Origin: Salipaludibacillus agaradhaerens | GTDB lineage: Bacteria > Bacillota > Bacilli > Bacillales > Salisediminibacteriaceae | DNA: 64,000 nt | Reading direction: 5' to 3' | Assembly (NCBI RefSeq): GCF_002019735.1 | Contig: NZ_KV917378.1 | Span: 3,870,869 to 3,934,868, forward strand | Part shown: in pieces, positions 1 through 64,000 of the stretch | Numbering within the stretch: the stretch's first letter is position 1 | Layout: each line of letters opens with the position of its first letter | Program-made: the position numbers and the translations under genes | The notes under the pieces: model-generated | Told to the model about the DNA's origin: nothing | The model's database searches: none | The model's input: only the letters and a program-made list of their open reading frames with translations

Positions 1-1
1 A

Positions 2-799
2 AAAGTCTTAAAAAATTTCGGCATGGCGTCCGTAGCTTTAGGATTTACAGCAGGATTTACCGGTCAGTATCTTAAGCAGGAACTGATAAAAGATGGTGTT
101 GATTGCCAGTTTATTGATACACCGGGCCATACACGAATTAATGTAAAACTAAAAACAGACACAGCGACAGAAACAGAAATTAATGGCGTCGCTCCAGATA
201 TTAAACAAGAGCATATTGATCAACTATTTCAACAACTTGATAAACTGCAAAAAGGCGATCTACTTGTCTTGTCTGGAAGTCTACCAACTGTATTAGAAGC
301 CGATCTCTATATGCAACTTATTGATCATGCTAAAAAGAAACAGGCGCACGTCCTCGCTGACACGAGCGGTGAACCGCTGAGACATGTTTTGAAAGCGTCA
401 CCGTTTCTGATTAAACCGAATGAGAAAGAATTGCAGTATTTATATGAAGGACAAATTACTGATCTTGATTCAGCTATCGAATTTGCTCAAAAAGCGATTG
501 AAGATGGTGCCGAGCATGTGCTAGTCTCTATGGCTGATAAAGGTGCTGCATTAGTTTCACAATCTCAGGTATATACCGCTACTGTCCCAAAAGGTACTGT
601 CAAAAACTCTGTTGGTGCAGGGGATTCTATGGTAGCCGGTTTTATATATGCTTACTCCCAGTCACGCGATTTACAGGAAGCTTTTCGCTTTAGTGTTGCG
701 GCTGGAAGCGCTACAGCTTTCTCCGATGGTATGTGTACCGAAGAGAAAGTCAAGTCATTATTATCTCATATTTCTATTAAAACAAGAAAGAAAGGGTGA
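2..799 (+). CDS. fruK: 1-phosphofructokinase FruK, 5' end cut by window edge
   Basis: Phosphorylates fructose 1-phosphate to fructose 1,6-bisphosphate with ATP in the cytoplasm, the step after PTS uptake of fructose. The frame is open from base 2 (reading K-V-L-K-N-F-G before the first Met at 23), so about 40 N-terminal residues lie outside the window; the family is about 300 residues and 265 are visible. The PfkB-family signature NSVGAGDSMVAG, with its catalytic Asp, is near visible residue 205, and TRINVKLKT fits the substrate-binding region. Its stop overlaps the ribosome binding site of fruA, so the two are translationally linked. A fruR regulator would be expected just upstream. Identity is secure from motifs and context. 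Confidence 0.95.
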   Translation, partial: KVLKNFGMASVALGFTAGFTGQYLKQELIKDGVDCQFIDTPGHTRINVKLKTDTATETEINGVAPDIKQEHIDQLFQQLDKLQKGDLLVLSGSLPTVLEADLYMQLIDHAKKKQAHVLADTSGEPLRHVLKASPFLIKPNEKELQYLYEGQITDLDSAIEFAQKAIEDGAEHVLVSMADKGAALVSQSQVYTATVPKGTVKNSVGAGDSMVAGFIYAYSQSRDLQEAFRFSVAAGSATAFSDGMCTEEKVKSLLSHISIKTRKKG

Positions 800-804
800 T
801 TACG

Positions 805-2664
805 ATGAGAATTACTGAATTATTAACGAAAGAGACTATTTTACTAGATTTAACCTCAACATCTAAAGACGCTGTCATTGATGAATTGGCGGAAAAACTA
901 GACGCTGCTGGGAAGTTAAGTGATAAAAAACTTTTCATAAAAGAGATTCATAATCGTGAAAGTCAAAGCTCAACAGGAATAGGCGATGGCGTGGCTATTC
1001 CTCATGCCAAAACGAAAGCAGTAAAAGATCCAGCTATCGTATTTGGTCGCTCAAAAGAAGGTATTGATTATGAAGCACTAGATGGTGAAAAAAGCCATTT
1101 ATTCTTTATGATTGCGGCGAGCGAAGGTGCAAATGAAGTCCATCTTCAAGCGCTTTCTCGCCTTTCCACATTGCTCATGGATGATGAATTTCGCAGTACA
1201 TTAATGGAAGCGCGTTCAAATTCGGATGTTCTAGCTGCAGTGAACAAGAAAGAAAAAGAAAAACTGGATTCGACAGAAAAAGAAACAGCAACTGCACCAA
1301 GCGCAAACCGTCCTTATTTTGTAGCAGTGACAGGGTGCCCAACAGGTATTGCCCATACGTATATGGCAGCTGATGGGCTAAAAGATAAAGCCAAAGAGCT
1401 AGGTTATGATATTAAAGTTGAAACAAATGGATCTGATGGCGTCAGAAATAAACTAACTGCTCAAGATATTGAACGGGCTGATGCTGTCATTATCGCAGCG
1501 GATACTGAAGTAGAAAAAGCACGATTCTCAGGGAAAAAGCTTATTAGTGCACCAGTAACGGCAGGCATTCGCCGTCCAGCTGAATTATTGAAACAAGCGG
1601 CTGCAGGTGATGCTAAAGTTTATCAAGCAGATAGTAAAGAATCAGGAAGTTCTAGTGAAGAAGATAAGCGTCCAGCTTTTTATCGTCACTTAATGAATGG
1701 GGTTTCAAACATGCTCCCATTCGTTGTCGGGGGCGGGATTCTCATTGCCTTATCGTTCTTCTTTGAAGATCAAGTAGAAGGCGTAAGGACGCCGTTTGGC
1801 GACATCTTGATGGAAATTGGTGGCGCGAATGCCTTTTCTCTTATGGTACCAGTGTTAGCTGCATTTATAGCTCGAAGTATCGCTGATCGGCCTGGGTTTG
1901 CTGCTGGTATGGTCGGGGGACTGATGGCTAGTAATGGAGACGCCGGTTTCTTAGGTGGTATTATCGCTGGTTTCTTAGCTGGATATTTAGTTGTAGCTCT
2001 CAGAAAAGCATTCGCTTTCGTTCCACAGTCGTTAGATGGCATTAAAACGATTCTGTTATTACCGTTATTTGGTATTTTCTCTACTGGTCTTATCATGTAT
2101 TTCATCGTGACCCCTTTAGCTGATGTCCAAGGAGGACTCGTTAACTGGCTTGAAGGATTAGGCACAGGAAACATCGTATTATTAGGCATTTTGTTAGGGG
2201 CCATGATGGCGATCGACATGGGTGGTCCAATAAATAAAGCAGCATACACCTTTGGTATTGCCATGATTGCTGCTGGTAATTTAGAACCTCATGCGGCCAT
2301 AATGGCAGGTGGTATGGTGCCACCGTTAGGTATTGCATTTGCAACGACGTTCTTTAAAAATAAATTTACGAAGCAAGAAAAGGAAGCTGGAAAAACAAAC
2401 TATGTCCTCGGTGCCTCATTTATTACAGAAGGGGCGATTCCATTTGCTGCTTCTGATCCAGCACGAGTCATTCCAGCTATTGTTGCAGGTTCAGCGGTTG
2501 CTGGTGGTTTATCAATGTTATTCGGTAACGCGACAGAAGCACCACACGGCGGCGCTTTCGTCATATTACTTGTTAATAACTGGCCGATGTATATCGTTGC
2601 CATCTTAGCAGGAGCAGCCGTAACAGCTACGTTGCTTGGAATATTAAAGAAAAAAGTAGTTTAA
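805..2664 (+). CDS. fruA: PTS fructose-specific transporter EIIABC, FruA
   Basis: Takes up fructose across the membrane and phosphorylates it to fructose 1-phosphate. Three fused domains are visible: EIIA (about 1-150) with phospho-His67 in DGVAIPHAK, EIIB (about 170-270) with phospho-Cys178 in VTGCPTGIAHTYMA, and the membrane EIIC (about 290-619) beginning NGVSNMLPFVVGGG. At 619 residues it has the usual full length. I prefer the ATG at 805 over the in-frame GTG at 796 because the purine-rich ribosome binding site AGAAAGGG lies just upstream of 805 and family members start MKIT-like. It is the last gene of the fructose operon and is followed by a repeat copy and a terminator. Confidence 0.96.
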   Translation: MRITELLTKETILLDLTSTSKDAVIDELAEKLDAAGKLSDKKLFIKEIHNRESQSSTGIGDGVAIPHAKTKAVKDPAIVFGRSKEGIDYEALDGEKSHLFFMIAASEGANEVHLQALSRLSTLLMDDEFRSTLMEARSNSDVLAAVNKKEKEKLDSTEKETATAPSANRPYFVAVTGCPTGIAHTYMAADGLKDKAKELGYDIKVETNGSDGVRNKLTAQDIERADAVIIAADTEVEKARFSGKKLISAPVTAGIRRPAELLKQAAAGDAKVYQADSKESGSSSEEDKRPAFYRHLMNGVSNMLPFVVGGGILIALSFFFEDQVEGVRTPFGDILMEIGGANAFSLMVPVLAAFIARSIADRPGFAAGMVGGLMASNGDAGFLGGIIAGFLAGYLVVALRKAFAFVPQSLDGIKTILLLPLFGIFSTGLIMYFIVTPLADVQGGLVNWLEGLGTGNIVLLGILLGAMMAIDMGGPINKAAYTFGIAMIAAGNLEPHAAIMAGGMVPPLGIAFATTFFKNKFTKQEKEAGKTNYVLGASFITEGAIPFAASDPARVIPAIVAGSAVAGGLSMLFGNATEAPHGGAFVILLVNNWPMYIVAILAGAAVTATLLGILKKKVV

Positions 2665-2672
2665 ATAAAGTA

Positions 2673-2832
2673 TTTATCTCACTCTAAAGGGGGCAGTAAA
2701 ACCTCCACCTCAAAACTTAAGAAAATCGAAAAAGTTTGGTTGGGGGATAAACTGCGCCTAAAGGTCCGATAAGTTAAACTAACAATCAGTGGGGGATGAA
2801 GGAAAACTCCCACTGATTGAGCTTAGCTTTAT
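2673..2832 (+). repeat. Dispersed intergenic repeat, copy 1 (diverged)
   Basis: This 160 bp copy begins nine bases after the fruA stop. It keeps the family's TTTATC start, a TAAAAC block, and the strong CAATCAGTGGGGG / CTCCCACTGATTG hairpin (2783-2819), and it ends in a CTTTAT block. The middle part is diverged. It lies between the fruA stop and the fruA terminator, so it should be transcribed with the operon. Confidence 0.7.
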
Positions 2833-2843
2833 AAATGAAGTAA

Positions 2844-2884
2844 AGGGTATCCTTAAAAGTCCACTTTTAAGGATACCTTTTTTT
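2844..2884 (+). terminator. Terminator of the fruKA operon
   Basis: A 15 bp perfect stem (GGTATCCTTAAAAGT, a 2-base loop, then its complement) is followed by a run of seven T. It is the Rho-independent terminator for fruA. The U-tract is only on the plus strand. Confidence 0.9.
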
Positions 2885-2930
2885 ATTCCAGATAAACGTC
2901 TGTAAAACTACCTACTCAAAATAGAGAGGT
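2881..2930 (+). repeat. Dispersed intergenic repeat, 5' fragment
   Basis: This is the first third of the repeat family only: CAGATAAACGTCTGTAAAAC followed by CAAAATAGAGAGG. It is directly downstream of the fruA terminator and abuts the end of the HAD hydrolase gene on the other strand. The rest of the element is absent. Confidence 0.6.
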
Positions 2931-2935
2931 GACGG

Positions 2936-3718
2936 TTAGTCTAATTTCTCTAGCAGTGGAAAAAGCTCGCTCAACTCTTTAATCTCATAATTTGGCTGAA
3001 TATGGCTCTTGTCTTTGTTGAAGCGATTAAGCCAAACTGACGTGATCCCAGTTTCATTAGCGCCAAGAATATCCGTGTTCAGATTATCTCCGACCATGAG
3101 AGTGTCGTTAGGAAGAACGTTCATAACCTTTAATGCGTAGTCAAAGATTTCTCTGTCAGGCTTGCCCTTACCAAATTCCCCCGAAATAATAATTTTATCA
3201 AAATAAGGGGCTAATTCAGGTGTAATAGTCAGCTTCGTATTTTGCAACTCTGGAGAACCATTGGTCAACATGAGTAGCTTATATTTTCCTTGTAACTTCT
3301 CTAAAACAGATAACGCATCATCGAACAAAAATGGTACCTTTTTTCTTTCTTCTGGGAACCGTTCACCTAATTCTTTGCCTAACAAAGGGTCATCTACCCC
3401 TAGTTTTTTTAAACCTTGTGTCCAAGCCTCTTGCCGATATGTTGGAACGATCTCTTTCATTTTGTTAAATTGAGGGCCTGGATCATTAAATTGTCCCCAC
3501 AGTCCTTCAAAGGGATTAATCCCAATCATTTTAGTGAAGTTAAATGTGTCATAACGACTGTATAGCTCCTGGGCACTATTTCTGACTGCTTGCTCCAAGG
3601 CTTCTACATCTAAGTCATACTTTGAAGCAGCGTATTGACACGTTAATTCGAAGGCTTTTTTAACACTTTTTTCATCCCATAATAATGTATCGTCCAAGTC
3701 AAAAAAGATAGCTTTCAT
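2936..3718 (-). CDS. HAD-superfamily hydrolase, probable phosphatase
   Basis: Cytoplasmic haloacid-dehalogenase-fold hydrolase, most likely acting on a small phosphorylated metabolite; the substrate cannot be read from sequence. Motif I is DLDDT with nucleophile Asp7 and Asp9, motif II is LTNG (Thr152), motif III is Lys186 in GKGKPD, and motif IV is VGDNLNTD (Asp211, Asp216). The long helical insertion after motif I is a type C1 cap, as in N-acylneuraminate-9-phosphatase-like and YjjG-like enzymes. The length of 260 residues is normal for the family. GGAGG lies about 8 bases before the ATG. It is a single gene on the minus strand, convergent with fruA. Confidence 0.85.
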   Translation of the reverse strand: MKAIFFDLDDTLLWDEKSVKKAFELTCQYAASKYDLDVEALEQAVRNSAQELYSRYDTFNFTKMIGINPFEGLWGQFNDPGPQFNKMKEIVPTYRQEAWTQGLKKLGVDDPLLGKELGERFPEERKKVPFLFDDALSVLEKLQGKYKLLMLTNGSPELQNTKLTITPELAPYFDKIIISGEFGKGKPDREIFDYALKVMNVLPNDTLMVGDNLNTDILGANETGITSVWLNRFNKDKSHIQPNYEIKELSELFPLLEKLD

Positions 3719-3842
3719 CTCAACTTCCTCCAGTCTTATGTACAGATGCCATTAATGAATAGGGTATAGAAAATCCTTCTCTCTGTAAATAGCTGATTAG
3801 TATGAAAATTAAAATCTTTTAGAGATCTTTTGTTAATACTTC

Positions 3843-3874
3843 GTTAAAAATCCCGAAAGCTCAATGCTTCGGGA
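3843..3874 (-). terminator. Terminator of the yitT-family gene
   Basis: On the minus strand TCCCGAAGC pairs with its complement around a short loop and is followed by ATTTTTAA, immediately downstream of the gene ending at 3889. Confidence 0.8.
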
Positions 3875-3888
3875 CTAGACAATCTTGA

Positions 3889-4776
3889 TTATGAAGTTGG
3901 TTTTAGCGGTCGGCGCTGATTATCGAATGTAAACCCTTCACCTGATACTTCTTTTACATCATTGACTGAAAAGAAAGCGTAGGGGTCCACGTCATCAATT
4001 AAATTCTTTAATTGGACCAATTCATTTCGATGAATAACACAATATAGAATTTGACGTTCATCTGCAGTGAAGCTTCCTTTTCCAGTAAGCACGGTGGATC
4101 CTCGGCTCATACGCTCAATGATCACTTGGGATAACTCATCTGCTTTTGATGAAATAATCATGGCAGACTTAGCGGCACTGGCTCCTTCAATAATGAAATC
4201 AATCACTCTACTTGCAACGAATACTGCAACAAGTGTATACATGGCATGGAGTAAAGATAAATGAATAAGGGAGATGATAATGACAACTGCATCAAAACAT
4301 AGCATAAATTTACCAATACTTATACCGAAGTATTTATTTGCCAACCTTGCCAGAATATCTACTCCCCCTGTTGTACCTCCTGCTCTAAAAATCATGCCTA
4401 AACCTGTACCGACAAATACGCCTGCAAAAATGGAAACGAGTATCATATCATCTTGCAGTGGGAGTTGTGTAACAGGGTATAATTCAAAAATTCTTAACGA
4501 AATGGATAATGAGAGAGTTCCAATTAGACTATAAACAAGCATTAATCGTCCAAATAATTTATAGCCGATTAAAAAAAGTGGGATATTAAGTAACAGGTTT
4601 GATAACGACGGCTCGATTTTAAAGAGGTAGTAGAGTAATAGAGTAATACCAGTAAAGCCCCCATGAGCAAGACCGTTTTGTAAATTAAAATGAATAATGC
4701 CAAAACCGAAAATCGTTGTCCCGATAAAAATGATGATAATTGGCCGTAATTTAACCCCTTGAAAAAGACGTGCCAT
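3889..4776 (-). CDS. YitT-family integral membrane protein (DUF161/DUF2179)
   Basis: Membrane protein of the YitT/YpjC/YqfU family, whose molecular function is not established. The first about 200 residues hold five to six hydrophobic segments, with the family's conserved glycine-rich stretch GMIFRAGGTTGGVDILA. The last about 80 residues form the soluble DUF2179 domain (VLTGKGSFT, then FFSVNDVKEVSGEGF). I chose the ATG at 4776 because AAAGGAGGG sits 8 bases upstream; the upstream in-frame ATG at 4818 has no such site. The 295-residue length is typical. It is monocistronic, with its own terminator, and divergent from the next gene. Confidence 0.88.
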   Translation of the reverse strand: MARLFQGVKLRPIIIIFIGTTIFGFGIIHFNLQNGLAHGGFTGITLLLYYLFKIEPSLSNLLLNIPLFLIGYKLFGRLMLVYSLIGTLSLSISLRIFELYPVTQLPLQDDMILVSIFAGVFVGTGLGMIFRAGGTTGGVDILARLANKYFGISIGKFMLCFDAVVIIISLIHLSLLHAMYTLVAVFVASRVIDFIIEGASAAKSAMIISSKADELSQVIIERMSRGSTVLTGKGSFTADERQILYCVIHRNELVQLKNLIDDVDPYAFFSVNDVKEVSGEGFTFDNQRRPLKPTS

Positions 4777-5057
4777 CGTCATTCCCTCCTTTTGTTTTAG
4801 ACCAAAGAAGTATAACATAGCAATGGCGACAGCCCAACAGACTTAAGATGAAAAGATTAAAGTCTTTATATTCAGAAAATAGAAAGTGTTAATAAAAAAT
4901 CAGCTGACTTCTTTTCATGATAATAGAGGTAAAAACAATGATGATATAGATATCTTGTATAGACGGAAACGCATCTGTGAGTTTTGTCTAAAGTTGTCAT
5001 ACTTTGTTTCAGCACGTCTCATTGTTTAGTATAATAAACGTTAGAGGCGGGATAACA

Positions 5058-5690
5058 ATGTTCAAAAAAATGCTAATGAGCATGATATTTATGACGGTTT
5101 TAATCGTTGGAGGTTTATTATTTTATTTTAATTCGACCACAGGGGGGCTGTTTGGAAAAGCAGACTCTAGTAGTCGAGGCGCTTTAGCTAAAACGTTTGA
5201 AGATGACACGTATATGTATTATTTATCGGAAACACAAATTCAGCAAGCGATTACAACAAGTACTACAACAGTAGATTTAATTGAAAATTTTCTTTTAGAA
5301 GAAAAACAAGGTGAGGGCTCAGGTGTTGCTTTTGCATATGTTGAAACACCTTATTTAACAGTTGTAAAAGAAGCTCGTAAAATATATGATTATACTGGTA
5401 GAAGGCCTGTGGTGGAAGAAGTTAAACCAAACTTAATGGATCAATATTTACCGGTGCATGTTCGTTTTTATGAAAATAAGGCTTATATTTATGATGTACA
5501 AATCGGGCAAGATGATGATAGTATCCAGCCTTATAAAGTAGATAATGCAAATGGCGGTACAGCAAAAACCATTTATTTAAATGTAGAAAAGTTGGATTTT
5601 TCGCAACCACTAACGATTACTACTGTAGATAGAATTGATTCATCTCAAATGAGCGTATTTTCTTTAGAATTCGATGAGTATGCTCCATGA
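5058..5690 (+). CDS. Unknown membrane-anchored extracellular protein
   Basis: I do not recognise this 210-residue protein. It starts with a Lys-containing N terminus and one hydrophobic segment (about 5-26, MLMSMIFMTVLIVGGLLFYF), then an acidic soluble domain with no cysteine that should face outward. No catalytic motif is visible. The ATG at 5058 is preceded by GAGGCGGG at a proper distance; the in-frame ATG at 5004 lacks one. A TATAAT box lies at 5030-5035 without a convincing -35 box. It shares a bidirectional terminator with the convergent gene 5752-6504, which is another single-span acidic protein. Confidence 0.7.
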   Translation: MFKKMLMSMIFMTVLIVGGLLFYFNSTTGGLFGKADSSSRGALAKTFEDDTYMYYLSETQIQQAITTSTTTVDLIENFLLEEKQGEGSGVAFAYVETPYLTVVKEARKIYDYTGRRPVVEEVKPNLMDQYLPVHVRFYENKAYIYDVQIGQDDDSIQPYKVDNANGGTAKTIYLNVEKLDFSQPLTITTVDRIDSSQMSVFSLEFDEYAP

Positions 5691-5698
5691 TATTAGAA

Positions 5699-5751
5699 CA
5701 AAACGGCTGAATTCAGCGTAGGTATTACTACGTTGACATTCAGCCGTTTTG
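5699..5751. terminator. Bidirectional terminator between two convergent unknown genes
   Basis: CAAAACGGCTGAA pairs with TTCAGCCGTTTTG around an imperfect inner stem. A- and T-rich arms make it work on both strands, serving the gene ending at 5690 and the one ending at 5752. Confidence 0.85.
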
Positions 5752-6504
5752 TTAGTTTGTGTCAATTAATTCTGGATGACTTTCCATCAGTTTTTCCATG
5801 ACTTGTTGATCGATATCATAATATAAATAGGTAAGGTCATCATCAGGGTCTTCCCCATTTTCCTTTGCTACATCGTCTTTAATCGTTGCCCAAATGTAAG
5901 GCCTTAAATAATGAAACTCTAACTGTCGATAATAGAGATTATCATTAATAGAGGCAAGCTCTTCTAGTAATAATCTTGTACTAGTTTCTTCTTCTGTATC
6001 TGAATCGTTTTCAACAAAAGCGGCAAGGTCCTCAGGTTCATATGAAAAACCATATTTTTCCTGAGCGAAATCGAACCAAGCTTTTATCTCTAAAGACATC
6101 CAGCGAGCATCATCTTCTGCAGAACCTTCTTCAGCAGCTTGGTCCTCAAAAAGAAATGTATAGCGTTGGTAAAGAAGTGCATGGTCATAGAGAGTTTCTT
6201 GGGTTAATTCCTCTGCTTGCTTATTGAAAGAAGTGTTAGAAATGGCTTCTTGAGCATACTGGCGCAGCTCTTCATCACTTTCGATGAGTGCCGAATCGTC
6301 AATGGCACTTTCAGAAATATTATTGGATGTACCTGTGTTGCTATCAGTACCAGAACTTTCAAGTTCGGTTCCAGTATTGTCACCGCTCGTACTAGGCCCA
6401 GAATTCTCAGTATTCTCTGCTCTCTCCAGAACAATTAATAGAAAAAGTAGGATGACAAGAATCACAGAACCGGCAATTAATATGATCAGTTTATTTCTTT
6501 CCAT
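5752..6504 (-). CDS. Unknown membrane-anchored acidic protein
   Basis: Unrecognised 250-residue protein. It has a short charged N terminus (MERNK), one membrane span (about 6-26, LIILIAGSVILVILLFLLIV), then a Ser/Thr/Gly/Asn-rich low-complexity linker (about 30-65) and a strongly acidic, mostly helical C-terminal domain. The layout of anchor, flexible spacer and soluble head suggests an outward-facing protein tethered to the membrane. No enzyme motif or cysteine is visible. It is convergent with the similar-sized unknown gene at 5058 and shares its terminator. The role cannot be inferred from sequence. Confidence 0.7.
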   Translation of the reverse strand: MERNKLIILIAGSVILVILLFLLIVLERAENTENSGPSTSGDNTGTELESSGTDSNTGTSNNISESAIDDSALIESDEELRQYAQEAISNTSFNKQAEELTQETLYDHALLYQRYTFLFEDQAAEEGSAEDDARWMSLEIKAWFDFAQEKYGFSYEPEDLAAFVENDSDTEEETSTRLLLEELASINDNLYYRQLEFHYLRPYIWATIKDDVAKENGEDPDDDLTYLYYDIDQQVMEKLMESHPELIDTN

Positions 6505-6869
6505 GTTTCACCTCTAGAGTCTACAATAATTGAACACTTGGCTTGATTATATCATGTTGAGGTAGTGAGAGGTAATATAGCACATTTAGAAAGGTTTAGA
6601 GGTCCAGTGAGATATAGGGACTATTTAAGATATTTTCATTATAGTGAAAAGTTTTATACGTTAAAGAAGATCTGTATGGTATTATATACATAGGTCAAAA
6701 GTTGCTTAAAATGATAACGCTTAATTATGATCTAAAGAATTAGTATGGATTGAATCACCGGAAATAACTAGCGAATAGGTAATAGTCAAAAGGGGGTTAC
6801 TTTATTAAGAAGATAGCCTCTTTAACGCTAACAGAATTTAAATACTTAAGCTGAAAGGAACCTATAGTT
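6505..6869. other. Gap upstream of chemoreceptor gene
   Basis: This 365-base AT-rich stretch lies between the divergent gene ending its 5' side at 6504 and the chemoreceptor. I see no further gene, no clear sigma-A or sigma-D promoter, and no strong hairpin. The promoters of both flanking genes must lie here. Confidence 0.5.
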
Positions 6870-8522
6870 ATGTGGAAAAACAGATCGATTCAAACAAAAT
6901 TTCTTGCAGGTTTTACATTGGTAGTACTCTTATTTGGTGTTGGATTTATAGGTAGTTTTTATTATTTAAATAATGTAGAAGCAGAAACGCAGCAAATGCA
7001 GGAAAATACAGAGCGTCTAACGGTTATTCAAGAATTAACAACAAATCTTCAGCAACAGTCAATTATACTGACAGAAGGTGGCTCTATAACAGAGCTTCAA
7101 GACTTGCAAGAGATGTTTGCAGAATATCAACAGTCATTTGAAAATCAAGTGACTACAGAGGAACAACGAGAGATATTTGAGACTGCGATGGCAGCCTATA
7201 ATGATTTTTCAACAGAAAGTGAGCGCATGCTTTCAGCAAATAACGAGGTTGATATTCAGCAACAGGGAGCGTTAAGAGATGAGGCTGTAAGTGGGTTAAT
7301 GAGCTTAATCAGTATTTATGATCAGCAAGTTAGCGACTCCTCACAAGCTGTATCCTCTGAAATTAATGTTACAAAAATACTTATGGTTGGTTCTTTAAGT
7401 ATTGCCTTTATCCTTGGTACAGTAGTGTTTGTTATGATCGGCTTAGTTGTTTCCCGTTCTCTAAATAATGTGATTGCTACCCTTACACAAATAAGTGAAG
7501 GGAATTTGCAAGTCGAGATGTTAGATGATCAGTCGAATAACGAGATCGGAAAAATGGCTAAAGCAGTGAATAAAATGGTCACGCAACTGAAGGCTTTGTT
7601 AGGGCAAGTCGATGATATGTCCACACAACTTGCGGCTTCATCGCAACAGTTAACTGCCAGTGTCAATGAGTCAAGTTACGCTTCTGAACAAATTACCTCA
7701 TCCGTTCAAGAGGTTACTGGAGGGGCAGAAAAACAAGCAGAATTCGCTCATGAGAATAAAGATGTTGTTAAAGAGATGTCTGTTAATATTGCTTCATATA
7801 CTGAGCATATACAGAAGGTCAATCAAACATCTGAAACGTCTGTTGTTTCCGCAAAAGAAGGCGAACAGATGATTCAAGATAGTATTGATCAAATGAAGAA
7901 CATCCGTGAAATGACAGATAACATGTCCATGTCTGTGACAAGACTTGCACAGAAATCAAACGAGATAGGGACTATATTAGGAATGATTACGGGTATTGCA
8001 GAACAAACCAATTTGCTAGCCCTTAATGCGGCAATTGAAGCTGCAAGAGCTGGTGAACAAGGTAAAGGTTTTGCCGTTGTAGCAGATGAGGTTAGAAAGT
8101 TAGCAGAACAAACGACGAGTGCGTCTGGTGATGTACAAGGTCTAATTGAAACAATTCAAAACGAAATCGAATCGTCAGCGATGGCCATGACAGAAGGTTA
8201 CATGTCAGTAGAAGACGGAGAGAAAATGGTTAATAATGCAGGAACCGCATTTAATGAGATTTCTGGTGCTATCGGAGCGATGAGAGAACAATTAAGCACC
8301 ATTGCTAGTGGTATGCAAACAATGGAAAGAGACACTGAAAAAATGCTGACAACAGCTGATCAGTCATCTGATTTATCCAAATCCTCAGTAGATGCCATGC
8401 AATCTGTAGCAGCAGCTACTGAAGAACAGCATGCCACACTTGAAGAAATTAATGCCTCTTCAGAACAATTGGCTAACATGTCAGAAAACTTAAGAAAAGC
8501 AGTACAGCAATTTAACCTATAA
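6870..8522 (+). CDS. Methyl-accepting chemotaxis protein
   Basis: Transmembrane chemoreceptor that passes an external signal to CheA/CheW. It has TM1 at about 10-33, a helical extracellular sensor at about 35-168 (short, without a Cache domain), TM2 at about 170-194, HAMP at about 195-250, and a methyl-accepting coiled coil to residue 550. The hairpin tip, around residues 375-415, contains [20 protein letters not shown] and [14 protein letters not shown], the CheA/CheW contact. The ligand is unknown. AAAGGAACC precedes the ATG at the usual distance. It is followed by its own terminator and a second receptor of the same architecture, so the two are probably paralogues but separate transcripts. 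Confidence 0.95.
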
Positions 8523-8531
8523 TGATAGGAA

Positions 8532-8562
8532 AAACACCTGATAACCGTGTCAGGTGTTTTTT
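8532..8562 (+). terminator. Terminator after first chemoreceptor
   Basis: AACACCTGA pairs with TCAGGTGTT around a 7-base loop and runs into TTTTTT, ten bases after the receptor stop. Confidence 0.9.
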
Positions 8563-8749
8563 CATATTTTCCATTTACATAAAAGTAAAATAGGACTTTA
8601 GGTTGTTACCAAAAGACTTTTCACTATTTTAGACCTACTTATTTCTAAGCTAAAAGAATTATGATATGATGATTTTATCAAATTAGAGTCTTTTGTACTG
8701 CGTTTTTAGGACTAATTATTTACAAATAATGTATAAAGGGTGAAGAAGA

Positions 8750-10441
8750 GTGAAATTTTTACATAATGCTACGATGTCTATACGATTAAAAGTGCTAGGT
8801 ACATTTGCATTTACTATTCTTTTACTCATCATAGGGGCTGTTGTCACCTATTTTCAACTGAGTGGGGTTGAACGAGAAATGGATGTGTATGCTGATCAGA
8901 GCGAGAGAGCTGTTATTGCAGCTAATGTTGCTTCATCTATAAGAGGTAAATATATTGCAATCAGTGACTACTACCGTACTGGAGAAGAGGGAAATCTCAC
9001 GAGGTATGATGATTTTTCTGGTCAATTGACTACTGAATTAGCAGCGCTTGAAGGACGGATGTATACTGAAGAATCAAAAGAACTATTTAATTACCTTCAG
9101 GCCCAAATTTTAGAATTCGATGAGAGAGTGGAACGTATTCCTGGTGACTCAGGTCCTCTGCAAAATCAACGATTACAGGAATTGACAGAAACGAGATCAG
9201 CGGTCGTTAATAACGCACTAAATCTTTCTGATGTCATGCTTGAGGAAGCAGAAGCAGCAGAAAAAAGTGTTTATGACATAATTTCGATGAACATCGTTTA
9301 TTTTTCTATAATGGTTCTGATTGTCATTGTTAGCGGAGGAAGTATTTTCTGGTTTGTAACACGTAATCTCTCGAAGAGTTTAAATCAGGTTGTTGGGACA
9401 GCTGAACAACTAAGTAGAGGCAATTTAGCCGTTGAAAAAATTGAGATTAAATCGCAGGATGAAGCAGGGAGAATTGGAGTGGCTATTAATCAAATGATTG
9501 ATAATCTCTCAACAATGATTACGAACGTGCGTAGGACATCTGACCAAGTAGCAGCGAGTTCAGAACAATTATCAGCCAGTTCTACCGAAACAACGAAAGT
9601 AACAGAAGAAATCACGGAATCAATTCAGGAAGTAGCCTCAGGAGCTGATTCACAAGTAGAAAAAGCTGCTGACAATGAACGAACTGTTAATGACATGTCA
9701 AAAAGCATTGACTTAATCGCGTCTAGTATAGAGACCGTAAATGAGTCTTCTAAGGTGTCTGCACAGAAAGCGGAACATGGGACTGATGTCATTTCTTCCA
9801 CCATGTCTCAAATGACATCTATTCACGAGTTGACAGATAAAATAGCCGGATCAGTTAATGGATTAGCTGTCAGTTCTGAAAAAATTGGATCTATTATTTC
9901 TCTGATTACAGATGTTGCGGAACAAACCAATTTATTAGCTTTAAATGCAGCAATTGAAGCTGCACGGGCTGGGGAACATGGCAAAGGATTCGCAGTTGTG
10001 GCAGATGAAGTGAGGAAATTAGCTGAACAAACAGGAAATGCAACGAATGAAATTAGCAGCTTAATAGCCCATATCCAACAGGATATTCAACACTCTGTAT
10101 CCTATACGAAAGAAGGACGCGAAGCAGCTCAAACGGGTATGAGTTATATGGAGGATGCAGGTAGATCTTTCGAAGAACTATCTGAAGCGATACATGGTGT
10201 CTCATCTCAGATGCGAGAAGTAACGGCAGCTGTTGCACAGGTCGAAGAAGGTGTTAACAGGGTCAAATCTTCTGTCGAAGAAACAACATCAATTGCAGAG
10301 CAATCTGCCGGTTACACACAAAATGTTGCTGCGTCAGCAGAGGAGCAGAACGCGTCTATGGAGGAAATTAGTTCATCAGCTGATCAATTGGCGAAAATGG
10401 CAGAGGAATTGCAGGAATCTGTCAGTAAATTTAATTTATAA
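8750..10441 (+). CDS. Methyl-accepting chemotaxis protein
   Basis: Second chemoreceptor, 563 residues. It has TM1 at about 14-36, an extracellular four-helix-type sensor at about 37-176, TM2 at about 178-203 ([20 protein letters not shown]), then HAMP and a long methyl-accepting domain. The tip, near residues 390-425, reads [20 protein letters not shown] and [14 protein letters not shown]. The start is GTG at 8750, with AAAGGG about ten bases upstream. Its sensor differs clearly from that of the preceding receptor while the signalling halves are close, so the ligands probably differ. Both receptors lack an obvious C-terminal CheR-tether pentapeptide. Confidence 0.95.
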
Positions 10442-10478
10442 TCTGTTTAACAATAATTGACATATAAGATTTTAAAAT

Positions 10479-10514
10479 GAAACGGTTGTCCAGAATAGGG
10501 CAGCCGTTTCGTTA
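10479..10514 (+). terminator. Probable terminator after second chemoreceptor
   Basis: GAAACGGTTGTCC pairs with GGGCAGCCGTTTC (two G-T pairs) around a short loop. The downstream T-run is weak, so termination is less certain than at other sites. Confidence 0.6.
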
Positions 10515-10615
10515 TAACATCACCTTCATAGGTGAAGACGGGTAAAGACAAACACCATTTCTTTTATTGGGCATATGATGAGAGTGGCTAGATATAAAAG
10601 GAAAGGAATGATTAG

Positions 10616-10858
10616 ATGTATCATGATGAGTCACGACATACAGAATATAATGATACGCTCCAGTATGTCAGCCTGTATGACCCATTTGTCTACCAGACAC
10701 TCCAATCTGTCCAAGGTTCTATCGTAGTCGTTCAAACTTGCCAAGGAAACATTAGAGGAAGAGTTGCGGAAGTTAAACCAGACCATGTGGTCATTGATTC
10801 CGATGGGGCGACTTATTTTATACGGACGCAACAAATTATTTGGGTAATGCCTCAATAA
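10616..10858 (+). CDS. yuzF: YuzF-family protein (DUF2642)
   Basis: Small 80-residue protein of the DUF2642/YuzF group found across Bacillus. Its biochemical role is unknown; several relatives are spore-associated, which is family knowledge and not shown here. The C-terminal half has the family pattern of a short beta-barrel-like segment (GSIVVVQTCQGNIRGRVAEV, then DHVVIDSDGATYFIR and IIWVMP). AAAGGA lies 9 bases before the ATG. It is monocistronic, with its own terminator at 10873-10903, and convergent with the deacetylase-like gene. Confidence 0.8.
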   Translation: MYHDESRHTEYNDTLQYVSLYDPFVYQTLQSVQGSIVVVQTCQGNIRGRVAEVKPDHVVIDSDGATYFIRTQQIIWVMPQ

Positions 10859-10872
10859 TAATATTGTTTCGG

Positions 10873-10903
10873 AAAGGAATGCCTCCCAGTGCATTCCTTT
10901 TAA
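10873..10903 (+). terminator. Terminator of yuzF
   Basis: AAAGGAATGC pairs with GCATTCCTTT around a 7-base loop, followed by a short T-run, directly after the yuzF stop. Confidence 0.8.
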
Positions 10904-10978
10904 ATATGATAATGGTATTGCTTTAGGCATTAAGTTTCCTTGTCCTTTCATGCGTGAGAATAACTTGTCTACAATAGA

Positions 10979-11857
10979 TCATTCAACTAACGTTTGATCT
11001 ACTAAATGAACGAACGTAAAGCCGTTTTCTTTAAGCTGAGGAATAGCGGCCATCACCCCTTCGGCTGTGCCACTTTTCGGCTGATTCATGTGTAAAAGTG
11101 GAATTGATCCAGGAACAACAGTCAGCAGAGCCTCCTCCACTTCACTAGCTGAATAGGTAGCACCAGCATCTCCGAGGACGTCATAATTAACGATTGTTAA
11201 ACCAAGGTCTTGTGTCATTTGGACAGCAAGATCATCGTAATGGGCTGTACCTGAGCGGAAAAAATTTGGTAAATGACCGGTCATCTCATAAATTAACGTC
11301 TGGTTGTCCATTACCTCATGTATAATCTCCTCGGCGGATGCCGTTCCCTCAATCCCCCAAGCTGTTTGCCCAGAAACAGATAGAGGGAGGTGATTTGTAC
11401 CGTGGTTTTGAATCGAAAATAATGGCTCTTCAGCTAGCATCATAAATGTCTCTTTGTTAGCTTCAATCCAGCGAGCATTTATAAACAAAGTGGCAGGGAT
11501 TTCTTCCTCTTTTAAAAAGTTTATTAACGTCTCATCATATTTTTCTCCCCATGTGCCGCCACATGCATCAAACGTTAACGCGATGATCTTTTCTTCTGTA
11601 TCTATTTTATTTTTAACACCAGAAATGTGTTCTCCCCACTCAGTGGCTTCTAGGTGCTGATCTTGCCACTTATTTAACACGTCATTGGTTCTAGTTTGAA
11701 GATTAACAGAAGGCTGTTTCACAGGAGACTTAGTAAAGACGGCTTGTGTTACGTCGTAGGTGTTACTTTGAGATGTGTTTTGCAGGTTAAGTATAACGTA
11801 AGTGACACCTCCCAAAAACAGCAGGCTTAAAACAGAGATGATTCGTAAGGTCTTCAT
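10979..11857 (-). CDS. Polysaccharide deacetylase-family exported protein with altered active site
   Basis: Extracellular or membrane-anchored NodB-fold protein, 292 residues. It has an N-terminal hydrophobic segment (about 5-22), a linker, and a NodB domain at about 85-285. Motif 1 reads TFDACGG (Asp97) where classical deacetylases have TFDDG, so the usual second, metal-binding Asp is replaced by Ala. Motif 2 is NHGTNH, keeping two His. Motif 3 is FRSGTAHYD instead of RPPxG, and HMNQP stands near the C terminus. A subgroup with this DACGG form is, as far as I recall, common in Bacillaceae; its substrate is unknown. The ATG at 11857 follows AAAGGAAGG and is preferred over the ATG at 11881. 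Confidence 0.85.
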   Translation of the reverse strand: MKTLRIISVLSLLFLGGVTYVILNLQNTSQSNTYDVTQAVFTKSPVKQPSVNLQTRTNDVLNKWQDQHLEATEWGEHISGVKNKIDTEEKIIALTFDACGGTWGEKYDETLINFLKEEEIPATLFINARWIEANKETFMMLAEEPLFSIQNHGTNHLPLSVSGQTAWGIEGTASAEEIIHEVMDNQTLIYEMTGHLPNFFRSGTAHYDDLAVQMTQDLGLTIVNYDVLGDAGATYSASEVEEALLTVVPGSIPLLHMNQPKSGTAEGVMAAIPQLKENGFTFVHLVDQTLVE

Positions 11858-12384
11858 AATCCTTCCTTTCCCTAATAACACAGCTAATAATGATGAGTGT
11901 TCCTTATAAAAAGTCCGTATTGGATGTCATAAAGTTTCTTTTATTATAAAGTAAAGAGGCTGGAACAAACACCAGTAAATCAAAAAATATAGTGACACTC
12001 ATCCAATAAGTTTTGAGTAGGTGCTTAAATATCCTGCTAAACTTTGCTGTTGATTGTCGTTTCGCTACAAATGCTATTGTATCAGTTTCCTAGGGAAAAC
12101 TGCCTTGCGGGCTCTTCGGAGAATATTTTCCTCGAAGTCATCTTTTACTTATTTCTATAATCAACTACTTTTAAATTTTTTTAGACACTGAAAAGAAACT
12201 TGATAATGTATCGGGGCTTTTCATGCTTAAATTTTATAAAAGAGAAAAGTGTTGTGAATAGGTAATGACGTTTTTTTACGTGTTTAACTGATAAATGAGG
12301 AATGAAAACAAAAATAGACATAGGGAGATAATCAACTTCTTTCTTAAAATAGAAGATGTTCTTTATATAATCAACCACACAATG
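11858..12384. other. Gap holding degenerate repeats
   Basis: About 530 bases lie between the divergent deacetylase-like and fdhE genes. Bases 11950-12048 begin with AAAGAGGCTGGAACAAA, which resembles widespread Bacillaceae intergenic repeats, and 12049-12165 resembles another. The minus-strand open frame at 12181-12378 has no ribosome binding site and looks like chance. The rest shows nothing recognisable. Confidence 0.5.
12049..12165. repeat. Degenerate Bacillaceae intergenic repeat
   Basis: This 117 bp element is bounded by inverted GTTGAT / ATCAAC. Inside are fragments such as GTCGTTTCGCTACAAATG, CTTGCGGGCTCTTCGGAG and TTCCTCGAAGTCATC. They resemble a decayed copy of the common Bacillus/Geobacillus intergenic repeat that starts GTTGATTTCCG and ends in CAATCAAC. 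The assignment is from memory of that repeat's consensus. Confidence 0.4.
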
Positions 12385-12414
12385 TAGACAGTTTTTAAAC
12401 GCTAGGGCTATAAT
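12385..12414 (+). promoter_or_regulatory. Sigma-A-type promoter of fdhE-mobA-tatA
   Basis: The -35 box TAGACA (12385-12390) and -10 box TATAAT (12409-12414) are separated by 18 bases, about 30 bases upstream of the fdhE start. There is no other promoter before mobA or tatA, so the three genes likely form one operon. Confidence 0.6.
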
Positions 12415-12445
12415 AGTTATAAGCCAATAATCTGGGGGGATGACG

Positions 12446-13237
12446 ATGGATTCTCAGGTGGTAGCTAATCGCTATATGCAGTTGCAAAGGGCTCTTTTTA
12501 ACGAGCAGCAATTATTAAAAGAGCAGTTTCTCCCTCATATAAAAAAGATGTTTGGAGATATACCTTTAAATCGAGAAGTCCCAGTCCTTATGCAGCTACC
12601 GCGGCCAATACCTATTGAACTATATAGGGCGTCATTGCAAGCGGTAAGCCACATAATAAGTGATAATGAACCACACATTAAACAAGACATTTATAAGCTT
12701 ATAAATGAACTAAGTGATCAACAGGCTGATCAATGGATTAAGGCAGCGATTAAATATGAGATGACTTACTTTCACGATTTAGCAAAAAAGCAGCACGTAT
12801 CAGACTGGCTCCCTCATTTTCTTGCTGAGCAAGCATTTCGACCCTTTGCGCAAGGCATTGCTCATTTACATGCGTCGATAATGACCGAATTTAATGTCAT
12901 GGGGACATGCCCTTGTTGTGGTGAACCACCGAGACTCGGCAAAGTAACGCGAGATCAAAAGACAAGTTTAGCTTGCCCTAGGTGTGAAACGCAATGGTAC
13001 AAACAACGTTTAGCATGTGTGCATTGCGGTGATGATAAAGAAGAGAATACCTTTCACCTTACGATTAAAGAAGATGAATCTGTGCATATTGAAATTTGTA
13101 GCACGTGCAATAACTATTTAAAGCTAATTGATCGAAGCTCCTATCCTGAAACGATGTCGGCATCGTTATTGGATCTACAAACGATCCATCTTGATTTTGC
13201 CGCACAAGAAGAAGGATTTGGCGATGACAATTATTAA
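12446..13237 (+). CDS. fdhE: Formate dehydrogenase accessory protein FdhE
   Basis: Cytoplasmic chaperone needed for maturation of molybdenum- or tungsten-dependent formate dehydrogenase, thought to act on iron-sulfur or sulfur loading. It has 263 residues. The N-terminal half is helical; the C-terminal half carries the family's four Cys pairs, beginning CPCC at about residue 155, then CPRC, CVHC and CSTC, a rubredoxin-like metal site. I chose the ATG at 12446 (six bases after a GGGGGG site) over the ATG at 12440, which abuts that site. The 3' end overlaps mobA by 14 bases. No formate dehydrogenase gene is in the window. Confidence 0.9.
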   Translation: MDSQVVANRYMQLQRALFNEQQLLKEQFLPHIKKMFGDIPLNREVPVLMQLPRPIPIELYRASLQAVSHIISDNEPHIKQDIYKLINELSDQQADQWIKAAIKYEMTYFHDLAKKQHVSDWLPHFLAEQAFRPFAQGIAHLHASIMTEFNVMGTCPCCGEPPRLGKVTRDQKTSLACPRCETQWYKQRLACVHCGDDKEENTFHLTIKEDESVHIEICSTCNNYLKLIDRSSYPETMSASLLDLQTIHLDFAAQEEGFGDDNY

Positions 13238-13868
13238 CGAGTCTAAAAAGAAATGTTTAAATGTGACGGGCATTATTCTCGCCGGTGGTAAATCAAGCCG
13301 AATGGGTGTGAACAAAGCGTTATTACCCATCCAAGGGGACGAAACGATTCAGAGGCTTACTAATGAGCTTTTAACCTCAACTAAGAGTATGATAATAGTA
13401 ACCAATGATACTGACGCTTATACATTTTTGAAACAGCCACTCGTCCATGATAACTATGTTAATAAGGGGCCTTTAGCAGGTATTCAAGCTGGGTTGGCGG
13501 CTTCTCATACAGAGTGGAATTTTATTACGGCATGTGATATGCCCTTTTTAACTCATAAGGTTGTTGAGATACTTTTTACAAAAGCAAATAAATTACCTCA
13601 TAAGCAAGTGATAGTACCACAAATAGATGGGAAGAAGCATCCATTGAGTGCCCTTTATCATGCGTCTTCTTTGCCGTATGTTACAGAGTGTTTAATGAAA
13701 GATAAGCTCAGAGTATCTGAGGTGGTGTTCGGTTTAGATTATGAGGTCATCACTGAACAAGCCTTTTTAAATGCCGGCCTTGAAAAAGGTGTAGTAGAAA
13801 GAAATTTCTTTAATATGAATTCAAGAGAAGATTATGAACAAGTCATGCGCGATGTTGATAAAAAATAA
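13224..13868 (+). CDS. mobA: Molybdenum cofactor guanylyltransferase MobA
   Basis: Transfers GMP from GTP to molybdopterin-Mo, giving the guanine dinucleotide cofactor used by DMSO-reductase-family enzymes such as formate dehydrogenase. The nucleotidyltransferase signature [10 protein letters not shown] is at 19-28, with Lys31 after it. ACDMPFL is the metal-binding Asp motif and HPLSALYH is typical. It has 214 residues, near the family norm. The ATG at 13224 lies inside the end of fdhE, with AAGAAGGA upstream. The longer frame from 13128 lacks a site and would overlap fdhE by over 100 bases. Coupling with fdhE and tatA supports a role in making an exported molybdoenzyme. Confidence 0.93.
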
Positions 13869-13894
13869 ATGTGACATTCACTAAGGAGGAAAAA

Positions 13895-14107
13895 ATGATG
13901 TTGGCGAATATTGGATTTCCTGGCTTGTTGCTTATTTTAACTATAGGACTTATTATTTTTGGACCACAAAAACTTCCGGAGATTGGAAGGGCAGCTGGAC
14001 AAACGGTTCGAGAATTTAGAAAATCAACAAATGAATTAACAAAGGATATCACGGGACCTACTCAAGAGACATCTAAAGAGATAAAGGCGTCGACTAAAGA
14101 AGAGTAG
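13895..14107 (+). CDS. tatA: Twin-arginine translocase component TatA
   Basis: Membrane pore component of the Tat system, which exports folded, cofactor-loaded proteins. The 70-residue protein has a single span at about 6-22, the conserved hinge [15 protein letters not shown] at 22-36, then an amphipathic and charged tail. AAGGAGG is 5 bases before the ATG at 13895 and 8 before the ATG at 13898; either could be used. It follows mobA by 26 bases and ends the fdhE-mobA-tatA set. No tatC is in the window, so it must pair with a TatC encoded elsewhere. Confidence 0.93.
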
Positions 14108-14156
14108 AAGATATTTTTAAAGAACAGCTCTCACTCATTATGAGCAAAGGGAAGGT

Positions 14157-14206
14157 AAAAGACTGCTACTTCTCTGTACTAGAAAGAGTTGCCCGCAGTC
14201 ATTTTA
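14157..14206 (+). terminator. Possible terminator after tatA
   Basis: GACTGC (14161-14166) pairs with GCAGTC (14195-14200), with an imperfect inner stem, followed by ATTTTAA. The T-run is short, so this is tentative. Confidence 0.45.
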
Positions 14207-14355
14207 ACTGTTCATAATGGAGATTATCGTTTGAGGAGAAACTGATTAGGGAACTTTAGCTATTAGGCCTATATGAACGGTGCTTTAGATGAAGCTACCA
14301 CATCTAATTTGTTTGCCCGTTTACTATTTTCGTTTCCTTTTGGAGGTTAACCGCA

Positions 14356-14859
14356 ATGTTAAAAGAGCATTTATTTAAAGATTATTATAATAACAATGTC
14401 CGCTTTTCTACTAAGGATCATCCGTACTCGAAGGAGCCGCGACATGTTTGGGTTATAGCACGTTATAAAAATAGCTGGCTCTTAACGATACACCCCTCAA
14501 GAGGTCTTGAATTTCCAGGAGGAAAGGTGGAAAAAGGAGAGACTGCTTGTGAGGCTGCCAAGCGCGAAGTATTTGAAGAAACTGGCGGACATGTTACTAT
14601 TACTAACCTTCATTACATAGGACAATATCAGGTAGAGGGAAAAAGTGAAACAGTCATAAAGAACGTTTATTATGCAGAAATTAAAGAGCTTATTTCTAAA
14701 AAGAATTACTTAGAGACAAAAGGTCCAAAGCTCGTTAAACATTTACCTGATAATGTGAAAGAAAATAAGCAGTACAGCTTTATTATGAAAGATAATGTTC
14801 TTTCGTTAAGTTTAAGTGAAGTGGAGCGACGTTTTTTTATAGCGAAGCATAATTCTTGA
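14356..14859 (+). CDS. ytkD: Nudix hydrolase YtkD
   Basis: Hydrolyses oxidised nucleoside triphosphates such as 8-oxo-dGTP, protecting against mutation; family members also have RNA pyrophosphohydrolase activity. The Nudix box spans residues 55-77, beginning GGKVEKGET and ending REVFEETG, with all conserved Glu residues. The 167-residue length is close to the B. subtilis protein. GGAGG lies 11 bases before the ATG. In B. subtilis it neighbours the same genes seen here (ytlC, ytlD). It is convergent with ytlD, and a shared hairpin lies in the 51-base gap between them. Confidence 0.9.
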   Translation: MLKEHLFKDYYNNNVRFSTKDHPYSKEPRHVWVIARYKNSWLLTIHPSRGLEFPGGKVEKGETACEAAKREVFEETGGHVTITNLHYIGQYQVEGKSETVIKNVYYAEIKELISKKNYLETKGPKLVKHLPDNVKENKQYSFIMKDNVLSLSLSEVERRFFIAKHNS

Positions 14860-14896
14860 AGATAATATTTCCTGGTTGACTTACTATTTTTCATGA

Positions 14897-14938
14897 AAAA
14901 GCTCATGGCCTTATGTGCGGTGACCGATGAGCTTTCTT
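14897..14938. terminator. Bidirectional terminator between ytkD and ytlD
   Basis: AAAGCTCAT pairs with ATGAGCTTT around a 20-base loop. T-rich flanks follow on both strands, and the stem overlaps the ytlD stop codon region (14911). Confidence 0.75.
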
Positions 14939-15714
14939 TCAATTAATTCAACCGTTTGATACATAGCGGTAGCTAAGATGGCAATGATCACGAGAGAAAG
15001 CATGACTAATGTAAAATTGAAGACTTGAAAACCGTAAATGATTAAGTACCCTAAACCTTGCTTTGAAACGAGGTATTCCCCGACGATGACCCCGACCCAT
15101 GCGAGTCCAACATTTACCTTCAAGGTGGATATCATAGTAGGATAAGATGCAGGGAAAATCACATGAAAGAATGACTGGCGCTTTGTGGCACCAAAGCTTC
15201 TCATCACTTTTAAGTAATTATCATCGACCTCTCTAAACGCGTTATATACGACCATTGTTGTGATGACTAAGGATACAAGGATACCCATAGCTATAATTGA
15301 GGCTAATCCTGGGCCGAGTCCTACAATTAGGATCGGACCTAACGCTACTTTTGGCATGGAATTTAGCACCACAAGGTAAGGGTCAAGGACGCGCGATAAA
15401 AATGGTGACCACCACAAAATAGCAGCTAGACATGTTCCTAATAGTGTCCCTAATAAAAAGCCAGCAACGGTTTCTAAAAGTGTGACCGATGTGTGGGTTA
15501 ACAAACTACCATCTTGCATTCGTTCCATAAAGAGCTGCCAAATCCTACTTGGAGAGCTAAACAGTAGTGGATCGATCCATTTAAGCGCTGTGGCCACTTC
15601 CCAACTGGCGAAAAAGAGAAGTAAGATGGCGAGTTGAAGCGTTCGGATTTGTCGATTTTTGTTTGTCGTTCGACGACGAAATTTCTTATGAAGCTCCTCA
15701 CGTATGTGTGTCAT
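14911..15714 (-). CDS. ytlD: ABC transporter permease YtlD
   Basis: Membrane permease of an importer of the SsuC/TauC/ThiX type (BPD_transp_1 fold), 267 residues with about six spans. The cytoplasmic coupling loop contains [18 protein letters not shown], the EAA motif that contacts the ATPase. It is the third gene of ytlA-ytlC-ytlD and overlaps ytlC by 17 bases, so translation is coupled. The substrate is not known: relatives carry sulfonates, nitrate or pyrimidine thiamine precursors, and no riboswitch is visible upstream to settle it. Confidence 0.9.
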
Positions 15715-16471
15715 GACTCTCCATCTCCTTCCATATTTGCTGAAATAACGGATTAAATTCGTCAGCTAATCTCACGTTAAACGGCAGATCATCCGCTAAA
15801 TGCAATGGTATATTAAACGTTTTTCTAATCGAACCGGGCCTACCGGTAAGTAAAATAATACGGTCGCTCATGGCGATAGCTTCCCCAATATCATGAGTGA
15901 CAAGAATCGCAGTCTTTCCATGCGTGCGTATCGTTGAAAAAACGAGATTTTCAAGTTTTAATTTTGTCTGATAATCAAGAGCAGAGAAAGGCTCATCAAG
16001 TAACAGGAGTTTGGGGTCAGTGGACAACATTCGTACAAGTGCAACTCGTTGCCGCATCCCACCTGATAGCTGGGACGGGTAATGGTGTCGTTTATCCGCT
16101 AAGCCGAGAGTGGTGAGCATATCAAATGCAAATGCTACATCCTGTTCAGTTGTTTTTCCCATCGTTCTAAGTCCAAGGGTAATATTCTCTTCGATGTTTA
16201 ACCAAGGAAATAAATAATCTTGTTGAAGCATATACCCCGTTTCAGGTGTTGGTTCTTCAATAACTGTCTCCTCCAACAAAATCTGCCCGGTAGTCGGATG
16301 GAAAAGACCCGAAATTAACGATAGAAGCGTTGTTTTCCCGCATCCGCTTGGTCCAATTAACGATATGAATTCACCTTCATTAATCGTAAACGATATATTC
16401 TCAACTGCTGTTGTCATAGTGTCATAAGTGAAAAATGTTTTTTCAACGTTTTCTAGTTCAAGAAAGGCCAT
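15698..16471 (-). CDS. ytlC: ABC transporter ATP-binding protein YtlC
   Basis: ATPase of the YtlACD importer, 257 residues. Walker [10 protein letters not shown] is at 40-48, the Q-loop is near residue 83, the signature LSGGMRQR at 135-142, Walker B LLLLDEP at 155-161, and the H-loop VTHDIGEA follows. All catalytic residues are present. It is closest to SsuB/TauB-type ATPases. It starts 35 bases after ytlA, with GGGGAAAG before the ATG, and overlaps ytlD. It works with the lipoprotein YtlA and permease YtlD. Confidence 0.93.
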
Positions 16472-16506
16472 ATCTTTCCCCTACCTTTCATTAGTGTGCA
16501 ACATCG

Positions 16507-17499
16507 TTACTCCTTCATGATCTGCTCAGCTATATCCCGATTTACTAATGTACTATAGGTAATTTCTTCTGGTAACTCGCCAGCTTCAGCCATCATCGCT
16601 TGTAAATGGTACCAACCTTCCTCTTCCAACACTGGTGAGGTAGCGTATGAACCTTGATCCTGGTATCGTTCTATGACTTGTTCAATGACCTCAAGTGGTG
16701 TGTCATCAAAATACGGATCGATCGATTCAGCAATGGTTGCTGGGTCTGTTTGTTTTACCCATTGTTGTGCACGGTATAGAGCCCGAGTGAAGCTCTCAAT
16801 AACATGTTGATGATCATCAAGGTAACTCTGTTTTGCCATATACACAGTATACGGAACATCCCCCGACTGTGTGCCGAATGAATCGACAATATGGCCAATG
16901 CCCTCTTGTTCAAAAAGGGTGGCTTGCGGCTCGAATAATTGTACAAAATCACCTGTTCCCGAAGCAAAAGCAGAAGGGATATTACCGAAATCAATGTTTT
17001 GAACCATCTCCACATCGTGATGCGGATCAATACCGTTTTCCTTCAGAACATACTCGCCTACCATCTGTGGCATGCCACCTTTACGTTGGCCGAGAAATGT
17101 CTTTCCCTTCAAATCTTCCCATTGAAAATGATCTATTGGATTTCGTGAAACTAAAAATGTACCGTCTGTTTTGGTCAGTTGAGCAAAATTAATAGCTGGA
17201 TCATTCGCCTCCTGAGCATAGACATAAATAGATGTTTCAGCTCCAACGAGTGCGATATCTGCTCCATCTGATAAAAGTGTTGTCATCGTTGTATCGCCGC
17301 CCCAAGTAGTTGTCAATTCTATATCAAGGCCTTCTTCTTCAAAAAAGCCTTCTGAAAGAGCGACATATTGAGGAGCATAAAAAATAGACCGAGTGACTTC
17401 TGCAAGCCTGACCTCGGTCATCTCATCTTCTGTGTGACAGCCCGCGAGTAGGGCGGTGAACATAGCGCCGAGAATGATAAACAAGCTAGACATTTTCAT
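16507..17499 (-). CDS. ytlA: ABC transporter substrate-binding lipoprotein YtlA
   Basis: Solute-binding lipoprotein of the NMT1/THI5-SsuA family that delivers substrate to YtlCD. The N terminus is a lipoprotein signal with lipobox LLAGC, lipidated Cys21. The mature domain shows the family pattern IFYAPQYVALSEGFFEEEGL, then DIALVGAE. I chose the ATG at 17499, with AAAAGGAGA 8 bases upstream; the longer frame from 17520 has no site. It is 330 residues. It is the first gene of the operon, so the promoter must lie in 17500-17600. Ligand class (sulfonate, pyrimidine or other) is undecided. Confidence 0.9.
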   Translation of the reverse strand: MKMSSLFIILGAMFTALLAGCHTEDEMTEVRLAEVTRSIFYAPQYVALSEGFFEEEGLDIELTTTWGGDTTMTTLLSDGADIALVGAETSIYVYAQEANDPAINFAQLTKTDGTFLVSRNPIDHFQWEDLKGKTFLGQRKGGMPQMVGEYVLKENGIDPHHDVEMVQNIDFGNIPSAFASGTGDFVQLFEPQATLFEQEGIGHIVDSFGTQSGDVPYTVYMAKQSYLDDHQHVIESFTRALYRAQQWVKQTDPATIAESIDPYFDDTPLEVIEQVIERYQDQGSYATSPVLEEEGWYHLQAMMAEAGELPEEITYSTLVNRDIAEQIMKE

Positions 17500-18018
17500 A
17501 CTAATTCTCCTTTTTGTCATGACATATCAACTTATGTGATTGTGATAACGTATGTGATAAATAGTGAAAAGGTGCAGGCTCATATTAAAAGAGGAGAAGT
17601 GATGGGCACACACATGTGACGGGTGAAGTGGAAATTGAGAAAAGATGACTTGATAAAGTTTAATTTAGTCACTTTATAGGACGGTTTTTTATAGAGAAAA
17701 ATTGAAACAAATAGGCGTTTTAGACCATGTAATGTGCCATTCGTATGAGCATTCTATAACTATTTTCTTTAAAAGTTCTATCTCTAGTGTCAATTTGTGA
17801 GTTTACCTATATGAGAGGCGTGTCAAATAGACAAGGGATATGTTAATCAATTGATAAACGGGTCTTTTTACCTGCTTTAATAATAGTTTGAACCTAAAAA
17901 TCCCTTCTTTAAAATTTATTAATCTTTTATATTGTATCCTAGAAAAAGGTTAAAAAGCCAACATGATTCCGATATTAGCATTGTAAACAGTAATTTTAGT
18001 TTGAGAGGAGATGGAGAA
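17500..18018. other. Gap between ytlA and a frameshifted gene
   Basis: About 520 AT-rich bases between divergent transcripts. Small inverted repeats are present (CACATGTG near 17611; TAAAGT/ACTTTA around 17655-17678), but no convincing riboswitch, promoter pair or gene. It marks the left edge of an AT-rich accessory stretch. Confidence 0.5.
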
Positions 18019-18503
18019 ATGATTAAGAAATTCTCATTATTGTTAGCTTGTTTGACTTTAGTTTTTTTAGGAGTAGGGACCTTTGATTCTGTAGAGAAGC
18101 AGGTCCTGCTCCTCCATTAACTTATATGAATATTGATGCGATCACATCTGATGGTGGTGGATTCGAATGGCACTATCCTGATCAAGAGTATATGAGTACA
18201 GGTTATACAGCTAGCGGAAGTGAGATTTATATTGTGACATATGTTGAAGGTTATACTTCAGGTATATACCCAATGATATTTGTGGATGGAGAGAATGTTA
18301 CAGATCAAACTTATAGAACAAGAGAAAAACAATACCTTTCTGGGTCAGATAATATTATTTACGGTTATTTAGACTATAGAACTATACCGTTAGAATTGTT
18401 TGAAGGTCAGGAACAAGGAGTTATAACACTATTTGCTAGAGATTTGACAAGTCCATTAAATACATTGTCAGTAACTAGAAGTTTCAACATAGATTGGAAT
18501 TAA
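18019..18503 (+). pseudogene. Frameshifted gene for a secreted protein of unknown function
   Basis: A start with a good site (GGAGATGGAG, then ATG at 18019) opens a signal peptide, MIKKFSLLLACLTLVFLGVG, but the frame stops at 18118-18120. The next open frame (to 18503) has no ribosome binding site of its own and reads back in frame as AGPAPPLTYMNIDA from about 18099. Restoring one A in GAGAAGC (18094-18100) joins them as VEKAGPAPPLTYMNID, a natural signal-peptide cleavage region. The restored protein is about 160 residues, secreted, acidic and cysteine-poor, with beta-type sequence; I do not recognise it. It may be a true pseudogene or a sequencing error. Confidence 0.7.
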
Positions 18504-18528
18504 TTAACATGATACAAGGAGGAACTTT

Positions 18529-18861
18529 ATGAAGCTATACGAGAAACATCCAGCAGCTTGGGTAGCCTTTACAAATATGACCGTTTTAGCTAGACATAAC
18601 GCTAAAAGAGAAGGTCTAGCAATCTCCGAAAATAATAAATCAATGGGATTTGAGGAATTTTTAAACATGATGGAACAAGAAGAGGTAGTTAATCCTAACC
18701 TCTCTAGAGAAGTTGATAAATTTCAGAAACAAAGTAAAGACTTACAGATTAGAATGGGAAGTAACTATACCATTCAAAATGAAGCATTTAACTATGTTGA
18801 AAAAGCATATGAGTTAGGTATTATAGATCCGAATGGTATGTTGCATAAAGGAAAGGCGTAG
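18529..18861 (+). CDS. Small protein of unknown function
   Basis: A 110-residue cytoplasmic protein without membrane segments or cysteines, rich in helix-forming and charged residues (FEEFLNMMEQEEVV, EVDKFQKQSKDLQIRMG). I recognise no domain. AAGGAGG stands 8 bases before the ATG, so it is very likely translated. It follows the frameshifted secreted-protein gene by 25 bases, with no terminator between, and has its own terminator after it, so the two probably form one unit. Pairing of a secreted protein and a small soluble protein would fit several roles; none can be shown. Confidence 0.7.
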   Translation: MKLYEKHPAAWVAFTNMTVLARHNAKREGLAISENNKSMGFEEFLNMMEQEEVVNPNLSREVDKFQKQSKDLQIRMGSNYTIQNEAFNYVEKAYELGIIDPNGMLHKGKA

Positions 18862-18865
18862 TCAT

Positions 18866-18898
18866 GTAAAAGCTAGTAGGGGAACCTGCTAGCTTTTT
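18866..18898 (+). terminator. Terminator after the 110-residue protein gene
   Basis: AAGCTAGTAGG pairs with CCTGCTAGCTT around a 4-base loop (one G-T pair) and runs into TTTTT. Confidence 0.85.
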
Positions 18899-19604
18899 AT
18901 ATATGGATAGAGACATACTCAGCCTTGATAATAGAGGAGGATTAAGGAAAAAGCGACTGCTATTAAGATATTGTAAGTAAATAGGAATGTTTTACATGTA
19001 TTCGTAAACTTTTAAGAGAGTTAAAGCGTCTTAGTATTAAGTTCGCAAAACTTTCGTTTAGATAGTCATTCAACAGCATGTGAGCCTTTATTTTTCACTT
19101 ATAGTTTTATGAGGCGTTAGTTGAATAAATGTCACGATTGAATTTTCACCACGAACAAGCGAACGATGATAAATGGTCTATATCACATGTTCGTAAAAAA
19201 GGGCTACAGAGTTGGTGACTCATCAGCGACGTCTGCAAAATCAATGATGCGAAAGGTGTTATCACAGACAACCGTCTGTCTGAGGGAAGGTGACATACAT
19301 TAGTCGGTTTTTGACATTTTATTTTGATTTATGACATTCATTCATTTATAAAAGTATTTTATCAACATATTAATTAAGGGAATTTTTTGTTATCTTTAAC
19401 CGCTTTTTTGTCAGATAGCCTGCTCGATTTTTTTAAGATTTATCCTCACTCAATTCGCGTATGGATAATCCTTAGGCGTTAATCAACTTGTGAATATTTG
19501 TTGTAAGTAGCTATTTTTTTCAAAAAAGAATTGGAAGCTAAACAGAATGCTATCTCAATATAAAATATTAAGTTTGATTTCACTTTGAAATAAGGAGAGA
19601 TTTT
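18899..19604. other. Long AT-rich gap in accessory stretch
   Basis: About 700 bases without a supported gene. It holds a 20-base fragment of the dispersed repeat (19270-19289), runs of T and A, and no open frame with a ribosome binding site until 19605. It could be decayed coding sequence, but I cannot recognise any remnant. Confidence 0.5.
19270..19289 (+). repeat. Short fragment of the dispersed repeat
   Basis: TATCACAGACAACCGTCTGT matches the first 20 bases of the family with two changes. No downstream part of the element follows. Confidence 0.4.
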
Positions 19605-19747
19605 TTGGAAAAATGGTTGATATTACTAGTAATATAATAATATAATATATAAGGTTACTGGAAAAAATTGCTAATAGACCTCAAGGAGGTGTTTTAGTGA
19701 TGACGCCCAGTGATAGTAACATAAAGAAAAAAGTGTTTAAGCACTAA
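19605..19747 (+). pseudogene. Possible small membrane protein reading frame broken in an AT repeat
   Basis: AAGGAGAG (19592-19599) precedes a TTG start at 19605 that reads MEKWLILLVI and then stops in the AT-only tract 19632-19650. From 19646 another frame reads YIRLLEKIANRPQGGVLVM and continues to the stop at 19745. Joined, they would give a membrane span followed by a basic tail of a roughly 45-residue protein. The break lies in an (ATA)n-like tract, a typical slippage site. Against this, the joined protein is hypothetical and the second half carries its own AAGGAGG. It lies immediately upstream of the ABC-PASTA operon. Confidence 0.35.
19697..19747 (+). CDS. Possible 16-residue leader peptide before the ABC-PASTA operon
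   Basis: A textbook AAGGAGG (19683-19689) lies 7 bases before GTG 19697 and 10 before ATG 19700, opening the 16-residue frame MMTPSDSNIKKKVFKH, which ends 26 bases before the permease start. The site is too far from the permease ATG (which has its own GAGGGGG) to serve it. It could be a translated leader peptide, or the site may be a by-product of the Gln-Gly-Gly codons in a broken longer frame (see 19605-19747). Confidence 0.3.
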   Translation: MMTPSDSNIKKKVFKH

Positions 19748-19773
19748 TCTTTTATAATATGAGGGGGTTTGAG

Positions 19774-21240
19774 ATGAACTTTATTAAACGTGGACTATTA
19801 GGTATTACAAGAAAAAAAGGTAAGTCATTGATTTTATTGGCCGTTATTTTTATTTTAGGAAATCTTATATCAGGGGCAATTTCGATCCAACAAGCCACCG
19901 ATAATGTTGAATCAACCATCAAAGAAAGACTGGGAACGGCAGCATCGCTTGAGCTTGATTATGAAGCATTAGAAGCTATGGATGACTCAGAGATGAATGA
20001 TTTTGAGATTTCGAATATAGATATTGCTCTCATTAAACAAATTGGTGAACTTTCATATGTGAAATATTATGACTATAGCATGTCTACACACTTAGGTTCA
20101 GAGAGTATTGAAAGTTATCAAGGAGAGGAGATGGAAGAAGAGGAGATTATTTGGGAAGGTCCTAGCATGGATTTCATGTTGAAAGGGATTAACTATGCTC
20201 CTGTTATTGATTTTGAAGAACAGAAAGGAAAACTTGTTGACGGTCGTGTTTTTACAACAGATGAGGTGGAAAATGGTTCTGCTGTCGCGATTATTTCAAA
20301 TAAATTAGCAGAAAAAAATAATCTTCATGTGGGAGACACTTTTACGTTAAACAATGAGGTTTATGAGTACTCAGAATCTAGCGGTGAAGAGGAGTTAATT
20401 GCTTCTCGTGATGTTGTCTTAGAAATAATAGGCTTATTCGAACCTCAATCAGCCAAAGAAGATAAAGGGGAATCATCAAGTAGTGGGATGATCGATTTTA
20501 TGGACATAGACTATCAAAATACCGTGTATGTACCTAACGAAGTGGTCTCAAGTGAAGACAGGTACCGTTGGGAAGAGTATGCGAAAGTGGATGATAGTTT
20601 TGCAATAATGCTTGAGGAAGAAGAGGATTTAGACTATTATCAACCGACGTTTTTCTTAAATAATCAAGACGATACTGAAGCATTTAAGGAAGAGGTATCG
20701 CCATTGTTGCCAGAATTATATATAGTGGTGAATGCTAGTGACCAATATGAAAATATTGCAGCACCCATTGAATCTATGTCTACCATATCCGGCTATGTTC
20801 TACTAGTTGCTGTTATTGCAACAGTACTGATCATTGGCTTAGTAGTCTTATTATTTTTGCGTGATCGCAAACGGGAGTTAGGTATTTATTTATCGTTAGG
20901 AGAACGTCGTAGCCGTGTTGTAGGGCAAATTCTAATCGAAGTCATGATTATTGGACTTATCGGTATTACCTTATCTTTGTTCAGTGGTAACTTTTTGGCT
21001 CAAGGTGTCTCTGATACGATGCTCCAAGCTGATCACGATCAATTTCAAGAAGATACAATATATTTTCATGACTTCGATATAGATTTAACAACAGACGATG
21101 TACTGGAGTCTTATCAAGTTAAACTTGATGCAAATTATATTATCATGTTTTATGTTGTTGGTTTATTGACGATTCTTGTATCAACTGTTATACCGTTAAC
21201 GTATATCGTGCGATTAAATCCGAAGAAAATAATGATGTAA
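19774..21240 (+). CDS. ABC transporter permease, FtsX/MacB type
   Basis: Membrane permease of an exporter or mechanotransmission ABC system, 488 residues. TM1 is at about 16-38 after a basic N terminus (KRGLLGITRKKGKS). A large acidic extracytoplasmic domain (about 40-330) follows, then three spans of the FtsX domain (about 340-365, 385-408, 455-480). This layout matches MacB- and Vex-type permeases that move peptides or lipids or transmit conformational change. The ATG at 19774 follows GAGGGGG; the ATG at 19759 precedes that site. It is the first main gene of a three-gene operon, 15 bases before the ATPase. Confidence 0.9.
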   Translation: MNFIKRGLLGITRKKGKSLILLAVIFILGNLISGAISIQQATDNVESTIKERLGTAASLELDYEALEAMDDSEMNDFEISNIDIALIKQIGELSYVKYYDYSMSTHLGSESIESYQGEEMEEEEIIWEGPSMDFMLKGINYAPVIDFEEQKGKLVDGRVFTTDEVENGSAVAIISNKLAEKNNLHVGDTFTLNNEVYEYSESSGEEELIASRDVVLEIIGLFEPQSAKEDKGESSSSGMIDFMDIDYQNTVYVPNEVVSSEDRYRWEEYAKVDDSFAIMLEEEEDLDYYQPTFFLNNQDDTEAFKEEVSPLLPELYIVVNASDQYENIAAPIESMSTISGYVLLVAVIATVLIIGLVVLLFLRDRKRELGIYLSLGERRSRVVGQILIEVMIIGLIGITLSLFSGNFLAQGVSDTMLQADHDQFQEDTIYFHDFDIDLTTDDVLESYQVKLDANYIIMFYVVGLLTILVSTVIPLTYIVRLNPKKIMM

Positions 21241-21255
21241 TAGAGAGGTGAGACC

Positions 21256-21927
21256 ATGATTTTAGAAGCGAAAGATTTAAATTATTACTATCAAGATGGG
21301 GAAAGTCGTCGTTATATCTTAAAAGATACATCTGCTTCTTTTGAGAAAGGAAAGTTTTATACGATTTTAGGACAGTCTGGTTCTGGAAAGACGTCATTTT
21401 TAGCGTTACTTAGCGCTTTAGATTCGCCACACAGTGGCACAGTTTTGTTTAATGACCAGGATATTAAACAAATTGGTTATGAAAAGTACCGTCGCAATAA
21501 TGTCGGTATTATATTTCAAAGTTATAACCTGATCCCGTCTTTAACCGCAGTAGAAAATGTGTTGGTTCCCATGTCTATTACTGAAAACGAACTGCCAGAA
21601 GACACGAAGACAGTGGCATATAATTTGTTAGATTATATCGGTATTGTAAAAAGCAAAGCAGATCGTTATGTCAATCAACTTTCTGGGGGAGAGCAACAAC
21701 GTGTTGCCATTGCCCGGGCCTTAGCGACAAATGTGGAGTTAATTCTTGCTGACGAACCGACAGGAAATCTTGATGAAGAAATGGAACAAGAAATTATTGA
21801 TATCTTCAAAAAATTAGCTCATGAACATCAAAAATGCGTCATCGTGGTCACCCACTCCAATGAAATTGCTTTACAGTCTGATCAAACCTTCAGTCTCAAG
21901 AAAGGTGTATTGACGTCTAATGAGTGA
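21256..21927 (+). CDS. ABC transporter ATP-binding protein, MacB/LolD type
   Basis: ATPase partner of the preceding permease, 223 residues. Walker [10 protein letters not shown] is at 39-47, Q-loop Gln88, signature LSGGEQQR at 142-149, Walker B ILADEP at 163-168 followed by TGNLD, and H-loop VVTHSNE. All key residues are present. It belongs to the MacB/LolD/FtsE-like group that works with FtsX-type permeases. Its last 8 bases overlap the start of the PASTA-protein gene (ATGAGTGA), so production of all three proteins is coupled. Confidence 0.93.
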
Positions 21928-23356
21928 TTTTTTATCAAAATTCAATAAAAAAAACTACGATGATCTATTAGATGAGCAAGATGAAAAGGGAAAAAGCAGT
22001 GATAAATCGGAAGAACCACCACAAAAATCAGAAGAAACAGCGTCAGCCTTGGAAAGTGAATCTATGCCTAAACCTTTGTCTACCAGAAGTAGTCGGCGAG
22101 ACGAGGCAGTAGAAGAATTGGAGATCGATCCAGATTACCAAAAGAAAAGACGACGTATGATGTGGTTGATTATTTTGGGTACTATCATAGCTTTTGCGTT
22201 AATTGCTTTCATTTATTATCGAGCTGTTCATGCTGAAGTAGAAGATTTTGTAGGAAGCCCTGTTTCAGATGCACGCACTTGGGCTAACAAAAATGACGTG
22301 ACTCTCGAATTATCAGAGGAATATAGTATGGAGCATGAAGCAAATCAAATTATTTCTCAAAGTATCTCTGCGGGAAAAAAGATACGTAAGGGTAAAGATA
22401 TTCAGTTAGTTAGTAGCTTAGGACCTGATCCAGAGGCTGTAATTCCACTACCTGATTTTTCGGAGATGAATCAAATGGAAGCACAGAATTGGATTGAGGA
22501 AAATAAAGCAGAGAATCTTCAACTCGTTGAAGAATACAGCGATGACGTAGAAGAAGGAGAGTTTCTTCAACTAACCATCAGAGAGAGCGACATTGATGCA
22601 TCAGAATATCAACGTAAAGACAGTGCGGCTGTCTACTATTCAAGAGGGAAAGAAGTCTTTGAAAAGAACATTACCATACCTGATTTTACTGGAAAAACAC
22701 GAGAAGAAGTGGAACAATGGGCAGAAACAAATGAAATCGATATGTCTTATGAAGAAAAAGACTCTAACAGTGTAGAAGCGGAACTTATTATTAGTCAAAG
22801 TGAATCACCAGAAGAAAAAATTGCTAAAAGAGATAAAATGGAAGTTGTTGTCTCTTTAGGAAAAGCGACAGAGGTGCCGAACTTCGGAGAGCTTACAATA
22901 GATGAAGCGACTGCTAATTATCCCGAATTGTCAGTCATGGTGAAACAGAGATTTCACTCAGAGGTTCCGTATGGAGGGCTTATCTCACAATCGGTTGAGG
23001 CAGGAACAAAGTTAACGGAAAAAGATGATATGGAGGTTACTGTTACATATTCAGAAGGACGTCCATATTTGGGTGATTATCGCGGTCAATTAGAAGGTGA
23101 TTTGCCAAGGTTGTTTTATGAAGAATATCAGTCTAAAGGGGCAGATATTAATTATATTGTTAAGTATGTTGACTCCCCCGAGGTAAAGGGAACGGTTGTG
23201 AGTATGAGCAAGTTTAATGAATTTGTGCCCATGACATATACTGTGGAAATTAAAATTAGTAATAATGCATCAGTAGCAGCAAATCCACCAGAAGAATTTG
23301 AGGATGAAATAGACGATTCTTTTGAAGAGGTGGAGACTGCAGATTCTGGAGAATAA
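21920..23356 (+). CDS. Membrane-anchored protein with PASTA repeats, linked to ABC transporter
   Basis: A 478-residue single-span protein: a cytoplasmic, charged, low-complexity N-terminal region (1-79), one span (about 80-101), then extracellular PASTA-type repeats at about 106-169, 174-244 (diverged), 251-315 and 317-379, and an acidic C-terminal part. The repeats show the pattern of a VPNF-like start, a helix, IISQS, a pause (AGKKI, PEEKI, AGTKL) and a closing strand. PASTA domains bind peptidoglycan stem peptides or beta-lactams in PknB kinases and PBPs, but there is no kinase or transpeptidase domain here. Overlap with the ATPase gene implies it works with the transporter, perhaps as a cell-wall sensor or anchor (inference). 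Confidence 0.85.
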   Translation: MSDFLSKFNKKNYDDLLDEQDEKGKSSDKSEEPPQKSEETASALESESMPKPLSTRSSRRDEAVEELEIDPDYQKKRRRMMWLIILGTIIAFALIAFIYYRAVHAEVEDFVGSPVSDARTWANKNDVTLELSEEYSMEHEANQIISQSISAGKKIRKGKDIQLVSSLGPDPEAVIPLPDFSEMNQMEAQNWIEENKAENLQLVEEYSDDVEEGEFLQLTIRESDIDASEYQRKDSAAVYYSRGKEVFEKNITIPDFTGKTREEVEQWAETNEIDMSYEEKDSNSVEAELIISQSESPEEKIAKRDKMEVVVSLGKATEVPNFGELTIDEATANYPELSVMVKQRFHSEVPYGGLISQSVEAGTKLTEKDDMEVTVTYSEGRPYLGDYRGQLEGDLPRLFYEEYQSKGADINYIVKYVDSPEVKGTVVSMSKFNEFVPMTYTVEIKISNNASVAANPPEEFEDEIDDSFEEVETADSGE

Positions 23357-23472
23357 AACAACATCACTGTTGATGAAAGCTCTTAGTGACCCTGAAAAAT
23401 GTAAGTAACTATTAAAAATTAAAGTGGGTTGATGGTCAATTGAACGAAGTTATGAAATGATGGCGTCTCCTT

Positions 23473-23503
23473 TTATGCAGTCCTTCATCCGAGGACTGCA
23501 TAA
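23473..23503. other. Perfect hairpin between the ABC-PASTA and rbs operons
   Basis: TTATGCAGTCCT pairs with AGGACTGCATAA around a 7-base loop, a 12 bp perfect stem. No T-run follows on either strand, so it is not a normal terminator. It may still end or stabilise the PASTA transcript, or be an operator. Confidence 0.5.
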
Positions 23504-23598
23504 GTATATTAATAGACATTATATAGGTTAGGTTTTGTGTCCACCTATGACCGATTTAACGAATATTGTTTCTATATATACGGTGATCAATATTTTTG

Positions 23599-23627
23599 TT
23601 GACACATGTCAAAATGTATATTATTCT
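23599..23627 (+). promoter_or_regulatory. Sigma-A promoter of rbsRKDACB
   Basis: The -35 box TTGACA (23599-23604) and -10 box TATTCT (23622-23627) are spaced 17 bases apart. It lies 40 bases before the rbsR start, the only good promoter for the operon. Confidence 0.85.
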
Positions 23628-23630
23628 TTA

Positions 23631-23644
23631 TGTAACCGGTTACA
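23631..23644. promoter_or_regulatory. Palindromic operator for RbsR and/or CcpA (cre)
   Basis: TGTAACCGGTTACA is a perfect 14-base palindrome that fits the cre consensus TGWNANCGNTNWCA at every position and is typical of LacI-family operators. It starts three bases after the -10 box, covering the expected transcription start, so binding by RbsR or by CcpA with HPr-Ser-P would block transcription. Confidence 0.8.
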
Positions 23645-23666
23645 CAAAAAGATAGGCGGAATGACA

Positions 23667-24635
23667 ATGGCGACGATTCGAGATGTAGCGAAAAAAGCAA
23701 ATGTATCAGTGGCGACGGTATCTCGCGTTTTAAATAATAAAGGGTATGTAAGCGAAGAAGCTCAAAAAAACGTGATGGCAGCAATTGAATCGCTTAGTTA
23801 TACGCCAAATTCCGTAGCGCGCACCTTATACAATAAGTCTTCAGGTATGATTGGCTTAGTACTACCGGATATTACGAACCCGTTTTTCCCTGAATTAGCG
23901 AGAGCGGTGGAAGATGTTGCCCACACTTATGGTTACACAGTTGTGCTATGTAATTCTGATGAAGAAGTAGCAAAGGAAAAGAAATATTTTGACGCCCTGA
24001 AGCAAAAATATATTGATGGTATTATTTTAACGACGAGCAGCTTAACTTCTAAAGATTACGATCGGTTGGATTTACCAATGGTTGCACTAGATAGACGGAT
24101 TGGCGATCATATTCCGACAGTCGTCTCTGAAAATAAACAGGGGGCCTGTGAAGCAACAGAGCATCTGTTAGCAAAAGGGTGTCGTTATTTGGCACATCTA
24201 AGAGGACCTGAAGGCGTTAAGACAGCTGACGAACGTTATAAAGGTTTTATGGAAGTGGTTGAACAGCATGGAGTGGAGCACGTCGTGTTAAATGCAGAGT
24301 TTCAAATCGATAAAGCTGAAGCGGTAGCACAAGAACTCTTCACAACTTATCCGCAAGTTGATGGCGTGTTTGCCGGAAGTGATGTGACCGCAGCAGGCGT
24401 GATGAAAGCGGCCCATACCTTAAATAAAAGAATCCCTGCTGATATAAAACTTATAGGCTTCGATGGTATCCCGTTAGGAAAAATGCTTGTCCCTGCCTTA
24501 TCCACGGTAGAACAATCTATTTATAAAATGGGGGCCCTCTCAGCAAGATTGCTTATTAAGCAAATAGAGAAACAACCGATGGCGTCTATGTATTATGAAT
24601 TACCAGTTAAATTAATAGCTAGGGAAACGACTTAG
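23667..24635 (+). CDS. rbsR: Ribose operon repressor RbsR (LacI family)
   Basis: DNA-binding repressor of the ribose operon. The LacI-type helix-turn-helix is at residues 2-22 (ATIRDVAKKANVSVATVSRV), followed by hinge and periplasmic-binding-protein-like effector domain (about 60-320). The ATG at 23667 lies 7 bases after AGGCGG and gives the standard 322-residue length; the frame upstream to 23535 runs through the promoter and is not used. As the first gene of its own operon, downstream of a perfect LacI-type operator, it is likely autoregulated. Ribose or a phosphorylated derivative is the expected inducer. Confidence 0.96.
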   Translation: MATIRDVAKKANVSVATVSRVLNNKGYVSEEAQKNVMAAIESLSYTPNSVARTLYNKSSGMIGLVLPDITNPFFPELARAVEDVAHTYGYTVVLCNSDEEVAKEKKYFDALKQKYIDGIILTTSSLTSKDYDRLDLPMVALDRRIGDHIPTVVSENKQGACEATEHLLAKGCRYLAHLRGPEGVKTADERYKGFMEVVEQHGVEHVVLNAEFQIDKAEAVAQELFTTYPQVDGVFAGSDVTAAGVMKAAHTLNKRIPADIKLIGFDGIPLGKMLVPALSTVEQSIYKMGALSARLLIKQIEKQPMASMYYELPVKLIARETT

Positions 24636-24652
24636 ATGAGGAGTGTGAACGT

Positions 24653-25537
24653 ATGAAAAAACCAGTTGTTACAGTTATAGGTAGCTTAAACATGGATTTA
24701 GTCACGCAAACAAACTCTTTTCCTGTAAAAGGTGAAACAGTGATAGGCGATCACTTTATGACAGTCCCTGGGGGAAAAGGTGCTAATCAAGCAGTGGCAG
24801 CAGCACGTTTAGGGGCCAATGTAAATCTTATTGGACGTGTGGGAGATGACCCCTTTGGGGAAATCTTACTGAGAAACTTAACAGAGAATAGTGTTTTTAA
24901 AGCGAATGTGGAACCGGTTACAGATTGTGCCACAGGTGTGGCTACGATTATTCTGCATGATCGTGATAATCGTATTATTGTCACACCGGGAGCTAATAAT
25001 TATGTTACTAAAGAGTACATTGTCCAACATGAGAATGTGATTTTAACGAGTGATATTGTGTTGTTACAAATGGAAATTCCGCTTCCGACGATCGAATTTG
25101 TCCTCCAGCTATGTGAAGCATCAGCAGTTCCTGTCATCCTTAATCCGGCACCAGCGCATCAACTTTCGGAAGAAGCATGGCAAAGAGCAACTTATCTCAC
25201 ACCTAACGAAACAGAGAAGGAGCTTCTATTTGGCAAAGAGCCGAGTGAATATTTGAGAGAAAAGCTTATCGTGACTGAAGGAAAGCATGGTGTATCCTTT
25301 TTTGAAAGCGGTTCCTTTGATAGGGTAGATGGTTGGAGCGTGACGCCTGTAGACACGACGGGGGCAGGAGATACGTTTAATGGGGCAATGGCAGTGGCGT
25401 TATCCGAAGGGAAGTCAAAAGCAGAAGCTATTACATTTGCTAATGCAGCAGCAGCCATGTCCATTCAAAAGCTAGGAGCACAGGGAGGTATGCCAACTAG
25501 GCAGGCATTAGAAGAATTCATACAAGTGGGGGACTGA
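24653..25537 (+). CDS. rbsK: Ribokinase RbsK
   Basis: Phosphorylates D-ribose to ribose 5-phosphate with ATP, for entry into the pentose phosphate pathway. The PfkB-family motif 1 GGKGANQAVAAARLGA is near residues 42-57, and motif 2 DTTGAGDTFNGA is at 234-245, with catalytic base Asp240. The length of 294 residues is normal. A GAGGAG site precedes the ATG, 17 bases after rbsR. It is followed by rbsD after two bases. Confidence 0.97.
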   Translation: MKKPVVTVIGSLNMDLVTQTNSFPVKGETVIGDHFMTVPGGKGANQAVAAARLGANVNLIGRVGDDPFGEILLRNLTENSVFKANVEPVTDCATGVATIILHDRDNRIIVTPGANNYVTKEYIVQHENVILTSDIVLLQMEIPLPTIEFVLQLCEASAVPVILNPAPAHQLSEEAWQRATYLTPNETEKELLFGKEPSEYLREKLIVTEGKHGVSFFESGSFDRVDGWSVTPVDTTGAGDTFNGAMAVALSEGKSKAEAITFANAAAAMSIQKLGAQGGMPTRQALEEFIQVGD

Positions 25538-25539
25538 CG

Positions 25540-25929
25540 ATGAAAAAAAGAGGGATATTAAATAGAGATATCGCGACAGTGTTAGCACATTTAGGTCATA
25601 CAGATCGCATAGCGATTGCAGACTGCGGACTACCAATTCCACCTCATATACCGTGTATTGATATTAGCCTTCGTTTAGGAGAACCAACTTTTCTTCAAGT
25701 ATTAGATGAAGTTCTAGAAGATATGGCAGTGGAGAAAATGGTGATGGCTGAAGAGATAAAAGAGCAAAATAGCTCTCTTTATCAGGTAATAAAAGATAAA
25801 GGAATCGACTATACTTTCGTTTCTCATGACCAATTTAAACAGGAACTTACACGAGTAAAGGCAATTATTCGTACAGGAGAAGCAACACCATACGCTAATG
25901 TGATTCTTCAATCTGACGTCATATTTTGA
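25540..25929 (+). CDS. rbsD: D-ribose pyranase RbsD
   Basis: Interconverts the pyranose and furanose forms of ribose, so that RbsK gets its furanose substrate. The 129-residue sequence is colinear with known RbsD proteins, including His20 in AHLGHTD (catalytic) and IADCGLPIPP. The end VRTGE-like segment (IIRTGEATPYANVIL) is also present. It follows rbsK with a two-base gap, so translation is coupled. Confidence 0.96.
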   Translation: MKKRGILNRDIATVLAHLGHTDRIAIADCGLPIPPHIPCIDISLRLGEPTFLQVLDEVLEDMAVEKMVMAEEIKEQNSSLYQVIKDKGIDYTFVSHDQFKQELTRVKAIIRTGEATPYANVILQSDVIF

Positions 25930-25943
25930 AAGGATGAAGGCCT

Positions 25944-27443
25944 ATGATTATTCGAATGGAAGGCATTCATAAAGCTTTTAGCGGAAATAAAGTGTTAAAA
26001 GACGTGTCGTTTTCACTAGAAAAGGGTGAGATTCATGCCTTAATGGGGGAGAATGGGGCAGGTAAGTCCACGTTAATGAAGATACTCACTGGTATTTACC
26101 CTTTAGATAGCGGAAAGGTAGAAGTAAAAGGTAGGCAAGTCGTGTACACACATCCAAAAGATGCAGAAAAAGACGGTATTGCGGTTATTCATCAAGAATT
26201 AAATATTCTTCCTGAATTAACGGTGGCTGAAAACTTATTTTTAGGAAATGAACAAACGATAGGGAAAACCGGCATATTGAAAACACGGGAAATGAATAGA
26301 CAAGCTGTTCAAGTATTGGAAAAGCTCGGTTTAAAAGTAAGCCCGACAGCACGAGCAGGGAGTTTGTCCATTGGGAAACAACAAATCATTGAAATTGCGA
26401 AAGCATTAAGCACTAATGCTGATATTATCATTATGGACGAGCCGACTGCTGCTTTAACGGATAGAGAGATTGATACGTTGTTTAAAACGATAAGGCAGTT
26501 AAAGCAAACAGGTGTCACATTCATCTATATTTCTCATCGAATGGAAGAAATTTTTTCACTGTGTGATCGCATCTCAGTATTGAGGGACGGTGAATATATC
26601 GGGACAAAAGTGATTAAGGAGACTAACTTTGATGACATTGTGAAAATGATGGTAGGTCGCGAACTTGGAGGAAGGTTTCCTGACTATGATTTAACACCAG
26701 GCGATATTAAATTGGAAGTGGAAAAATTAACGCGAGATGGTGAATTTAACGACGTTTCTTTTCAAGTCAGGAGTGGAGAAATCTTTGGTATATCAGGGCT
26801 TATGGGAGCGGGAAGATCAGAACTCGTGGAAACCATCTTTGGCTATCGAAAAGCCACAAGTGGTATTGTGAAAATCGACGGTAAGGAAACTGCAATAAAA
26901 GATCCTCAATCCGCGATTCGACATGGAATTGGATTTGTATCAGAAGATAGGAAATCAAAGGGGCTCATCGTTGATTTTTCTGTTAAAGAGAATTTAAGCC
27001 TTACTAATTTAACGGATATTTCCCATCTAAACTGGCTTAGCACAGAGAAAGAAATGGCACTATACACTGACTTAGTAGCAAAGCTTGGCGTACGAACTTC
27101 CAGTCCTCAGCAGGCAGCGAAATCGCTCAGTGGAGGTAACCAACAAAAAGTTGTCATTGCCAAGTGGCTCGGACAGAATACACGGATCTTAATATTAGAC
27201 GAGCCTACACGTGGGGTAGATGTAGGTGCAAAAAGAGAAATTTATAACATCATGAATGATTTGGCGAAGCAAGGTGTGGCAATCATTATGATTTCATCAG
27301 AGTTACCAGAAGTCATCGGTATGAGTTCACGTGTTGGCATTATGAATGAAGGTAAATGGATGACGATTTTAGATAGAGATGACTTAACAGAGGAGACAAT
27401 TATGCATTACGCCACAGGAGGGGATAAACATGTTCGCCAATAA
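25944..27443 (+). CDS. rbsA: Ribose ABC importer ATPase RbsA
   Basis: Double ATPase that powers ribose uptake through RbsC. The N-terminal half has Walker A GENGAGKST (35-43), signature LSIGKQQ and Walker B IIMDEPTAAL. The C-terminal half has the degenerate P-loop GLMGAGRSEL, typical of this family, then LSGGNQQK and LILDEPTRGVD. The 499-residue length is normal. It overlaps rbsC by 14 bases. Confidence 0.97.
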   Translation: MIIRMEGIHKAFSGNKVLKDVSFSLEKGEIHALMGENGAGKSTLMKILTGIYPLDSGKVEVKGRQVVYTHPKDAEKDGIAVIHQELNILPELTVAENLFLGNEQTIGKTGILKTREMNRQAVQVLEKLGLKVSPTARAGSLSIGKQQIIEIAKALSTNADIIIMDEPTAALTDREIDTLFKTIRQLKQTGVTFIYISHRMEEIFSLCDRISVLRDGEYIGTKVIKETNFDDIVKMMVGRELGGRFPDYDLTPGDIKLEVEKLTRDGEFNDVSFQVRSGEIFGISGLMGAGRSELVETIFGYRKATSGIVKIDGKETAIKDPQSAIRHGIGFVSEDRKSKGLIVDFSVKENLSLTNLTDISHLNWLSTEKEMALYTDLVAKLGVRTSSPQQAAKSLSGGNQQKVVIAKWLGQNTRILILDEPTRGVDVGAKREIYNIMNDLAKQGVAIIMISSELPEVIGMSSRVGIMNEGKWMTILDRDDLTEETIMHYATGGDKHVRQ

Positions 27444-28377
27444 AAAATTTAAGTCCACAATTGGCTTGTTAGGGCCTTTTATTGGACTGTTCCTCATTGT
27501 TGCTATTATAACGATTTTAAACCCTAGTTTTTTATCTTTTGGTAATGTGTTAAATGTGTTGCGTCAAGTGTCTATTAATGCGCTTATTGCTTTCGGGATG
27601 ACATTTGTTATTTTGACTGGTGGCATTGACTTGTCGGTTGGGTCGATGCTTGCATTGTCAGGGGCAGTTACTGCTACACTGATGGCTTCTGGTGTTGACC
27701 CCGTTTTAGCAATGCTTATCGGTTTACTGACTGGTGTCGTATTAGGAGCGATAAATGGCTTTATTATCGCCAAAGGGAAGGTGGCACCGTTTATTGCCAC
27801 GTTAGCTACCATGACGATTTATCGTGGTCTTACACTCGTTTTCACAGATGGCCGTCCTGTCTCAGGTTTAGGCGGGGAGAATGGTATGTTTGAATTATTA
27901 GGACGAGGTTATCTTTTCGGTGTTCCTGTACCGGCAGTAACTATGCTTGTTAGCTTTCTCGTTTTATATCTTATTTTAAAGAAAACGACGTTTGGGCGAC
28001 GCGTTTATGCGGTGGGTGGTAATGAAGAAGCCTCTATTTTATCTGGTATTAAAGTAGACCGCATTAAAGTATATGTGTATTCCTTAACCGGTTTTTTATC
28101 GGCTTTAGCTGGCATTATATTAACCTCAAGGTTGAATTCAGCTCAACCGACAGCGGGAACGATGTACGAATTAGATGCAATCGCAGCTGTTGTGTTGGGT
28201 GGAACAAGTTTAACAGGGGGACGAGGTTGGATCGTCGGTACTTTAATCGGTGCCTTGATCATAGGTGTTTTGAATAATGGGTTAAATTTGTTAGGTGTGA
28301 GTTCCTTTTTTCAGCAAGTTGTCAAAGGCAGTGTTATTCTCTTGGCGGTACTTATGGACCGCAAAAAAAATGCTTAA
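27430..28377 (+). CDS. rbsC: Ribose ABC importer permease RbsC
   Basis: Membrane channel subunit of the ribose importer, 315 residues with about ten hydrophobic segments. Family motifs include FVILTGGIDLSVGSMLALSG, VGGNEEASILSGI (the ATPase contact loop) and AVVLGGTSLTGGRG. It starts inside rbsA, with GGAGGGG just before the ATG, and works with RbsA and RbsB. Confidence 0.97.
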   Translation: MFANKKFKSTIGLLGPFIGLFLIVAIITILNPSFLSFGNVLNVLRQVSINALIAFGMTFVILTGGIDLSVGSMLALSGAVTATLMASGVDPVLAMLIGLLTGVVLGAINGFIIAKGKVAPFIATLATMTIYRGLTLVFTDGRPVSGLGGENGMFELLGRGYLFGVPVPAVTMLVSFLVLYLILKKTTFGRRVYAVGGNEEASILSGIKVDRIKVYVYSLTGFLSALAGIILTSRLNSAQPTAGTMYELDAIAAVVLGGTSLTGGRGWIVGTLIGALIIGVLNNGLNLLGVSSFFQQVVKGSVILLAVLMDRKKNA

Positions 28378-28392
28378 AGGGGCGATTTTATC

Positions 28393-29316
28393 ATGAAAAA
28401 GTTAGGTTTATTAATGGCGTTAGCAGTGCTGAGTTTATTGGTTATTGCGTGTACAACAGAATCTCCAGTTAATGACACATCGAATAATACCGCTGGTAAT
28501 GATGACGGAGATTTTACAGTTGGATTCTCCATTTCAACGTTAAATAACCCGTTCTTTGTGACGCTACAAGAAGGTGCTGAAGAAAAGGCAGACGAGTTAG
28601 GTATTCAGTTAAATGTTGTTGATGCTCAAGATGATAATTCAAAGCAAGTGAACGATGTGGAAGACTTGATTCAACAGGGTGTTGATGTGATTTTAATTAA
28701 CCCAACAGATTCTTCGGCAGTCGTATCAGCAGTTGAATTAGCGAATGCTGAAAATATTCCTGTCATTACGGTTGACCGAGGAGCAGACGGTGGAGAAGTA
28801 GTGGCACATATCGCTTCGGATAACATTGCAGGTGGCGAAATGGCTGGGGAGTTATTAGTAGAGCTTGTTGGAGAAGGAGCCGAAGTAGCAGAATTAGAAG
28901 GTATTCCTGGATCATCAGCAGCCAGAGAAAGAGGAGAAGGGTTTAATAACATTGCAACTGAATCACTGGACGTAGTGACATCACAAACAGCTAATTTTGA
29001 TCGAGCAGAAGGATTATCTGTCATGGAAAATATCCTTCAAGGTAATCCGAATATTGAAGGCGTTTTCGCTCATAATGACGAGATGGCATTAGGAGCACTA
29101 GAAGCTATTGAAGCATCGGGAAAAGATGTAATCGTAATTGGATTTGATGCGACAGATGATGCTGTGACAGCGGTAGAAAACGGTCGATTAGCTGGTACTG
29201 TGGCCCAGCAGCCAATTATGATTGGTGAGAGCGCCGTACAAGCAGCATTCGACCTGCTTAGTGGTGAAGATGTGGAAGACTTTATTCCAGTCGATTTGGA
29301 ATTAGTGACAGAATAA
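28393..29316 (+). CDS. rbsB: Ribose-binding lipoprotein RbsB
   Basis: Cell-surface solute-binding lipoprotein that captures ribose for RbsAC. It has a lipoprotein signal with Cys20 after LVIA, a short Asn/Asp-rich linker, and a type I periplasmic-binding domain starting FTVGFSISTLNNPFFVTLQE. Sugar-contact positions such as DRGADGG and FAHNDEMALGALEA are present. At 307 residues it is complete. It is the last gene of the operon, followed by a strong terminator. Confidence 0.96.
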   Translation: MKKLGLLMALAVLSLLVIACTTESPVNDTSNNTAGNDDGDFTVGFSISTLNNPFFVTLQEGAEEKADELGIQLNVVDAQDDNSKQVNDVEDLIQQGVDVILINPTDSSAVVSAVELANAENIPVITVDRGADGGEVVAHIASDNIAGGEMAGELLVELVGEGAEVAELEGIPGSSAARERGEGFNNIATESLDVVTSQTANFDRAEGLSVMENILQGNPNIEGVFAHNDEMALGALEAIEASGKDVIVIGFDATDDAVTAVENGRLAGTVAQQPIMIGESAVQAAFDLLSGEDVEDFIPVDLELVTE

Positions 29317-29340
29317 CCTTTTGTATCATCGTATTTAGGA

Positions 29341-29373
29341 GAAGCCATTGTTTTGTGACAATGGCTTTTTTTC
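29341..29373 (+). terminator. Terminator of rbsRKDACB
   Basis: GAAGCCATTGT pairs with ACAATGGCTTT around a short loop and runs into TTTTTTT, 25 bases after the rbsB stop. Confidence 0.92.
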
Positions 29374-29768
29374 AATTTTCTAAGATCTGTAGTAAAATCT
29401 GTGGCCTAACAGGGCCTTCGAAACTTAGAGGTACCGTTTGCATAATTTCGTTTTTAGCCAAGAAAACAGCGATATCGGCTCGACATTATATAGTCTATGG
29501 GAAAGTTTCCGAGCCGCTTCAGACTTCGCCTTACTTCTTTGTTCGTAAGAGTCTCCTCTATTTCAGAAGCACCACTTTCATTAAAACCTTTCAAAGATTA
29601 TGACCAGCAAGGGTTTTGGATAATATAGTAGTTTTTTTGCCCTTGATGTCAAAATGATTGAATGAAATTGTTGTCACAATTTAAAACAAAAAAATCTATA
29701 TAAAAGGGTCTTTAAGTTGATTTTAAAGTGACTATTTTGAAGAAAACAGACTAGTTTAAGTGATACAT
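29374..29768. other. Gap between rbs terminator and ltaS
   Basis: About 395 bases without a supported gene. It contains a hairpin CGGCTCG (29476-29482) / CGAGCCG (29510-29516) with a long loop. On the minus strand there is a short open stretch reading ...LTNKEVRRSLKRLGNFPIDYIM that has no start or site and might be the remnant of a gene. The plus-strand frame at 29355-29603 begins inside the rbs terminator and is not credible. Confidence 0.45.
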
Positions 29769-29808
29769 AGAAAAACCACCTTAAAGCTTATTCGGCTTTA
29801 AGGTGGCT
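29769..29808 (-). terminator. Terminator of the LTA synthase gene
   Basis: On the minus strand CCACCTTAAAGC pairs with GCTTTAAGGTGG around a 7-base loop and is followed by TTTTTC. Confidence 0.9.
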
Positions 29809-29821
29809 GGTTATCTACAGT

Positions 29822-31756
29822 TTAAGAAGCATTTTCTTCTTGAAGCTCTTCTTTCATGGTATCAACATCATTTGCGTCAGTATCTTCGTTATTATGGTTT
29901 CGGCCATCAAAACGTAGAAGGTCTCCGTAAATAATTTTATCAGAGTATTCTAGTTCTTCATGTACACGATCTAAATAGGGTTCGCACTTTTCATCGTCTG
30001 TCGGTTCACCAGTTTCTTTAGAATAGCAAACTTCATTGACATAAACGATTTCATCTGTTATAAAGTTACCATTTCTAAGAATTGTAAATTCTTCGTAGTC
30101 TTCTGAGAAGATGTTATCACCGAAGATCGTTTGATTTTCCACTTCAATTCCTAACAAATGGAGTATGGTCGGTCGAACGTCTATTTGTCCAGAGACCTTC
30201 GAGATTTTTTCACCTTCCATCCCTGGAATGTGGATAATAAATGGCACTTGTTGCAGTTGTGTTTCAACAAATGGTGTCACGTCTTCACCTAAAAACTGTC
30301 CCATCGCTCTGTTATGATTTGATGAAATTCCGTCATGATCACCATAAATGACGATAATGGAATCTTCATACAAGCCTTCTTCTTTTAAACGCTCAAATAA
30401 AACTTTAATGGATTCATCCATATAACGGACGGTTGGGAAGTACTTGTTTAAAGTATTACTATTAGAATCAAATCTATCAATATACATGTCTTCCTCGTCT
30501 AGATCAAATGGGAAGTGGTTTGTTAACGTGATAAGTTTTACTTCGAATGGCTGTGGCATGTCTAGCATGTGTTCAACAGATTGTTCCATGAAATCGATAT
30601 CTTTTAAACCCCAGCCTACGCTATTCTCTTCCGTAATTTCATAGTCATCTTTCGTATAAAAATCGTCGTAACCGAATTGATTATACATCACATTTCTATT
30701 CCAAAAGCTCCCATTATTTCCGTGCATAGAGGCTGTGTAGTACCCATTTTCATTTAAAATTTCAGGTAAGGCGTAATACTCGTTGGTAGCGTGAGAGAAA
30801 AAGACCCCACCTCTTGCCAACGGATATAAGGAATTATTAATAAGAAACTCCGAATCTGAAGATTTACCTTGTGCTGTTTGATGATAGAACTGATCAAAAT
30901 AATAGCTTTCTTCTACGAGCTCATTTAAAAACGGTGTAATTTCCTCACCATTGAGAGTTTCGTTAATAACGAAATCTTGGAGCGATTCTGCGGCCACAAA
31001 AATAACATTTTTACCTTCAGCGATGCCATATAAATCTTTTTCTATACTTGGTTGGTTCTCCCCAATAAATTCATTCACTTCTTCAAGGCCAGATTCATTT
31101 GCAAATACGCGTGGAGCTTGAGAAGCAGTATGGAGATAAGCATCATAAAGGTGGAAACTGTAAACGCCTAGATTTTTGACTAAAAGTTCTCTGTCAAATG
31201 TTCGTGTCAATAATTGTGGACGTTCAACATTGGCAAGACTAACATTAATGATCGTTAAAATGATAATAACCGCATAGTAGGGACGGAGATCTTTAAAACG
31301 ATGCTTGTACTTGACAACTTTCCCTGCTTTTTCCCACTTGTGAATTAAAACACCTGCAATCACGATATCTACGAAAAATAGTATATCGTACCATTTAACA
31401 AGGGTATGGATACTTGACCCTAAATCAGCCATGTTGTTACCCATGAAAAGGAGCGGAATTGTAATGAAATCTGTAAATTCTCTATAATAAACCACGTTTG
31501 AATACAATACAATTGAAGCCAGTGTCATAAAAACGAGCATGTAATAAGTTTGTCTGCTTTCTTTACGACGTAATAAAAACGTAATGACTAACATTAAAAT
31601 AGGTAGAGGGTTTAATATGAGAATAATGAATTGGTTCATATTTTCTATCGTTATATTAAACTGTGTAACCCCTACGATGACCGTCTTAAGCCATAAAAAG
31701 AACAGGGCAATCCAAAAGATTGACGGCTTCTTTAAATTATTTTCTTTTTTCATCAT
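29822..31756 (-). CDS. Lipoteichoic acid synthase family protein (LtaS/YflE type)
   Basis: Membrane sulfatase-fold enzyme that polymerises glycerol phosphate from phosphatidylglycerol onto a lipid anchor at the outer face of the membrane. It has five N-terminal spans (to about residue 200) and then an extracellular sulfatase domain. Metal ligands are visible in FVAAESLQ (Glu) and VIYGDHDG (Asp-His). The nucleophile region reads AQGKSSDSEF: residue 299 is Ser where family members have Thr (S. aureus Thr300). It has 644 residues, with an acidic tail. The ATG at 31756 follows GGGGGAAG; the upstream ATG at 31771 lacks a site. Which of the paralogous types (LtaS, YfnI, YqgS, primase YvgJ) it is cannot be told here. 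Confidence 0.9.
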   Translation of the reverse strand: MMKKENNLKKPSIFWIALFFLWLKTVIVGVTQFNITIENMNQFIILILNPLPILMLVITFLLRRKESRQTYYMLVFMTLASIVLYSNVVYYREFTDFITIPLLFMGNNMADLGSSIHTLVKWYDILFFVDIVIAGVLIHKWEKAGKVVKYKHRFKDLRPYYAVIIILTIINVSLANVERPQLLTRTFDRELLVKNLGVYSFHLYDAYLHTASQAPRVFANESGLEEVNEFIGENQPSIEKDLYGIAEGKNVIFVAAESLQDFVINETLNGEEITPFLNELVEESYYFDQFYHQTAQGKSSDSEFLINNSLYPLARGGVFFSHATNEYYALPEILNENGYYTASMHGNNGSFWNRNVMYNQFGYDDFYTKDDYEITEENSVGWGLKDIDFMEQSVEHMLDMPQPFEVKLITLTNHFPFDLDEEDMYIDRFDSNSNTLNKYFPTVRYMDESIKVLFERLKEEGLYEDSIIVIYGDHDGISSNHNRAMGQFLGEDVTPFVETQLQQVPFIIHIPGMEGEKISKVSGQIDVRPTILHLLGIEVENQTIFGDNIFSEDYEEFTILRNGNFITDEIVYVNEVCYSKETGEPTDDEKCEPYLDRVHEELEYSDKIIYGDLLRFDGRNHNNEDTDANDVDTMKEELQEENAS

Positions 31757-32120
31757 GTTTTCTTCCCCCATAAATTAATCTTTATCTGTAATATGTTTAA
31801 GCTATCTCATAGCTTAACTGTAACTATAAAAGTGTGTTGTGTTATCTATGCATAAGGACATAATGGATTGTGTCTGTTTTTATAACCCATTTATTAAAGC
31901 CCTTAAAAATAACACACTTCAACTATTATAGTCCGTTTGTAAATGAAAAGTAAACAAAATATGAATTAATTATAATAGTTAGACGTGCTTTGAAGTAAAA
32001 AGTTCCGCAATTCTATATATAATTACTTAATTTTACAAACTTTTTCTATCTATACCGGGGTGTTTGTTCATTTTAGTGACTAAGGCTAGCTTAATGTGTT
32101 CCGATATTTCCTTCTATAAC
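31757..32120. other. Gap upstream of the LTA synthase gene
   Basis: About 365 AT-rich bases between the LTA synthase start and the pckA terminator (both genes on the minus strand). The LTA synthase promoter should lie here. I see no further gene, RNA or clear promoter pair. Confidence 0.45.
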
Positions 32121-32121
32121 A

Positions 32122-32197
32122 AAATAAAACATGTTCTTCCTGAGAAGGAACAAGGATCGATATTGAAACATCGATCATCCTTAAAGGAAGAACATGA
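32122..32197 (-). terminator. Terminator of pckA
   Basis: CATGTTCTTCC pairs with GGAAGAACATG, enclosing a second stem GATCGAT / ATCGATC. On the minus strand it is followed by TTTTATTTTG, 33 bases downstream of the pckA stop. Confidence 0.8.
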
Positions 32198-32227
32198 TAA
32201 ATGGAAGACTTTCTATACGAAAGTTTT

Positions 32228-33811
32228 TTAGATAAGCGGCCCACCGATTAATACATCTCTGGATATGTCTTTAAACCGGTTGAAATTCTCTTTGAATTTA
32301 TAAGCTAGCTCTTTCGCTTTTTGTTCATAGGCAAGGGGTTCTGCCCATGTTTGCCATGGGAGTAAAAGATGATCAGGAACGCCAGGGCAATGAAGCGGAA
32401 TATTTAACCCAAATACTGGATCTTTAGTCGTTTCTGCTGATTGTAAATCACCTTGAAGGGCGGCTCTTACCATTGCTCGAGTATAATGTAAACTGATCCG
32501 GTGACCAGTGCCATATGGTCCCCCTTGCCATCCTGTATTAACGAGAAACACATCTGTGTTATGCTCCGTCATTTTCTCCCCTAACATTTTGGCGTAGTGG
32601 CTCGGATGTAACGGGAGAAACGGTGCACCGAAGCAAGCTGAGAAAGTGGCTGTTGGTGAACTAATTCCCCGTTCTGTCCCTGCTAGCTTGCTAGTGTAAC
32701 CTGATAAAAAGTGATACATAGCTTGTTCTACTGATAACTTACTTATTGGAGGGAGGACTCCAAAAGCATCAGCGGTTAAAAAGATCAATGTTGAAGGGTG
32801 CCCGCTAATACTAGGTATGGTTGACGAATCAATGGAAGTTAGGGGATAGGCAGCTCGCGTATTCTCAGTGAAGTCTGTAGCATCATAGTCCGGCTCTCGT
32901 GTGTGTTCATCGATGACAACGTTCTCTAAAACGGCTCCGAACTTAATTGCATTGTAAATGTCTGGTTCTTTTTCCTTGCATAAATTAATACATTTGGCAT
33001 AGCAACCACCTTCAATATTAAAAATACCTGTCGGAGACCAAGCATGTTCATCGTCACCGATGAGTGACCGGTGTCGGTCAGCTGAAAGAGTCGTTTTACC
33101 TGTGCCAGAGAGGCCAAAAAATAACGCCACATCTCCTTCACTACCAACATTAGCTGAGCAATGCATAGAGAAGACCCCCTGTTTTGGTAATAGGTAATTC
33201 ATAATAGAAAAAATCGCCTTTTTCATTTCTCCGGCGTATGCTGTTCCACCTATGAGAATCGTTCGTTTTTCAAATGAGGTGATGATAAATGCCTCTGAGC
33301 GTGTGCCATCACGTGTTGGATCAGCTTTGAATCCTGGAGCGCTAACAATCGTGAATTCTGGCAATTGTGTGGCTTTTTTTTCTTGCTCTGGGCGAATAAA
33401 TAACTGTCTTACAAATAAATTATGCCATGCTAATTCATTTACGACCCGAATAGGATATTGATAGTTAGTGTCGGCTCCGGCAAAGCCCTGTCGTACAAAT
33501 AGTTCATCCTTATCAGCTAAATAATGTAAAACTCTTTCATAAAGACGTTCAAAAGTTTCAGATGAAATGGGTTTGTTAACAGAGCCCCAATGAATATCTC
33601 TTTCTGAGGAAGCCTCTTTAACGATGAACTTATCCATTGGAGAGCGACCGGTGTACTCCCCTGTTTTGGCTACAAAGGCCCCTGTGGCAGTTAGATGCCC
33701 TTCTTTTCTAGCTAACATCTTTTCAATTAAATGGGGGACAGGGAGGTCCTTGTTCACATTGTTTCCTTGTATCAGCTGACACAATCTTGTTTCAAAATGA
33801 AGCATACTCAT
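32228..33811 (-). CDS. pckA: Phosphoenolpyruvate carboxykinase (ATP)
   Basis: Converts oxaloacetate and ATP to phosphoenolpyruvate, CO2 and ADP, the committed step of gluconeogenesis. The P-loop [13 protein letters not shown] is at about 235-247, and [18 protein letters not shown] and FGAVLENVV are also present. The ATG at 33811 follows AAAGGGTGG and gives 527 residues, the same as B. subtilis PckA; the upstream GTG at 33820 overlaps the site. It is divergent from metK, as in B. subtilis. Repression on glucose (CcpN in B. subtilis) is expected, but I did not identify its operator. Confidence 0.97.
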
Positions 33812-34248
33812 AGTATCCACCCTTTCAAAATAATTTACTTCGTTTTCCTGTGAGGGGCACCTTTAAGACAAGACGAACGTGAATGTTCATTAATGTAAGA
33901 AGGTGTGTAAACTTTCACGAAAAGCCAACTAGTTAATAACGTGTCTTAATCTTATTCAAATAATATAGTATGACTTATATATTATAAAGTATAATACATT
34001 AAGTTTATATGTGCTATACTTTATTGCGGAATTGAGAAATCAAATTAAGGTTAAGCGTGAAGGAGACAGATGAAAGCGAGTGATTTTTAAAAGGTGATTT
34101 TAGAAGAATTGATAAACAGATATTGGTTAAAAGTAAGAATATGACTACAAGTTTAGTGTAATCGAATGTCTACCTAAAAAGAGAAAGAAATTTAAAAGCG
34201 TCATAATATTGTCACAGTGTTATGAGAGAAGAAGTTAAAGGATGAAAG

Positions 34249-34277
34249 TTGACACTTTAAAAAAAATCGGTTATTCT
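34249..34277 (+). promoter_or_regulatory. Sigma-A promoter of metK
   Basis: The -35 box TTGACA (34249-34254) and -10 box TATTCT (34272-34277) are spaced 17 bases apart. The transcript would start near 34284, just before the SAM riboswitch. Confidence 0.9.
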
Positions 34278-34293
34278 TTCTTGAGAACGGATA

Positions 34294-34469
34294 CTCTTAT
34301 CCTGAGTAGGCGGAGGGACAGGCCCAACGAAGCCCAGCAACCATCACTAAGGCAAAATGTGAACGGTGCTAACCTGCAAGGCATACGCTATCATACGGTG
34401 TCTTGACCGATAAGAGGTGAAAGGCGAATGGATTCAAACCTTTTCCTCTAGTCAGGGAAAGGTTTTTTA
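34294..34469 (+). ncRNA. SAM-I riboswitch (S-box) controlling metK
   Basis: The aptamer runs from CTCTTATC (34294) to its pairing partner GATAAGAG (34409-34416). It has the conserved S-box cores GAGGGACAGGCCC, GAAGCCCAGCAACC, GTGCTAA and CTGCAAGG in order. The expression platform is the terminator 34436-34469: AAACCTTTTCC, loop, GGGAAAGGTTT, T-run. High S-adenosylmethionine stabilises the aptamer and stops transcription before metK. The promoter and terminator spacing leave no doubt about the function. Confidence 0.97.
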
Positions 34470-34678
34470 TACTTCTATGAAAGTCTGACTATTTAAAGGC
34501 AGGAAGCGTAGGATATTATGCCGATGCGCTTTTAAAAGTGAAGCTTTCCAAACAGCACTTACGATGTTGTTGTAAGTGCGACAACTCACCAGCTAATCTA
34601 GTGAGGAGAGAAACCATTCTACAGGAGAACGAGTACCGTCATCGGCAATGAGTTGAAAAAATTGAGGAGGTACATAAA
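34470..34678 (+). promoter_or_regulatory. Long metK 5' leader downstream of the riboswitch
   Basis: About 210 transcribed but non-coding bases separate the riboswitch terminator from the metK start. They hold an 8 bp perfect hairpin, GCACTTAC / GTAAGTGC (34555-34579), with no T-run. Its role is unknown; it could be an RNA-stability or processing element. Confidence 0.5.
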
Positions 34679-35893
34679 GTGGCAGGAAAAACACGTTTAT
34701 TTACATCAGAATCGGTGACAGAAGGGCATCCAGATAAGATTTGTGATCAAATATCGGATTCTATTTTAGATGAAATTATGAAAAACGATCCTAATGCAAG
34801 AGTGGCATGTGAAACGTCAGTTAACACAGGACTTGTGCTTGTAGCTGGAGAAATTTCAACCTCAACATATGTGGATATCCCAAAAGTTGTTCGAGAAACG
34901 TTGAAGGAAATTGGATATGTACGGGCGAAATATGGATTTGATTATGAAACATGTGCTGTACTCACGTCTATTGATGAACAATCTCCAGATATTGCACAAG
35001 GTGTCGATCAAGCACTTGAAGCGAGAGAAGGCCATATGACTGATGACGAAATTGAAGCAATCGGTGCAGGAGATCAAGGGTTAATGTTTGGCTACGCAGA
35101 TAATCAAACACCTGAACTTATGCCACTGCCAATCTCCTTATCACATAAACTTTCTCGTCGTCTTGCAGAAGTGCGCAAAGATGGCACATTGGATTATTTA
35201 CGTCCTGATGGAAAAGTACAAGTAACAGTGGAATATGATGAAAATCAACAGCCAGTTAGAATTGATACGATTGTGATTTCTACTCAACATCATCCTGAAG
35301 TAGAATTAGCACAAATTAAAGCAGATTTAACGACACACGTTATACGACCAGTTGTTCCAGAGGTATTTTTAGATGAAAACACAAAATATTTTATTAATCC
35401 TACTGGACGTTTCGTGATTGGTGGGCCTCAAGGGGATGCTGGTTTAACTGGTAGAAAAATTATTGTAGATACGTATGGCGGATATGCGCGCCATGGAGGT
35501 GGGGCTTTCTCTGGTAAAGATGCGACTAAAGTGGACCGTTCTGCCGCCTATGCTGCCCGTTATGTGGCAAAAAATATTGTAGCAGCTGGTTTAGCTGAAC
35601 GGTGTGAGGTTCAATTAGCGTATGCTATCGGTGTTGCTCAGCCAGTGTCGATTGCAATTGAAACATTCGACACGGGAAAAGTATCGGAGGAAGTACTCGT
35701 TAAAGTAGTACGAAATCACTTTGACTTGCGTCCTGCAGGGATTATCAAGATGCTTGATTTACGTCGACCAATATATAAACAAACTGCTGCCTATGGGCAT
35801 TTTGGCCGTACAGATGTTGCCCTTCCATGGGAGGCGACAGATAAAGCGGATCTTATGAGAGAAGAGGCTTTTGCACTAGCAAAGCAATCTTAA
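34679..35893 (+). CDS. metK: S-adenosylmethionine synthetase
   Basis: Makes S-adenosylmethionine from methionine and ATP, releasing phosphate and diphosphate; a homotetramer with Mg and K. Signatures visible are [12 protein letters not shown] (N-terminal, ATP and metal), [12 protein letters not shown] (about 119-130) and [16 protein letters not shown] (about 273-288, P-loop-like). The 404-residue length is normal. The start is GTG at 34679, with GAGGAGG 8 bases upstream. Expression is set by the S-box riboswitch. It is divergent from pckA, as in B. subtilis. Confidence 0.98.
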
Positions 35894-35915
35894 TTCGTTT
35901 TAACCTATCTAAATT

Positions 35916-36007
35916 AAAGAGCACGCATGATGTGAAATGACTTTAGTCTCGTCAACTTATAGTTGGCATGAATAAAGTATTTCTCGGTCATCAGCGTGCT
36001 TTTTTAG
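35916..36007 (+). terminator. Terminator of metK
   Basis: AGCACGC plus TGATG pairs with CATCA plus GCGTGCT across a long loop, followed by TTTTTTAG. A shorter hairpin may form inside the loop. Confidence 0.75.
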
Positions 36008-36050
36008 TTTAATTCAGTTAATTGAGTATATCTTCCCATATTTAACTGTG

Positions 36051-36587
36051 TCACTTTTTAGTGTTACGTTGCTTCTCTTCAAAACGCTTATAATAAGCGG
36101 CTTTTGCCATGTAGTCTTCTCTGATCCGTTTCATTTCTCTAAAGTCGTCATCTGTCAATTCGCGTATGACTTTAGCCGGATGACCGAGTGCTAATGTTCT
36201 TGGTGGAATCTTTTTTCCTGGCGGGACGAGACTTCCTGCACCAATAAAGGCTTCTTCACCGATTTCTGCGCCATCAAGAATAAGTGACCCCATTCCTATC
36301 AAAGCGTGTCTATGAATGAGGCAACTATGTAACGTACATTGATGGCCAACTGTAACCCCTTCTTTCAAATGCAATGGGATGTTAGGACTTTGATGAAGAG
36401 TACTATTATCCTGGACATTAACGTTCTTTTCAATGATTGTTGGGGCTACATCTCCACGTATGACTGTATTAAACCATATGCTTGTATTTTCATGAATAGT
36501 GACATCGCCAGTAATAATAACCCCTGTTGCAATAAAAGCTTCTTCACTGATAAGAGGGGTTTTTCCGTTATATGGGTAAATAGTCAT
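36051..36587 (-). CDS. ytoA: Gamma-carbonic anhydrase-like hexapeptide protein YtoA
   Basis: Left-handed beta-helix protein of the gamma-carbonic anhydrase/PaaY family, 178 residues, forming a trimer with metal between subunits. Hexapeptide repeats run through about 15-140 (GVIITGDVTI, NVNVQDNSTL, ALIGMGSLIL). The metal-ligand histidines are recognisable in STLHQS and VGHQCTLHSC. It ends in a basic helical tail. Activity is not proven for this subgroup. The ATG at 36587 (7 bases after AAGGAGG) is preferred to the TTG at 36590. It keeps the B. subtilis order next to ytpA. Confidence 0.9.
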   Translation of the reverse strand: MTIYPYNGKTPLISEEAFIATGVIITGDVTIHENTSIWFNTVIRGDVAPTIIEKNVNVQDNSTLHQSPNIPLHLKEGVTVGHQCTLHSCLIHRHALIGMGSLILDGAEIGEEAFIGAGSLVPPGKKIPPRTLALGHPAKVIRELTDDDFREMKRIREDYMAKAAYYKRFEEKQRNTKK

Positions 36588-36734
36588 CAACTCGCCTCCT
36601 TAAAAATACTTATACTTTCACCAATAGTTTAGCAAATTTTCTTTTGGGAACGAAATCTCAATTTCTATGACTTGACGAAAGTGTTATGGAAAGGGAAGAT
36701 AGTAAGAAAACAGACTGAATCGAAGGTGATAAAT

Positions 36735-37529
36735 ATGTGGAGATGGGAAGCAAAGTCAAAAGAGGCTAAAGGGGTATTTGTTGTTGTTCACGGAGCTGGA
36801 GAATATCATGTGCGTTACAAGTGGATTACTGAGCGGTTAAATGAATTTGGGTTTCATGTTATACTCGGGGACTTACCTGGCCAAGGGACAACGGAAGGGA
36901 GAAAAGGTCACGTAAAAAGCTTCAATGACTACATAAAAGCTGTATCAGGCTGGCTTAATGAAGCTAAAAAGTATGGTTTACCTGTGATTTTATTAGGCCA
37001 TAGTATGGGAGGCCTTATATCAACTCGCACGCTAATGGAGATGCGAGAAGAAAAGCTCCCTCAAATGGTGATTTTGTCATCACCTTGCTTTGGATTATTT
37101 AATAAAACGCCGATAAACAAAAAGATACTTTCATTGGCATTGAATAGAGTGACACCTGGTTTGAGGTTTCCGTCAGGTCTTGAAACAGGATCAGGTACGC
37201 GCGACCCGTTAATGCGGGAACGAGATGCCACCGATCATTTGTTAATCAAAAAAGTTAGTGTCAGATGGTATAGAGAATTAGATAAAGCGATGAAAATAGC
37301 TCATGACAATACAGAACGCTTTCCAGAACTACCGCTACTTGTGATGCAAGGTGGCGATGACCGAATTGTTGATAAATTTAAAGTGAAAGAATGGTTTAAT
37401 CAAGTGGATTTAAAGGATAAATATTATAAAGAATGGGAAGGACTGTACCATGAAGTGTTAAACGAACCGGAAAAAAATCACGTGCTGGCTCATATGCTCG
37501 GTTTCGTTACGATGAATCTTCATAATTAA
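36735..37529 (+). CDS. ytpA: Alpha/beta hydrolase, lysophospholipase YtpA
   Basis: Serine hydrolase of the monoacylglycerol lipase/lysophospholipase family. In B. subtilis YtpA is linked to making the lysophospholipid antibiotic bacilysocin. The 264-residue protein has the nucleophile Ser90 in GHSMGG, an oxyanion HGAGE at 19-23, catalytic Asp near 208-209 (GGDDRIVD) and His239 in YHEV. No signal peptide is seen. I chose the ATG at 36735 (MWRWEAK), matching the B. subtilis N terminus; the frame from 36672 has no ribosome binding site. ytpB follows after 35 bases, as in B. subtilis. Confidence 0.88.
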   Translation: MWRWEAKSKEAKGVFVVVHGAGEYHVRYKWITERLNEFGFHVILGDLPGQGTTEGRKGHVKSFNDYIKAVSGWLNEAKKYGLPVILLGHSMGGLISTRTLMEMREEKLPQMVILSSPCFGLFNKTPINKKILSLALNRVTPGLRFPSGLETGSGTRDPLMRERDATDHLLIKKVSVRWYRELDKAMKIAHDNTERFPELPLLVMQGGDDRIVDKFKVKEWFNQVDLKDKYYKEWEGLYHEVLNEPEKNHVLAHMLGFVTMNLHN

Positions 37530-37564
37530 GTGGTTCTGTTCACCGTGTGATGGAGGAATGTGAA

Positions 37565-38674
37565 GTGACGATCCCTACGACATCTTGGTCTCTTATGATT
37601 CAAATATATAAAAAGGTTATTCCGGAGGTCTATACATGCTTAGATGAGTGGCGGAAGCGAGCTAAAGAGATTCCAGATCCAGAGCTTCGGGAACAAGCGT
37701 TAGCAAGTATTGCTAACAAAGCGTTTCACTGTGAAGGTGGTGCTGTCTATGCGCTATTGGCAGGTGATCATCTAAAGGAAGCAGTTAAGTTTATTGTGGC
37801 TTATCAAACGATCAGTGATTATTTAGATAATTTGTGTGATAGAAGCACTTCGTTAGACCCAAAGGATTTTAGTGCGCTTCACATGGCGATGTCAGATGCT
37901 CTTACAGTAAACGCACCATTGCATGATTATTACCACTATCGAAGTGAAAAGGATGACGGGGGATATTTATCTGAGCTCGTAAAAACCTGCCAGACGTGTA
38001 TCTTATCATTTCCTGCTTACAAGGAGGTTGAAGCTCAAAACCTTCAGTTAGCTTCTTTATATAGTGACTTACAAGTGAATAAGCATGTCCATCACGAGAA
38101 CAGAGAAACACGGCTGATTGATTGGTTTGAACAGCATAAAGCACAGGTGGCGCCCATGACATGGTATGAATTTTCGGCTTGTACAGGATCAACTCTCGGA
38201 ATATTTTGTTTAAGTTCATATGCAGCAGGTGACGCTTCCTTTTCAAAAAAAGAGGCAGAGCTTGTTAAAGATGGGTATTTCCCTTGGGTTCAAGGGCTAC
38301 ATATTATGATGGATTATTTCATTGATCAAGAGGAAGATCGTATAGAAGGGGATTTAAATTTTTGTTTTTACTATGAGAGTGACGAAACACTACTTAGTAG
38401 AATGGAACAGTTCTTTATGAAAGCTGATGATTCGCTAAAAACTCTGAGAGATAACAAATTTCATCGGCTCATTAATAATGGGTTACTCGCTATTTATCTT
38501 GCGGATGAAAAAGTCAAAAAAGATGCTAATTTAAAAAGAAATAAACGTCGCTTAATGCGTCATGGTGGAATGACAACGTTACTCTTTTATTCATTTATAA
38601 AGTTTAACCTAAAAACCGCCCGAAGAGAAAAAGCGACAGGGGTAGTGAGGCTAGGACAAAACAGTTTTTATTGA
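37565..38674 (+). CDS. ytpB: Tetraprenyl-beta-curcumene synthase YtpB (DUF2600)
   Basis: Large terpene synthase that cyclises a C35 prenyl diphosphate to tetraprenyl-beta-curcumene, the first step to sesquarterpenes (baciterpenes), which in Bacillus affect spores and membranes. It is 369 residues and all-helical; the Asp-rich motif YQTISDYLDNLCD near residue 85-95 should hold the Mg cluster. It does not resemble classical terpene synthases, which is typical for this family. The start is GTG at 37565, with GGAGG 8 bases before it. The gene is followed by a strong terminator. Naming rests on synteny with ytpA, ytqA and ytqB and on the family pattern. Confidence 0.88.
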   Translation: MTIPTTSWSLMIQIYKKVIPEVYTCLDEWRKRAKEIPDPELREQALASIANKAFHCEGGAVYALLAGDHLKEAVKFIVAYQTISDYLDNLCDRSTSLDPKDFSALHMAMSDALTVNAPLHDYYHYRSEKDDGGYLSELVKTCQTCILSFPAYKEVEAQNLQLASLYSDLQVNKHVHHENRETRLIDWFEQHKAQVAPMTWYEFSACTGSTLGIFCLSSYAAGDASFSKKEAELVKDGYFPWVQGLHIMMDYFIDQEEDRIEGDLNFCFYYESDETLLSRMEQFFMKADDSLKTLRDNKFHRLINNGLLAIYLADEKVKKDANLKRNKRRLMRHGGMTTLLFYSFIKFNLKTARREKATGVVRLGQNSFY

Positions 38675-38676
38675 AG

Positions 38677-38718
38677 TAGAAGATGCGATTATCATTTATG
38701 ATAATCGCATCTTCTTAT
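38677..38718. terminator. Bidirectional terminator between ytpB and ytqB
   Basis: GAAGATGCGATTATCA pairs perfectly with its complement (38679-38714) around a 4-base loop, between two convergent genes. The stem ends are T/A-rich on both strands. Confidence 0.85.
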
Positions 38719-38747
38719 GTTGGAATAGTATAAAGAGCATTTTATTC

Positions 38748-39320
38748 TTAGCGCTTTTCGATAGCAATAATAAACGGCGGGTTATTTCGCTGATTCGTGA
38801 ATCGATATTCTAGCACATGGTACATGTCTTGAGGCAATTGACGTACAAAAGGTATGACCACCTCTCGCTCTTTTTTCCCTTCCATATGGCCACTATAAAT
38901 GACTAGTATGAGAAGGCCCTCAGATTTTAAATGAGTTAAAATATGACGTATCGCTGTGATCGTTGTCTCAGCTATGGTTACGATCGATTTATCACTCCCA
39001 GGCAAATAGCCTAAATTGAAAATTGCGCCATCAACTTGTCCGTTATGCTCAGTTTTTAGATATGTGAGTAAGTTTTCGTGTCCATCATGAATGAGATTGA
39101 CAGGGGTTAACGCACTTTCTGACATAAGCCGGCTCTTAGTTGTCTCAATCGCCTGCTTTTGGATATCGAAGCTATATACAAAGCCGTGTTCGCCAACGCA
39201 TTTCGCTAAAAAGAGTGTATCATGCCCATTACCAGCTGTGGCATCAATCGCTATCCCACTCTTAGGAACGGCTTTCGCTAATAATTCCCTTGCGAAGGGG
39301 AGAATACGTGTTAATTTCAT
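38748..39320 (-). CDS. ytqB: tRNA methyltransferase YtqB/MnmM
   Basis: SAM-dependent methyltransferase, 190 residues, Rossmann fold with motif I AIDATAGNGHDTLFLA at about 24-39 and the catalytic-loop-like NLGYLPG. YtqB of B. subtilis, recently called MnmM, methylates 5-aminomethyl-2-thiouridine at tRNA position 34 to mnm5s2U, replacing the MnmC methylase of enterobacteria. The ATG overlaps the stop of ytqA (ATGA), so the two are coupled and probably act in the same pathway. Confidence 0.9.
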   Translation of the reverse strand: MKLTRILPFARELLAKAVPKSGIAIDATAGNGHDTLFLAKCVGEHGFVYSFDIQKQAIETTKSRLMSESALTPVNLIHDGHENLLTYLKTEHNGQVDGAIFNLGYLPGSDKSIVTIAETTITAIRHILTHLKSEGLLILVIYSGHMEGKKEREVVIPFVRQLPQDMYHVLEYRFTNQRNNPPFIIAIEKR

Positions 39321-40285
39321 AACGCAATCCCCTTTTGACTACCGTCAGTAGAGAAGTATTTTCCTTGCCAACTGTTACGTTCTTTCATTTCTTTATCGAT
39401 CCCATTTAGCACTTCCCACTTATTTAAACTCCACATCGGTCCGATCATTAAATCTGCAGGACCATCTCCTGTTAAGCGGTGAACAATCATTGAAGGAGGA
39501 AGGACTTCTAACTGATCACAGACGAGCTTAATATAAGTCTCTTTATCCATTAAGTCCAGCATCCCTTTTTCATATTGTTTAACCATTGGCGTCCTTTTTA
39601 ATAAGTGGAGTAAATGTATTTTAATCCCTTGGACATCTAGTTTAGCCACTTCTTTAGCCGTTTGAAGCATCATGGCATTCGTCTCCAATGGCAAGCCGTT
39701 AATTATATGAGAGCATACGCGAATACCATGCTTGCGAAGCTTTTTTACACCTTCAACATAACATTGAAAATCATGAGCGCGGTTAATAAGTTCTCCTGTT
39801 TGATCATGGGCCGTTTGCAAACCTAACTCCACCCATAAATAAGTGCGCTTATTCAGTTCTGCCAAGTACGCAACTACATCATCTGGTAAACAGTCAGGAC
39901 GTGTGGCGATGGAGAGACCGATCACATCTTCCTGCTTTAAAATGACCTCATACATGTCACGAAGCTCCTCTACGGGGGCATACGTATTTGTATAGGCTTG
40001 AAAATAACCGATATATTTTCCCGAGCGCCATTTTTTATGAAGTTTGTCTTTAATCGTATGAAACTGTGTGACTAAATCATCACGTCTGTCGCCGGCAAAG
40101 TCGCCAGAGCCTCGCTCACTACAAAATGTACAGCCACCGTAAGCAACATTTCCATCCCGATTAGGACAGTCAAATCCCCCGTCTAAAGGGACTTTAAATA
40201 TTTTTTCACCAAATTGCTGTTTCAAATGATAATTCCATGTGAGATAGCGCTTATCTCCGAAAAGATGCGCTTGTTCGTTAGTCAT
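39317..40285 (-). CDS. ytqA: Radical SAM protein YtqA (TIGR01212 family, MnmL)
   Basis: Radical S-adenosylmethionine enzyme, 322 residues. Its 4Fe-4S cysteines are Cys40, Cys52 and Cys55 in DCPNRDGNVAYGGCTFCSER, the long-spaced pattern of the YtqA/YhcC family. SIATRPDCLPDDVV and VELGLQTAHD are typical downstream motifs. YtqA has been proposed (as MnmL) to convert the cmnm5 side chain of tRNA uridine 34 to nm5, the step before YtqB; that is literature inference. It overlaps ytqB by four bases. The best site, AAAGG, is rather far from the ATG. A dispersed repeat begins 22 bases upstream of this start. Confidence 0.9.
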   Translation of the reverse strand: MTNEQAHLFGDKRYLTWNYHLKQQFGEKIFKVPLDGGFDCPNRDGNVAYGGCTFCSERGSGDFAGDRRDDLVTQFHTIKDKLHKKWRSGKYIGYFQAYTNTYAPVEELRDMYEVILKQEDVIGLSIATRPDCLPDDVVAYLAELNKRTYLWVELGLQTAHDQTGELINRAHDFQCYVEGVKKLRKHGIRVCSHIINGLPLETNAMMLQTAKEVAKLDVQGIKIHLLHLLKRTPMVKQYEKGMLDLMDKETYIKLVCDQLEVLPPSMIVHRLTGDGPADLMIGPMWSLNKWEVLNGIDKEMKERNSWQGKYFSTDGSQKGIAL

Positions 40286-40306
40286 CGCATTGTCAACTGC
40301 CTTTCA

Positions 40307-40450
40307 TTTATCACAGGTAACTGTCCATAAAGCGTCGGCGTCAAAATAGAGAGGAGAGGTATCCTTATTTTGCCGGGGCTACCGGACGCTAAGGTCCTGA
40401 TTAACTTAATCTTCAATTAGTGGGATCACTGATTGAAGATTCGTTTTATG
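40307..40450 (+). repeat. Dispersed intergenic repeat, copy 2
   Basis: This 144 bp copy starts TTTATCACAGGTAACTGTCC and ends CGTTTTATG. It has the stem CAAAATA / TATTTTG, the hairpin GGACGCTAAGGTCC, and a terminal hairpin AATCTTCAAT / ATTGAAGATT that differs from the other copies but still pairs. Its last bases overlap the ltaE stop codon (40446-40448). Confidence 0.8.
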
Positions 40451-41465
40451 AACATGTTTTTAATAAGTTAATGACGTCGTTAATATTTTTTGTAGATATA
40501 TTTAAATGTGTTGTGAAACGTAATGCTTCAGGTTTATATTGGATTACGGAAATGCCTTTTTCAGCTAGCAGGGATACCCATTCTTTAGCTGTCTTAGCAG
40601 AGTGGGCTGTGTCGGCAATAATGATGTTGGTATGAATGTCGTGAGTGACTACCATATCAGTATATCTATTTATTGCAGCTGCTAACATTCGAGCATGTTC
40701 GTGATCGTCTTCCAAACGTTTTATATTTGATTTTAACGCTAGCAGGCCTGGAGCTGCAAGTACACCTGCTTGGCGAAGGCCACCTCCGAGCATTTTTCGT
40801 TTTTTTCTGGCGTTAGCGATAAATTGTTTACTACCAGCTAGAATGGATCCTACAGGGGCACCGAGCCCTTTTGAGAGGCAAAATTGTACGGTATCCACAT
40901 GTTGCGTAATCGTTGTCACGTCTTCTTTGATGGCAACTGCAGCGTTAAAGAGACGAGCGCCATCCATATGTACTGGCACGTTATGGTGAGTGGCTATTTC
41001 CGCTACATGTTTTAAGTAATCAATCGTTAACACAGTTCCACCGCTACGGTTATGCGTGTTTTCAAGCCAGATTAGGCCTGTTTCAGGGAAATGCACATCA
41101 TCTGGTCGTATGGCTTCCTCCAGTGTTTTCAATGGTATTTCTCCGTTTATGTGGGGAAGTGTACGTGATTGAACACTAGCAAAAGCAGAAATAGCGCCAC
41201 CTTCATAAATAAATACGTGCGCGTCTTCGTCCATAATCACTTCTTGCCCTAAATGAGTATGAGACAAAACGGCTATTTGATTACCTTGTGTACCGCTTGT
41301 GACGAAGAGGGCCGCTTCTTTTCCCACAAGCTTAGCTGCGTATGCTTCTAATTCATTGACTGTAGGGTCTTCTCCATATACATCATCACCCACATCAGCT
41401 TTTGCCATCACATCCCGCATTAACTGGCTCGGTTTGGTAACTGTATCACTTCGTAAATCAATCAT
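40446..41465 (-). CDS. ltaE: Low-specificity L-threonine aldolase
   Basis: PLP enzyme that splits L-threonine or L-allo-threonine to glycine and acetaldehyde, 339 residues. The N terminus [12 protein letters not shown] is the family hallmark. The PLP-binding Lys199 lies in [12 protein letters not shown], and [13 protein letters not shown] carries the pyridine-ring Asp. AGGAGG precedes the ATG. The stop codon falls inside the end of a dispersed repeat, so the last residues could have been reshaped by the insertion; the protein end ([17 protein letters not shown]) still looks natural. Confidence 0.94.
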
Positions 41466-41553
41466 GAAGCTCGTCCTCCTCTATGGGTCTGTTTCTTCTA
41501 TCCTATCACACTTGCACAGCGTGAAAATAATACTAATCATTACAAAGGTGTGA

Positions 41554-41712
41554 TTTGATCACAGATAACCGTTCGTAAACGTCCTAGGTCAAAATAGAAA
41601 GGAGAGCTAACTCTATTTAGGCGGGAGCTAACGGCCGCTAATGTCCTGATTCACGCCACTACCAATCAGTGGAGAGGAACGGAAACTTCCACTCATTGAA
41701 GGTTCATTTTGT
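41554..41712 (+). repeat. Dispersed intergenic repeat, copy 3
   Basis: Near full-length copy between the divergent ltaE and yttB genes. It keeps GATCACAGATAACCG, AAAATAGA / TCTATTT, GGCCGCTAATGTCC and CAATCAGTGGAG / CTTCCACTCATTG, with some stem mismatches. It fills most of the 311-base gap, so both promoters must lie at its edges or inside it. Confidence 0.8.
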
Positions 41713-41776
41713 TGCTAATTAAATCATAATCATCTAATCTATTAGTTAGTGTATCGAAATAATGGAGGGGAAATAC

Positions 41777-42985
41777 GTGCCAAAAGCAATTTGGATTTTA
41801 GTCATTGGGATGACAATTAATGTGACAGGTGCGTCATTTTTATGGCCGCTGAATACCATATATATGAGTCAAGAACTAGGGCGTTCTTTAACAGTGGCTG
41901 GCAGTATTATTATGATAAACGCAGCTGCAGGGGTTGCAGGGAATCTATTAGGTGGTAGGTTGTTTGATAAAATTGGTGGCTATAAAACGATTATGGCCGG
42001 CGTTACGATTACAACAGTGAGCGCCTTTACGCTAGCTGTTTTCCATCAGTCATTTATAGCCTATGTACTCATGCTCACCACGATTGGATTTGGTGGAGGT
42101 ATGATGGTGCCTTGTATGTATGCATTAGCCGGAGCGATTTGGCCTGAAGGTGGACGCAAGCCGTTTAATGCCATGTACGTGGCACAAAATGTGGGTGTTG
42201 CCGCAGGGGCAGCCATTGGCGGGTTGCTTGCCAGCTTGAGATTCGATTTTGTCTTCTTTGGGAACGGTGTGATGTATTTTAGTTTTTTCTTATTGGCACT
42301 CACTTTTTTTAAACATCTTGAAGAGGAAGGAAGGAAAGTATCAGCTTCCTCTACGTTTCAACAGACAGAGCGAGTGGAAAGTAGTAAGCGATTCCAAGCA
42401 CTTCTTTTGCTATGCGCTGGCTTCTTAGTGTGTTGGATTGCTTATACTCAGTGGGCATCGACTATTTCCGTTCATACGCAAAACTTAGGAATACCTTTAA
42501 GTGCGTACAGTCTATTGTGGACGATTAATGGGGGAATGATTATTTTTTGTCAGCCTCTTATTAAATTTTTTATAAGAAGATGGGTTCATTCTTTAAAAGC
42601 ACAAATTTATGTGGGGCTTAGTATTTTCATGGTTTCGTATTTAATTTTAGCTAGTGCTGAAGTGTTGACAGCATTTGTGGTAGCGATGATTATTCTAACA
42701 TTGGGAGAAATGTTTGTTTGGCCAGCTATACCGACAATTGCGCACACATTAGCTCCAAAAGGAAAGGCTGGCTTTTATCAAGGAATTGTCAATAGTGTCG
42801 GAACTGGAGGTAGGATGATTGGACCGCTTTTCGGTGGACTCATGGCTGACTTATTTGGAATGGCGGTCTTATTTTATGTGCTTGTCGCTATGTTTTCGAT
42901 TGCCTTTATCATGACCCGAATTTTCGATAAAGGCGTTCCACACCTGGATTTTACGAAAAAACGACAAGAACGTTCAGCTTCTTAG
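41777..42985 (+). CDS. yttB: MFS transporter YttB
   Basis: Major facilitator membrane transporter, 402 residues with about twelve spans and the loop 2-3 motif GGRLFDKIGGYK. It is likely a drug or metabolite efflux pump; the substrate is not known. The start is GTG at 41777, six bases after GGAGGGG; the ATG at 41762 overlaps that site. It sits directly before leuS, as yttB does in B. subtilis, which is the main reason for the name. Confidence 0.82.
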   Translation: MPKAIWILVIGMTINVTGASFLWPLNTIYMSQELGRSLTVAGSIIMINAAAGVAGNLLGGRLFDKIGGYKTIMAGVTITTVSAFTLAVFHQSFIAYVLMLTTIGFGGGMMVPCMYALAGAIWPEGGRKPFNAMYVAQNVGVAAGAAIGGLLASLRFDFVFFGNGVMYFSFFLLALTFFKHLEEEGRKVSASSTFQQTERVESSKRFQALLLLCAGFLVCWIAYTQWASTISVHTQNLGIPLSAYSLLWTINGGMIIFCQPLIKFFIRRWVHSLKAQIYVGLSIFMVSYLILASAEVLTAFVVAMIILTLGEMFVWPAIPTIAHTLAPKGKAGFYQGIVNSVGTGGRMIGPLFGGLMADLFGMAVLFYVLVAMFSIAFIMTRIFDKGVPHLDFTKKRQERSAS

Positions 42986-43054
42986 AGGAGTGCTATAAAA
43001 TGGTCGTTCACTAGAGTCTAAAAATACATTTTTTGTAAGGTGTATGAGCAAGAC

Positions 43055-43083
43055 TTGACAGTGATTGTGTCACCTCATAAAAT
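43055..43083 (+). promoter_or_regulatory. Sigma-A promoter of leuS
   Basis: The -35 box TTGACA (43055-43060) and -10 box TAAAAT (43078-43083) are spaced 17 bases apart. Transcription would start near 43090, at the head of the T-box leader. Confidence 0.85.
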
Positions 43084-43089
43084 AACGTA

Positions 43090-43366
43090 TAATGACGATA
43101 AATGAATGTGAAAAAAATGTAGAAAAGGATTAGTAATGAAGTAACCTTGATACAGAGAGTTAACGGTCGGTGAAAGTTAACCATGGTTGTTCATGAACTC
43201 ACCTTGGAGTTGCAAAGGGGAAATCATTTACCCTTTGTCGTGTGACTGGCGTTAACGGTATAGAGTGAGTGCTTATGAAATTAGCGCTAAACGTGGGTGG
43301 TACCGCGGGAAGGATGATTATCAGCCTCTCGTCCCTAGTCATAACTAGTGACGGGAGGCTTTTTGC
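43090..43366 (+). ncRNA. T-box leader of leuS
   Basis: This is a tRNA-sensing leader. The conserved T-box sequence GTGGGTGGTACCGCGG is at 43293-43308. The terminator is GCCTCTCGTC / GACGGGAGGC followed by TTTTT (43323-43366). Stem I lies roughly at 43125-43200, and a likely specifier codon CTC (leucine) stands at 43198-43200 in GAACTCACC. Uncharged tRNA-Leu with anticodon GAG would stabilise the antiterminator and allow leuS transcription. Confidence 0.95.
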
Positions 43367-43421
43367 TTTTAAGCGTTTAAGTAACACTAACTATAGAGAG
43401 AGTTTTAAGGAGGTAACAAAG

Positions 43422-45839
43422 TTGGCATTTGAACATCAGCAAATCGAAAAAAAATGGCAGCACATTTGGGAAGAAAACAAAGTATTCGCGACAACAGAGG
43501 ACCCAGCTAAGAAAAAGTTTTATGCATTGGATATGTTCCCATATCCATCAGGAGCAGGGTTACATGTAGGACATCCAGAAGGCTATACAGCCACTGATAT
43601 TTTGTCACGGATGAAGCGTATGCAAGGGTATAACGTCCTTCATCCAATGGGATGGGATGCTTTTGGTTTACCGGCAGAACAATATGCGCTTGATACCGGT
43701 AAGCACCCGCGTGAATTCACAGAACAAAATATCAATAATTTCCGCAGACAAATCAAAGCACTCGGGTTTTCTTACGATTGGGATAGAGAAGTGAATACAA
43801 CCGATGAGAAATATTATAAATGGACGCAGTGGATTTTCCTTCAACTATATAAAAAAGGGTTAGCGTATGTGGATGAAGTAGCGGTTAATTGGTGTCCTGC
43901 ATTAGGCACTGTCCTAGCCAATGAAGAGGTTATCGATGGAAAAAGTGAACGGGGCGGTCATCCGGTTGAACGCCGTCCGATGAAGCAATGGATGCTTAAG
44001 ATAACCGCTTATGCAGATCGACTTCTTGAAGATTTGGAAGAGTTAGATTGGCCTGAAAGTATTAAAGATATGCAGCGTAATTGGATTGGCAGGTCAGAAG
44101 GTGCGGACGTTCATTTTAAGCTTGATGAGCTTGGAAAAGAGGTGACCGTTTTTACAACACGCCCAGATACTTTATACGGAGCCACGTATCTCGTACTAGC
44201 GCCGGAGCATTCTCTTATTAATGACTTAACGACGGCAGAGCAAAAAGAAGCGGTCACTGCTTATCAGCACCAAGTAGCGACAAAAAGTGACTTAGAACGC
44301 ACAGAACTAGCAAAAGAAAAAACGGGTGTGTTTACAGGTGGGTATGCGACTCATCCTGTAACAGGGGAAAAACTCCCTATTTGGATCGCCGACTATGTTC
44401 TCGTTAATTATGGAACAGGAGCGGTAATGGCGGTTCCTGGACATGATGAACGAGATTATGAATTCGCCAAAACATTTAATTTGCCGATTAAAGAAGTGGT
44501 ATCAGGTGGTGATATTGCAACAGAAGCATACGCTGGTGACGGGCCACACGTTAATTCTGACTTCTTGGATGGCCTTCATAATGAAGAGGCGATTTCAGCA
44601 ATGTGTGACTGGCTAGAAGAAAATAAAAAAGGGGAACGACAAATCACTTACCGATTACGTGATTGGTTATTTAGCCGTCAACGTTATTGGGGAGAACCAA
44701 TTCCGATGATCCATTGGGAAGACGGAACAATGGAACCCATTCCTGAACACGAGTTACCACTCACACTTCCTGAAATGGAGGAATTCAAGCCATCGGGCAC
44801 AGGAGAGTCACCGCTGGCTAACAATACTGAGTGGTTATATGTCACAGATCCTAAATCAGGTAAAAAAGGACGACGTGAAACGAATACGATGCCACAATGG
44901 GCAGGGAGCTGCTGGTATTACTTGCGTTATATTGATCCGCATAATGATGAACAGCTTGCTGATCCAAAGAAGTTACAACAATGGTTACCAGTAGATATTT
45001 ATATTGGTGGTGCGGAACATGCAGTTCTTCATCTCCTGTATGCGCGATTTTGGCATAAAGTGTTGTATGATATCGGCATCGTACCAACAAAAGAGCCGTT
45101 CCAAAAGCTTTATAACCAAGGGATGATTCTTGGAGAGAATAACGAAAAAATGAGTAAGTCAAAAGGAAATGTCGTCAACCCAGACGATATTATTGAGTCT
45201 CACGGTGCGGATACACTTAGACTTTATGAAATGTTCATGGGCCCATTGGATGCTTCCATCGCATGGAGTGAGAATGGATTAGATGGTGCGCGGCGTTTTC
45301 TCGACCGTGTATGGCGGTTAATCATTACCGATGAAGGAAAGCTAAACCCTATTATCGCTGATGCTCATGGCAGTGACGAGATGACCCGCGTCTATCATCA
45401 AACCGTGAAAAAAGTGACGGATGATTTTGAGGGATTAAGGTTTAATACGGGTATTTCACAATTAATGGTGTTTGTAAATGAAGCTTATAAACAGGAAATG
45501 CTATCAAGAAGTCACCTGGAAGGCTTCCTTAAATTATTGTCGCCAGTGGCTCCTCATTTAAGTGAAGAACTATGGAGCCACCTAGGACATGAAGAGACGT
45601 TGGCATACAGCTTGTGGCCAGTTTATGATGAAACATGGCTCGTCGAGAATGAAGTAGAAATCGTGGTACAAGTAAACGGAAAAGTTCGCACAAAACTGAT
45701 GGTAGCTAAGGAAGCTACCAAAGAAGAATTAGAAGAACAAGCACTTACATTAGAGAAGATAAAAGAAGAAATAGACGGCAAAACCATTCGAAAAGTAATT
45801 GCTGTCCCAGGAAAATTAGTGAACATTGTTGCTAACTAA
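43422..45839 (+). CDS. leuS: Leucyl-tRNA synthetase
   Basis: Charges tRNA-Leu with leucine. The class I motifs are present: HVGH at 48-51 (HIGH) and KMSKS at 576-580. The editing CP1 domain is inserted between (for example [14 protein letters not shown]), followed by the anticodon-binding and C-terminal domains. The 805-residue length is standard. The start is TTG at 43422, 8 bases after AAGGAGG; the longer open frame from 43269 runs through the T-box and is not used. Expression is controlled by the T-box leader. Confidence 0.98.
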
Positions 45840-45849
45840 CACTAATGGG

Positions 45850-45904
45850 CGTCCGACAGAATAAGACACGATGAGCTGTGTTATTATTCTGTCGGGCTTT
45901 TTTG
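45850..45904 (+). terminator. Terminator of leuS
   Basis: CCGACAGAATAA pairs with TTATTCTGTCGG (with a less stable inner part), followed by GCTTTTTTG, 13 bases after the leuS stop. Confidence 0.9.
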
Positions 45905-45955
45905 TATGGGCAAAATAAAAACAACTGCTTAGCGTCAGGATGTGTCTTTTCAAAA

Positions 45956-46092
45956 CATAAAATGAATCTTTAATTAATGGTCCCAATGATTGATAGTTGT
46001 GTTAATGAGGACATTAGCGTCCGTTCCCCCCTAAATAGATTTATCTTTCCTATCTATTTTTGACGTGAGCGTTTTATGGATGGTTAGATAAA
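45956..46092 (-). repeat. Dispersed intergenic repeat, copy 4 (inverted)
   Basis: This is the only full copy on the minus strand. Read in the repeat's direction it gives TTTATCTAACCATCCATAAAACG, AAATAGAT / ATCTATTT, ACGGACGCTAATGTCC and a CATAAAATG-type end. Its last hairpin is decayed (CAATCATTGGGA). It sits between the convergent leuS and ytfP genes. Confidence 0.8.
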
Positions 46093-46132
46093 ACAAAACG
46101 CCCTTCTTCAGATTAACGAAGAGAGGCGAAAT
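46093..46132 (-). terminator. Terminator of ytfP
   Basis: On the minus strand CGCCTCTCTTC pairs imperfectly with GAAGAAGGGCG and is followed by TTTTGTTTT, close behind the ytfP stop. Confidence 0.65.
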
Positions 46133-46147
46133 GATAAAAAAACTTTA

Positions 46148-47410
46148 CTACTGACCCGCAGCTGCTTTTCCTGCTGTATAACCAGTCGAAAAAGCAACGG
46201 TTATATTATAACCACCGGTATAACCATGTAAATCAAGGACTTCACCGCAGAAAAAGAGCCCTTTGACTAGCTTTGATTCCATTCGTTTCGGTTGAATTTC
46301 TTTCACACTAACACCGCCTCCGGTGACAAACGCTTTTTCGATAGAAAGAGTCCCTGTGGCTGTCAGTGGGAAGCCTTTAATAAGCTGAGCCAGCTCCCTA
46401 AGCTTGGCGTGAGCAAGCTCTGGATAAATGGCTAAAGGATCAATATGGGCCATCTCTAATAAAATTGGGATAAGGCGCTCAGGCAAAAAGCCTTGAAGGG
46501 CGTTTTTAATCGCTTTTTTAGATTGTTCTTTAAGTAACTGGACGAGTTGCTGTAACACGTCTTCGGTGGTTTCCTTAGGAAACAAGTCCACCTGTAAGGG
46601 AATCGCTGTATCCGGATGTTTTTTTCGTGCTTTAACAACATATTGGCTACAACGCAAACTAATTGGACCGGAAACCCCAAAATGAGTAAAGATCATATCT
46701 CCTTCATGAGCTTTAATGACTTTTCTTTTTTTCGGATCCAGTACAGATAATTGAACATCTCTTAATGAAAGACCTTGTAATGTTTTCGCTTTTATAAACG
46801 CGTCATGACATGTAATTGGAACTTCAGTAGGATATAAATCTGTTACCGTATGCCCTGCTTTCACAGCCCACGGATAGCCATCACCGGTGGAGCCAGTGTG
46901 GGGAACCGATTTTCCACCTACCGCGATAATAACTCGGTTCGTTTCAAGTTTTTCACCATTTTTTAATAAAACCCCTGTAACGCTAGTGATCGACGGATCA
47001 TAAAGGATGTCACATACTTCTGTATTCGTACGAATAGAGACATTTAATGAACGGATTTTATTTAATAAAGCTCGGACCACATCCACCGCTTTATCATTTA
47101 CGGGGAACATTCTGCCTCGATCCTCTTCTTTTAATTTTATTCCTAGACTTTCAAAAAAGGCAATAATGTCTTCATTATTAAATATAGAGAAGGGGCTATG
47201 CATGAAGCGCCCATTACCCGGGATATGCGTAATGATATCCTCGATATCCGCACGATTAGTTACGTTACAGCGCCCTCCACCGGAAATGGCAAGTTTGCGT
47301 CCTAGTTTTTTCCCTTTATCGAGCAGTAAGACTGTTGCACCGTGCTCAGCTGCTGCCACGGCTGCCATTAATCCAGCTGGCCCACCACCGATGATTATGA
47401 CATCAGTCAT
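46148..47410 (-). CDS. ytfP: FAD-dependent oxidoreductase YtfP (HI0933/BaiN family)
   Basis: Flavoprotein of the HI0933/BaiN/RdsA family, 420 residues. The dinucleotide-binding motif [21 protein letters not shown] is at its very N terminus (Gly8-Gly13); it is followed by [16 protein letters not shown], and a C-terminal FAD contact [15 protein letters not shown]. Its substrate in Bacillus is unknown. AAGAAGG precedes the ATG. It is transcribed alone on the minus strand, convergent with leuS. Confidence 0.9.
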
Positions 47411-47709
47411 CTTAACGCCTTCTTTCTTGTCAGATTCAATTCATCTATCCGATTTTACTGTGCTTGAAAGAAGGAAGCAAGCTTTAGTGAAAAAAACAGG
47501 TACCATATTTATTTTTCAGAAAAATAACGCCAAATTAAGCGATTATTAGTTATTTATCTACCTGAGAGACGGTGAGGGTGAAATACATATCAAATAGTTG
47601 AATTTTTTTTGAAAAACGCTGTTTTATTTCTCATTTGAATGTGGTAAACTTCAGGTGGGAAATATTCTACCATTGTTTATGAGTGAACTCGTGAAAGGAG
47701 GAGAGGCAC

Positions 47710-48402
47710 ATGTTTCAAAACTTGAAGGAAAAGTTTGAAGCAAAACGTGCGGTTTGGGCTGAGGAGACACAGGCTCGTATTAATAACTATGCTATTTTGG
47801 AAAGACGAAAAATGCTAGCAGAGATGAAAAGAAAAGAGACGTTACAATCTCTATTAAATTCGGAGGTCTCTAAGTACCTTAAAACAGTTTTACCAACTTT
47901 TTTATTGAAACCAGAAGCGAGCCGAGCGCTTTTAAACATGTTGCATGCTCGCTCTGAAGGCACGGTAAGCATAAATCTCAATATGACAAAAGAAATGCGG
48001 CAAACACACCTGTTTTATCACAATGAATTAGACGTATTTATCACCTTACTTGAGCGAAAAGGCTTTGTGCTTGAAGGGAACGAAGACTTATTCTTAACCT
48101 CTTTTTTAACGACCTTAAGGGAGTACAACTATCGTTTATGCATAGATGTTTACGGTGATTTTGTTCCAGATGATGCGTCGTTATTAGAGGCTTTTGATCG
48201 GTATTTTGAGACCGTTGAAGATAAATTTAAATATGAAAGCGGAAATGTGGACTTTTTCGCAGCTTACTTAAATCAAAAAGGGATAGTCGATGGCAATTTA
48301 ACTAAAAGCCGGTTAAAACGTAAATTAAAGCAATATGAAAAAGCAAATAAACATGAATTTAAGTTAAAGAAATTAGAACGGAAGCTACAGAATATTAGCT
48401 AA
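47710..48402 (+). CDS. Unknown helical basic protein
   Basis: A 230-residue cytoplasmic protein that I do not recognise. The N-terminal 55 residues are strongly charged and helical (EKFEAKRAVWAEETQARINN), a globular middle part follows (about 56-190), and the C terminus is very basic (SRLKRKLKQYEKANKHEFKL). There is no signal peptide, membrane span or enzyme motif. AAAGGAGG lies 10 bases before the ATG, so translation is well supported. It is a single gene with its own terminator between ytfP and the proI-like gene. Confidence 0.7.
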   Translation: MFQNLKEKFEAKRAVWAEETQARINNYAILERRKMLAEMKRKETLQSLLNSEVSKYLKTVLPTFLLKPEASRALLNMLHARSEGTVSINLNMTKEMRQTHLFYHNELDVFITLLERKGFVLEGNEDLFLTSFLTTLREYNYRLCIDVYGDFVPDDASLLEAFDRYFETVEDKFKYESGNVDFFAAYLNQKGIVDGNLTKSRLKRKLKQYEKANKHEFKLKKLERKLQNIS

Positions 48403-48416
48403 ATATATGGAGAGCT

Positions 48417-48447
48417 GGAGATCTGACATCGTCAGATCTTTTTTTGG
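48417..48447 (+). terminator. Terminator after the unknown helical protein gene
   Basis: AGATCTGAC, ATC loop, GTCAGATCT, then TTTTTT; a perfect 9 bp stem. Confidence 0.92.
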
Positions 48448-48571
48448 TGAAATGCGGCTTTAAAGATGATCTTGAATATGGCTAACCATTTTAGTCGATA
48501 CCGTATGTCATTTTTACATGATAGTTCGTTCGTGGTATGTTAGAAGACGTAGTGAAGGAGATGAATGAGGT

Positions 48572-49372
48572 ATGACATCATTATTAGTTATTGGAGCAGG
48601 GAGAATGGCAGAGGCTATTATTTCAGGCTTAGTGGCAGAGGAAAAAAATATTTTCTCATCTATAACCGTTTCAAATGTTTCAAACAAAGATAGGCTTAGC
48701 AGGTTAAAGCGTACATATGGTGTTCACGTGACGCAAGATGCTATAAGTGAAGTAGCTTCTCACGATGTGATTTTATTGGCTGCACCCCCCGATGCGCATA
48801 ATTACTTGCTGGAACAGTTGAAAGAAGTGATAGATCATCAGCTTATTTTAACAGTAGCAGCAGGAATTGATCCAGCTTATATAGAGGCCCGCCTTAATAC
48901 GCGGACACCAGTTGCTTGGATTATGCCAAACACCGCGGCAAGTATCGGAGAATCAATGTCCACGTTTACGTGTGGGGAATATGTGGAAAATCATCATAGA
49001 ACGATCATTAACTATATTTTGTCATCCATTGGAGAATCGGAAGAACTATCAGCTGAAAAAGTTCATGATTTAACTGCGGTTACCGGAAGTGCGCCAGCTT
49101 TTTTGTACGCTTTTGCGTTGGGGTTAGAGGAAGCGGCTGTGAACTATGGGGTTAGTCGTAAACAGGCGAGGAAGCTCGTGACCCATATGTTAAAAGGATC
49201 AGTATCTATGCTAGAACATAATGGGGAACCACAACAATTAATGGATCAAGTGGCATCTCCCGGAGGCTCTACGGCTAAAGGGCTAGAGGTTCTTAATGAA
49301 CAAGGTTTTATGAGCATGCTAAAAGATGCGGTGAAGGCGACTAACAATCATGCACGTACTCATAACCAATAA
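48572..49372 (+). CDS. proI: Pyrroline-5-carboxylate reductase
   Basis: Reduces pyrroline-5-carboxylate to proline with NADPH. It is 266 residues, with the Rossmann motif VIGAGRMAEAII at 6-17 and the family signature region near LTAVTGSAPAFLYAF and VASPGGSTAKGLEVL. Bacilli have several paralogues (ProH, ProI, ProG); ProI is my best guess, and the exact paralogue is uncertain. AAGGAG stands 11 bases before the ATG. The YjbQ gene follows after 20 bases and is probably co-transcribed. Confidence 0.85.
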   Translation: MTSLLVIGAGRMAEAIISGLVAEEKNIFSSITVSNVSNKDRLSRLKRTYGVHVTQDAISEVASHDVILLAAPPDAHNYLLEQLKEVIDHQLILTVAAGIDPAYIEARLNTRTPVAWIMPNTAASIGESMSTFTCGEYVENHHRTIINYILSSIGESEELSAEKVHDLTAVTGSAPAFLYAFALGLEEAAVNYGVSRKQARKLVTHMLKGSVSMLEHNGEPQQLMDQVASPGGSTAKGLEVLNEQGFMSMLKDAVKATNNHARTHNQ

Positions 49373-49392
49373 GAAAGTAGGTGAAGAGAGAG

Positions 49393-49794
49393 ATGCTCAA
49401 GAAATTAGCGATCACCACAGGCTCACGAGATGAGATGAAGGATATGACGGAAGAGGTGCAGCAAGTCGTTAATGAGAGTGGTGTCCAATCCGGGGTTGTA
49501 TACATTTACTGTGCTCATACAACAGCAGGAATTACAATTAATGAGAATGCAGACCCAGATGTGAAACATGATATGCTCATGCGCTGGGATGAGGTTTATC
49601 CATGGCATCATGATAAGTATCGGCACGTAGAAGGGAATACTGCGGCTCATTTAAAAGCAAGTACGACAGGGGCTTCGCAAATGGTCATCATTGAAAATAG
49701 CAAACTCATTTTAGGCACGTGGCAAGGTATTTATTTTTGCGAATTTGATGGCCCCCGACAGCGACACGCCTATGTAAAAGTTATCGAAGGCTAA
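49393..49794 (+). CDS. YjbQ/UPF0047 family protein
   Basis: Small conserved protein of the YjbQ family (YugU in B. subtilis), 133 residues. Some members show weak thiamine-phosphate-synthase-like activity, but the physiological role is unknown. Metal-ligand-like conserved stretches are visible: [33 protein letters not shown] and [17 protein letters not shown] chose the ATG at 49393; the GTG at 49381 in the same frame would add only four residues (MKRE). It follows the pyrroline-5-carboxylate reductase gene closely and is followed by a terminator. Confidence 0.88.
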
Positions 49795-49835
49795 TTAATT
49801 AAAAGAGCGCAATGAAGTCTCTTATTACAACGTTA

Positions 49836-49871
49836 TTAAGCTAGGAAAGAGCCTATTTCCTAGCTTTTTTC
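49836..49871 (+). terminator. Terminator after the yjbQ-family gene
   Basis: AAGCTAGGAAA pairs with TTTCCTAGCTT around a 7-base loop and runs into TTTTTTC. Confidence 0.92.
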
Positions 49872-50104
49872 ATGTTCTGCTTTTGTTCTGTACAAGCCTT
49901 AATGAAGAGCGAGAAGAAGGTGTAAGTTCAAATAAATCATATACATCTTCGAAAGCGATTATTGTATGTGAGGCATTCATATTAATTAGAGATAAAGCAT
50001 GGTTAACTCTCCTCTCCATACCCAAAGTCAGCTTTCCCCTATTCACCATAATACAAATGACTGTGTCATTTTGCTAGTTTTAAAGTGTGGTAATAAAGTG
50101 CGAG
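49872..50104. other. Gap upstream of ytgP, left part
   Basis: This lies between the yjbQ-gene terminator and a repeat copy. The open frame 49883-50077 has no ribosome binding site and codon content unlike the neighbours, so I take it as chance. Nothing else is recognisable. Confidence 0.45.
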
Positions 50105-50264
50105 TTTATCACAGATAAACGTCCGTAAAACTCCGGCTTCAAAATAGAGAGTAGAGCTATCTCTATTTAGGCAGGAGATAACGGACGCTAATGTCCTGAT
50201 TAACTCAACTAACAATCAGTGGGAGAAGAACGAAAACTCCCACTGATTGAAGGTTCGTTTTATA
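50105..50264 (+). repeat. Dispersed intergenic repeat, copy 5
   Basis: One of the two best copies (160 bp). TTTATCACAGATAAACGTCC begins it. Then come AAATAGAGA / TCTCTATTT, ACGGACGCTAATGTCCTGATT, the perfect hairpin CAATCAGTGGGAG / CTCCCACTGATTG (50213-50249) and the GGTTCGTTTTAT end. Outer pairing TAAAAC / GTTTTA closes the element. Confidence 0.88.
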
Positions 50265-50310
50265 GTCCTTTAGAAGGGGATAGCACGAATAGAATAAATG
50301 ACTGGATTAA

Positions 50311-50339
50311 TTGCAACATAATTCCCTACTTTTTAATAA
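50311..50339 (+). promoter_or_regulatory. Possible promoter of ytgP
   Basis: TTGCAA (50311-50316) and TAATAA (50334-50339) are 17 bases apart, just downstream of the repeat copy. The -10 box is poor, so this is tentative. Confidence 0.35.
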
Positions 50340-50395
50340 AAAGTATGATAAAATGCTATCAGTGTTATGTGAAACTAAGGTGAGGAGCAAGAGAC

Positions 50396-52009
50396 ATGTC
50401 AGAGCAGCAATTAATTAGAGGTACGGTTATTCTAACGGCGAGTGTCTTTATCTCTAAGATTCTCGGGTTAATTTACGTGTTCCCATTTACAGCAATTGTG
50501 GGAACAAAAGGAATGGCACTTTATACATATGGCTATTTGCCCTATACAATTATGTTAAGTTTATCTACGCTCGGAGTTCCCCTTGCCGTGTCGAAATTTG
50601 TGTCTAAATACAACGCTCTAGGCGATTACAGAACGGGACAAAGGTTATTAAAATCGGGCATTGTTGTGATGCTTATAACAGGTATCATTGCCTTTTTAGC
50701 TTTGTTTTCCTTAGCGGAGCCCATTGCAAAACAAGTCGTTGATCCTACTGACTTAAAGGGGAATTCCTATGAAGATGTCATCTTCGCTGTCAGGATGGTC
50801 AGTGTGGCATTATTAATTGTCCCAGTTATGGCGATTATAAGAGGTTATTTTCAAGGACATCAGTCGATGGGGCCTACAGCTGTTTCTCAAGTTATTGAGC
50901 AAATCATTCGAATTGTTTTTATTCTTTTATTTGCTTTTCTCATTTTGAATGTATGGAACGGTGAATTAGGTACTGCTGTTGGTATTGCTACATTCGGGGC
51001 TTTCGTCGGTGCCCTTGGCGGTCTGGCTGTTTTGCTAATCTATTGGAAAAAAAGAGGCCCTAGTCTAAAAAGGCAAATTGACGAGAGTACAGTAGAACAA
51101 AAGCTACCTCTTCGCAGTATGTATAAAGAATTATTAACTTATGCCATACCGTTATCGATAGTGGGATTAGCGATCCCATTATATCAGTTAGTTGATATGG
51201 TTACGTTTAACCAAGCGATGCAAGCGCTTGGCTATGATATGAATGTCGTCGAAACTTATTATGGGGCATTTTCACAAACCACTCATAAGCTTATTCAAAT
51301 TCCAGTGGCACTTGGAACAGCCATGTCGTTAACGATCATTCCAACCGTGACAAACGCATTTATAAATGAAGAGCATGATCGTCTACAACGAACTATCACG
51401 CAAACTTATCAAATCATTTTGTTCCTTACTGTTCCAGCAGCAATTGGTCTAACGGTGCTGGCGGAGCCTGTCTATGGTGCACTATTTGGTTTAGCTGATT
51501 TAGCTGAGGGGGCCGAGGTGTTACGATCGTATGCATGGATAGCGGTGGCATTTGCCATCTTTGCTGTAACTGCAGCTATTCTTCAAGGAATTAACAGGCA
51601 AAAATGGGCTGTTATTGCATTGTTAGCTGGGCTTGCCTTTAAAATACTATCAAATACACTGCTTATTTCATGGTTTGAGGTTCATGGCGCTATCCTCGCT
51701 ACAGGAATAGGATATATAATTGCCATCGCAATAAATATTTGGGCTATAAAAAAATATGCAAATTACGATTATACATTTGTCTTTAAACGATTCTTACTTG
51801 TTTGTTTGTTCACCGGCATGATGGCAATTGTCGTTGGATTTTTACAATACGGTCTTATGCAACTTCTTCCCATAAATACGAGAATGGATGCTCTTATCAT
51901 CCTTGCGGTCACTGTTTTATCAGGTATTGTCGTTTATTTGAATTTAGGCATTCGCTCAGGACTGGCTGGTCAAATCCTTGGAGAGAGATTTAAATTCTTA
52001 AATAAATAG
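50396..52009 (+). CDS. murJ: Lipid II flippase, MurJ-type (YtgP)
   Basis: Polytopic MOP-superfamily membrane protein, 537 residues with about fourteen spans, orthologous to B. subtilis YtgP (MurJ). It moves lipid-linked peptidoglycan precursor from the inner to the outer face of the membrane. The N terminus LIRGTVILTASVFISKILGL is the family start, and a polysaccharide-synthesis-type second half follows (GVPLAVSKFVSKYNALGDY in the first half). GAGGAG is 8 bases before the ATG. The related sporulation protein SpoVB is the main alternative, but the position matches ytgP. Confidence 0.88.
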   Translation: MSEQQLIRGTVILTASVFISKILGLIYVFPFTAIVGTKGMALYTYGYLPYTIMLSLSTLGVPLAVSKFVSKYNALGDYRTGQRLLKSGIVVMLITGIIAFLALFSLAEPIAKQVVDPTDLKGNSYEDVIFAVRMVSVALLIVPVMAIIRGYFQGHQSMGPTAVSQVIEQIIRIVFILLFAFLILNVWNGELGTAVGIATFGAFVGALGGLAVLLIYWKKRGPSLKRQIDESTVEQKLPLRSMYKELLTYAIPLSIVGLAIPLYQLVDMVTFNQAMQALGYDMNVVETYYGAFSQTTHKLIQIPVALGTAMSLTIIPTVTNAFINEEHDRLQRTITQTYQIILFLTVPAAIGLTVLAEPVYGALFGLADLAEGAEVLRSYAWIAVAFAIFAVTAAILQGINRQKWAVIALLAGLAFKILSNTLLISWFEVHGAILATGIGYIIAIAINIWAIKKYANYDYTFVFKRFLLVCLFTGMMAIVVGFLQYGLMQLLPINTRMDALIILAVTVLSGIVVYLNLGIRSGLAGQILGERFKFLNK

Positions 52010-52135
52010 AAAAAAACTATAAAAATAGAGGCGTGTTAGGATATTACCACCTCAAATAAAAGTTATTCCGCTTCGGTTAGATGACGCACAATAATATTTT
52101 TGTAAATGACTTGAAACTATAAAAAGAGATAAAAA

Positions 52136-52183
52136 GTAAAAGGGAAGTTGTTTAAGACATATGACGACTTCTCTTTTTTGTGA
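52136..52183 (+). terminator. Terminator after ytgP
   Basis: AAAAGGGAAGTTGT pairs imperfectly with ACGACTTCTCTTTT around a loop and continues into TTTTG, about 130 bases after the ytgP stop. A long untranslated tail precedes it. Confidence 0.65.
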
Positions 52184-52202
52184 CTTTTAACTGCCATAAA
52201 CG

Positions 52203-52238
52203 AAGAAAAAGACCTTTTCGCAATAAGCAAAAGGTCGA
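52203..52238 (-). terminator. Terminator of the hxlR-type gene
   Basis: On the minus strand GACCTTTT pairs with AAAAGGTC around a 10-base loop and is followed by TTTTTC. Confidence 0.8.
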
Positions 52239-52302
52239 CCTTAAACAGCTATTTTATATACCAAATGAAAGCTATCAATTTAGCCTTCGAGTAAATTTAA
52301 GT

Positions 52303-52614
52303 TCAGTTAACCCATTTTTCAGCCCAATGCTGAATTTCGTCAAGAGCAGGTTTTAATGCTTCCCCTTTTTGCGTTAGCTGATATTCTATCCTGACTGGTG
52401 TTTCTGGATAGACAGACCTTTCAATTAGTCCTGCTTCCTCTAATTGCTTCAAACGATCAACGAGCATTTTATCACTCATACTTGGTATATTAGATGAAAT
52501 GTCCCGAAAACGAACAGGTCCTTGTAAAAGTACTCGAAGGATTAAGCCATTCCATCGTTGGCCAAGTAGTTGAAATGCAGATTCAAATTTTGGGCATAGA
52601 TTCATCTTTTCCAT
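52303..52614 (-). CDS. HxlR/DUF24-family redox-sensing repressor (YodB/CatR-like)
   Basis: A 103-residue winged-helix regulator of the MarR/DUF24 (HxlR) family. Cys7 in MNLCPKFESAF corresponds to the redox-sensing Cys6/Cys7 of B. subtilis YodB and CatR, which respond to quinones and diamide. The helix-turn-helix and wing cover about 25-95 (DKMLVDRLKQLEEAGLIER, then TPVRIEYQLT). It is divergent from the WrbA-type quinone oxidoreductase, the natural target, with a YodB/CatR-like operator between them. A 160 bp repeat copy lies just upstream of its start, inside its probable 5' leader. Confidence 0.9.
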   Translation of the reverse strand: MEKMNLCPKFESAFQLLGQRWNGLILRVLLQGPVRFRDISSNIPSMSDKMLVDRLKQLEEAGLIERSVYPETPVRIEYQLTQKGEALKPALDEIQHWAEKWVN

Positions 52615-52637
52615 TGTTATATCACTCCCTAGGCATC

Positions 52638-52797
52638 TTTATCACAGATAACCGTCCGTAAAACGCCCGCGTCAAAATAGAGAGGAGAGATAAATCTATT
52701 TAGGTGGGAGGTAACGGACGCTAATGTCCTGATTCACTCAACTAACAATCAGTGGGAGAAGAACGTAAACTCCCACTGATTGAAGGTTCGTTTTATG
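52638..52797 (+). repeat. Dispersed intergenic repeat, copy 6
   Basis: The best-preserved copy (160 bp). TTTATCACAGATAACCGTCC begins it, then TAAAACG (pairing with the CGTTTTA end), AAATAGA / TCTATTT, ACGGACGCTAATGTCCTGATT, the perfect hairpin CAATCAGTGGGAG / CTCCCACTGATTG, and GGTTCGTTTTATG. It lies between the hxlR-type gene and the shared operator region, in opposite orientation to that gene. Confidence 0.9.
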
Positions 52798-52853
52798 CCT
52801 GACATTATTATATCATACTCTACTTGACAATAGTACACGGCACAGAATTTTTC

Positions 52854-52870
52854 TTACTAAAGGTAAGTAA
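52854..52870. promoter_or_regulatory. Candidate operator of the YodB/CatR-like regulator
   Basis: TTACTAAAGGTAAGTAA contains both TACT-N7-AGTA, as recalled for YodB sites, and TTAC-N5-GTAA, as recalled for CatR sites. It is located between the divergent regulator and quinone oxidoreductase genes, about 30 bases downstream of a TTGACA (52824-52829). The match is by eye. Confidence 0.55.
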
Positions 52871-52966
52871 CATACCGAATGATTGGTCGTATCAAAAAAT
52901 AAGAGGTTTAGTGGTGTTGAATGACAGGAATTATAGAAGTAAATTCCGTTATAAGGAGTGTTGAAC

Positions 52967-53587
52967 ATGACAAAAGTGTTAGTACCGTATTACAGTACTT
53001 ACGGTCATATTTTTACGATGGCACGTGCTATCGTGGAAGGTGCTCAAGAAGTTGAGGGGACAGAAGTCAAGTTAGTGAGAATTGAAGAGTTTGACGCGGT
53101 AAAAGATGCCATGTCTGAACAAGATGCGTATGTGCACGCCCAAGAGGCGCAGAAAGATGTCCCTGTTGCGACTCATGATGATTTACGATGGGCTGATGGT
53201 GTTGTGTGGGGGATCCCGACACGTTATGGGGCGATGCCTGCCCAAATGAAGCAATATCTCGACTCTGCCGGGGGGTTATGGGCAAATGGTGAATTAGAAG
53301 GGAAAGTAACTGGGATTTTTACAAGTACCGGTTCGATCCATGGCGGGCAAGAAACAACCGCCATCACTTCACTTGTTCCCTTATTACACTTTGGATTTAT
53401 CTTCGTGGGGCTTCCTTATGGAGAAAATCCAGAACAGCTAACGACAGATGGCATTGGTGGGTCACCATATTCAGCTTCTACAATTGCTGGTCCTGATGGC
53501 AGCTCACAGCCAGATCAAAGAGATTTACTGATGGCGAAGCGATTAGGCAAAAGGGTTGCCAGTGTGGCGAAAGCATTAAGAAGTTAA
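52967..53587 (+). CDS. WrbA-type NAD(P)H:quinone oxidoreductase
   Basis: Flavodoxin-fold FMN enzyme that reduces quinones by two electrons, avoiding semiquinones, in the cytoplasm. The 206-residue sequence has the FMN phosphate loop YYSTYGHIFTMA, the flavin contact GIPTRYGAMPAQMKQYLD, and TSTGSIHGGQETT, all typical of WrbA. I chose the ATG at 52967, 8 bases after AAGGAG, over the ATG at 52958. Divergence from a YodB/CatR-type repressor suggests induction by quinones or diamide-like stress. It is followed by a terminator. Confidence 0.93.
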   Translation: MTKVLVPYYSTYGHIFTMARAIVEGAQEVEGTEVKLVRIEEFDAVKDAMSEQDAYVHAQEAQKDVPVATHDDLRWADGVVWGIPTRYGAMPAQMKQYLDSAGGLWANGELEGKVTGIFTSTGSIHGGQETTAITSLVPLLHFGFIFVGLPYGENPEQLTTDGIGGSPYSASTIAGPDGSSQPDQRDLLMAKRLGKRVASVAKALRS

Positions 53588-53639
53588 AAAATAACGATTC
53601 ATTGTGAAGATCACACCAATACTATATTTCGTAGGGCTT

Positions 53640-53671
53640 TAAACTGCTGTATATTTACAGCGGTTTTTTCT
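53640..53671 (+). terminator. Terminator after the wrbA-type gene
   Basis: AACTGCTGTA pairs with TTACAGCGGTT (allowing small mismatches) around a short loop and runs into TTTTTTC. Confidence 0.85.
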
Positions 53672-53990
53672 AGTATGAACGAAACTTTTTTTATTTTTTT
53701 TCGTCTATATGTGAGACGTTAATTTAGTTATTAAGTGAATTTAACCTAAAATTGACTTGACGCCAAGGCTAAAAATATCTAACTAAGAATAGTACGTTAT
53801 AATTAAAAAAGGTTAATAGCACATGAATTATTGAATGAATGAATGAGTGATTGAATGTAGGCCATCTGCTGGGTTAAAGAGCAAACCTCTTTGTCTCTTG
53901 ATCTTCTAAAGATCGGGTATTTAGTCATTTGTCAGAAACTTTTATTTTAATGACCACGGGAAGTCTCTTTTAGCAAGAGGCCCCATCTGC
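53672..53990. other. Gap upstream of the SEDS gene pair
   Basis: About 320 bases without a supported gene. It contains a short tandem TGAATGAATGAATGAG tract (53830-53848), a palindrome GATCTTCTAAAGATC, a hairpin around TCTCTTTTAGCAAGAG, and two copies of a short motif ending ATCTGCT. The purpose is unknown. Confidence 0.4.
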
Positions 53991-53996
53991 TATAAT
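53988..53996 (+). promoter_or_regulatory. Extended -10 promoter of the SEDS gene pair
   Basis: TGCTATAAT is a perfect extended -10 element (TATAAT at 53991-53996), 48 bases before the first start codon. The -35 region is weak, which is usual for extended -10 promoters. Confidence 0.55.
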
Positions 53997-54043
53997 GAAA
54001 GAATTAGCATGGTCGTTGCCCTACAGGCACGGAGGTGAACACC

Positions 54044-55246
54044 TTGGAAGAAGAAAAGCGTAAAGGGCTTTATATAGATTGGTATCTTATTGTCAGTATA
54101 GTACTTCTGGCTTTATTTGGACTTGTGATGGTGTACAGTGCAAGCTATGTTCAAGGCTATCAGGTTTATGATAACATGACTTATTTTTTTGATCGTCAGC
54201 TACAATGGCTGGTGATTTCTGCTGTTATGTTCACTTTTTTTATGTTTTTTCCGTATCGTCATTTTCGCAAATTAGTGCCATGGATTGTGTTTGGCTCGTT
54301 TGCGTTATTGCTCCTCATTTTAGTTCCGGGAGTTGGCTATGAAGTTAATGGCTCCATGAGATGGATTAATGTTGGTCCCATTAGAATCCAACCATCGGAG
54401 TTTGTTAAAGTCGGATCTATAATTTATTTGGCGTATGTTTATTCAAGAAAGCAAGCATATATTAATAAGTTTTTTACGGGTGTTATGCCACCGTTAATTA
54501 TTGTGCTCGGATTTTTTATTCTCATTATGTTCCAACCAGACTTAGGGACGGCTACTTCCATTGTATTAGTGGCGGGATTATTAGCGTTTTGTTCTGGAGC
54601 GCGTATGCTTCATATTATTTCTTTAAGCTCGCTTGCGGCTTGGGCACTGTACCATTATGCTCAATCAGCACCTTACCGGTTAAATCGGTTATTAGGCTAC
54701 CGAAACCCGTTTGAATTAGAGCAAACAGAAGGGTTTCAGCTTGTCCAGTCGTATATTGCCATTGCCCATGGTGGCCTTTCAGGTGCTGGATTAGGCCAGA
54801 GTGTCCAAAAACTATTTTACCTCCCCGAAGCCCATACTGATTTTATTCTGGCGATTGTCAGTGAAGAATTGGGGTTAATCGGTATTGCCGTCGTCTTTTT
54901 ATTAATGCTTGCGATTATTGGTCGTGGGGTGATAATAGGCACTCGTTGTAGAGATGCTTTTGGAAGCTTGCTTGCCTTTGGTATTGTTTTTCAGCTGAGT
55001 ATTCAAATGATATTTAATGCAGGAGCAGTTAACGGTCTCTTGCCTATTACAGGGATTCCATTTCCATTTATTAGCTACGGTGGGTCTTCATTATTAGTTA
55101 ATTTCATCGCCATGGGTATCCTTGCAAATATTTCGAGACGCACTGAAAAAGAACGACAAGAAGGCTTGGAAAAAAATGAGGCATTACCTTTAGAAGAGAA
55201 TGAAGAGATTCAAGTAGGAAGACCGCATGTGACGGTTGTGAAATAA
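54044..55246 (+). CDS. SEDS peptidoglycan glycosyltransferase, FtsW/SpoVE-like
   Basis: Membrane glycosyltransferase of the SEDS family that polymerises lipid II together with a class B penicillin-binding protein. It has 400 residues and about ten spans. Typical motifs are NGSMRWINVGPIRIQPSEFV, FQPDLGTATSI and PFPFISYGGSSLL. The putative catalytic Asp266 lies in EAHTDFILA. A charged C-terminal tail follows. The start is TTG at 54044, 8 bases after GGAGG; the GTG at 54035 is too close to that site. It forms an operon with a second SEDS gene 26 bases downstream. It is closest by eye to FtsW/SpoVE; division or sporulation use is not decided. Confidence 0.88.
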   Translation: MEEEKRKGLYIDWYLIVSIVLLALFGLVMVYSASYVQGYQVYDNMTYFFDRQLQWLVISAVMFTFFMFFPYRHFRKLVPWIVFGSFALLLLILVPGVGYEVNGSMRWINVGPIRIQPSEFVKVGSIIYLAYVYSRKQAYINKFFTGVMPPLIIVLGFFILIMFQPDLGTATSIVLVAGLLAFCSGARMLHIISLSSLAAWALYHYAQSAPYRLNRLLGYRNPFELEQTEGFQLVQSYIAIAHGGLSGAGLGQSVQKLFYLPEAHTDFILAIVSEELGLIGIAVVFLLMLAIIGRGVIIGTRCRDAFGSLLAFGIVFQLSIQMIFNAGAVNGLLPITGIPFPFISYGGSSLLVNFIAMGILANISRRTEKERQEGLEKNEALPLEENEEIQVGRPHVTVVK

Positions 55247-55272
55247 ATCTGAAAGTGTGAGTAGGTGCATCT

Positions 55273-56448
55273 ATGCAAGAGAGAAAAAGTGCGTTTCAAC
55301 AGTTAGATTATTCGTTATTATTTTTTCTGTTTGTCCTTATGTGTATTAGTTTATTAGCGATATACAGTGCGGCTGGGCAATATAATGTTCCCATTTTCTT
55401 CGTCCAACGCCAAATTATTTGGTTTGCTGTAGGGACAATTTTAATGCTTGCCGCTATGATGGTGGATTATGAGAATTTTAAAAACTTTTCAATTCCTCTC
55501 TATATTATGGGAATGGTCATGTTACTTATTGTCCGCTTTGTCCCTTTTTTGAGCGCTGAGAGAAATGGTGCTAGGCGTTGGCTAGGGTTAAATAATGAAC
55601 CACTTTTTCAGCCTTCTGAGTTTGTCAAAATCTTTTTGATCATTGCTCTGGCTCATTTAATTTTTTTGATTGCAAAAAAACCGCGAGAAAAATCCTTTAA
55701 ATCAGATTGTATTGTTGTGGGAAAAATCTTAGCTGTCGGTTTGCCGCCATTTGCATTAATTTTAGTTCAGCCGGACTTAGGAACGGCGTTAGTTATTGCA
55801 GCAATTATTTTTATTATGATTTTAATGGTCGGTGTGTCGTTTCGAATGATCGGATTACTCGTGGGGCTTGCTGGTTCATTTATTGCTTTTCTAGTCTGGC
55901 TTCATAACCAATATTTTGAGTTTTTTAGTATATTTATAAAAGGACATCAATTAAGCCGAATTTACGCGTGGCTCGATCCTAGTGCTAATACTGGAGGAGA
56001 GGGGTATCAGCTTTATCATGCAATGCAGGGGATTGGTGCTGGTCAGCTTTATGGGAGCGGGTTTGGAAGTGGTGTGAAAGCTCAAAGCGGTATTATTCCT
56101 GAGCTTCATACCGATTTTATTTTTGCGGTAATTGGTGAAGAATTTGGCTTTGTGGGTGCTACTGTCTTGCTCGTCGTCTACTTTTTGTTTTTATATCGCA
56201 TGGTTATCATTGCCTTTAACTGTAACAATAGTTTTGGAACTTACTTAGTAGCAGGTGTTATTGGGTTACTTGTGTTTCAAATCTTTCAAAACATTGGGAT
56301 GACGATCGGTTTAGTGCCGATTACAGGACTTGCGTTACCTTTCATTAGTTATGGAGGAAGTGCGTTAATTACGAACATGTTAGCGGTAGGTATCGTCTTA
56401 AATGTTAATATAAGAACGCGTCATTATATGTTTGGTGAAGAAGAGTGA
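55273..56448 (+). CDS. SEDS peptidoglycan glycosyltransferase, RodA-like
   Basis: Second SEDS-family protein, 391 residues with about ten spans. Motifs are NGARRWLGLNNEPLFQPSEF, VQPDLGTALVIA and ALPFISYGGSALITNM. The putative catalytic Asp281 lies in ELHTDFIFA, the same place as Asp280 of B. subtilis RodA. It is most like RodA-type elongation polymerases. It is encoded directly after another SEDS protein and 18 bases before a pseudouridine synthase gene. No penicillin-binding-protein partner is encoded nearby. Confidence 0.88.
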   Translation: MQERKSAFQQLDYSLLFFLFVLMCISLLAIYSAAGQYNVPIFFVQRQIIWFAVGTILMLAAMMVDYENFKNFSIPLYIMGMVMLLIVRFVPFLSAERNGARRWLGLNNEPLFQPSEFVKIFLIIALAHLIFLIAKKPREKSFKSDCIVVGKILAVGLPPFALILVQPDLGTALVIAAIIFIMILMVGVSFRMIGLLVGLAGSFIAFLVWLHNQYFEFFSIFIKGHQLSRIYAWLDPSANTGGEGYQLYHAMQGIGAGQLYGSGFGSGVKAQSGIIPELHTDFIFAVIGEEFGFVGATVLLVVYFLFLYRMVIIAFNCNNSFGTYLVAGVIGLLVFQIFQNIGMTIGLVPITGLALPFISYGGSALITNMLAVGIVLNVNIRTRHYMFGEEE

Positions 56449-56466
56449 TGAAATGAGGGAGTTATC

Positions 56467-57174
56467 TTGCGTGCGGATAAATTGCTAGCGTCGATGGGCT
56501 TCGGTTCTAGAAAGGAAGTCAAGAAGCTGCTTAAAAAAGGGGGCTTTACCGTTAATGAAGCCGTCGTGAAGGATGGAAAAACGCATGTCACCCCAGAGAC
56601 TGACACCCTTGAAGTATTTGGGGAACGGCTTTATTATAAACCTTTTATTTATTTAATGATGAATAAGCCTCAAGGGGTCGTCTCGGCCACGGATGATAAG
56701 CGAGATAGGACTGTCACTGATCTATTGGAACCTGAAGATGCGCTATATGTTCCCTTTCCAGTTGGACGACTAGATAAGGATACGACGGGGCTGCTTCTTT
56801 TAACAAATGACGGACAGTTAGCCCATAAACTCACATCACCTAAAAAAAAGGTGGATAAACAATACCTTGTGCATCTAGAGAAATCAATAGATGAAGCGGA
56901 TATTTTAGCATTAGAGCAAGGGATTGAGCTAGATGATGGCTACGTGACAAAGCCAGCTGTTGTGGAATTGGTGAATGATCAAGAAAAGGACGTCGTATAC
57001 CTCACAATACAGGAGGGAAAGTTCCATCAAGTAAAACGCATGTTTCAAGCCCGTGGAAATCGCGTTGTGGCGTTAAAGCGTAAACGGATCGGGCCACTTA
57101 ACTTGGATGAAACGCTGTCACTTGGCACGTATCGCAAACTTACGGAAGATGAGTTGGAGAAGTTGTTAGAATAA
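56467..57174 (+). CDS. ytzG: 16S rRNA pseudouridine synthase RsuA-type (YtzG)
   Basis: Converts a uridine (516 in E. coli numbering) of 16S rRNA to pseudouridine. The N-terminal S4 RNA-binding domain is at about 1-60 (RADKLLASMGFGSRKEVKK). The catalytic domain follows, with Asp103 in GRLDKDTTGLLLLTNDG and a C-terminal GKFHQVKRMFQA motif. It has 235 residues. The start is TTG at 56467, with GAGGG before it. It closely follows the RodA-like gene and is probably co-transcribed. RluB-type 23S specificity is the alternative, but the length and the position fit RsuA. Confidence 0.9.
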   Translation: MRADKLLASMGFGSRKEVKKLLKKGGFTVNEAVVKDGKTHVTPETDTLEVFGERLYYKPFIYLMMNKPQGVVSATDDKRDRTVTDLLEPEDALYVPFPVGRLDKDTTGLLLLTNDGQLAHKLTSPKKKVDKQYLVHLEKSIDEADILALEQGIELDDGYVTKPAVVELVNDQEKDVVYLTIQEGKFHQVKRMFQARGNRVVALKRKRIGPLNLDETLSLGTYRKLTEDELEKLLE

Positions 57175-57176
57175 AA

Positions 57177-57212
57177 AAAGCTAGGAGATATTATCTCCTA
57201 GCTCGTTCTTTT
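57177..57212. terminator. Bidirectional terminator between ytzG and ytzE
   Basis: AGCTAGGAGA pairs with TCTCCTAGCT around a 5-base loop. On the minus strand it is followed by TTTTTTTATTC, a strong signal; on the plus strand by CGTTCTTTT. Confidence 0.88.
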
Positions 57213-57371
57213 AAAAGCAAGATGTCTTATTTGCAACGTCTTTTATCATATATTTGTTCCGACTTTCCACAGGAGTCACCATCATTCGTTCCAAGTCGCA
57301 AACATTTTATTATTAATTTCAAATGTTTTTCGTTATATTGAGCGTGCCATTGTACTATGACGTTCATTCAA

Positions 57372-57590
57372 TTAAGAGACTTTTACTTTTTTCTTAGTTG
57401 TTGTCCAAACGCCTCGTTCTGTACTTACTACGAGCTTGTTGTATTCTAACACATTAAGATCCCGCTGGACAGTTCGTTCAGTGATCCCAAACTCCTCAAC
57501 TAATTCTTTTGTAGAGACGCTTCCCTTTTTTTTGATAAATAAGTAAATTGATTTAATTCGGGTTAACATCCGCTCAGTTGAAGGATTCAA
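57372..57590 (-). CDS. ytzE: DeoR-type helix-turn-helix protein YtzE
   Basis: Small 72-residue DNA-binding protein made of little more than the DeoR-family winged helix (MLTRIKSIYLFIKKKGSVST, then ITERTVQRDLNVLEYNKLV). It lacks the sugar-binding domain of full-length DeoR regulators. B. subtilis YtzE has the same form and location; its target is unknown. The start is TTG at 57590, with AAGGAG 8 bases upstream. It is transcribed alone on the minus strand. Confidence 0.88.
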   Translation of the reverse strand: MNPSTERMLTRIKSIYLFIKKKGSVSTKELVEEFGITERTVQRDLNVLEYNKLVVSTERGVWTTTKKKVKVS

Positions 57591-57971
57591 AAAACCACTC
57601 CTTATTAATGGTCACCTGTTTGTAATAGAAAAAGTGCGAATGCAAGGCGACTTTTTTTAAGACATTAAATTAAAGGGACAGATCAATGAATGTTAATTAT
57701 CAGAATACAAACGTCTCGGATAGTGAGATTGCCGAGTGAACGGTAAAGCCATTCTGTCAGAAGGTGTGAGAGACTTACACATGGTAAGGTATTAATGTTA
57801 GTCTATACGCCCCTCCTTTCTATAGTTTAACGCAGAAAAGGGTCACAAGTAAAGAAAGACTCATTTTTAAAGGAAAGAAGACTATGTCTTTATACTTATT
57901 CATTGGAAGTCTTTTCTAACACATGATAAAGTCGTATACTTATAAATATCGCTTTAAATGGAGGTTTAGAC
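57591..57971. other. Gap between ytzE and pepV
   Basis: About 380 bases between divergent genes. A weak promoter for pepV may be TATACT (57935-57940), but no good -35 box is seen. An imperfect hairpin AAAGAAGACT / AAGTCTTTTC (57881-57917) precedes it. No gene is seen. Confidence 0.4.
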
Positions 57972-59387
57972 GTGAAAAATTGGAAACAAGAGGTAGAAAA
58001 GCGGCAAGACGAACTAATTCAAAGTACATGTGAATTCCTGAAAATACCAAGTATGTATGATTCGGCGTCTGTGACTACGGAGGCACCGTTCGGTGAGGGG
58101 ATTGCGAAAGCTTATAACTGGTTATTAAATAAAGCCCAAAAAGAAGGCTTTCGAATTAAAGATTTGAGCGGTAAAGCAGGTCACATTGAGTGGGGGCAAG
58201 GGGACGAGGTAATTGGTGTTTTATGCCATATTGATGTTGTTCCAGGAGGAGAAGGATGGACAACGCCAGCTTTTTCAGCTGATATTAGAGATAATCATAT
58301 TTATGCAAGAGGGGCTCTTGACGATAAAGGGCCGACAATGGCTTCCTATTATGCGTTGAAGCTAATAAAGGAACTTAATATTCCGTTGAAAAAACGAATA
58401 AGGCTGATCATTGGGACGGATGAAGAAAGAGAATGGCAGTGTGTAAAGCATTATTTTAAGTACGAAACAATGCCGGATATTGGATTCGTACCAGATGCTG
58501 ACTTTCCAGTAATATGTGCAGAAAAAGGGATCGCTGATTTTCTTTTTTACAAAAAAGCGATTATAAGCGATGGCTTGGTTATGTCTTTCTCAGCAGGCAC
58601 ACGTTTTAATATGGTCCCAGATAAAGCTGTTGTGACGCTTAATCGTAAACGAATAAAGGACTTAGATCTCCTTAAGCAAGTGTTTACTGTTTTTTTGAGC
58701 GAAGAAGACTTAACAGGTAAGTGGGAAATGGATGAAGCTCGTGTTGTATTAACCTTCAACGGTCTTGCTGCTCATGGAAGCACACCAGAAGAAGGACGAA
58801 ATGCGGCATTAGCTGGGGCTGCTTTCTTAACAAAAATCTCGTTGAGAAAAGAGGAAAAAACGTTTTTCCAATTTCTAAATCAATTGTTTTATAACGATTA
58901 TCTTGGAGAAAGACTCGGTATTTCTTACACTGATGAAGAGCTAGGAGCGGTCACGATAAATATAGGAACTTTATCGTATGAAAGGGATAAAGGGATACGC
59001 GTAGGGATTAATTTACGTTATCCAAGTGGGGCTGACTATCAAACAATAATGAAGAATTTAATTAAAGCATTTGATACGATTGATATGGACACAGAAGTTG
59101 TCAGCCATCAAGAACCGCATGGTGTAAGAAAAGATCATCCCCTCATTAAAGTTCTCTCTGATGTTTATAAACGTCATACTGGTGAGAGTAGAGAGCCCAT
59201 TGCGATTGGCGGTGGCACTTATGCGAGAGCTTTACGAGCGGGAGTTGCTTTTGGTCCACTCTTTCCTGGGCAGCCGGATGTGATTCATCAACCAGATGAA
59301 TATATTACGATCGATCATCTCATTAAATTAACAGCGATTTATGCAGATGCTATGTCTATATTGGCAAGTAATGAACTTAAAGAATAA
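57972..59387 (+). CDS. pepV: Dipeptidase PepV (M20 metallopeptidase)
   Basis: Cytoplasmic zinc dipeptidase of the M20A family, 471 residues, that releases amino acids from dipeptides. The metal ligands are His86 in CHIDVVPGGEGW (with catalytic Asp88), the bridging Asp in ARGALDDKGP, the Glu pair in IGTDEEREW (catalytic Glu then metal Glu) and a later His in FPGQPDVIHQPDE. A lid domain lies between. The start is GTG at 57972, about 9 bases after GGAGG. It is followed after 24 bases by an MFS transporter gene and may be co-transcribed. Confidence 0.92.
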   Translation: MKNWKQEVEKRQDELIQSTCEFLKIPSMYDSASVTTEAPFGEGIAKAYNWLLNKAQKEGFRIKDLSGKAGHIEWGQGDEVIGVLCHIDVVPGGEGWTTPAFSADIRDNHIYARGALDDKGPTMASYYALKLIKELNIPLKKRIRLIIGTDEEREWQCVKHYFKYETMPDIGFVPDADFPVICAEKGIADFLFYKKAIISDGLVMSFSAGTRFNMVPDKAVVTLNRKRIKDLDLLKQVFTVFLSEEDLTGKWEMDEARVVLTFNGLAAHGSTPEEGRNAALAGAAFLTKISLRKEEKTFFQFLNQLFYNDYLGERLGISYTDEELGAVTINIGTLSYERDKGIRVGINLRYPSGADYQTIMKNLIKAFDTIDMDTEVVSHQEPHGVRKDHPLIKVLSDVYKRHTGESREPIAIGGGTYARALRAGVAFGPLFPGQPDVIHQPDEYITIDHLIKLTAIYADAMSILASNELKE

Positions 59388-59411
59388 GGGGAAACAGAGG
59401 TTAACATACTA

Positions 59412-60566
59412 ATGAATAAACGGACATTTTTAAACATGAAGGCATTTTATTTCTTTTCTTTTTTTGCAATAGGTGGACTCTTTCCGTTACTTACGGTTTA
59501 TTTAAATGATGTGGGGTTAACAGGAGCCCAAATTGGGGTGATAACGTCAATCGGCCCGATTGTTATGCTGCTTTCGCAACCCATTTGGGGAATACTAAGT
59601 GATTATACGAAGAAGCCACGAGTATTATTAACGATTGCAGTAATTGGAACAGGGATTATTGGATTCACCTATTTATTTGCTGAAGACTATGTTATATTCG
59701 TCACCATTGCAGCAGGTTTGGCCCTGTTTCAAAGTGCCATTGTCCCCTTATCGGATAGTATGACGATGAATTATGTGTCTCTCCATGGGGGGAATTACGG
59801 AAAAATTCGTATGTGGGGGGCAGTAGGGTTTGCTTTAGCTGTTTGGATTATGGGAAATTTATCTGACTGGTTTGGTCAACCTGTTATTTTCTATGGATTT
59901 GCTATCGTATTATTTATGAGTGCGTTTTTTTCTATTAAAATGCCGAATGGGACTGTCACCGCAGCGATTGATTTACGTGGTGGGATGAAACAACTTATCA
60001 AGGTACCAGGGTTTTTATTATTTCTACTTATCACCTTTCTAGTTTTCGGGCCTATTATGGCGAATAATTTTTATTTTGGCTTACTTATTCAGTTTACGGG
60101 AGGCACTTTGGCAGGTGTTGGTTTTGCGTTTTTATTGGCAGCTGGAAGCGAAGTGCCATTCATGCACTGGGCAGGAAATTGGATTAAAAAAAGAGGCGTT
60201 TTAGTCATTTTATTTGTGGCGTCATGTGTTTCTGGTTTAAGATGGTTATTTTACGCAGCAGGTCCTTCTCCGTTGTTCATTTATGTGACAACAATTATAC
60301 AAGGGTTCAGCATTGGACTATTTGTACCTGCCGCATTGCAATACGTGATAGATATTGCGCCAAAACAAGTCAGAGGGACAGCTGTTGCTGTTTATTCAGC
60401 TGCCGGAAACGGTCTTGGTGCTTGCTTTTTTAGTATTAGTGCGGGGCTTATTATGGATAGGTACACCATACTGTCTGTGTATATGTTTTATGGTACGCTA
60501 TCCCTCGTTGGGGCGGGCCTAACTTTATGGCTAATTAATAAGCAAAGGACAGTGAAGGTGGTATAA
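59412..60566 (+). CDS. MFS transporter (LacY/nucleoside symporter-like group)
   Basis: Twelve-span membrane transporter, 384 residues, of the MFS_1-like group that includes LacY, phenylpropionate and nucleoside proton symporters and B. subtilis YwbF. The loop 2-3 motif QPIWGILSDYTKKPR is visible, and KIRMWGAVGFALAVWIMG is typical of the group. The substrate cannot be inferred. Closeness to the dipeptidase gene (24 bases) may hint at a peptide- or amino-acid-related role, but this is weak. Confidence 0.82.
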   Translation: MNKRTFLNMKAFYFFSFFAIGGLFPLLTVYLNDVGLTGAQIGVITSIGPIVMLLSQPIWGILSDYTKKPRVLLTIAVIGTGIIGFTYLFAEDYVIFVTIAAGLALFQSAIVPLSDSMTMNYVSLHGGNYGKIRMWGAVGFALAVWIMGNLSDWFGQPVIFYGFAIVLFMSAFFSIKMPNGTVTAAIDLRGGMKQLIKVPGFLLFLLITFLVFGPIMANNFYFGLLIQFTGGTLAGVGFAFLLAAGSEVPFMHWAGNWIKKRGVLVILFVASCVSGLRWLFYAAGPSPLFIYVTTIIQGFSIGLFVPAALQYVIDIAPKQVRGTAVAVYSAAGNGLGACFFSISAGLIMDRYTILSVYMFYGTLSLVGAGLTLWLINKQRTVKVV

Positions 60567-60585
60567 TTCAGAAGAATAAAGCGGC

Positions 60586-60745
60586 TTTATTACGGATAAC
60601 CAGTTTGTAAAACGCCCGTCTCACAATAGAGGGGAAAGATAAACCTATATAGGCGCGAGGATAACGGACACTCATGTCCGATTCACCAACTATCAATCAG
60701 TGGGAAAAGAACGAAAACGCCCCCTGATTGAAGGGGCGCTTTATG
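60586..60745 (+). repeat. Dispersed intergenic repeat, copy 7
   Basis: A 160 bp copy between the convergent MFS and cysK-type genes. TTTATTACGGATAACC begins it. It has GGACACTCATGTCC with CGGACA / TGTCCG pairing, and CAATCAGTGGG / CCCCCTGATTG. The outer pairing is lengthened to TAAAACGCCC / GGGCGCTTTA with one mismatch. The open frame 60700-61020 runs through its end and is not a gene. Confidence 0.82.
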
Positions 60746-60811
60746 AAAAGTCGTTTTTATGCATTCCCGTTAACGTAGGGACAGTATATAGACGAATATT
60801 GAACGCTATCA

Positions 60812-61756
60812 TTAAACGTTCTGTGAGTCAAAATCAAACAAGTCAGTGGACAAGTAGCGTTCTCCTGTATCACACGCAATTGCGACGACGATCTGGTCTG
60901 GAGAAAGTCGCTTGGCTACTTGTAAAGCAGCATAGCATGCAGCTCCTGAGGATGGTCCCACAAGAATCCCTTCTTTTTGGGATAAATCCCGTGTCACTTG
61001 ATAAGCATCTTCATCACTAATTTGAAATATCTCGCTATACACGTCCTGATTTAAAATAGGTGGAATAAATCCTGGGCTTGTTCCTACGAGCTTGTGAGGG
61101 CCTGGTTTTCCTCCGGATAATACTGGAGATCCTTTAGGCTCGACTACATGTATAGTCGCATTTGGATACGCTTTTTTTAATTTTTCGCCTGTGCCTGTAA
61201 TTGTGCCGCCGGTTCCAGAAGCTGCTACAAAAGCAGATAGATCTTTACCAAGTTCGCTCATGGCTTTAATAATTTCAGAGGCCGTCGTATGGCGGTGCGC
61301 ATCAGGATTAGCGGGGTTCTCAAATTGCATTGGCATGTAACTGTTAGGTATTTTTTTAACTAGCTGATGAGCTCTTTCAATAGCCCCAGGCATCTTTTTG
61401 TCGCCGGGAGTTAATTCTACTTTCGCACCATAAGCTTTTAGAAGATTAATACGTTCTTGAGACATAGTGTCAGGCATCACTAAAATAGCCTTAAGGCCTT
61501 TAGCTGCTGCTGTCATGGCTAAACCGATGCCTGTGTTTCCAGAAGTGGGTTCGATAATGACGGAATTTTCATCAATTAGCCCTTGCTTTTCAGCATGTTC
61601 AATCATATTGAAAGCTGCGCGATCTTTTACGCTTCCGCTCGGGTTCATAAATTCTAGTTTAAGATATACTTGAGCCCCTGTTGTGACAGGGAGTTGCTGT
61701 AATTTAACAAGTGGGGTATCTCCAATGAGTTCGGACATGTTATTTACAATTTTCAT
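60812..61756 (-). CDS. cysK: Cysteine synthase (O-acetylserine sulfhydrylase family)
   Basis: PLP enzyme making cysteine from O-acetylserine and sulfide, 314 residues. The PLP lysine is Lys44 in PSGSVKDRAAFN; EPTSGNTGIGLAM (substrate loop) and the phosphate cradle GTGGTITGTGE are intact. It could be the YtkP-type paralogue of B. subtilis rather than the main CysK, so the symbol is for the family. A GGAAAGGA site lies about 12 bases before the ATG. No S-box or T-box is seen in front of it. It is divergent from thpR. Confidence 0.88.
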   Translation of the reverse strand: MKIVNNMSELIGDTPLVKLQQLPVTTGAQVYLKLEFMNPSGSVKDRAAFNMIEHAEKQGLIDENSVIIEPTSGNTGIGLAMTAAAKGLKAILVMPDTMSQERINLLKAYGAKVELTPGDKKMPGAIERAHQLVKKIPNSYMPMQFENPANPDAHRHTTASEIIKAMSELGKDLSAFVAASGTGGTITGTGEKLKKAYPNATIHVVEPKGSPVLSGGKPGPHKLVGTSPGFIPPILNQDVYSEIFQISDEDAYQVTRDLSQKEGILVGPSSGAACYAALQVAKRLSPDQIVVAIACDTGERYLSTDLFDFDSQNV

Positions 61757-61877
61757 CTCTGTTTGTCATCCTTTCCTGTAGACAGTACAACGTGTAAAAT
61801 AGTATTACCTATTAAAGCGATATGTTTAATTTTTATTGTATCACAGCTTCTTTGGAGGACAAAAGGAGGGGCCTATT

Positions 61878-62438
61878 TTGTCAGATTTCCATAGTTTTAT
61901 CGGAATACCATTGAATCAACAGATAAATAAAGTTTTTTCACAGCTACAAAGTGACTATGAGTTAGAAAAGTATTACAAAAAAATAGTCGATAAACATGAC
62001 TTTCACCTGACATTACTGTATTTAGGTGGATGGGATGCTCAAAACAGGGTAAAGTTATGGGAGCGGCTAAATAAGAGATTAAACGCCTATCCAACTGTTT
62101 CGCTAAGGTTTCAACAGCTCGATTTTTTCGGGAAACCGAAACAACCAGGTGTTTTTTACGTGAAGGCGGCTGAAAATCCTCACTTGTCCAATTTGCATAC
62201 GATCGTTCAGGAGGAAGCAGCAGCCCTTAACTTCCCGTTGGAAAAGCGGTCGTTTAAGCCACACGTAACTTTAGCGAAAAGGTGGAAAGTGACAACATCG
62301 AATAAGCCAAAACACTGGGAGTTCCCAATGGAAATGAATGACGTCTTTGTAACAGCAGATACTGTGTGCCTTTATCGGGTTCATCCGCACAAGCAATCGA
62401 TGTATGAGAGGCTGTCTACAATTAACTTATCTGAATAA
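61878..62438 (+). CDS. thpR: RNA 2',3'-cyclic phosphodiesterase ThpR (YtlP)
   Basis: Two-histidine phosphoesterase of the 2'-5' RNA ligase (LigT) family, 186 residues, hydrolysing 2',3'-cyclic phosphate ends of RNA. Both catalytic motifs are intact: His43-x-Thr45 in HLTLLYLG and His129-x-Thr131 in HVTLAKR. The start is TTG at 61878, 8 bases after AAGGAGG; the ATG at 61836 lacks a site. It heads a run ytlP-ytlQ in the same order as B. subtilis. Confidence 0.92.
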   Translation: MSDFHSFIGIPLNQQINKVFSQLQSDYELEKYYKKIVDKHDFHLTLLYLGGWDAQNRVKLWERLNKRLNAYPTVSLRFQQLDFFGKPKQPGVFYVKAAENPHLSNLHTIVQEEAAALNFPLEKRSFKPHVTLAKRWKVTTSNKPKHWEFPMEMNDVFVTADTVCLYRVHPHKQSMYERLSTINLSE

Positions 62439-62462
62439 GGACTTATGAGAGGGTGAATGTAA

Positions 62463-63413
62463 ATGGCACAACTCGTTAAATTGTCTGATTATGTTTCGCG
62501 TTACGAAATTGATATTTATCGTTATCCATCACGCTATGTTAGATTAAAAAGGGAACGGTGGGAACGGGTTAGACAAGATTGGGAAACCCGTAAGAAAGGT
62601 TTTCAAGATTTACCCTTATGGCACTCCTATGAAGATAATAGCGAATCATTTATTCAGAAATCATTAAGAAAACTTCCATGGAAAAAGTCTGAGATTCAAG
62701 AAGAAGTGGAGTTGCCTACAAGAACTGAAATAACGCATCATTCTTTAGAAAAACTAAAACAATCTTTCCGAGAAGAGCTCTTTCAGTTCCAACTTAATTG
62801 GGCGAGTTCTACTATTTCAGAGAAATCCCATGTGAAGCGGAGTTATTATTACGATAAGTTTTTATACTACCTCTTGCAAAATCTTCCTGATACTTTTTTT
62901 GTCTTCTATGAACCTGTGTTTTTTATGAAGAAGGCACCTGTGGATTTGGATGTCATTATTTTAACCCCAACGGAGTTGTGGTTAATAAAGCCTTTGAGTG
63001 GAAATGATCACACTATTTACCAAACAGAGACAGATAGGTTTTGGAAAAAAAGCGAGAATGGTGTAGAAGAGCGATTGTTAAATCCGTTTGTGACATTAAA
63101 ACGTATGAAGACGGTAGTAGAAACGATCTTAACAGAAAATCATATCACATTGCCTGTGAAAATGGCGGTAGTGGCTAAGGATAGCTTCATTGATGTACCA
63201 CCAGTGAGCAAGCGAGTTAATTTAGTGGATAAACGGCAAATTGAGAACTTTAAAAAGTTGTTATTAAAAAATCAAACCCCTATAAAACATCAGCAGTTAA
63301 AAGTTGCTGAAACATTGCTTGCACATTCTTTAACGATATCAGAAAACCGTTTGCAAGAAGAGATCGATGAAGAACAAAGAGAAGAGACAGATTCAAGGAT
63401 TGAAAATGATTAA
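62463..63413 (+). CDS. ytlQ: NERD-domain-like protein YtlQ
   Basis: A 316-residue cytoplasmic protein matching B. subtilis YtlQ by position and general pattern. The middle part (about 125-240) looks like a nuclease-related NERD-type fold, with DLDVIILTPTELWLIKPL resembling the beta strands around its acidic core. The N terminus is basic and helical, and the C terminus acidic. No activity is known. It follows thpR by 24 bases and is likely in the same operon. Confidence 0.72.
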   Translation: MAQLVKLSDYVSRYEIDIYRYPSRYVRLKRERWERVRQDWETRKKGFQDLPLWHSYEDNSESFIQKSLRKLPWKKSEIQEEVELPTRTEITHHSLEKLKQSFREELFQFQLNWASSTISEKSHVKRSYYYDKFLYYLLQNLPDTFFVFYEPVFFMKKAPVDLDVIILTPTELWLIKPLSGNDHTIYQTETDRFWKKSENGVEERLLNPFVTLKRMKTVVETILTENHITLPVKMAVVAKDSFIDVPPVSKRVNLVDKRQIENFKKLLLKNQTPIKHQQLKVAETLLAHSLTISENRLQEEIDEEQREETDSRIEND

Positions 63414-63475
63414 ATTATCCGTTAAGATAATAGAGGTGTTTGGAATTGAAATCATGAGGAGACGGGCTCATACCA

Positions 63476-63778
63476 ATGACTACTTATAAACTGACACCTT
63501 ACAATGGAAATCCGATCCTTCATGTTCGTAACATTTATGATTGGAAAGGACATAGAGGAATTGAATTATCACTAACTCACGAGAACATTACCGTCTTTGC
63601 TCACTCATTCCAATTGGCTTTGAAAGATTTAGAAGAGTGGTACTTACTGCATAGATCTGAAGAAAGCTACATGCAATTTAAGTCAAAGACGAAAGAGTAT
63701 ATGATTGAACCGGCTATGACATGGCGTGAAAAGAAAAGAATTGATGACAGCCTCGTAGACTGGATCAGTACCTTGTAA
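63476..63778 (+). CDS. Small protein of unknown function
   Basis: A 100-residue protein I do not recognise, with no membrane span or cysteine. It has a beta-rich first half (KLTPYNGNPILHVRNIYDW) and a helical charged second half (WREKKRIDDSLVDWISTL). The only nearby site (AGGAG) is about 16 bases before the ATG, which is long, but no better start exists in frame. It lies 62 bases after ytlQ on the same strand and may end that operon. Confidence 0.65.
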   Translation: MTTYKLTPYNGNPILHVRNIYDWKGHRGIELSLTHENITVFAHSFQLALKDLEEWYLLHRSEESYMQFKSKTKEYMIEPAMTWREKKRIDDSLVDWISTL

Positions 63779-63808
63779 GAATGATAGTGGGAGAATAGCA
63801 AAGACGAG

Positions 63809-63848
63809 GACAACCTTGCCTATGTAAAAATGATGGAGCAAGGTTGTT
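63809..63848 (+). terminator. Probable terminator at the end of the thpR-ytlQ run
   Basis: ACAACCTTGC pairs with GCAAGGTTGT around an 18-base loop, followed by TTAG. The T-run is short. From here to 64000 I see only AT-rich sequence without a gene. Confidence 0.6.
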
Positions 63849-64000
63849 TAGTAGTCTTAAAAAATGGTTTATTCATTATTTTCCGAGAGCTTTTTTAGCT
63901 TGGCTATAGGTTCATTATTAACTAAATAAAGATTTATTAGTTAAAAGAGAGAAAAAATGGTATTTTTTATTGATTATTTGCTATTCTAAAAATTTGCGAG

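Follow-up and report, generated by a model that had tools for sequence, protein, structure and literature searches.

Salipaludibacillus agaradhaerens carries a family of structured repeats with a consensus of 158–159 nt, and we propose that they are, on balance probably, non-autonomous transposons whose mobile form is single-stranded DNA. In the cases that can be read, a copy occupies a site that had a single TTTAT or a close variant, so that the left TTTAT is the target and the right TTTAT the end of the element, without any further duplication. The stems of the hairpin at each end are held by Watson–Crick co-changes, and the top strand lies mostly on the lagging-strand template. By description, the closest known system is bcr1 of Bacillus cereus.

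Copies, subfamilies and distribution

The window is the whole stretch of 64,000 nucleotides that was analysed. A preliminary description of it listed seven copies of about 160 bp and two fragments. All seven copies were found again with nearly unchanged coordinates (Table 1), and the fragment near 2881 is real; the fragment near 19270 was not recovered by the model. Two subfamilies are distinguished: A (TTTATCCCACACTTAAGGGGCAGT...) is represented in the window by the copy at 2673, and B by all the other window copies. The further copies expected elsewhere in the genome are plentiful. A model search (E ≤ 1e-3) of a 1.24-Mb sample of the chromosome returned 136, of which 76 are full (at least 125 bp) and 60 partial, and extrapolation gives about 470 per genome. 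A sister species, G006, has 97 copies in 400 kb of its 4.53-Mb genome, or about 1,100 per genome if extrapolated. The earlier statement that the repeats lie outside genes holds in the sample, where an overlap of more than 30 bp with an ORF call (simple calls of at least 90 aa) is seen in 2 of the 136.

Table 1. Repeat copies and fragments in the window, and empty sites in relatives
Feature	Location	Strand	Detail
Full copy, subfamily A	2673..2832	+	TTTAT to TTTAT
Left-end fragment, subfamily B	2882..2977	+	model 1-91, 34 bits
Putative left-end fragment	19259..19279	+	by eye; no model hit at E ≤ 1e-3
Full copy, subfamily B	40307..40449	+	right hairpin loop shortened
Full copy, subfamily B	41555..41712	+	left pentamer TTGAT, right TTTGT; model hit 41555-41710, right end by reading
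Copy, subfamily B	45957..46092	-	model hit 45957-46086; left end lacks a few bases, set by reading; right hairpin short
Full copy, subfamily B	50105..50263	+	model hit
Full copy, subfamily B	52638..52796	+	top-scoring B copy of the sample; used for single-copy folding
Full copy, subfamily B	60586..60744	+	shared with G006; missing in G004, single pentamer there
Empty site	G006 37364-37522 (subfamily A)		G004 reads ...GCAGCTG TTTAT CCATTTATT...
Empty site	G006 18440-18598		G004 reads ...TTTCAA TTTAT AATTTAATAG...
Empty site	G006 39459-39618		against G000 (S. agaradhaerens) and G004; target TTCAT
Empty site	G004 49667-49829		against G000; target lacks one base of TTTAT
Empty site	copy 60586		filled in G000 and G006; empty in G004, one pentamer TTTTC

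Searches across 397 genomes of the order and 398 of the class found related repeats in 59 and 38, respectively; the named matches include Niallia, Sporosarcina, Oceanobacillus, Lysinibacillus, Evansella and Peribacillus, among others. A plasmid search with a window copy gave no match, while the L152 copy matched one plasmid record and the L218 copy five, with no B. cereus-group plasmid among them; a phage search with the L152 copy found nothing. Rfam gave no match at gathering score over the window copies, the window's sole matches being a T-box and a SAM riboswitch. A match to decayed ends of a known insertion sequence had been named as a possible refutation; no such end was recognised, either in Rfam over the window copies or in comparison with the IS200 ends of G006. 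Among the papers listed in searches of a mainly open-access literature, none was seen to describe the family; strings of its sequence occurred in one unrelated paper. Some copies contain the Rfam Bacillaceae-1 RNA (RF01690), between the hairpin domains or in the loop of the right hairpin and in either orientation (12 matches, 10 at or above the gathering score). That is a separate module of 67 nt, which on reading also turns up elsewhere, one case in L304 lying upstream of a 16S rRNA gene.

Ends, empty sites and folding

Intact elements end in TTTAT on both sides, as seen at 131 of 179 left ends and 126 of 168 right ends. Beyond the pentamer, base frequencies stay at or below 44% at all 20 positions per side, and the last G of the end motif proposed earlier, GGTTCGTTTTATG, belongs to the flank. 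Both ends could be read in 122 copies: 71 have TTTAT at both, 36 at one (22 changed at the left only, 14 at the right only), and 15 are changed at both. Left and right pentamers thus decay about equally, so that decay alone cannot separate the target from the element's end.

The comparison with close relatives that had been recommended yielded five readable empty sites, each with one pentamer, two of them TTTAT and three changed or shortened (Table 1). Because the empty sites keep one pentamer, the element is mobile. Synteny comparison likewise shows that repeat sites differ between close relatives; the anchor gene was that for leucyl-tRNA synthetase (Pfam). From sequence comparison, the absence of copy 60586 from G004 is a candidate for precise loss.

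A MITE moved as double-stranded DNA by a DDE transposase, with a strict TTTAT target duplication and an orientation bias arising from contact between transposase and fork, is unlikely. Such a strict five-base duplication would leave identical empty sites, and other insertion sequence families that touch the beta clamp are oriented by replication, according to PMC5371812. The label MITE or MITE-like is also given to bcr1 in PMC3446304 and PMC3733652. However, compared by eye, the ends lack the terminal inverted repeats that are the hallmark of these elements (TTTATCACAGATAACC versus ATAAAACGAACCTTCA). Among the 15 doubly changed copies, moreover, left and right pentamers match in only four, which look like internal units of a single tandem array; outside this presumed array no matched variant target duplication was found. 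Nor would a DDE transposase need conserved, covarying hairpins at both ends. The MITE entertained in the preliminary description is thus not supported in its classical form. We regard as quite unlikely that a site-specific recombinase, of the tyrosine type or another, moves the element as a site folded from one strand, like an integron attC, with TTTAT as the crossover core. The hairpins and the lagging-strand orientation are compatible with such a site, but the insertions are dispersed at TTTAT and a longer core is absent.

The element folds into two domains: on the left a long hairpin interrupted by internal loops, on the right a second hairpin. This structure replaces the three hairpins inside an outer TAAAACG/CGTTTTA pairing described at first: in the superfamily alignment, 71.3% of cells of the outer pairing are paired against 70.9% in shuffles, which is no gain. 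The pairs of the two domains, set by hand, were tested in an alignment of 39 relatives (A2), made of 41 superfamily rows minus seven, plus five own copies. The rows dropped (an extra L195 unit, L186, L248, L140, L142, L149 and L153) were near-identical, badly trimmed or divergent. In A2, 94.7% of cells are paired versus 87.4% in shuffles, a percentage that the removal of divergent rows may flatter. Co-changes occur at 16 of 36 pairs and in 85 cells, compared with 21.3 in shuffles and 9–13 in slid controls. G·U stands in 23 and A·C in 38 of 1390 cells. Covariation, which had been put forward as a check, is well above controls across the superfamily but not on the copies of S. agaradhaerens alone, for which RNAalifold on 30 copies (alignment A1) gave only six pairs, against the structure; a covariance model built from that result (R1) was poor and was set aside. 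The copy used for single-copy folding has z scores of -4.96 for the top strand as RNA, -3.51 for the bottom strand as RNA and -5.25 as DNA. Strong covariation without a preference for G·U points to DNA more than to RNA.

Orientation relative to replication

Copies are aligned with the leading strand, that is, with replication, in 113 of 136 cases in S. agaradhaerens and in 88 of 97 in G006; the copy at 45957 is the sole one in the window that opposes it. Intergenic TTTAT has no such bias (47.9% on the leading strand in S. agaradhaerens). Against this background, p = 1.7e-17 for S. agaradhaerens and 3.2e-19 for G006, the S. agaradhaerens background being used for both. Dropping five extra tandem-array units still leaves 108 of 131 copies with replication. 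The ratios with and against replication, for S. agaradhaerens and G006 respectively, are 50:10 and 34:5 between convergent or divergent genes, 45:12 and 42:4 between leading-strand genes, and 12:0 and 8:0 between lagging-strand genes. In this last class, all 20 copies oppose both genes.

This placement bears on a proposal that we consider very unlikely: an RNA-mediated element or a SINE-like regulatory RNA that a reverse transcriptase would insert at forks. Fork-primed retro-insertion, as by group II introns, also gives sense orientation on the lagging-strand template and is counted in its favour. The same is true of the better folding of the top strand than the bottom strand as RNA, and of a count over 130 B rows, made without correction, that leaned towards G·U (237 versus 169, two pairs with a T·G consensus excluded); both excluded pairs stay T·G in most copies. 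For the 18 bcr families, PMC3446304 places 84 of 165 copies within mRNA in one strain and 62 of 155 in another. Against these points, G·U is outnumbered by A·C across the 39 relatives. Within copies, G·U:A·C counts of 165:131, 61:47 and 93:97 (the third set mixing A and B copies) follow the rates at unpaired sites (p = 0.52, 0.12 and 0.88), and 13 tRNAs taken for comparison had 27 G·U and no A·C, although the program that selected them demands pairing. The copies between lagging-strand genes, opposed to both neighbours, also argue against an RNA. Given that orientation tracks replication and not transcription, and that no G·U preference is seen in the superfamily, RNA as the selected entity, another of the initial suggestions, is unsupported.

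The least probable reading is that selection keeps placement and orientation, for termination, mRNA stability or fork function, with mobility minor: the copies are indeed hairpin-rich and intergenic, but full copies are mostly diverged (median nearest-copy identity 0.82 among 52 full B copies of S. agaradhaerens), sites vary between close relatives, orientation equals replication even where the neighbouring genes differ, and density is not raised toward the terminus, no enrichment being seen there across the sample bins (10.5 copies per 100 kb near the origin, 5.5 in the last bin). Single copies may nevertheless be kept in this way.

Known systems and a proposed mechanism

The precedent for single-strand insertion on the lagging-strand template is IS200/IS605 (PMC6006769 and PMC5371812). 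As in these elements, hairpins lie near both ends, as seen by covariation; a constant short motif precedes the insertion on its 5′ side and nothing else is duplicated, a similar motif closing the right end; and orientation follows the lagging-strand template. In contrast, neither a Y1 TnpA nor TnpB was found in S. agaradhaerens, nor an autonomous element with the same ends, and the left hairpin is far larger than the 20–25 nt given for IS608-type ends in PMC6006769. We do not file the family under IS200/IS605 because no cognate Y1 transposase or same-ended autonomous element was found. Non-autonomous derivatives of IS200/IS605 are known as PATEs.

The Y1 domain (PF01797) was not found in S. 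agaradhaerens even at E ≤ 10, nor in the carriers G004, G322, G342, G170 and G559 at E ≤ 1e-3; at E ≤ 10, only weak pieces appeared in G004 (0.36) and G170 (0.12). Forty hand-picked genomes show no clear link, Y1 being present in 16 of the 20 carriers and in 12 of the 20 genomes without a match, and within the genus it is present in all five non-carriers. TnpB (PF07282) was found in two of seven carriers tested (G019 and G101) and in none of G000, G004, G006, G322 and G342. Of 20 Y1 loci, one, L119, has an element, adjoining the IS. The IS200 of G006 was considered as a parent and rejected, its ends being unrelated. The loci examined held no long autonomous version with the same ends: seven left–right pairs lie 300–5000 nt apart, six of them spanning 332–388 nt and the seventh, of 3.7 kb, bridging two separate copies. 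Y1 transposase, RAYT and TnpB were accordingly discarded as current partners in S. agaradhaerens, and no clear link was seen elsewhere.

REP/BIME elements, described in PMC2817692 as high-copy, intergenic, palindromic and proposed to be non-autonomous, resemble the present family in these respects. They differ in their GT[AG]G foot, where the present repeats have TAA, and in length (21–65 nt for REP, according to PMC6006769, versus about 160 nt). PF01797 is absent from the genome and no Y1 gene was found linked to copies, and the REP-like label first offered is not supported.

In B. cereus, small TTTAT-associated repeats have been familiar for some 20 years. Papers of 2004 and 2011 on bcr repeats reportedly describe TTTAT at both ends and partial copies as common, and we know of no mover for repeats of this type. 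The bcr1 repeat is 147 or 167 bp long (PMC2267715, table) and is tied to a TTTAT motif (PMC6542083). The group A repeats (bcr1–bcr3) are of similar size, intergenic, structured, MITE-like and mostly chromosomal. The present element shares the size, the TTTAT at each end, and the dispersed intergenic distribution of full and partial copies. It differs in having many copies in another genus and relatives across many genera, whereas bcr1 is described as confined to the B. cereus group and found in no other species (PMC6542083), a printed restriction and not a mechanistic feature; here, in addition, replication orientation and DNA-type covariation were tested. The preliminary view, that of a mobile element which resembles bcr, encodes nothing and is moved in trans, is supported by the empty sites, the TTTAT ends, the many dispersed copies and the lack of an ORF.

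For movement as single-stranded DNA, we suggest the following. A trans-acting enzyme would bind both hairpins while passage of the replication fork leaves the top strand single-stranded, and would cut after each TTTAT, perhaps positioned by base contacts with the TAA beside both hairpin feet. The released element would then re-enter the lagging-strand template 3′ of a different exposed TTTAT, and reuse of the right TTTAT of a copy as a target would produce head-to-tail arrays. By analogy, this would be the logic of IS200/IS605 and REP/RAYT transposition, with no recognisable Y1 protein in the genome today. TAA, the complement of the TTA within TTTAT, is found at the left foot in 37 of 39 relatives, at the right foot in 36 and at both in 35. 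The left foot is not clean, since its A next to the stem could pair (columns 19–97, A-T in 39 of 39), and the C-G pair beyond that A is kept in 25 of 39. By the guide rule of IS608, the pairing between the TAA foot and TTTAT is only partial.

It is tempting, as a tentative and rather doubtful extension, to propose a Bacilli-wide superfamily of single-stranded DNA transposons with a nuclease outside the Y1 and TnpB families, which would supply the mechanism of bcr1, as its B. cereus branch, and would carry the Bacillaceae-1 modules. An anatomy like that of the B. cereus TTTAT repeats is now seen in many genera, and insertion of single strands coupled to replication has left three marks on it: empty sites, co-changes of Watson–Crick type only, and strand orientation. 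The identity of the enzyme that would bind the hairpins, and a choice of TTTAT by the TAA foot, thereby become directly testable, and the Bacillaceae-1 RNA of Rfam is given a mobile-DNA context.

Copy number, placement and age

Sequence searches of the window bear out the seven element copies claimed for it in the preliminary description. The host genome, a single contig of 4,319,439 bp, contains the window and gave at least 43 matches to one single-copy query (best 40 of 194 candidates scored) and at least 49 to another (best 40 of 456). Since these searches scored only part of the candidates, even sampling was adopted: 60 stretches of 20 kb, one every 72 kb, from which the stretch inside the window (L093) was dropped and to which the window was added, for a total of 1,244,000 bp. 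Two profile models (E ≤ 1e-3), for subfamily B built from 30 copies and for subfamily A from 7, identified 136 non-redundant copies in this sample, 121 of B and 15 of A, with 76 of the 136 at least 125 bp long. Scaled up proportionally, this is about 472 elements per host genome. Although simple ORF calls put the coding fraction of the sample at 0.78, just 2 of the 136 copies share more than 30 bp with such a call.

Identity to the nearest non-tandem copy reaches 0.918 in host subfamily B (median 0.82, n = 52) and 0.969 in subfamily A of the sampled congener G006 (median 0.95, n = 32); the smaller sets give 0.90 for host A (n = 8) and 0.83 for G006 B (n = 16). No identical dispersed copies were found in either sample. 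Judged by these nearest-copy identities, the copies would be old in the host and younger in G006. At C1:1671514-1672431 of the host (L062:15514-16431), six mostly near-identical units lie head-to-tail, their shared motif altered to TATAT, an array that suggests amplification after insertion.

Structured RNAs in the window, and an example of the Bacillaceae-1 module in the host, are listed in the table. The window also has a 130-bp direct repeat of 82% identity (7984-8113 and 9903-10032) within two adjacent long ORFs, which are probably paralogous genes.

Coordinates of structured RNA features in the window and at host locus L061
Feature	Position	Strand	Context
T-box leader	window 43111-43339		start of leucyl-tRNA synthetase gene
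SAM riboswitch	window 34294-34416		
Bacillaceae-1 module	L061 12852-12918	opposite	within element copy 12807-13022

Ends, empty sites and covariation

TTTAT bounds intact copies on both sides, and neighbouring units in tandem arrays have the motif in common. Across both sampled genomes the left pentamer is TTTAT in 131 of 179 copies and the right in 126 of 168; where both were read (n = 122), 71 copies have TTTAT twice, 22 are altered on the left only, 14 on the right only and 15 on both sides. In the synteny block around the leucyl-tRNA synthetase gene, taken from five congeneric species, the host has 8 copies, G004 has 8 and G006 has 20, and no copy was found in the block pieces of G001, G005 and G007 (all at E ≤ 1e-4). 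Eight of these 36 copies, picked mainly for small gaps, were displayed and represent seven sites: five readable as filled versus empty, one as tandem versus single, and one unreadable. Each of the five empty sites keeps one pentamer or near-pentamer (TTTAT twice, TTCAT once, one pentamer a base short, and TTTTC once). The TTTTC site is occupied in the host and G006 and vacant in G004, so that the element was probably lost precisely from G004. Alternatively, the host and G006 copies may have been inserted independently, although, by reading, the two have unusual bases in common.

In the fold of a single copy, a long hairpin on the left is accompanied by a second one on the right (z of -5.25 as DNA, -4.96 as top-strand RNA and -3.51 as bottom-strand RNA). 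By reading, many partial copies look like products of hairpin loss between short direct repeats. Over 36 hand-set pairs in 39 members of the superfamily, 94.7% of cells are paired versus 87.4% in shuffles. Co-changes occur in 16 of the 36 pairs, in 85 cells, where shuffles give 21.3 and slid controls 9-13, and are of Watson-Crick type; the 1390 cells include 1293 Watson-Crick, 23 G·U and 38 A·C. TAA stands at the feet of both hairpins in 35 of the 39 members.

Nested RNA and distribution

Bacillaceae-1 RNA (RF01690), which has a row in Table 1 of PMC2864571, matches modules in some copies. Eight loci gave 12 matches, of which 10 reach the gathering score; six of the eight loci were picked for a visible module. 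Among loci selected on RF01690 alone, 6 of 13 lie inside superfamily elements by reading of the sequences. The module is positioned between the two hairpin domains of superfamily elements, in sense in L293 and L296 and in antisense in L299-L302 and L061. RF01690 is present in 59 of 120 relatives. One match (L304:1501-1567) lies, by reading, directly upstream of a 16S rRNA gene, with no superfamily element seen around it.

In its own genus the element occurs in 3 of 8 species (the host, G004 and G006). The B consensus matches 59 of 397 genomes and 40 of 135 genera of the order (E ≤ 1e-3, best two candidates per genome scored), and the superfamily consensus 38 of 398 genomes and 24 of 146 genera of the class, including some families beyond the order; the genome draws for these surveys overlap. 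The right-end pattern occurs in at least 120 stretches of named genomes. The 80 listed, with one Paenibacillus and one Modestobacter contig among them, come nearly all from organisms that we take to be Bacillus relatives, and hold 87 right ends and, after filtering, 25 simple complete elements. The 4.6-kb contig labelled Modestobacter (NZ_JAPVBI010000007.1, L229), which has a superfamily mini-copy, is probably contamination. An 85% right-end match (CP079755.1 221561-221623, L342) adjoins a CPBP-protease gene in plasmid pNY3A, whose record gives Klebsiella grimontii as host. This host is unexpected, and a Bacillus relative may be the source of the match, through transfer or mixture. In a genome from another family, G189:C147:49643-49746 (L136) is 95% identical to B consensus positions 1-105, either a recent transfer or a stray contig.

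Replication orientation and proposed mode of movement

Sign changes of the GC skew place the origin near 2.86 Mb and the terminus near 0.58 Mb of the host contig; in one stretch at 2.95 Mb the skew is about zero. Leading-strand orientation is found in 113 of 136 copies and 791 of 1040 genes in the host sample, and in 88 of 97 copies and 232 of 303 genes in a 400-kb sample of G006. Transcription does not explain the orientation of the copies, because the bias with replication persists in all three gene-pair contexts: with versus against replication, copies number 50:10 in the host and 34:5 in G006 between convergent or divergent genes, 45:12 and 42:4 between leading-strand pairs, and 12:0 and 8:0 between lagging-strand pairs. 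Intergenic TTTAT has no strand bias in the host (1,092 leading, 1,189 lagging). Where the top strand of a copy has the sequence of the leading strand, it is the template for lagging-strand synthesis.

Several observations count against the proposed movement as single-stranded DNA. The uncorrected within-genome tally favoured G·U (237 versus 169 A·C); both match unpaired-site rates once those rates are taken into account. The TAA at the left hairpin foot is unclean, as its final A could pair too. TnpB is present in two carriers, and weak pieces of the Y1 transposase were detected. Searches for Y1 and TnpB over carriers and other genomes gave no consistent partner of the element; membership of IS200/IS605 is therefore not claimed, and our proposal, drawn from anatomy and placement, is that the element would work like a single-strand, hairpin-guided, lagging-strand mover.
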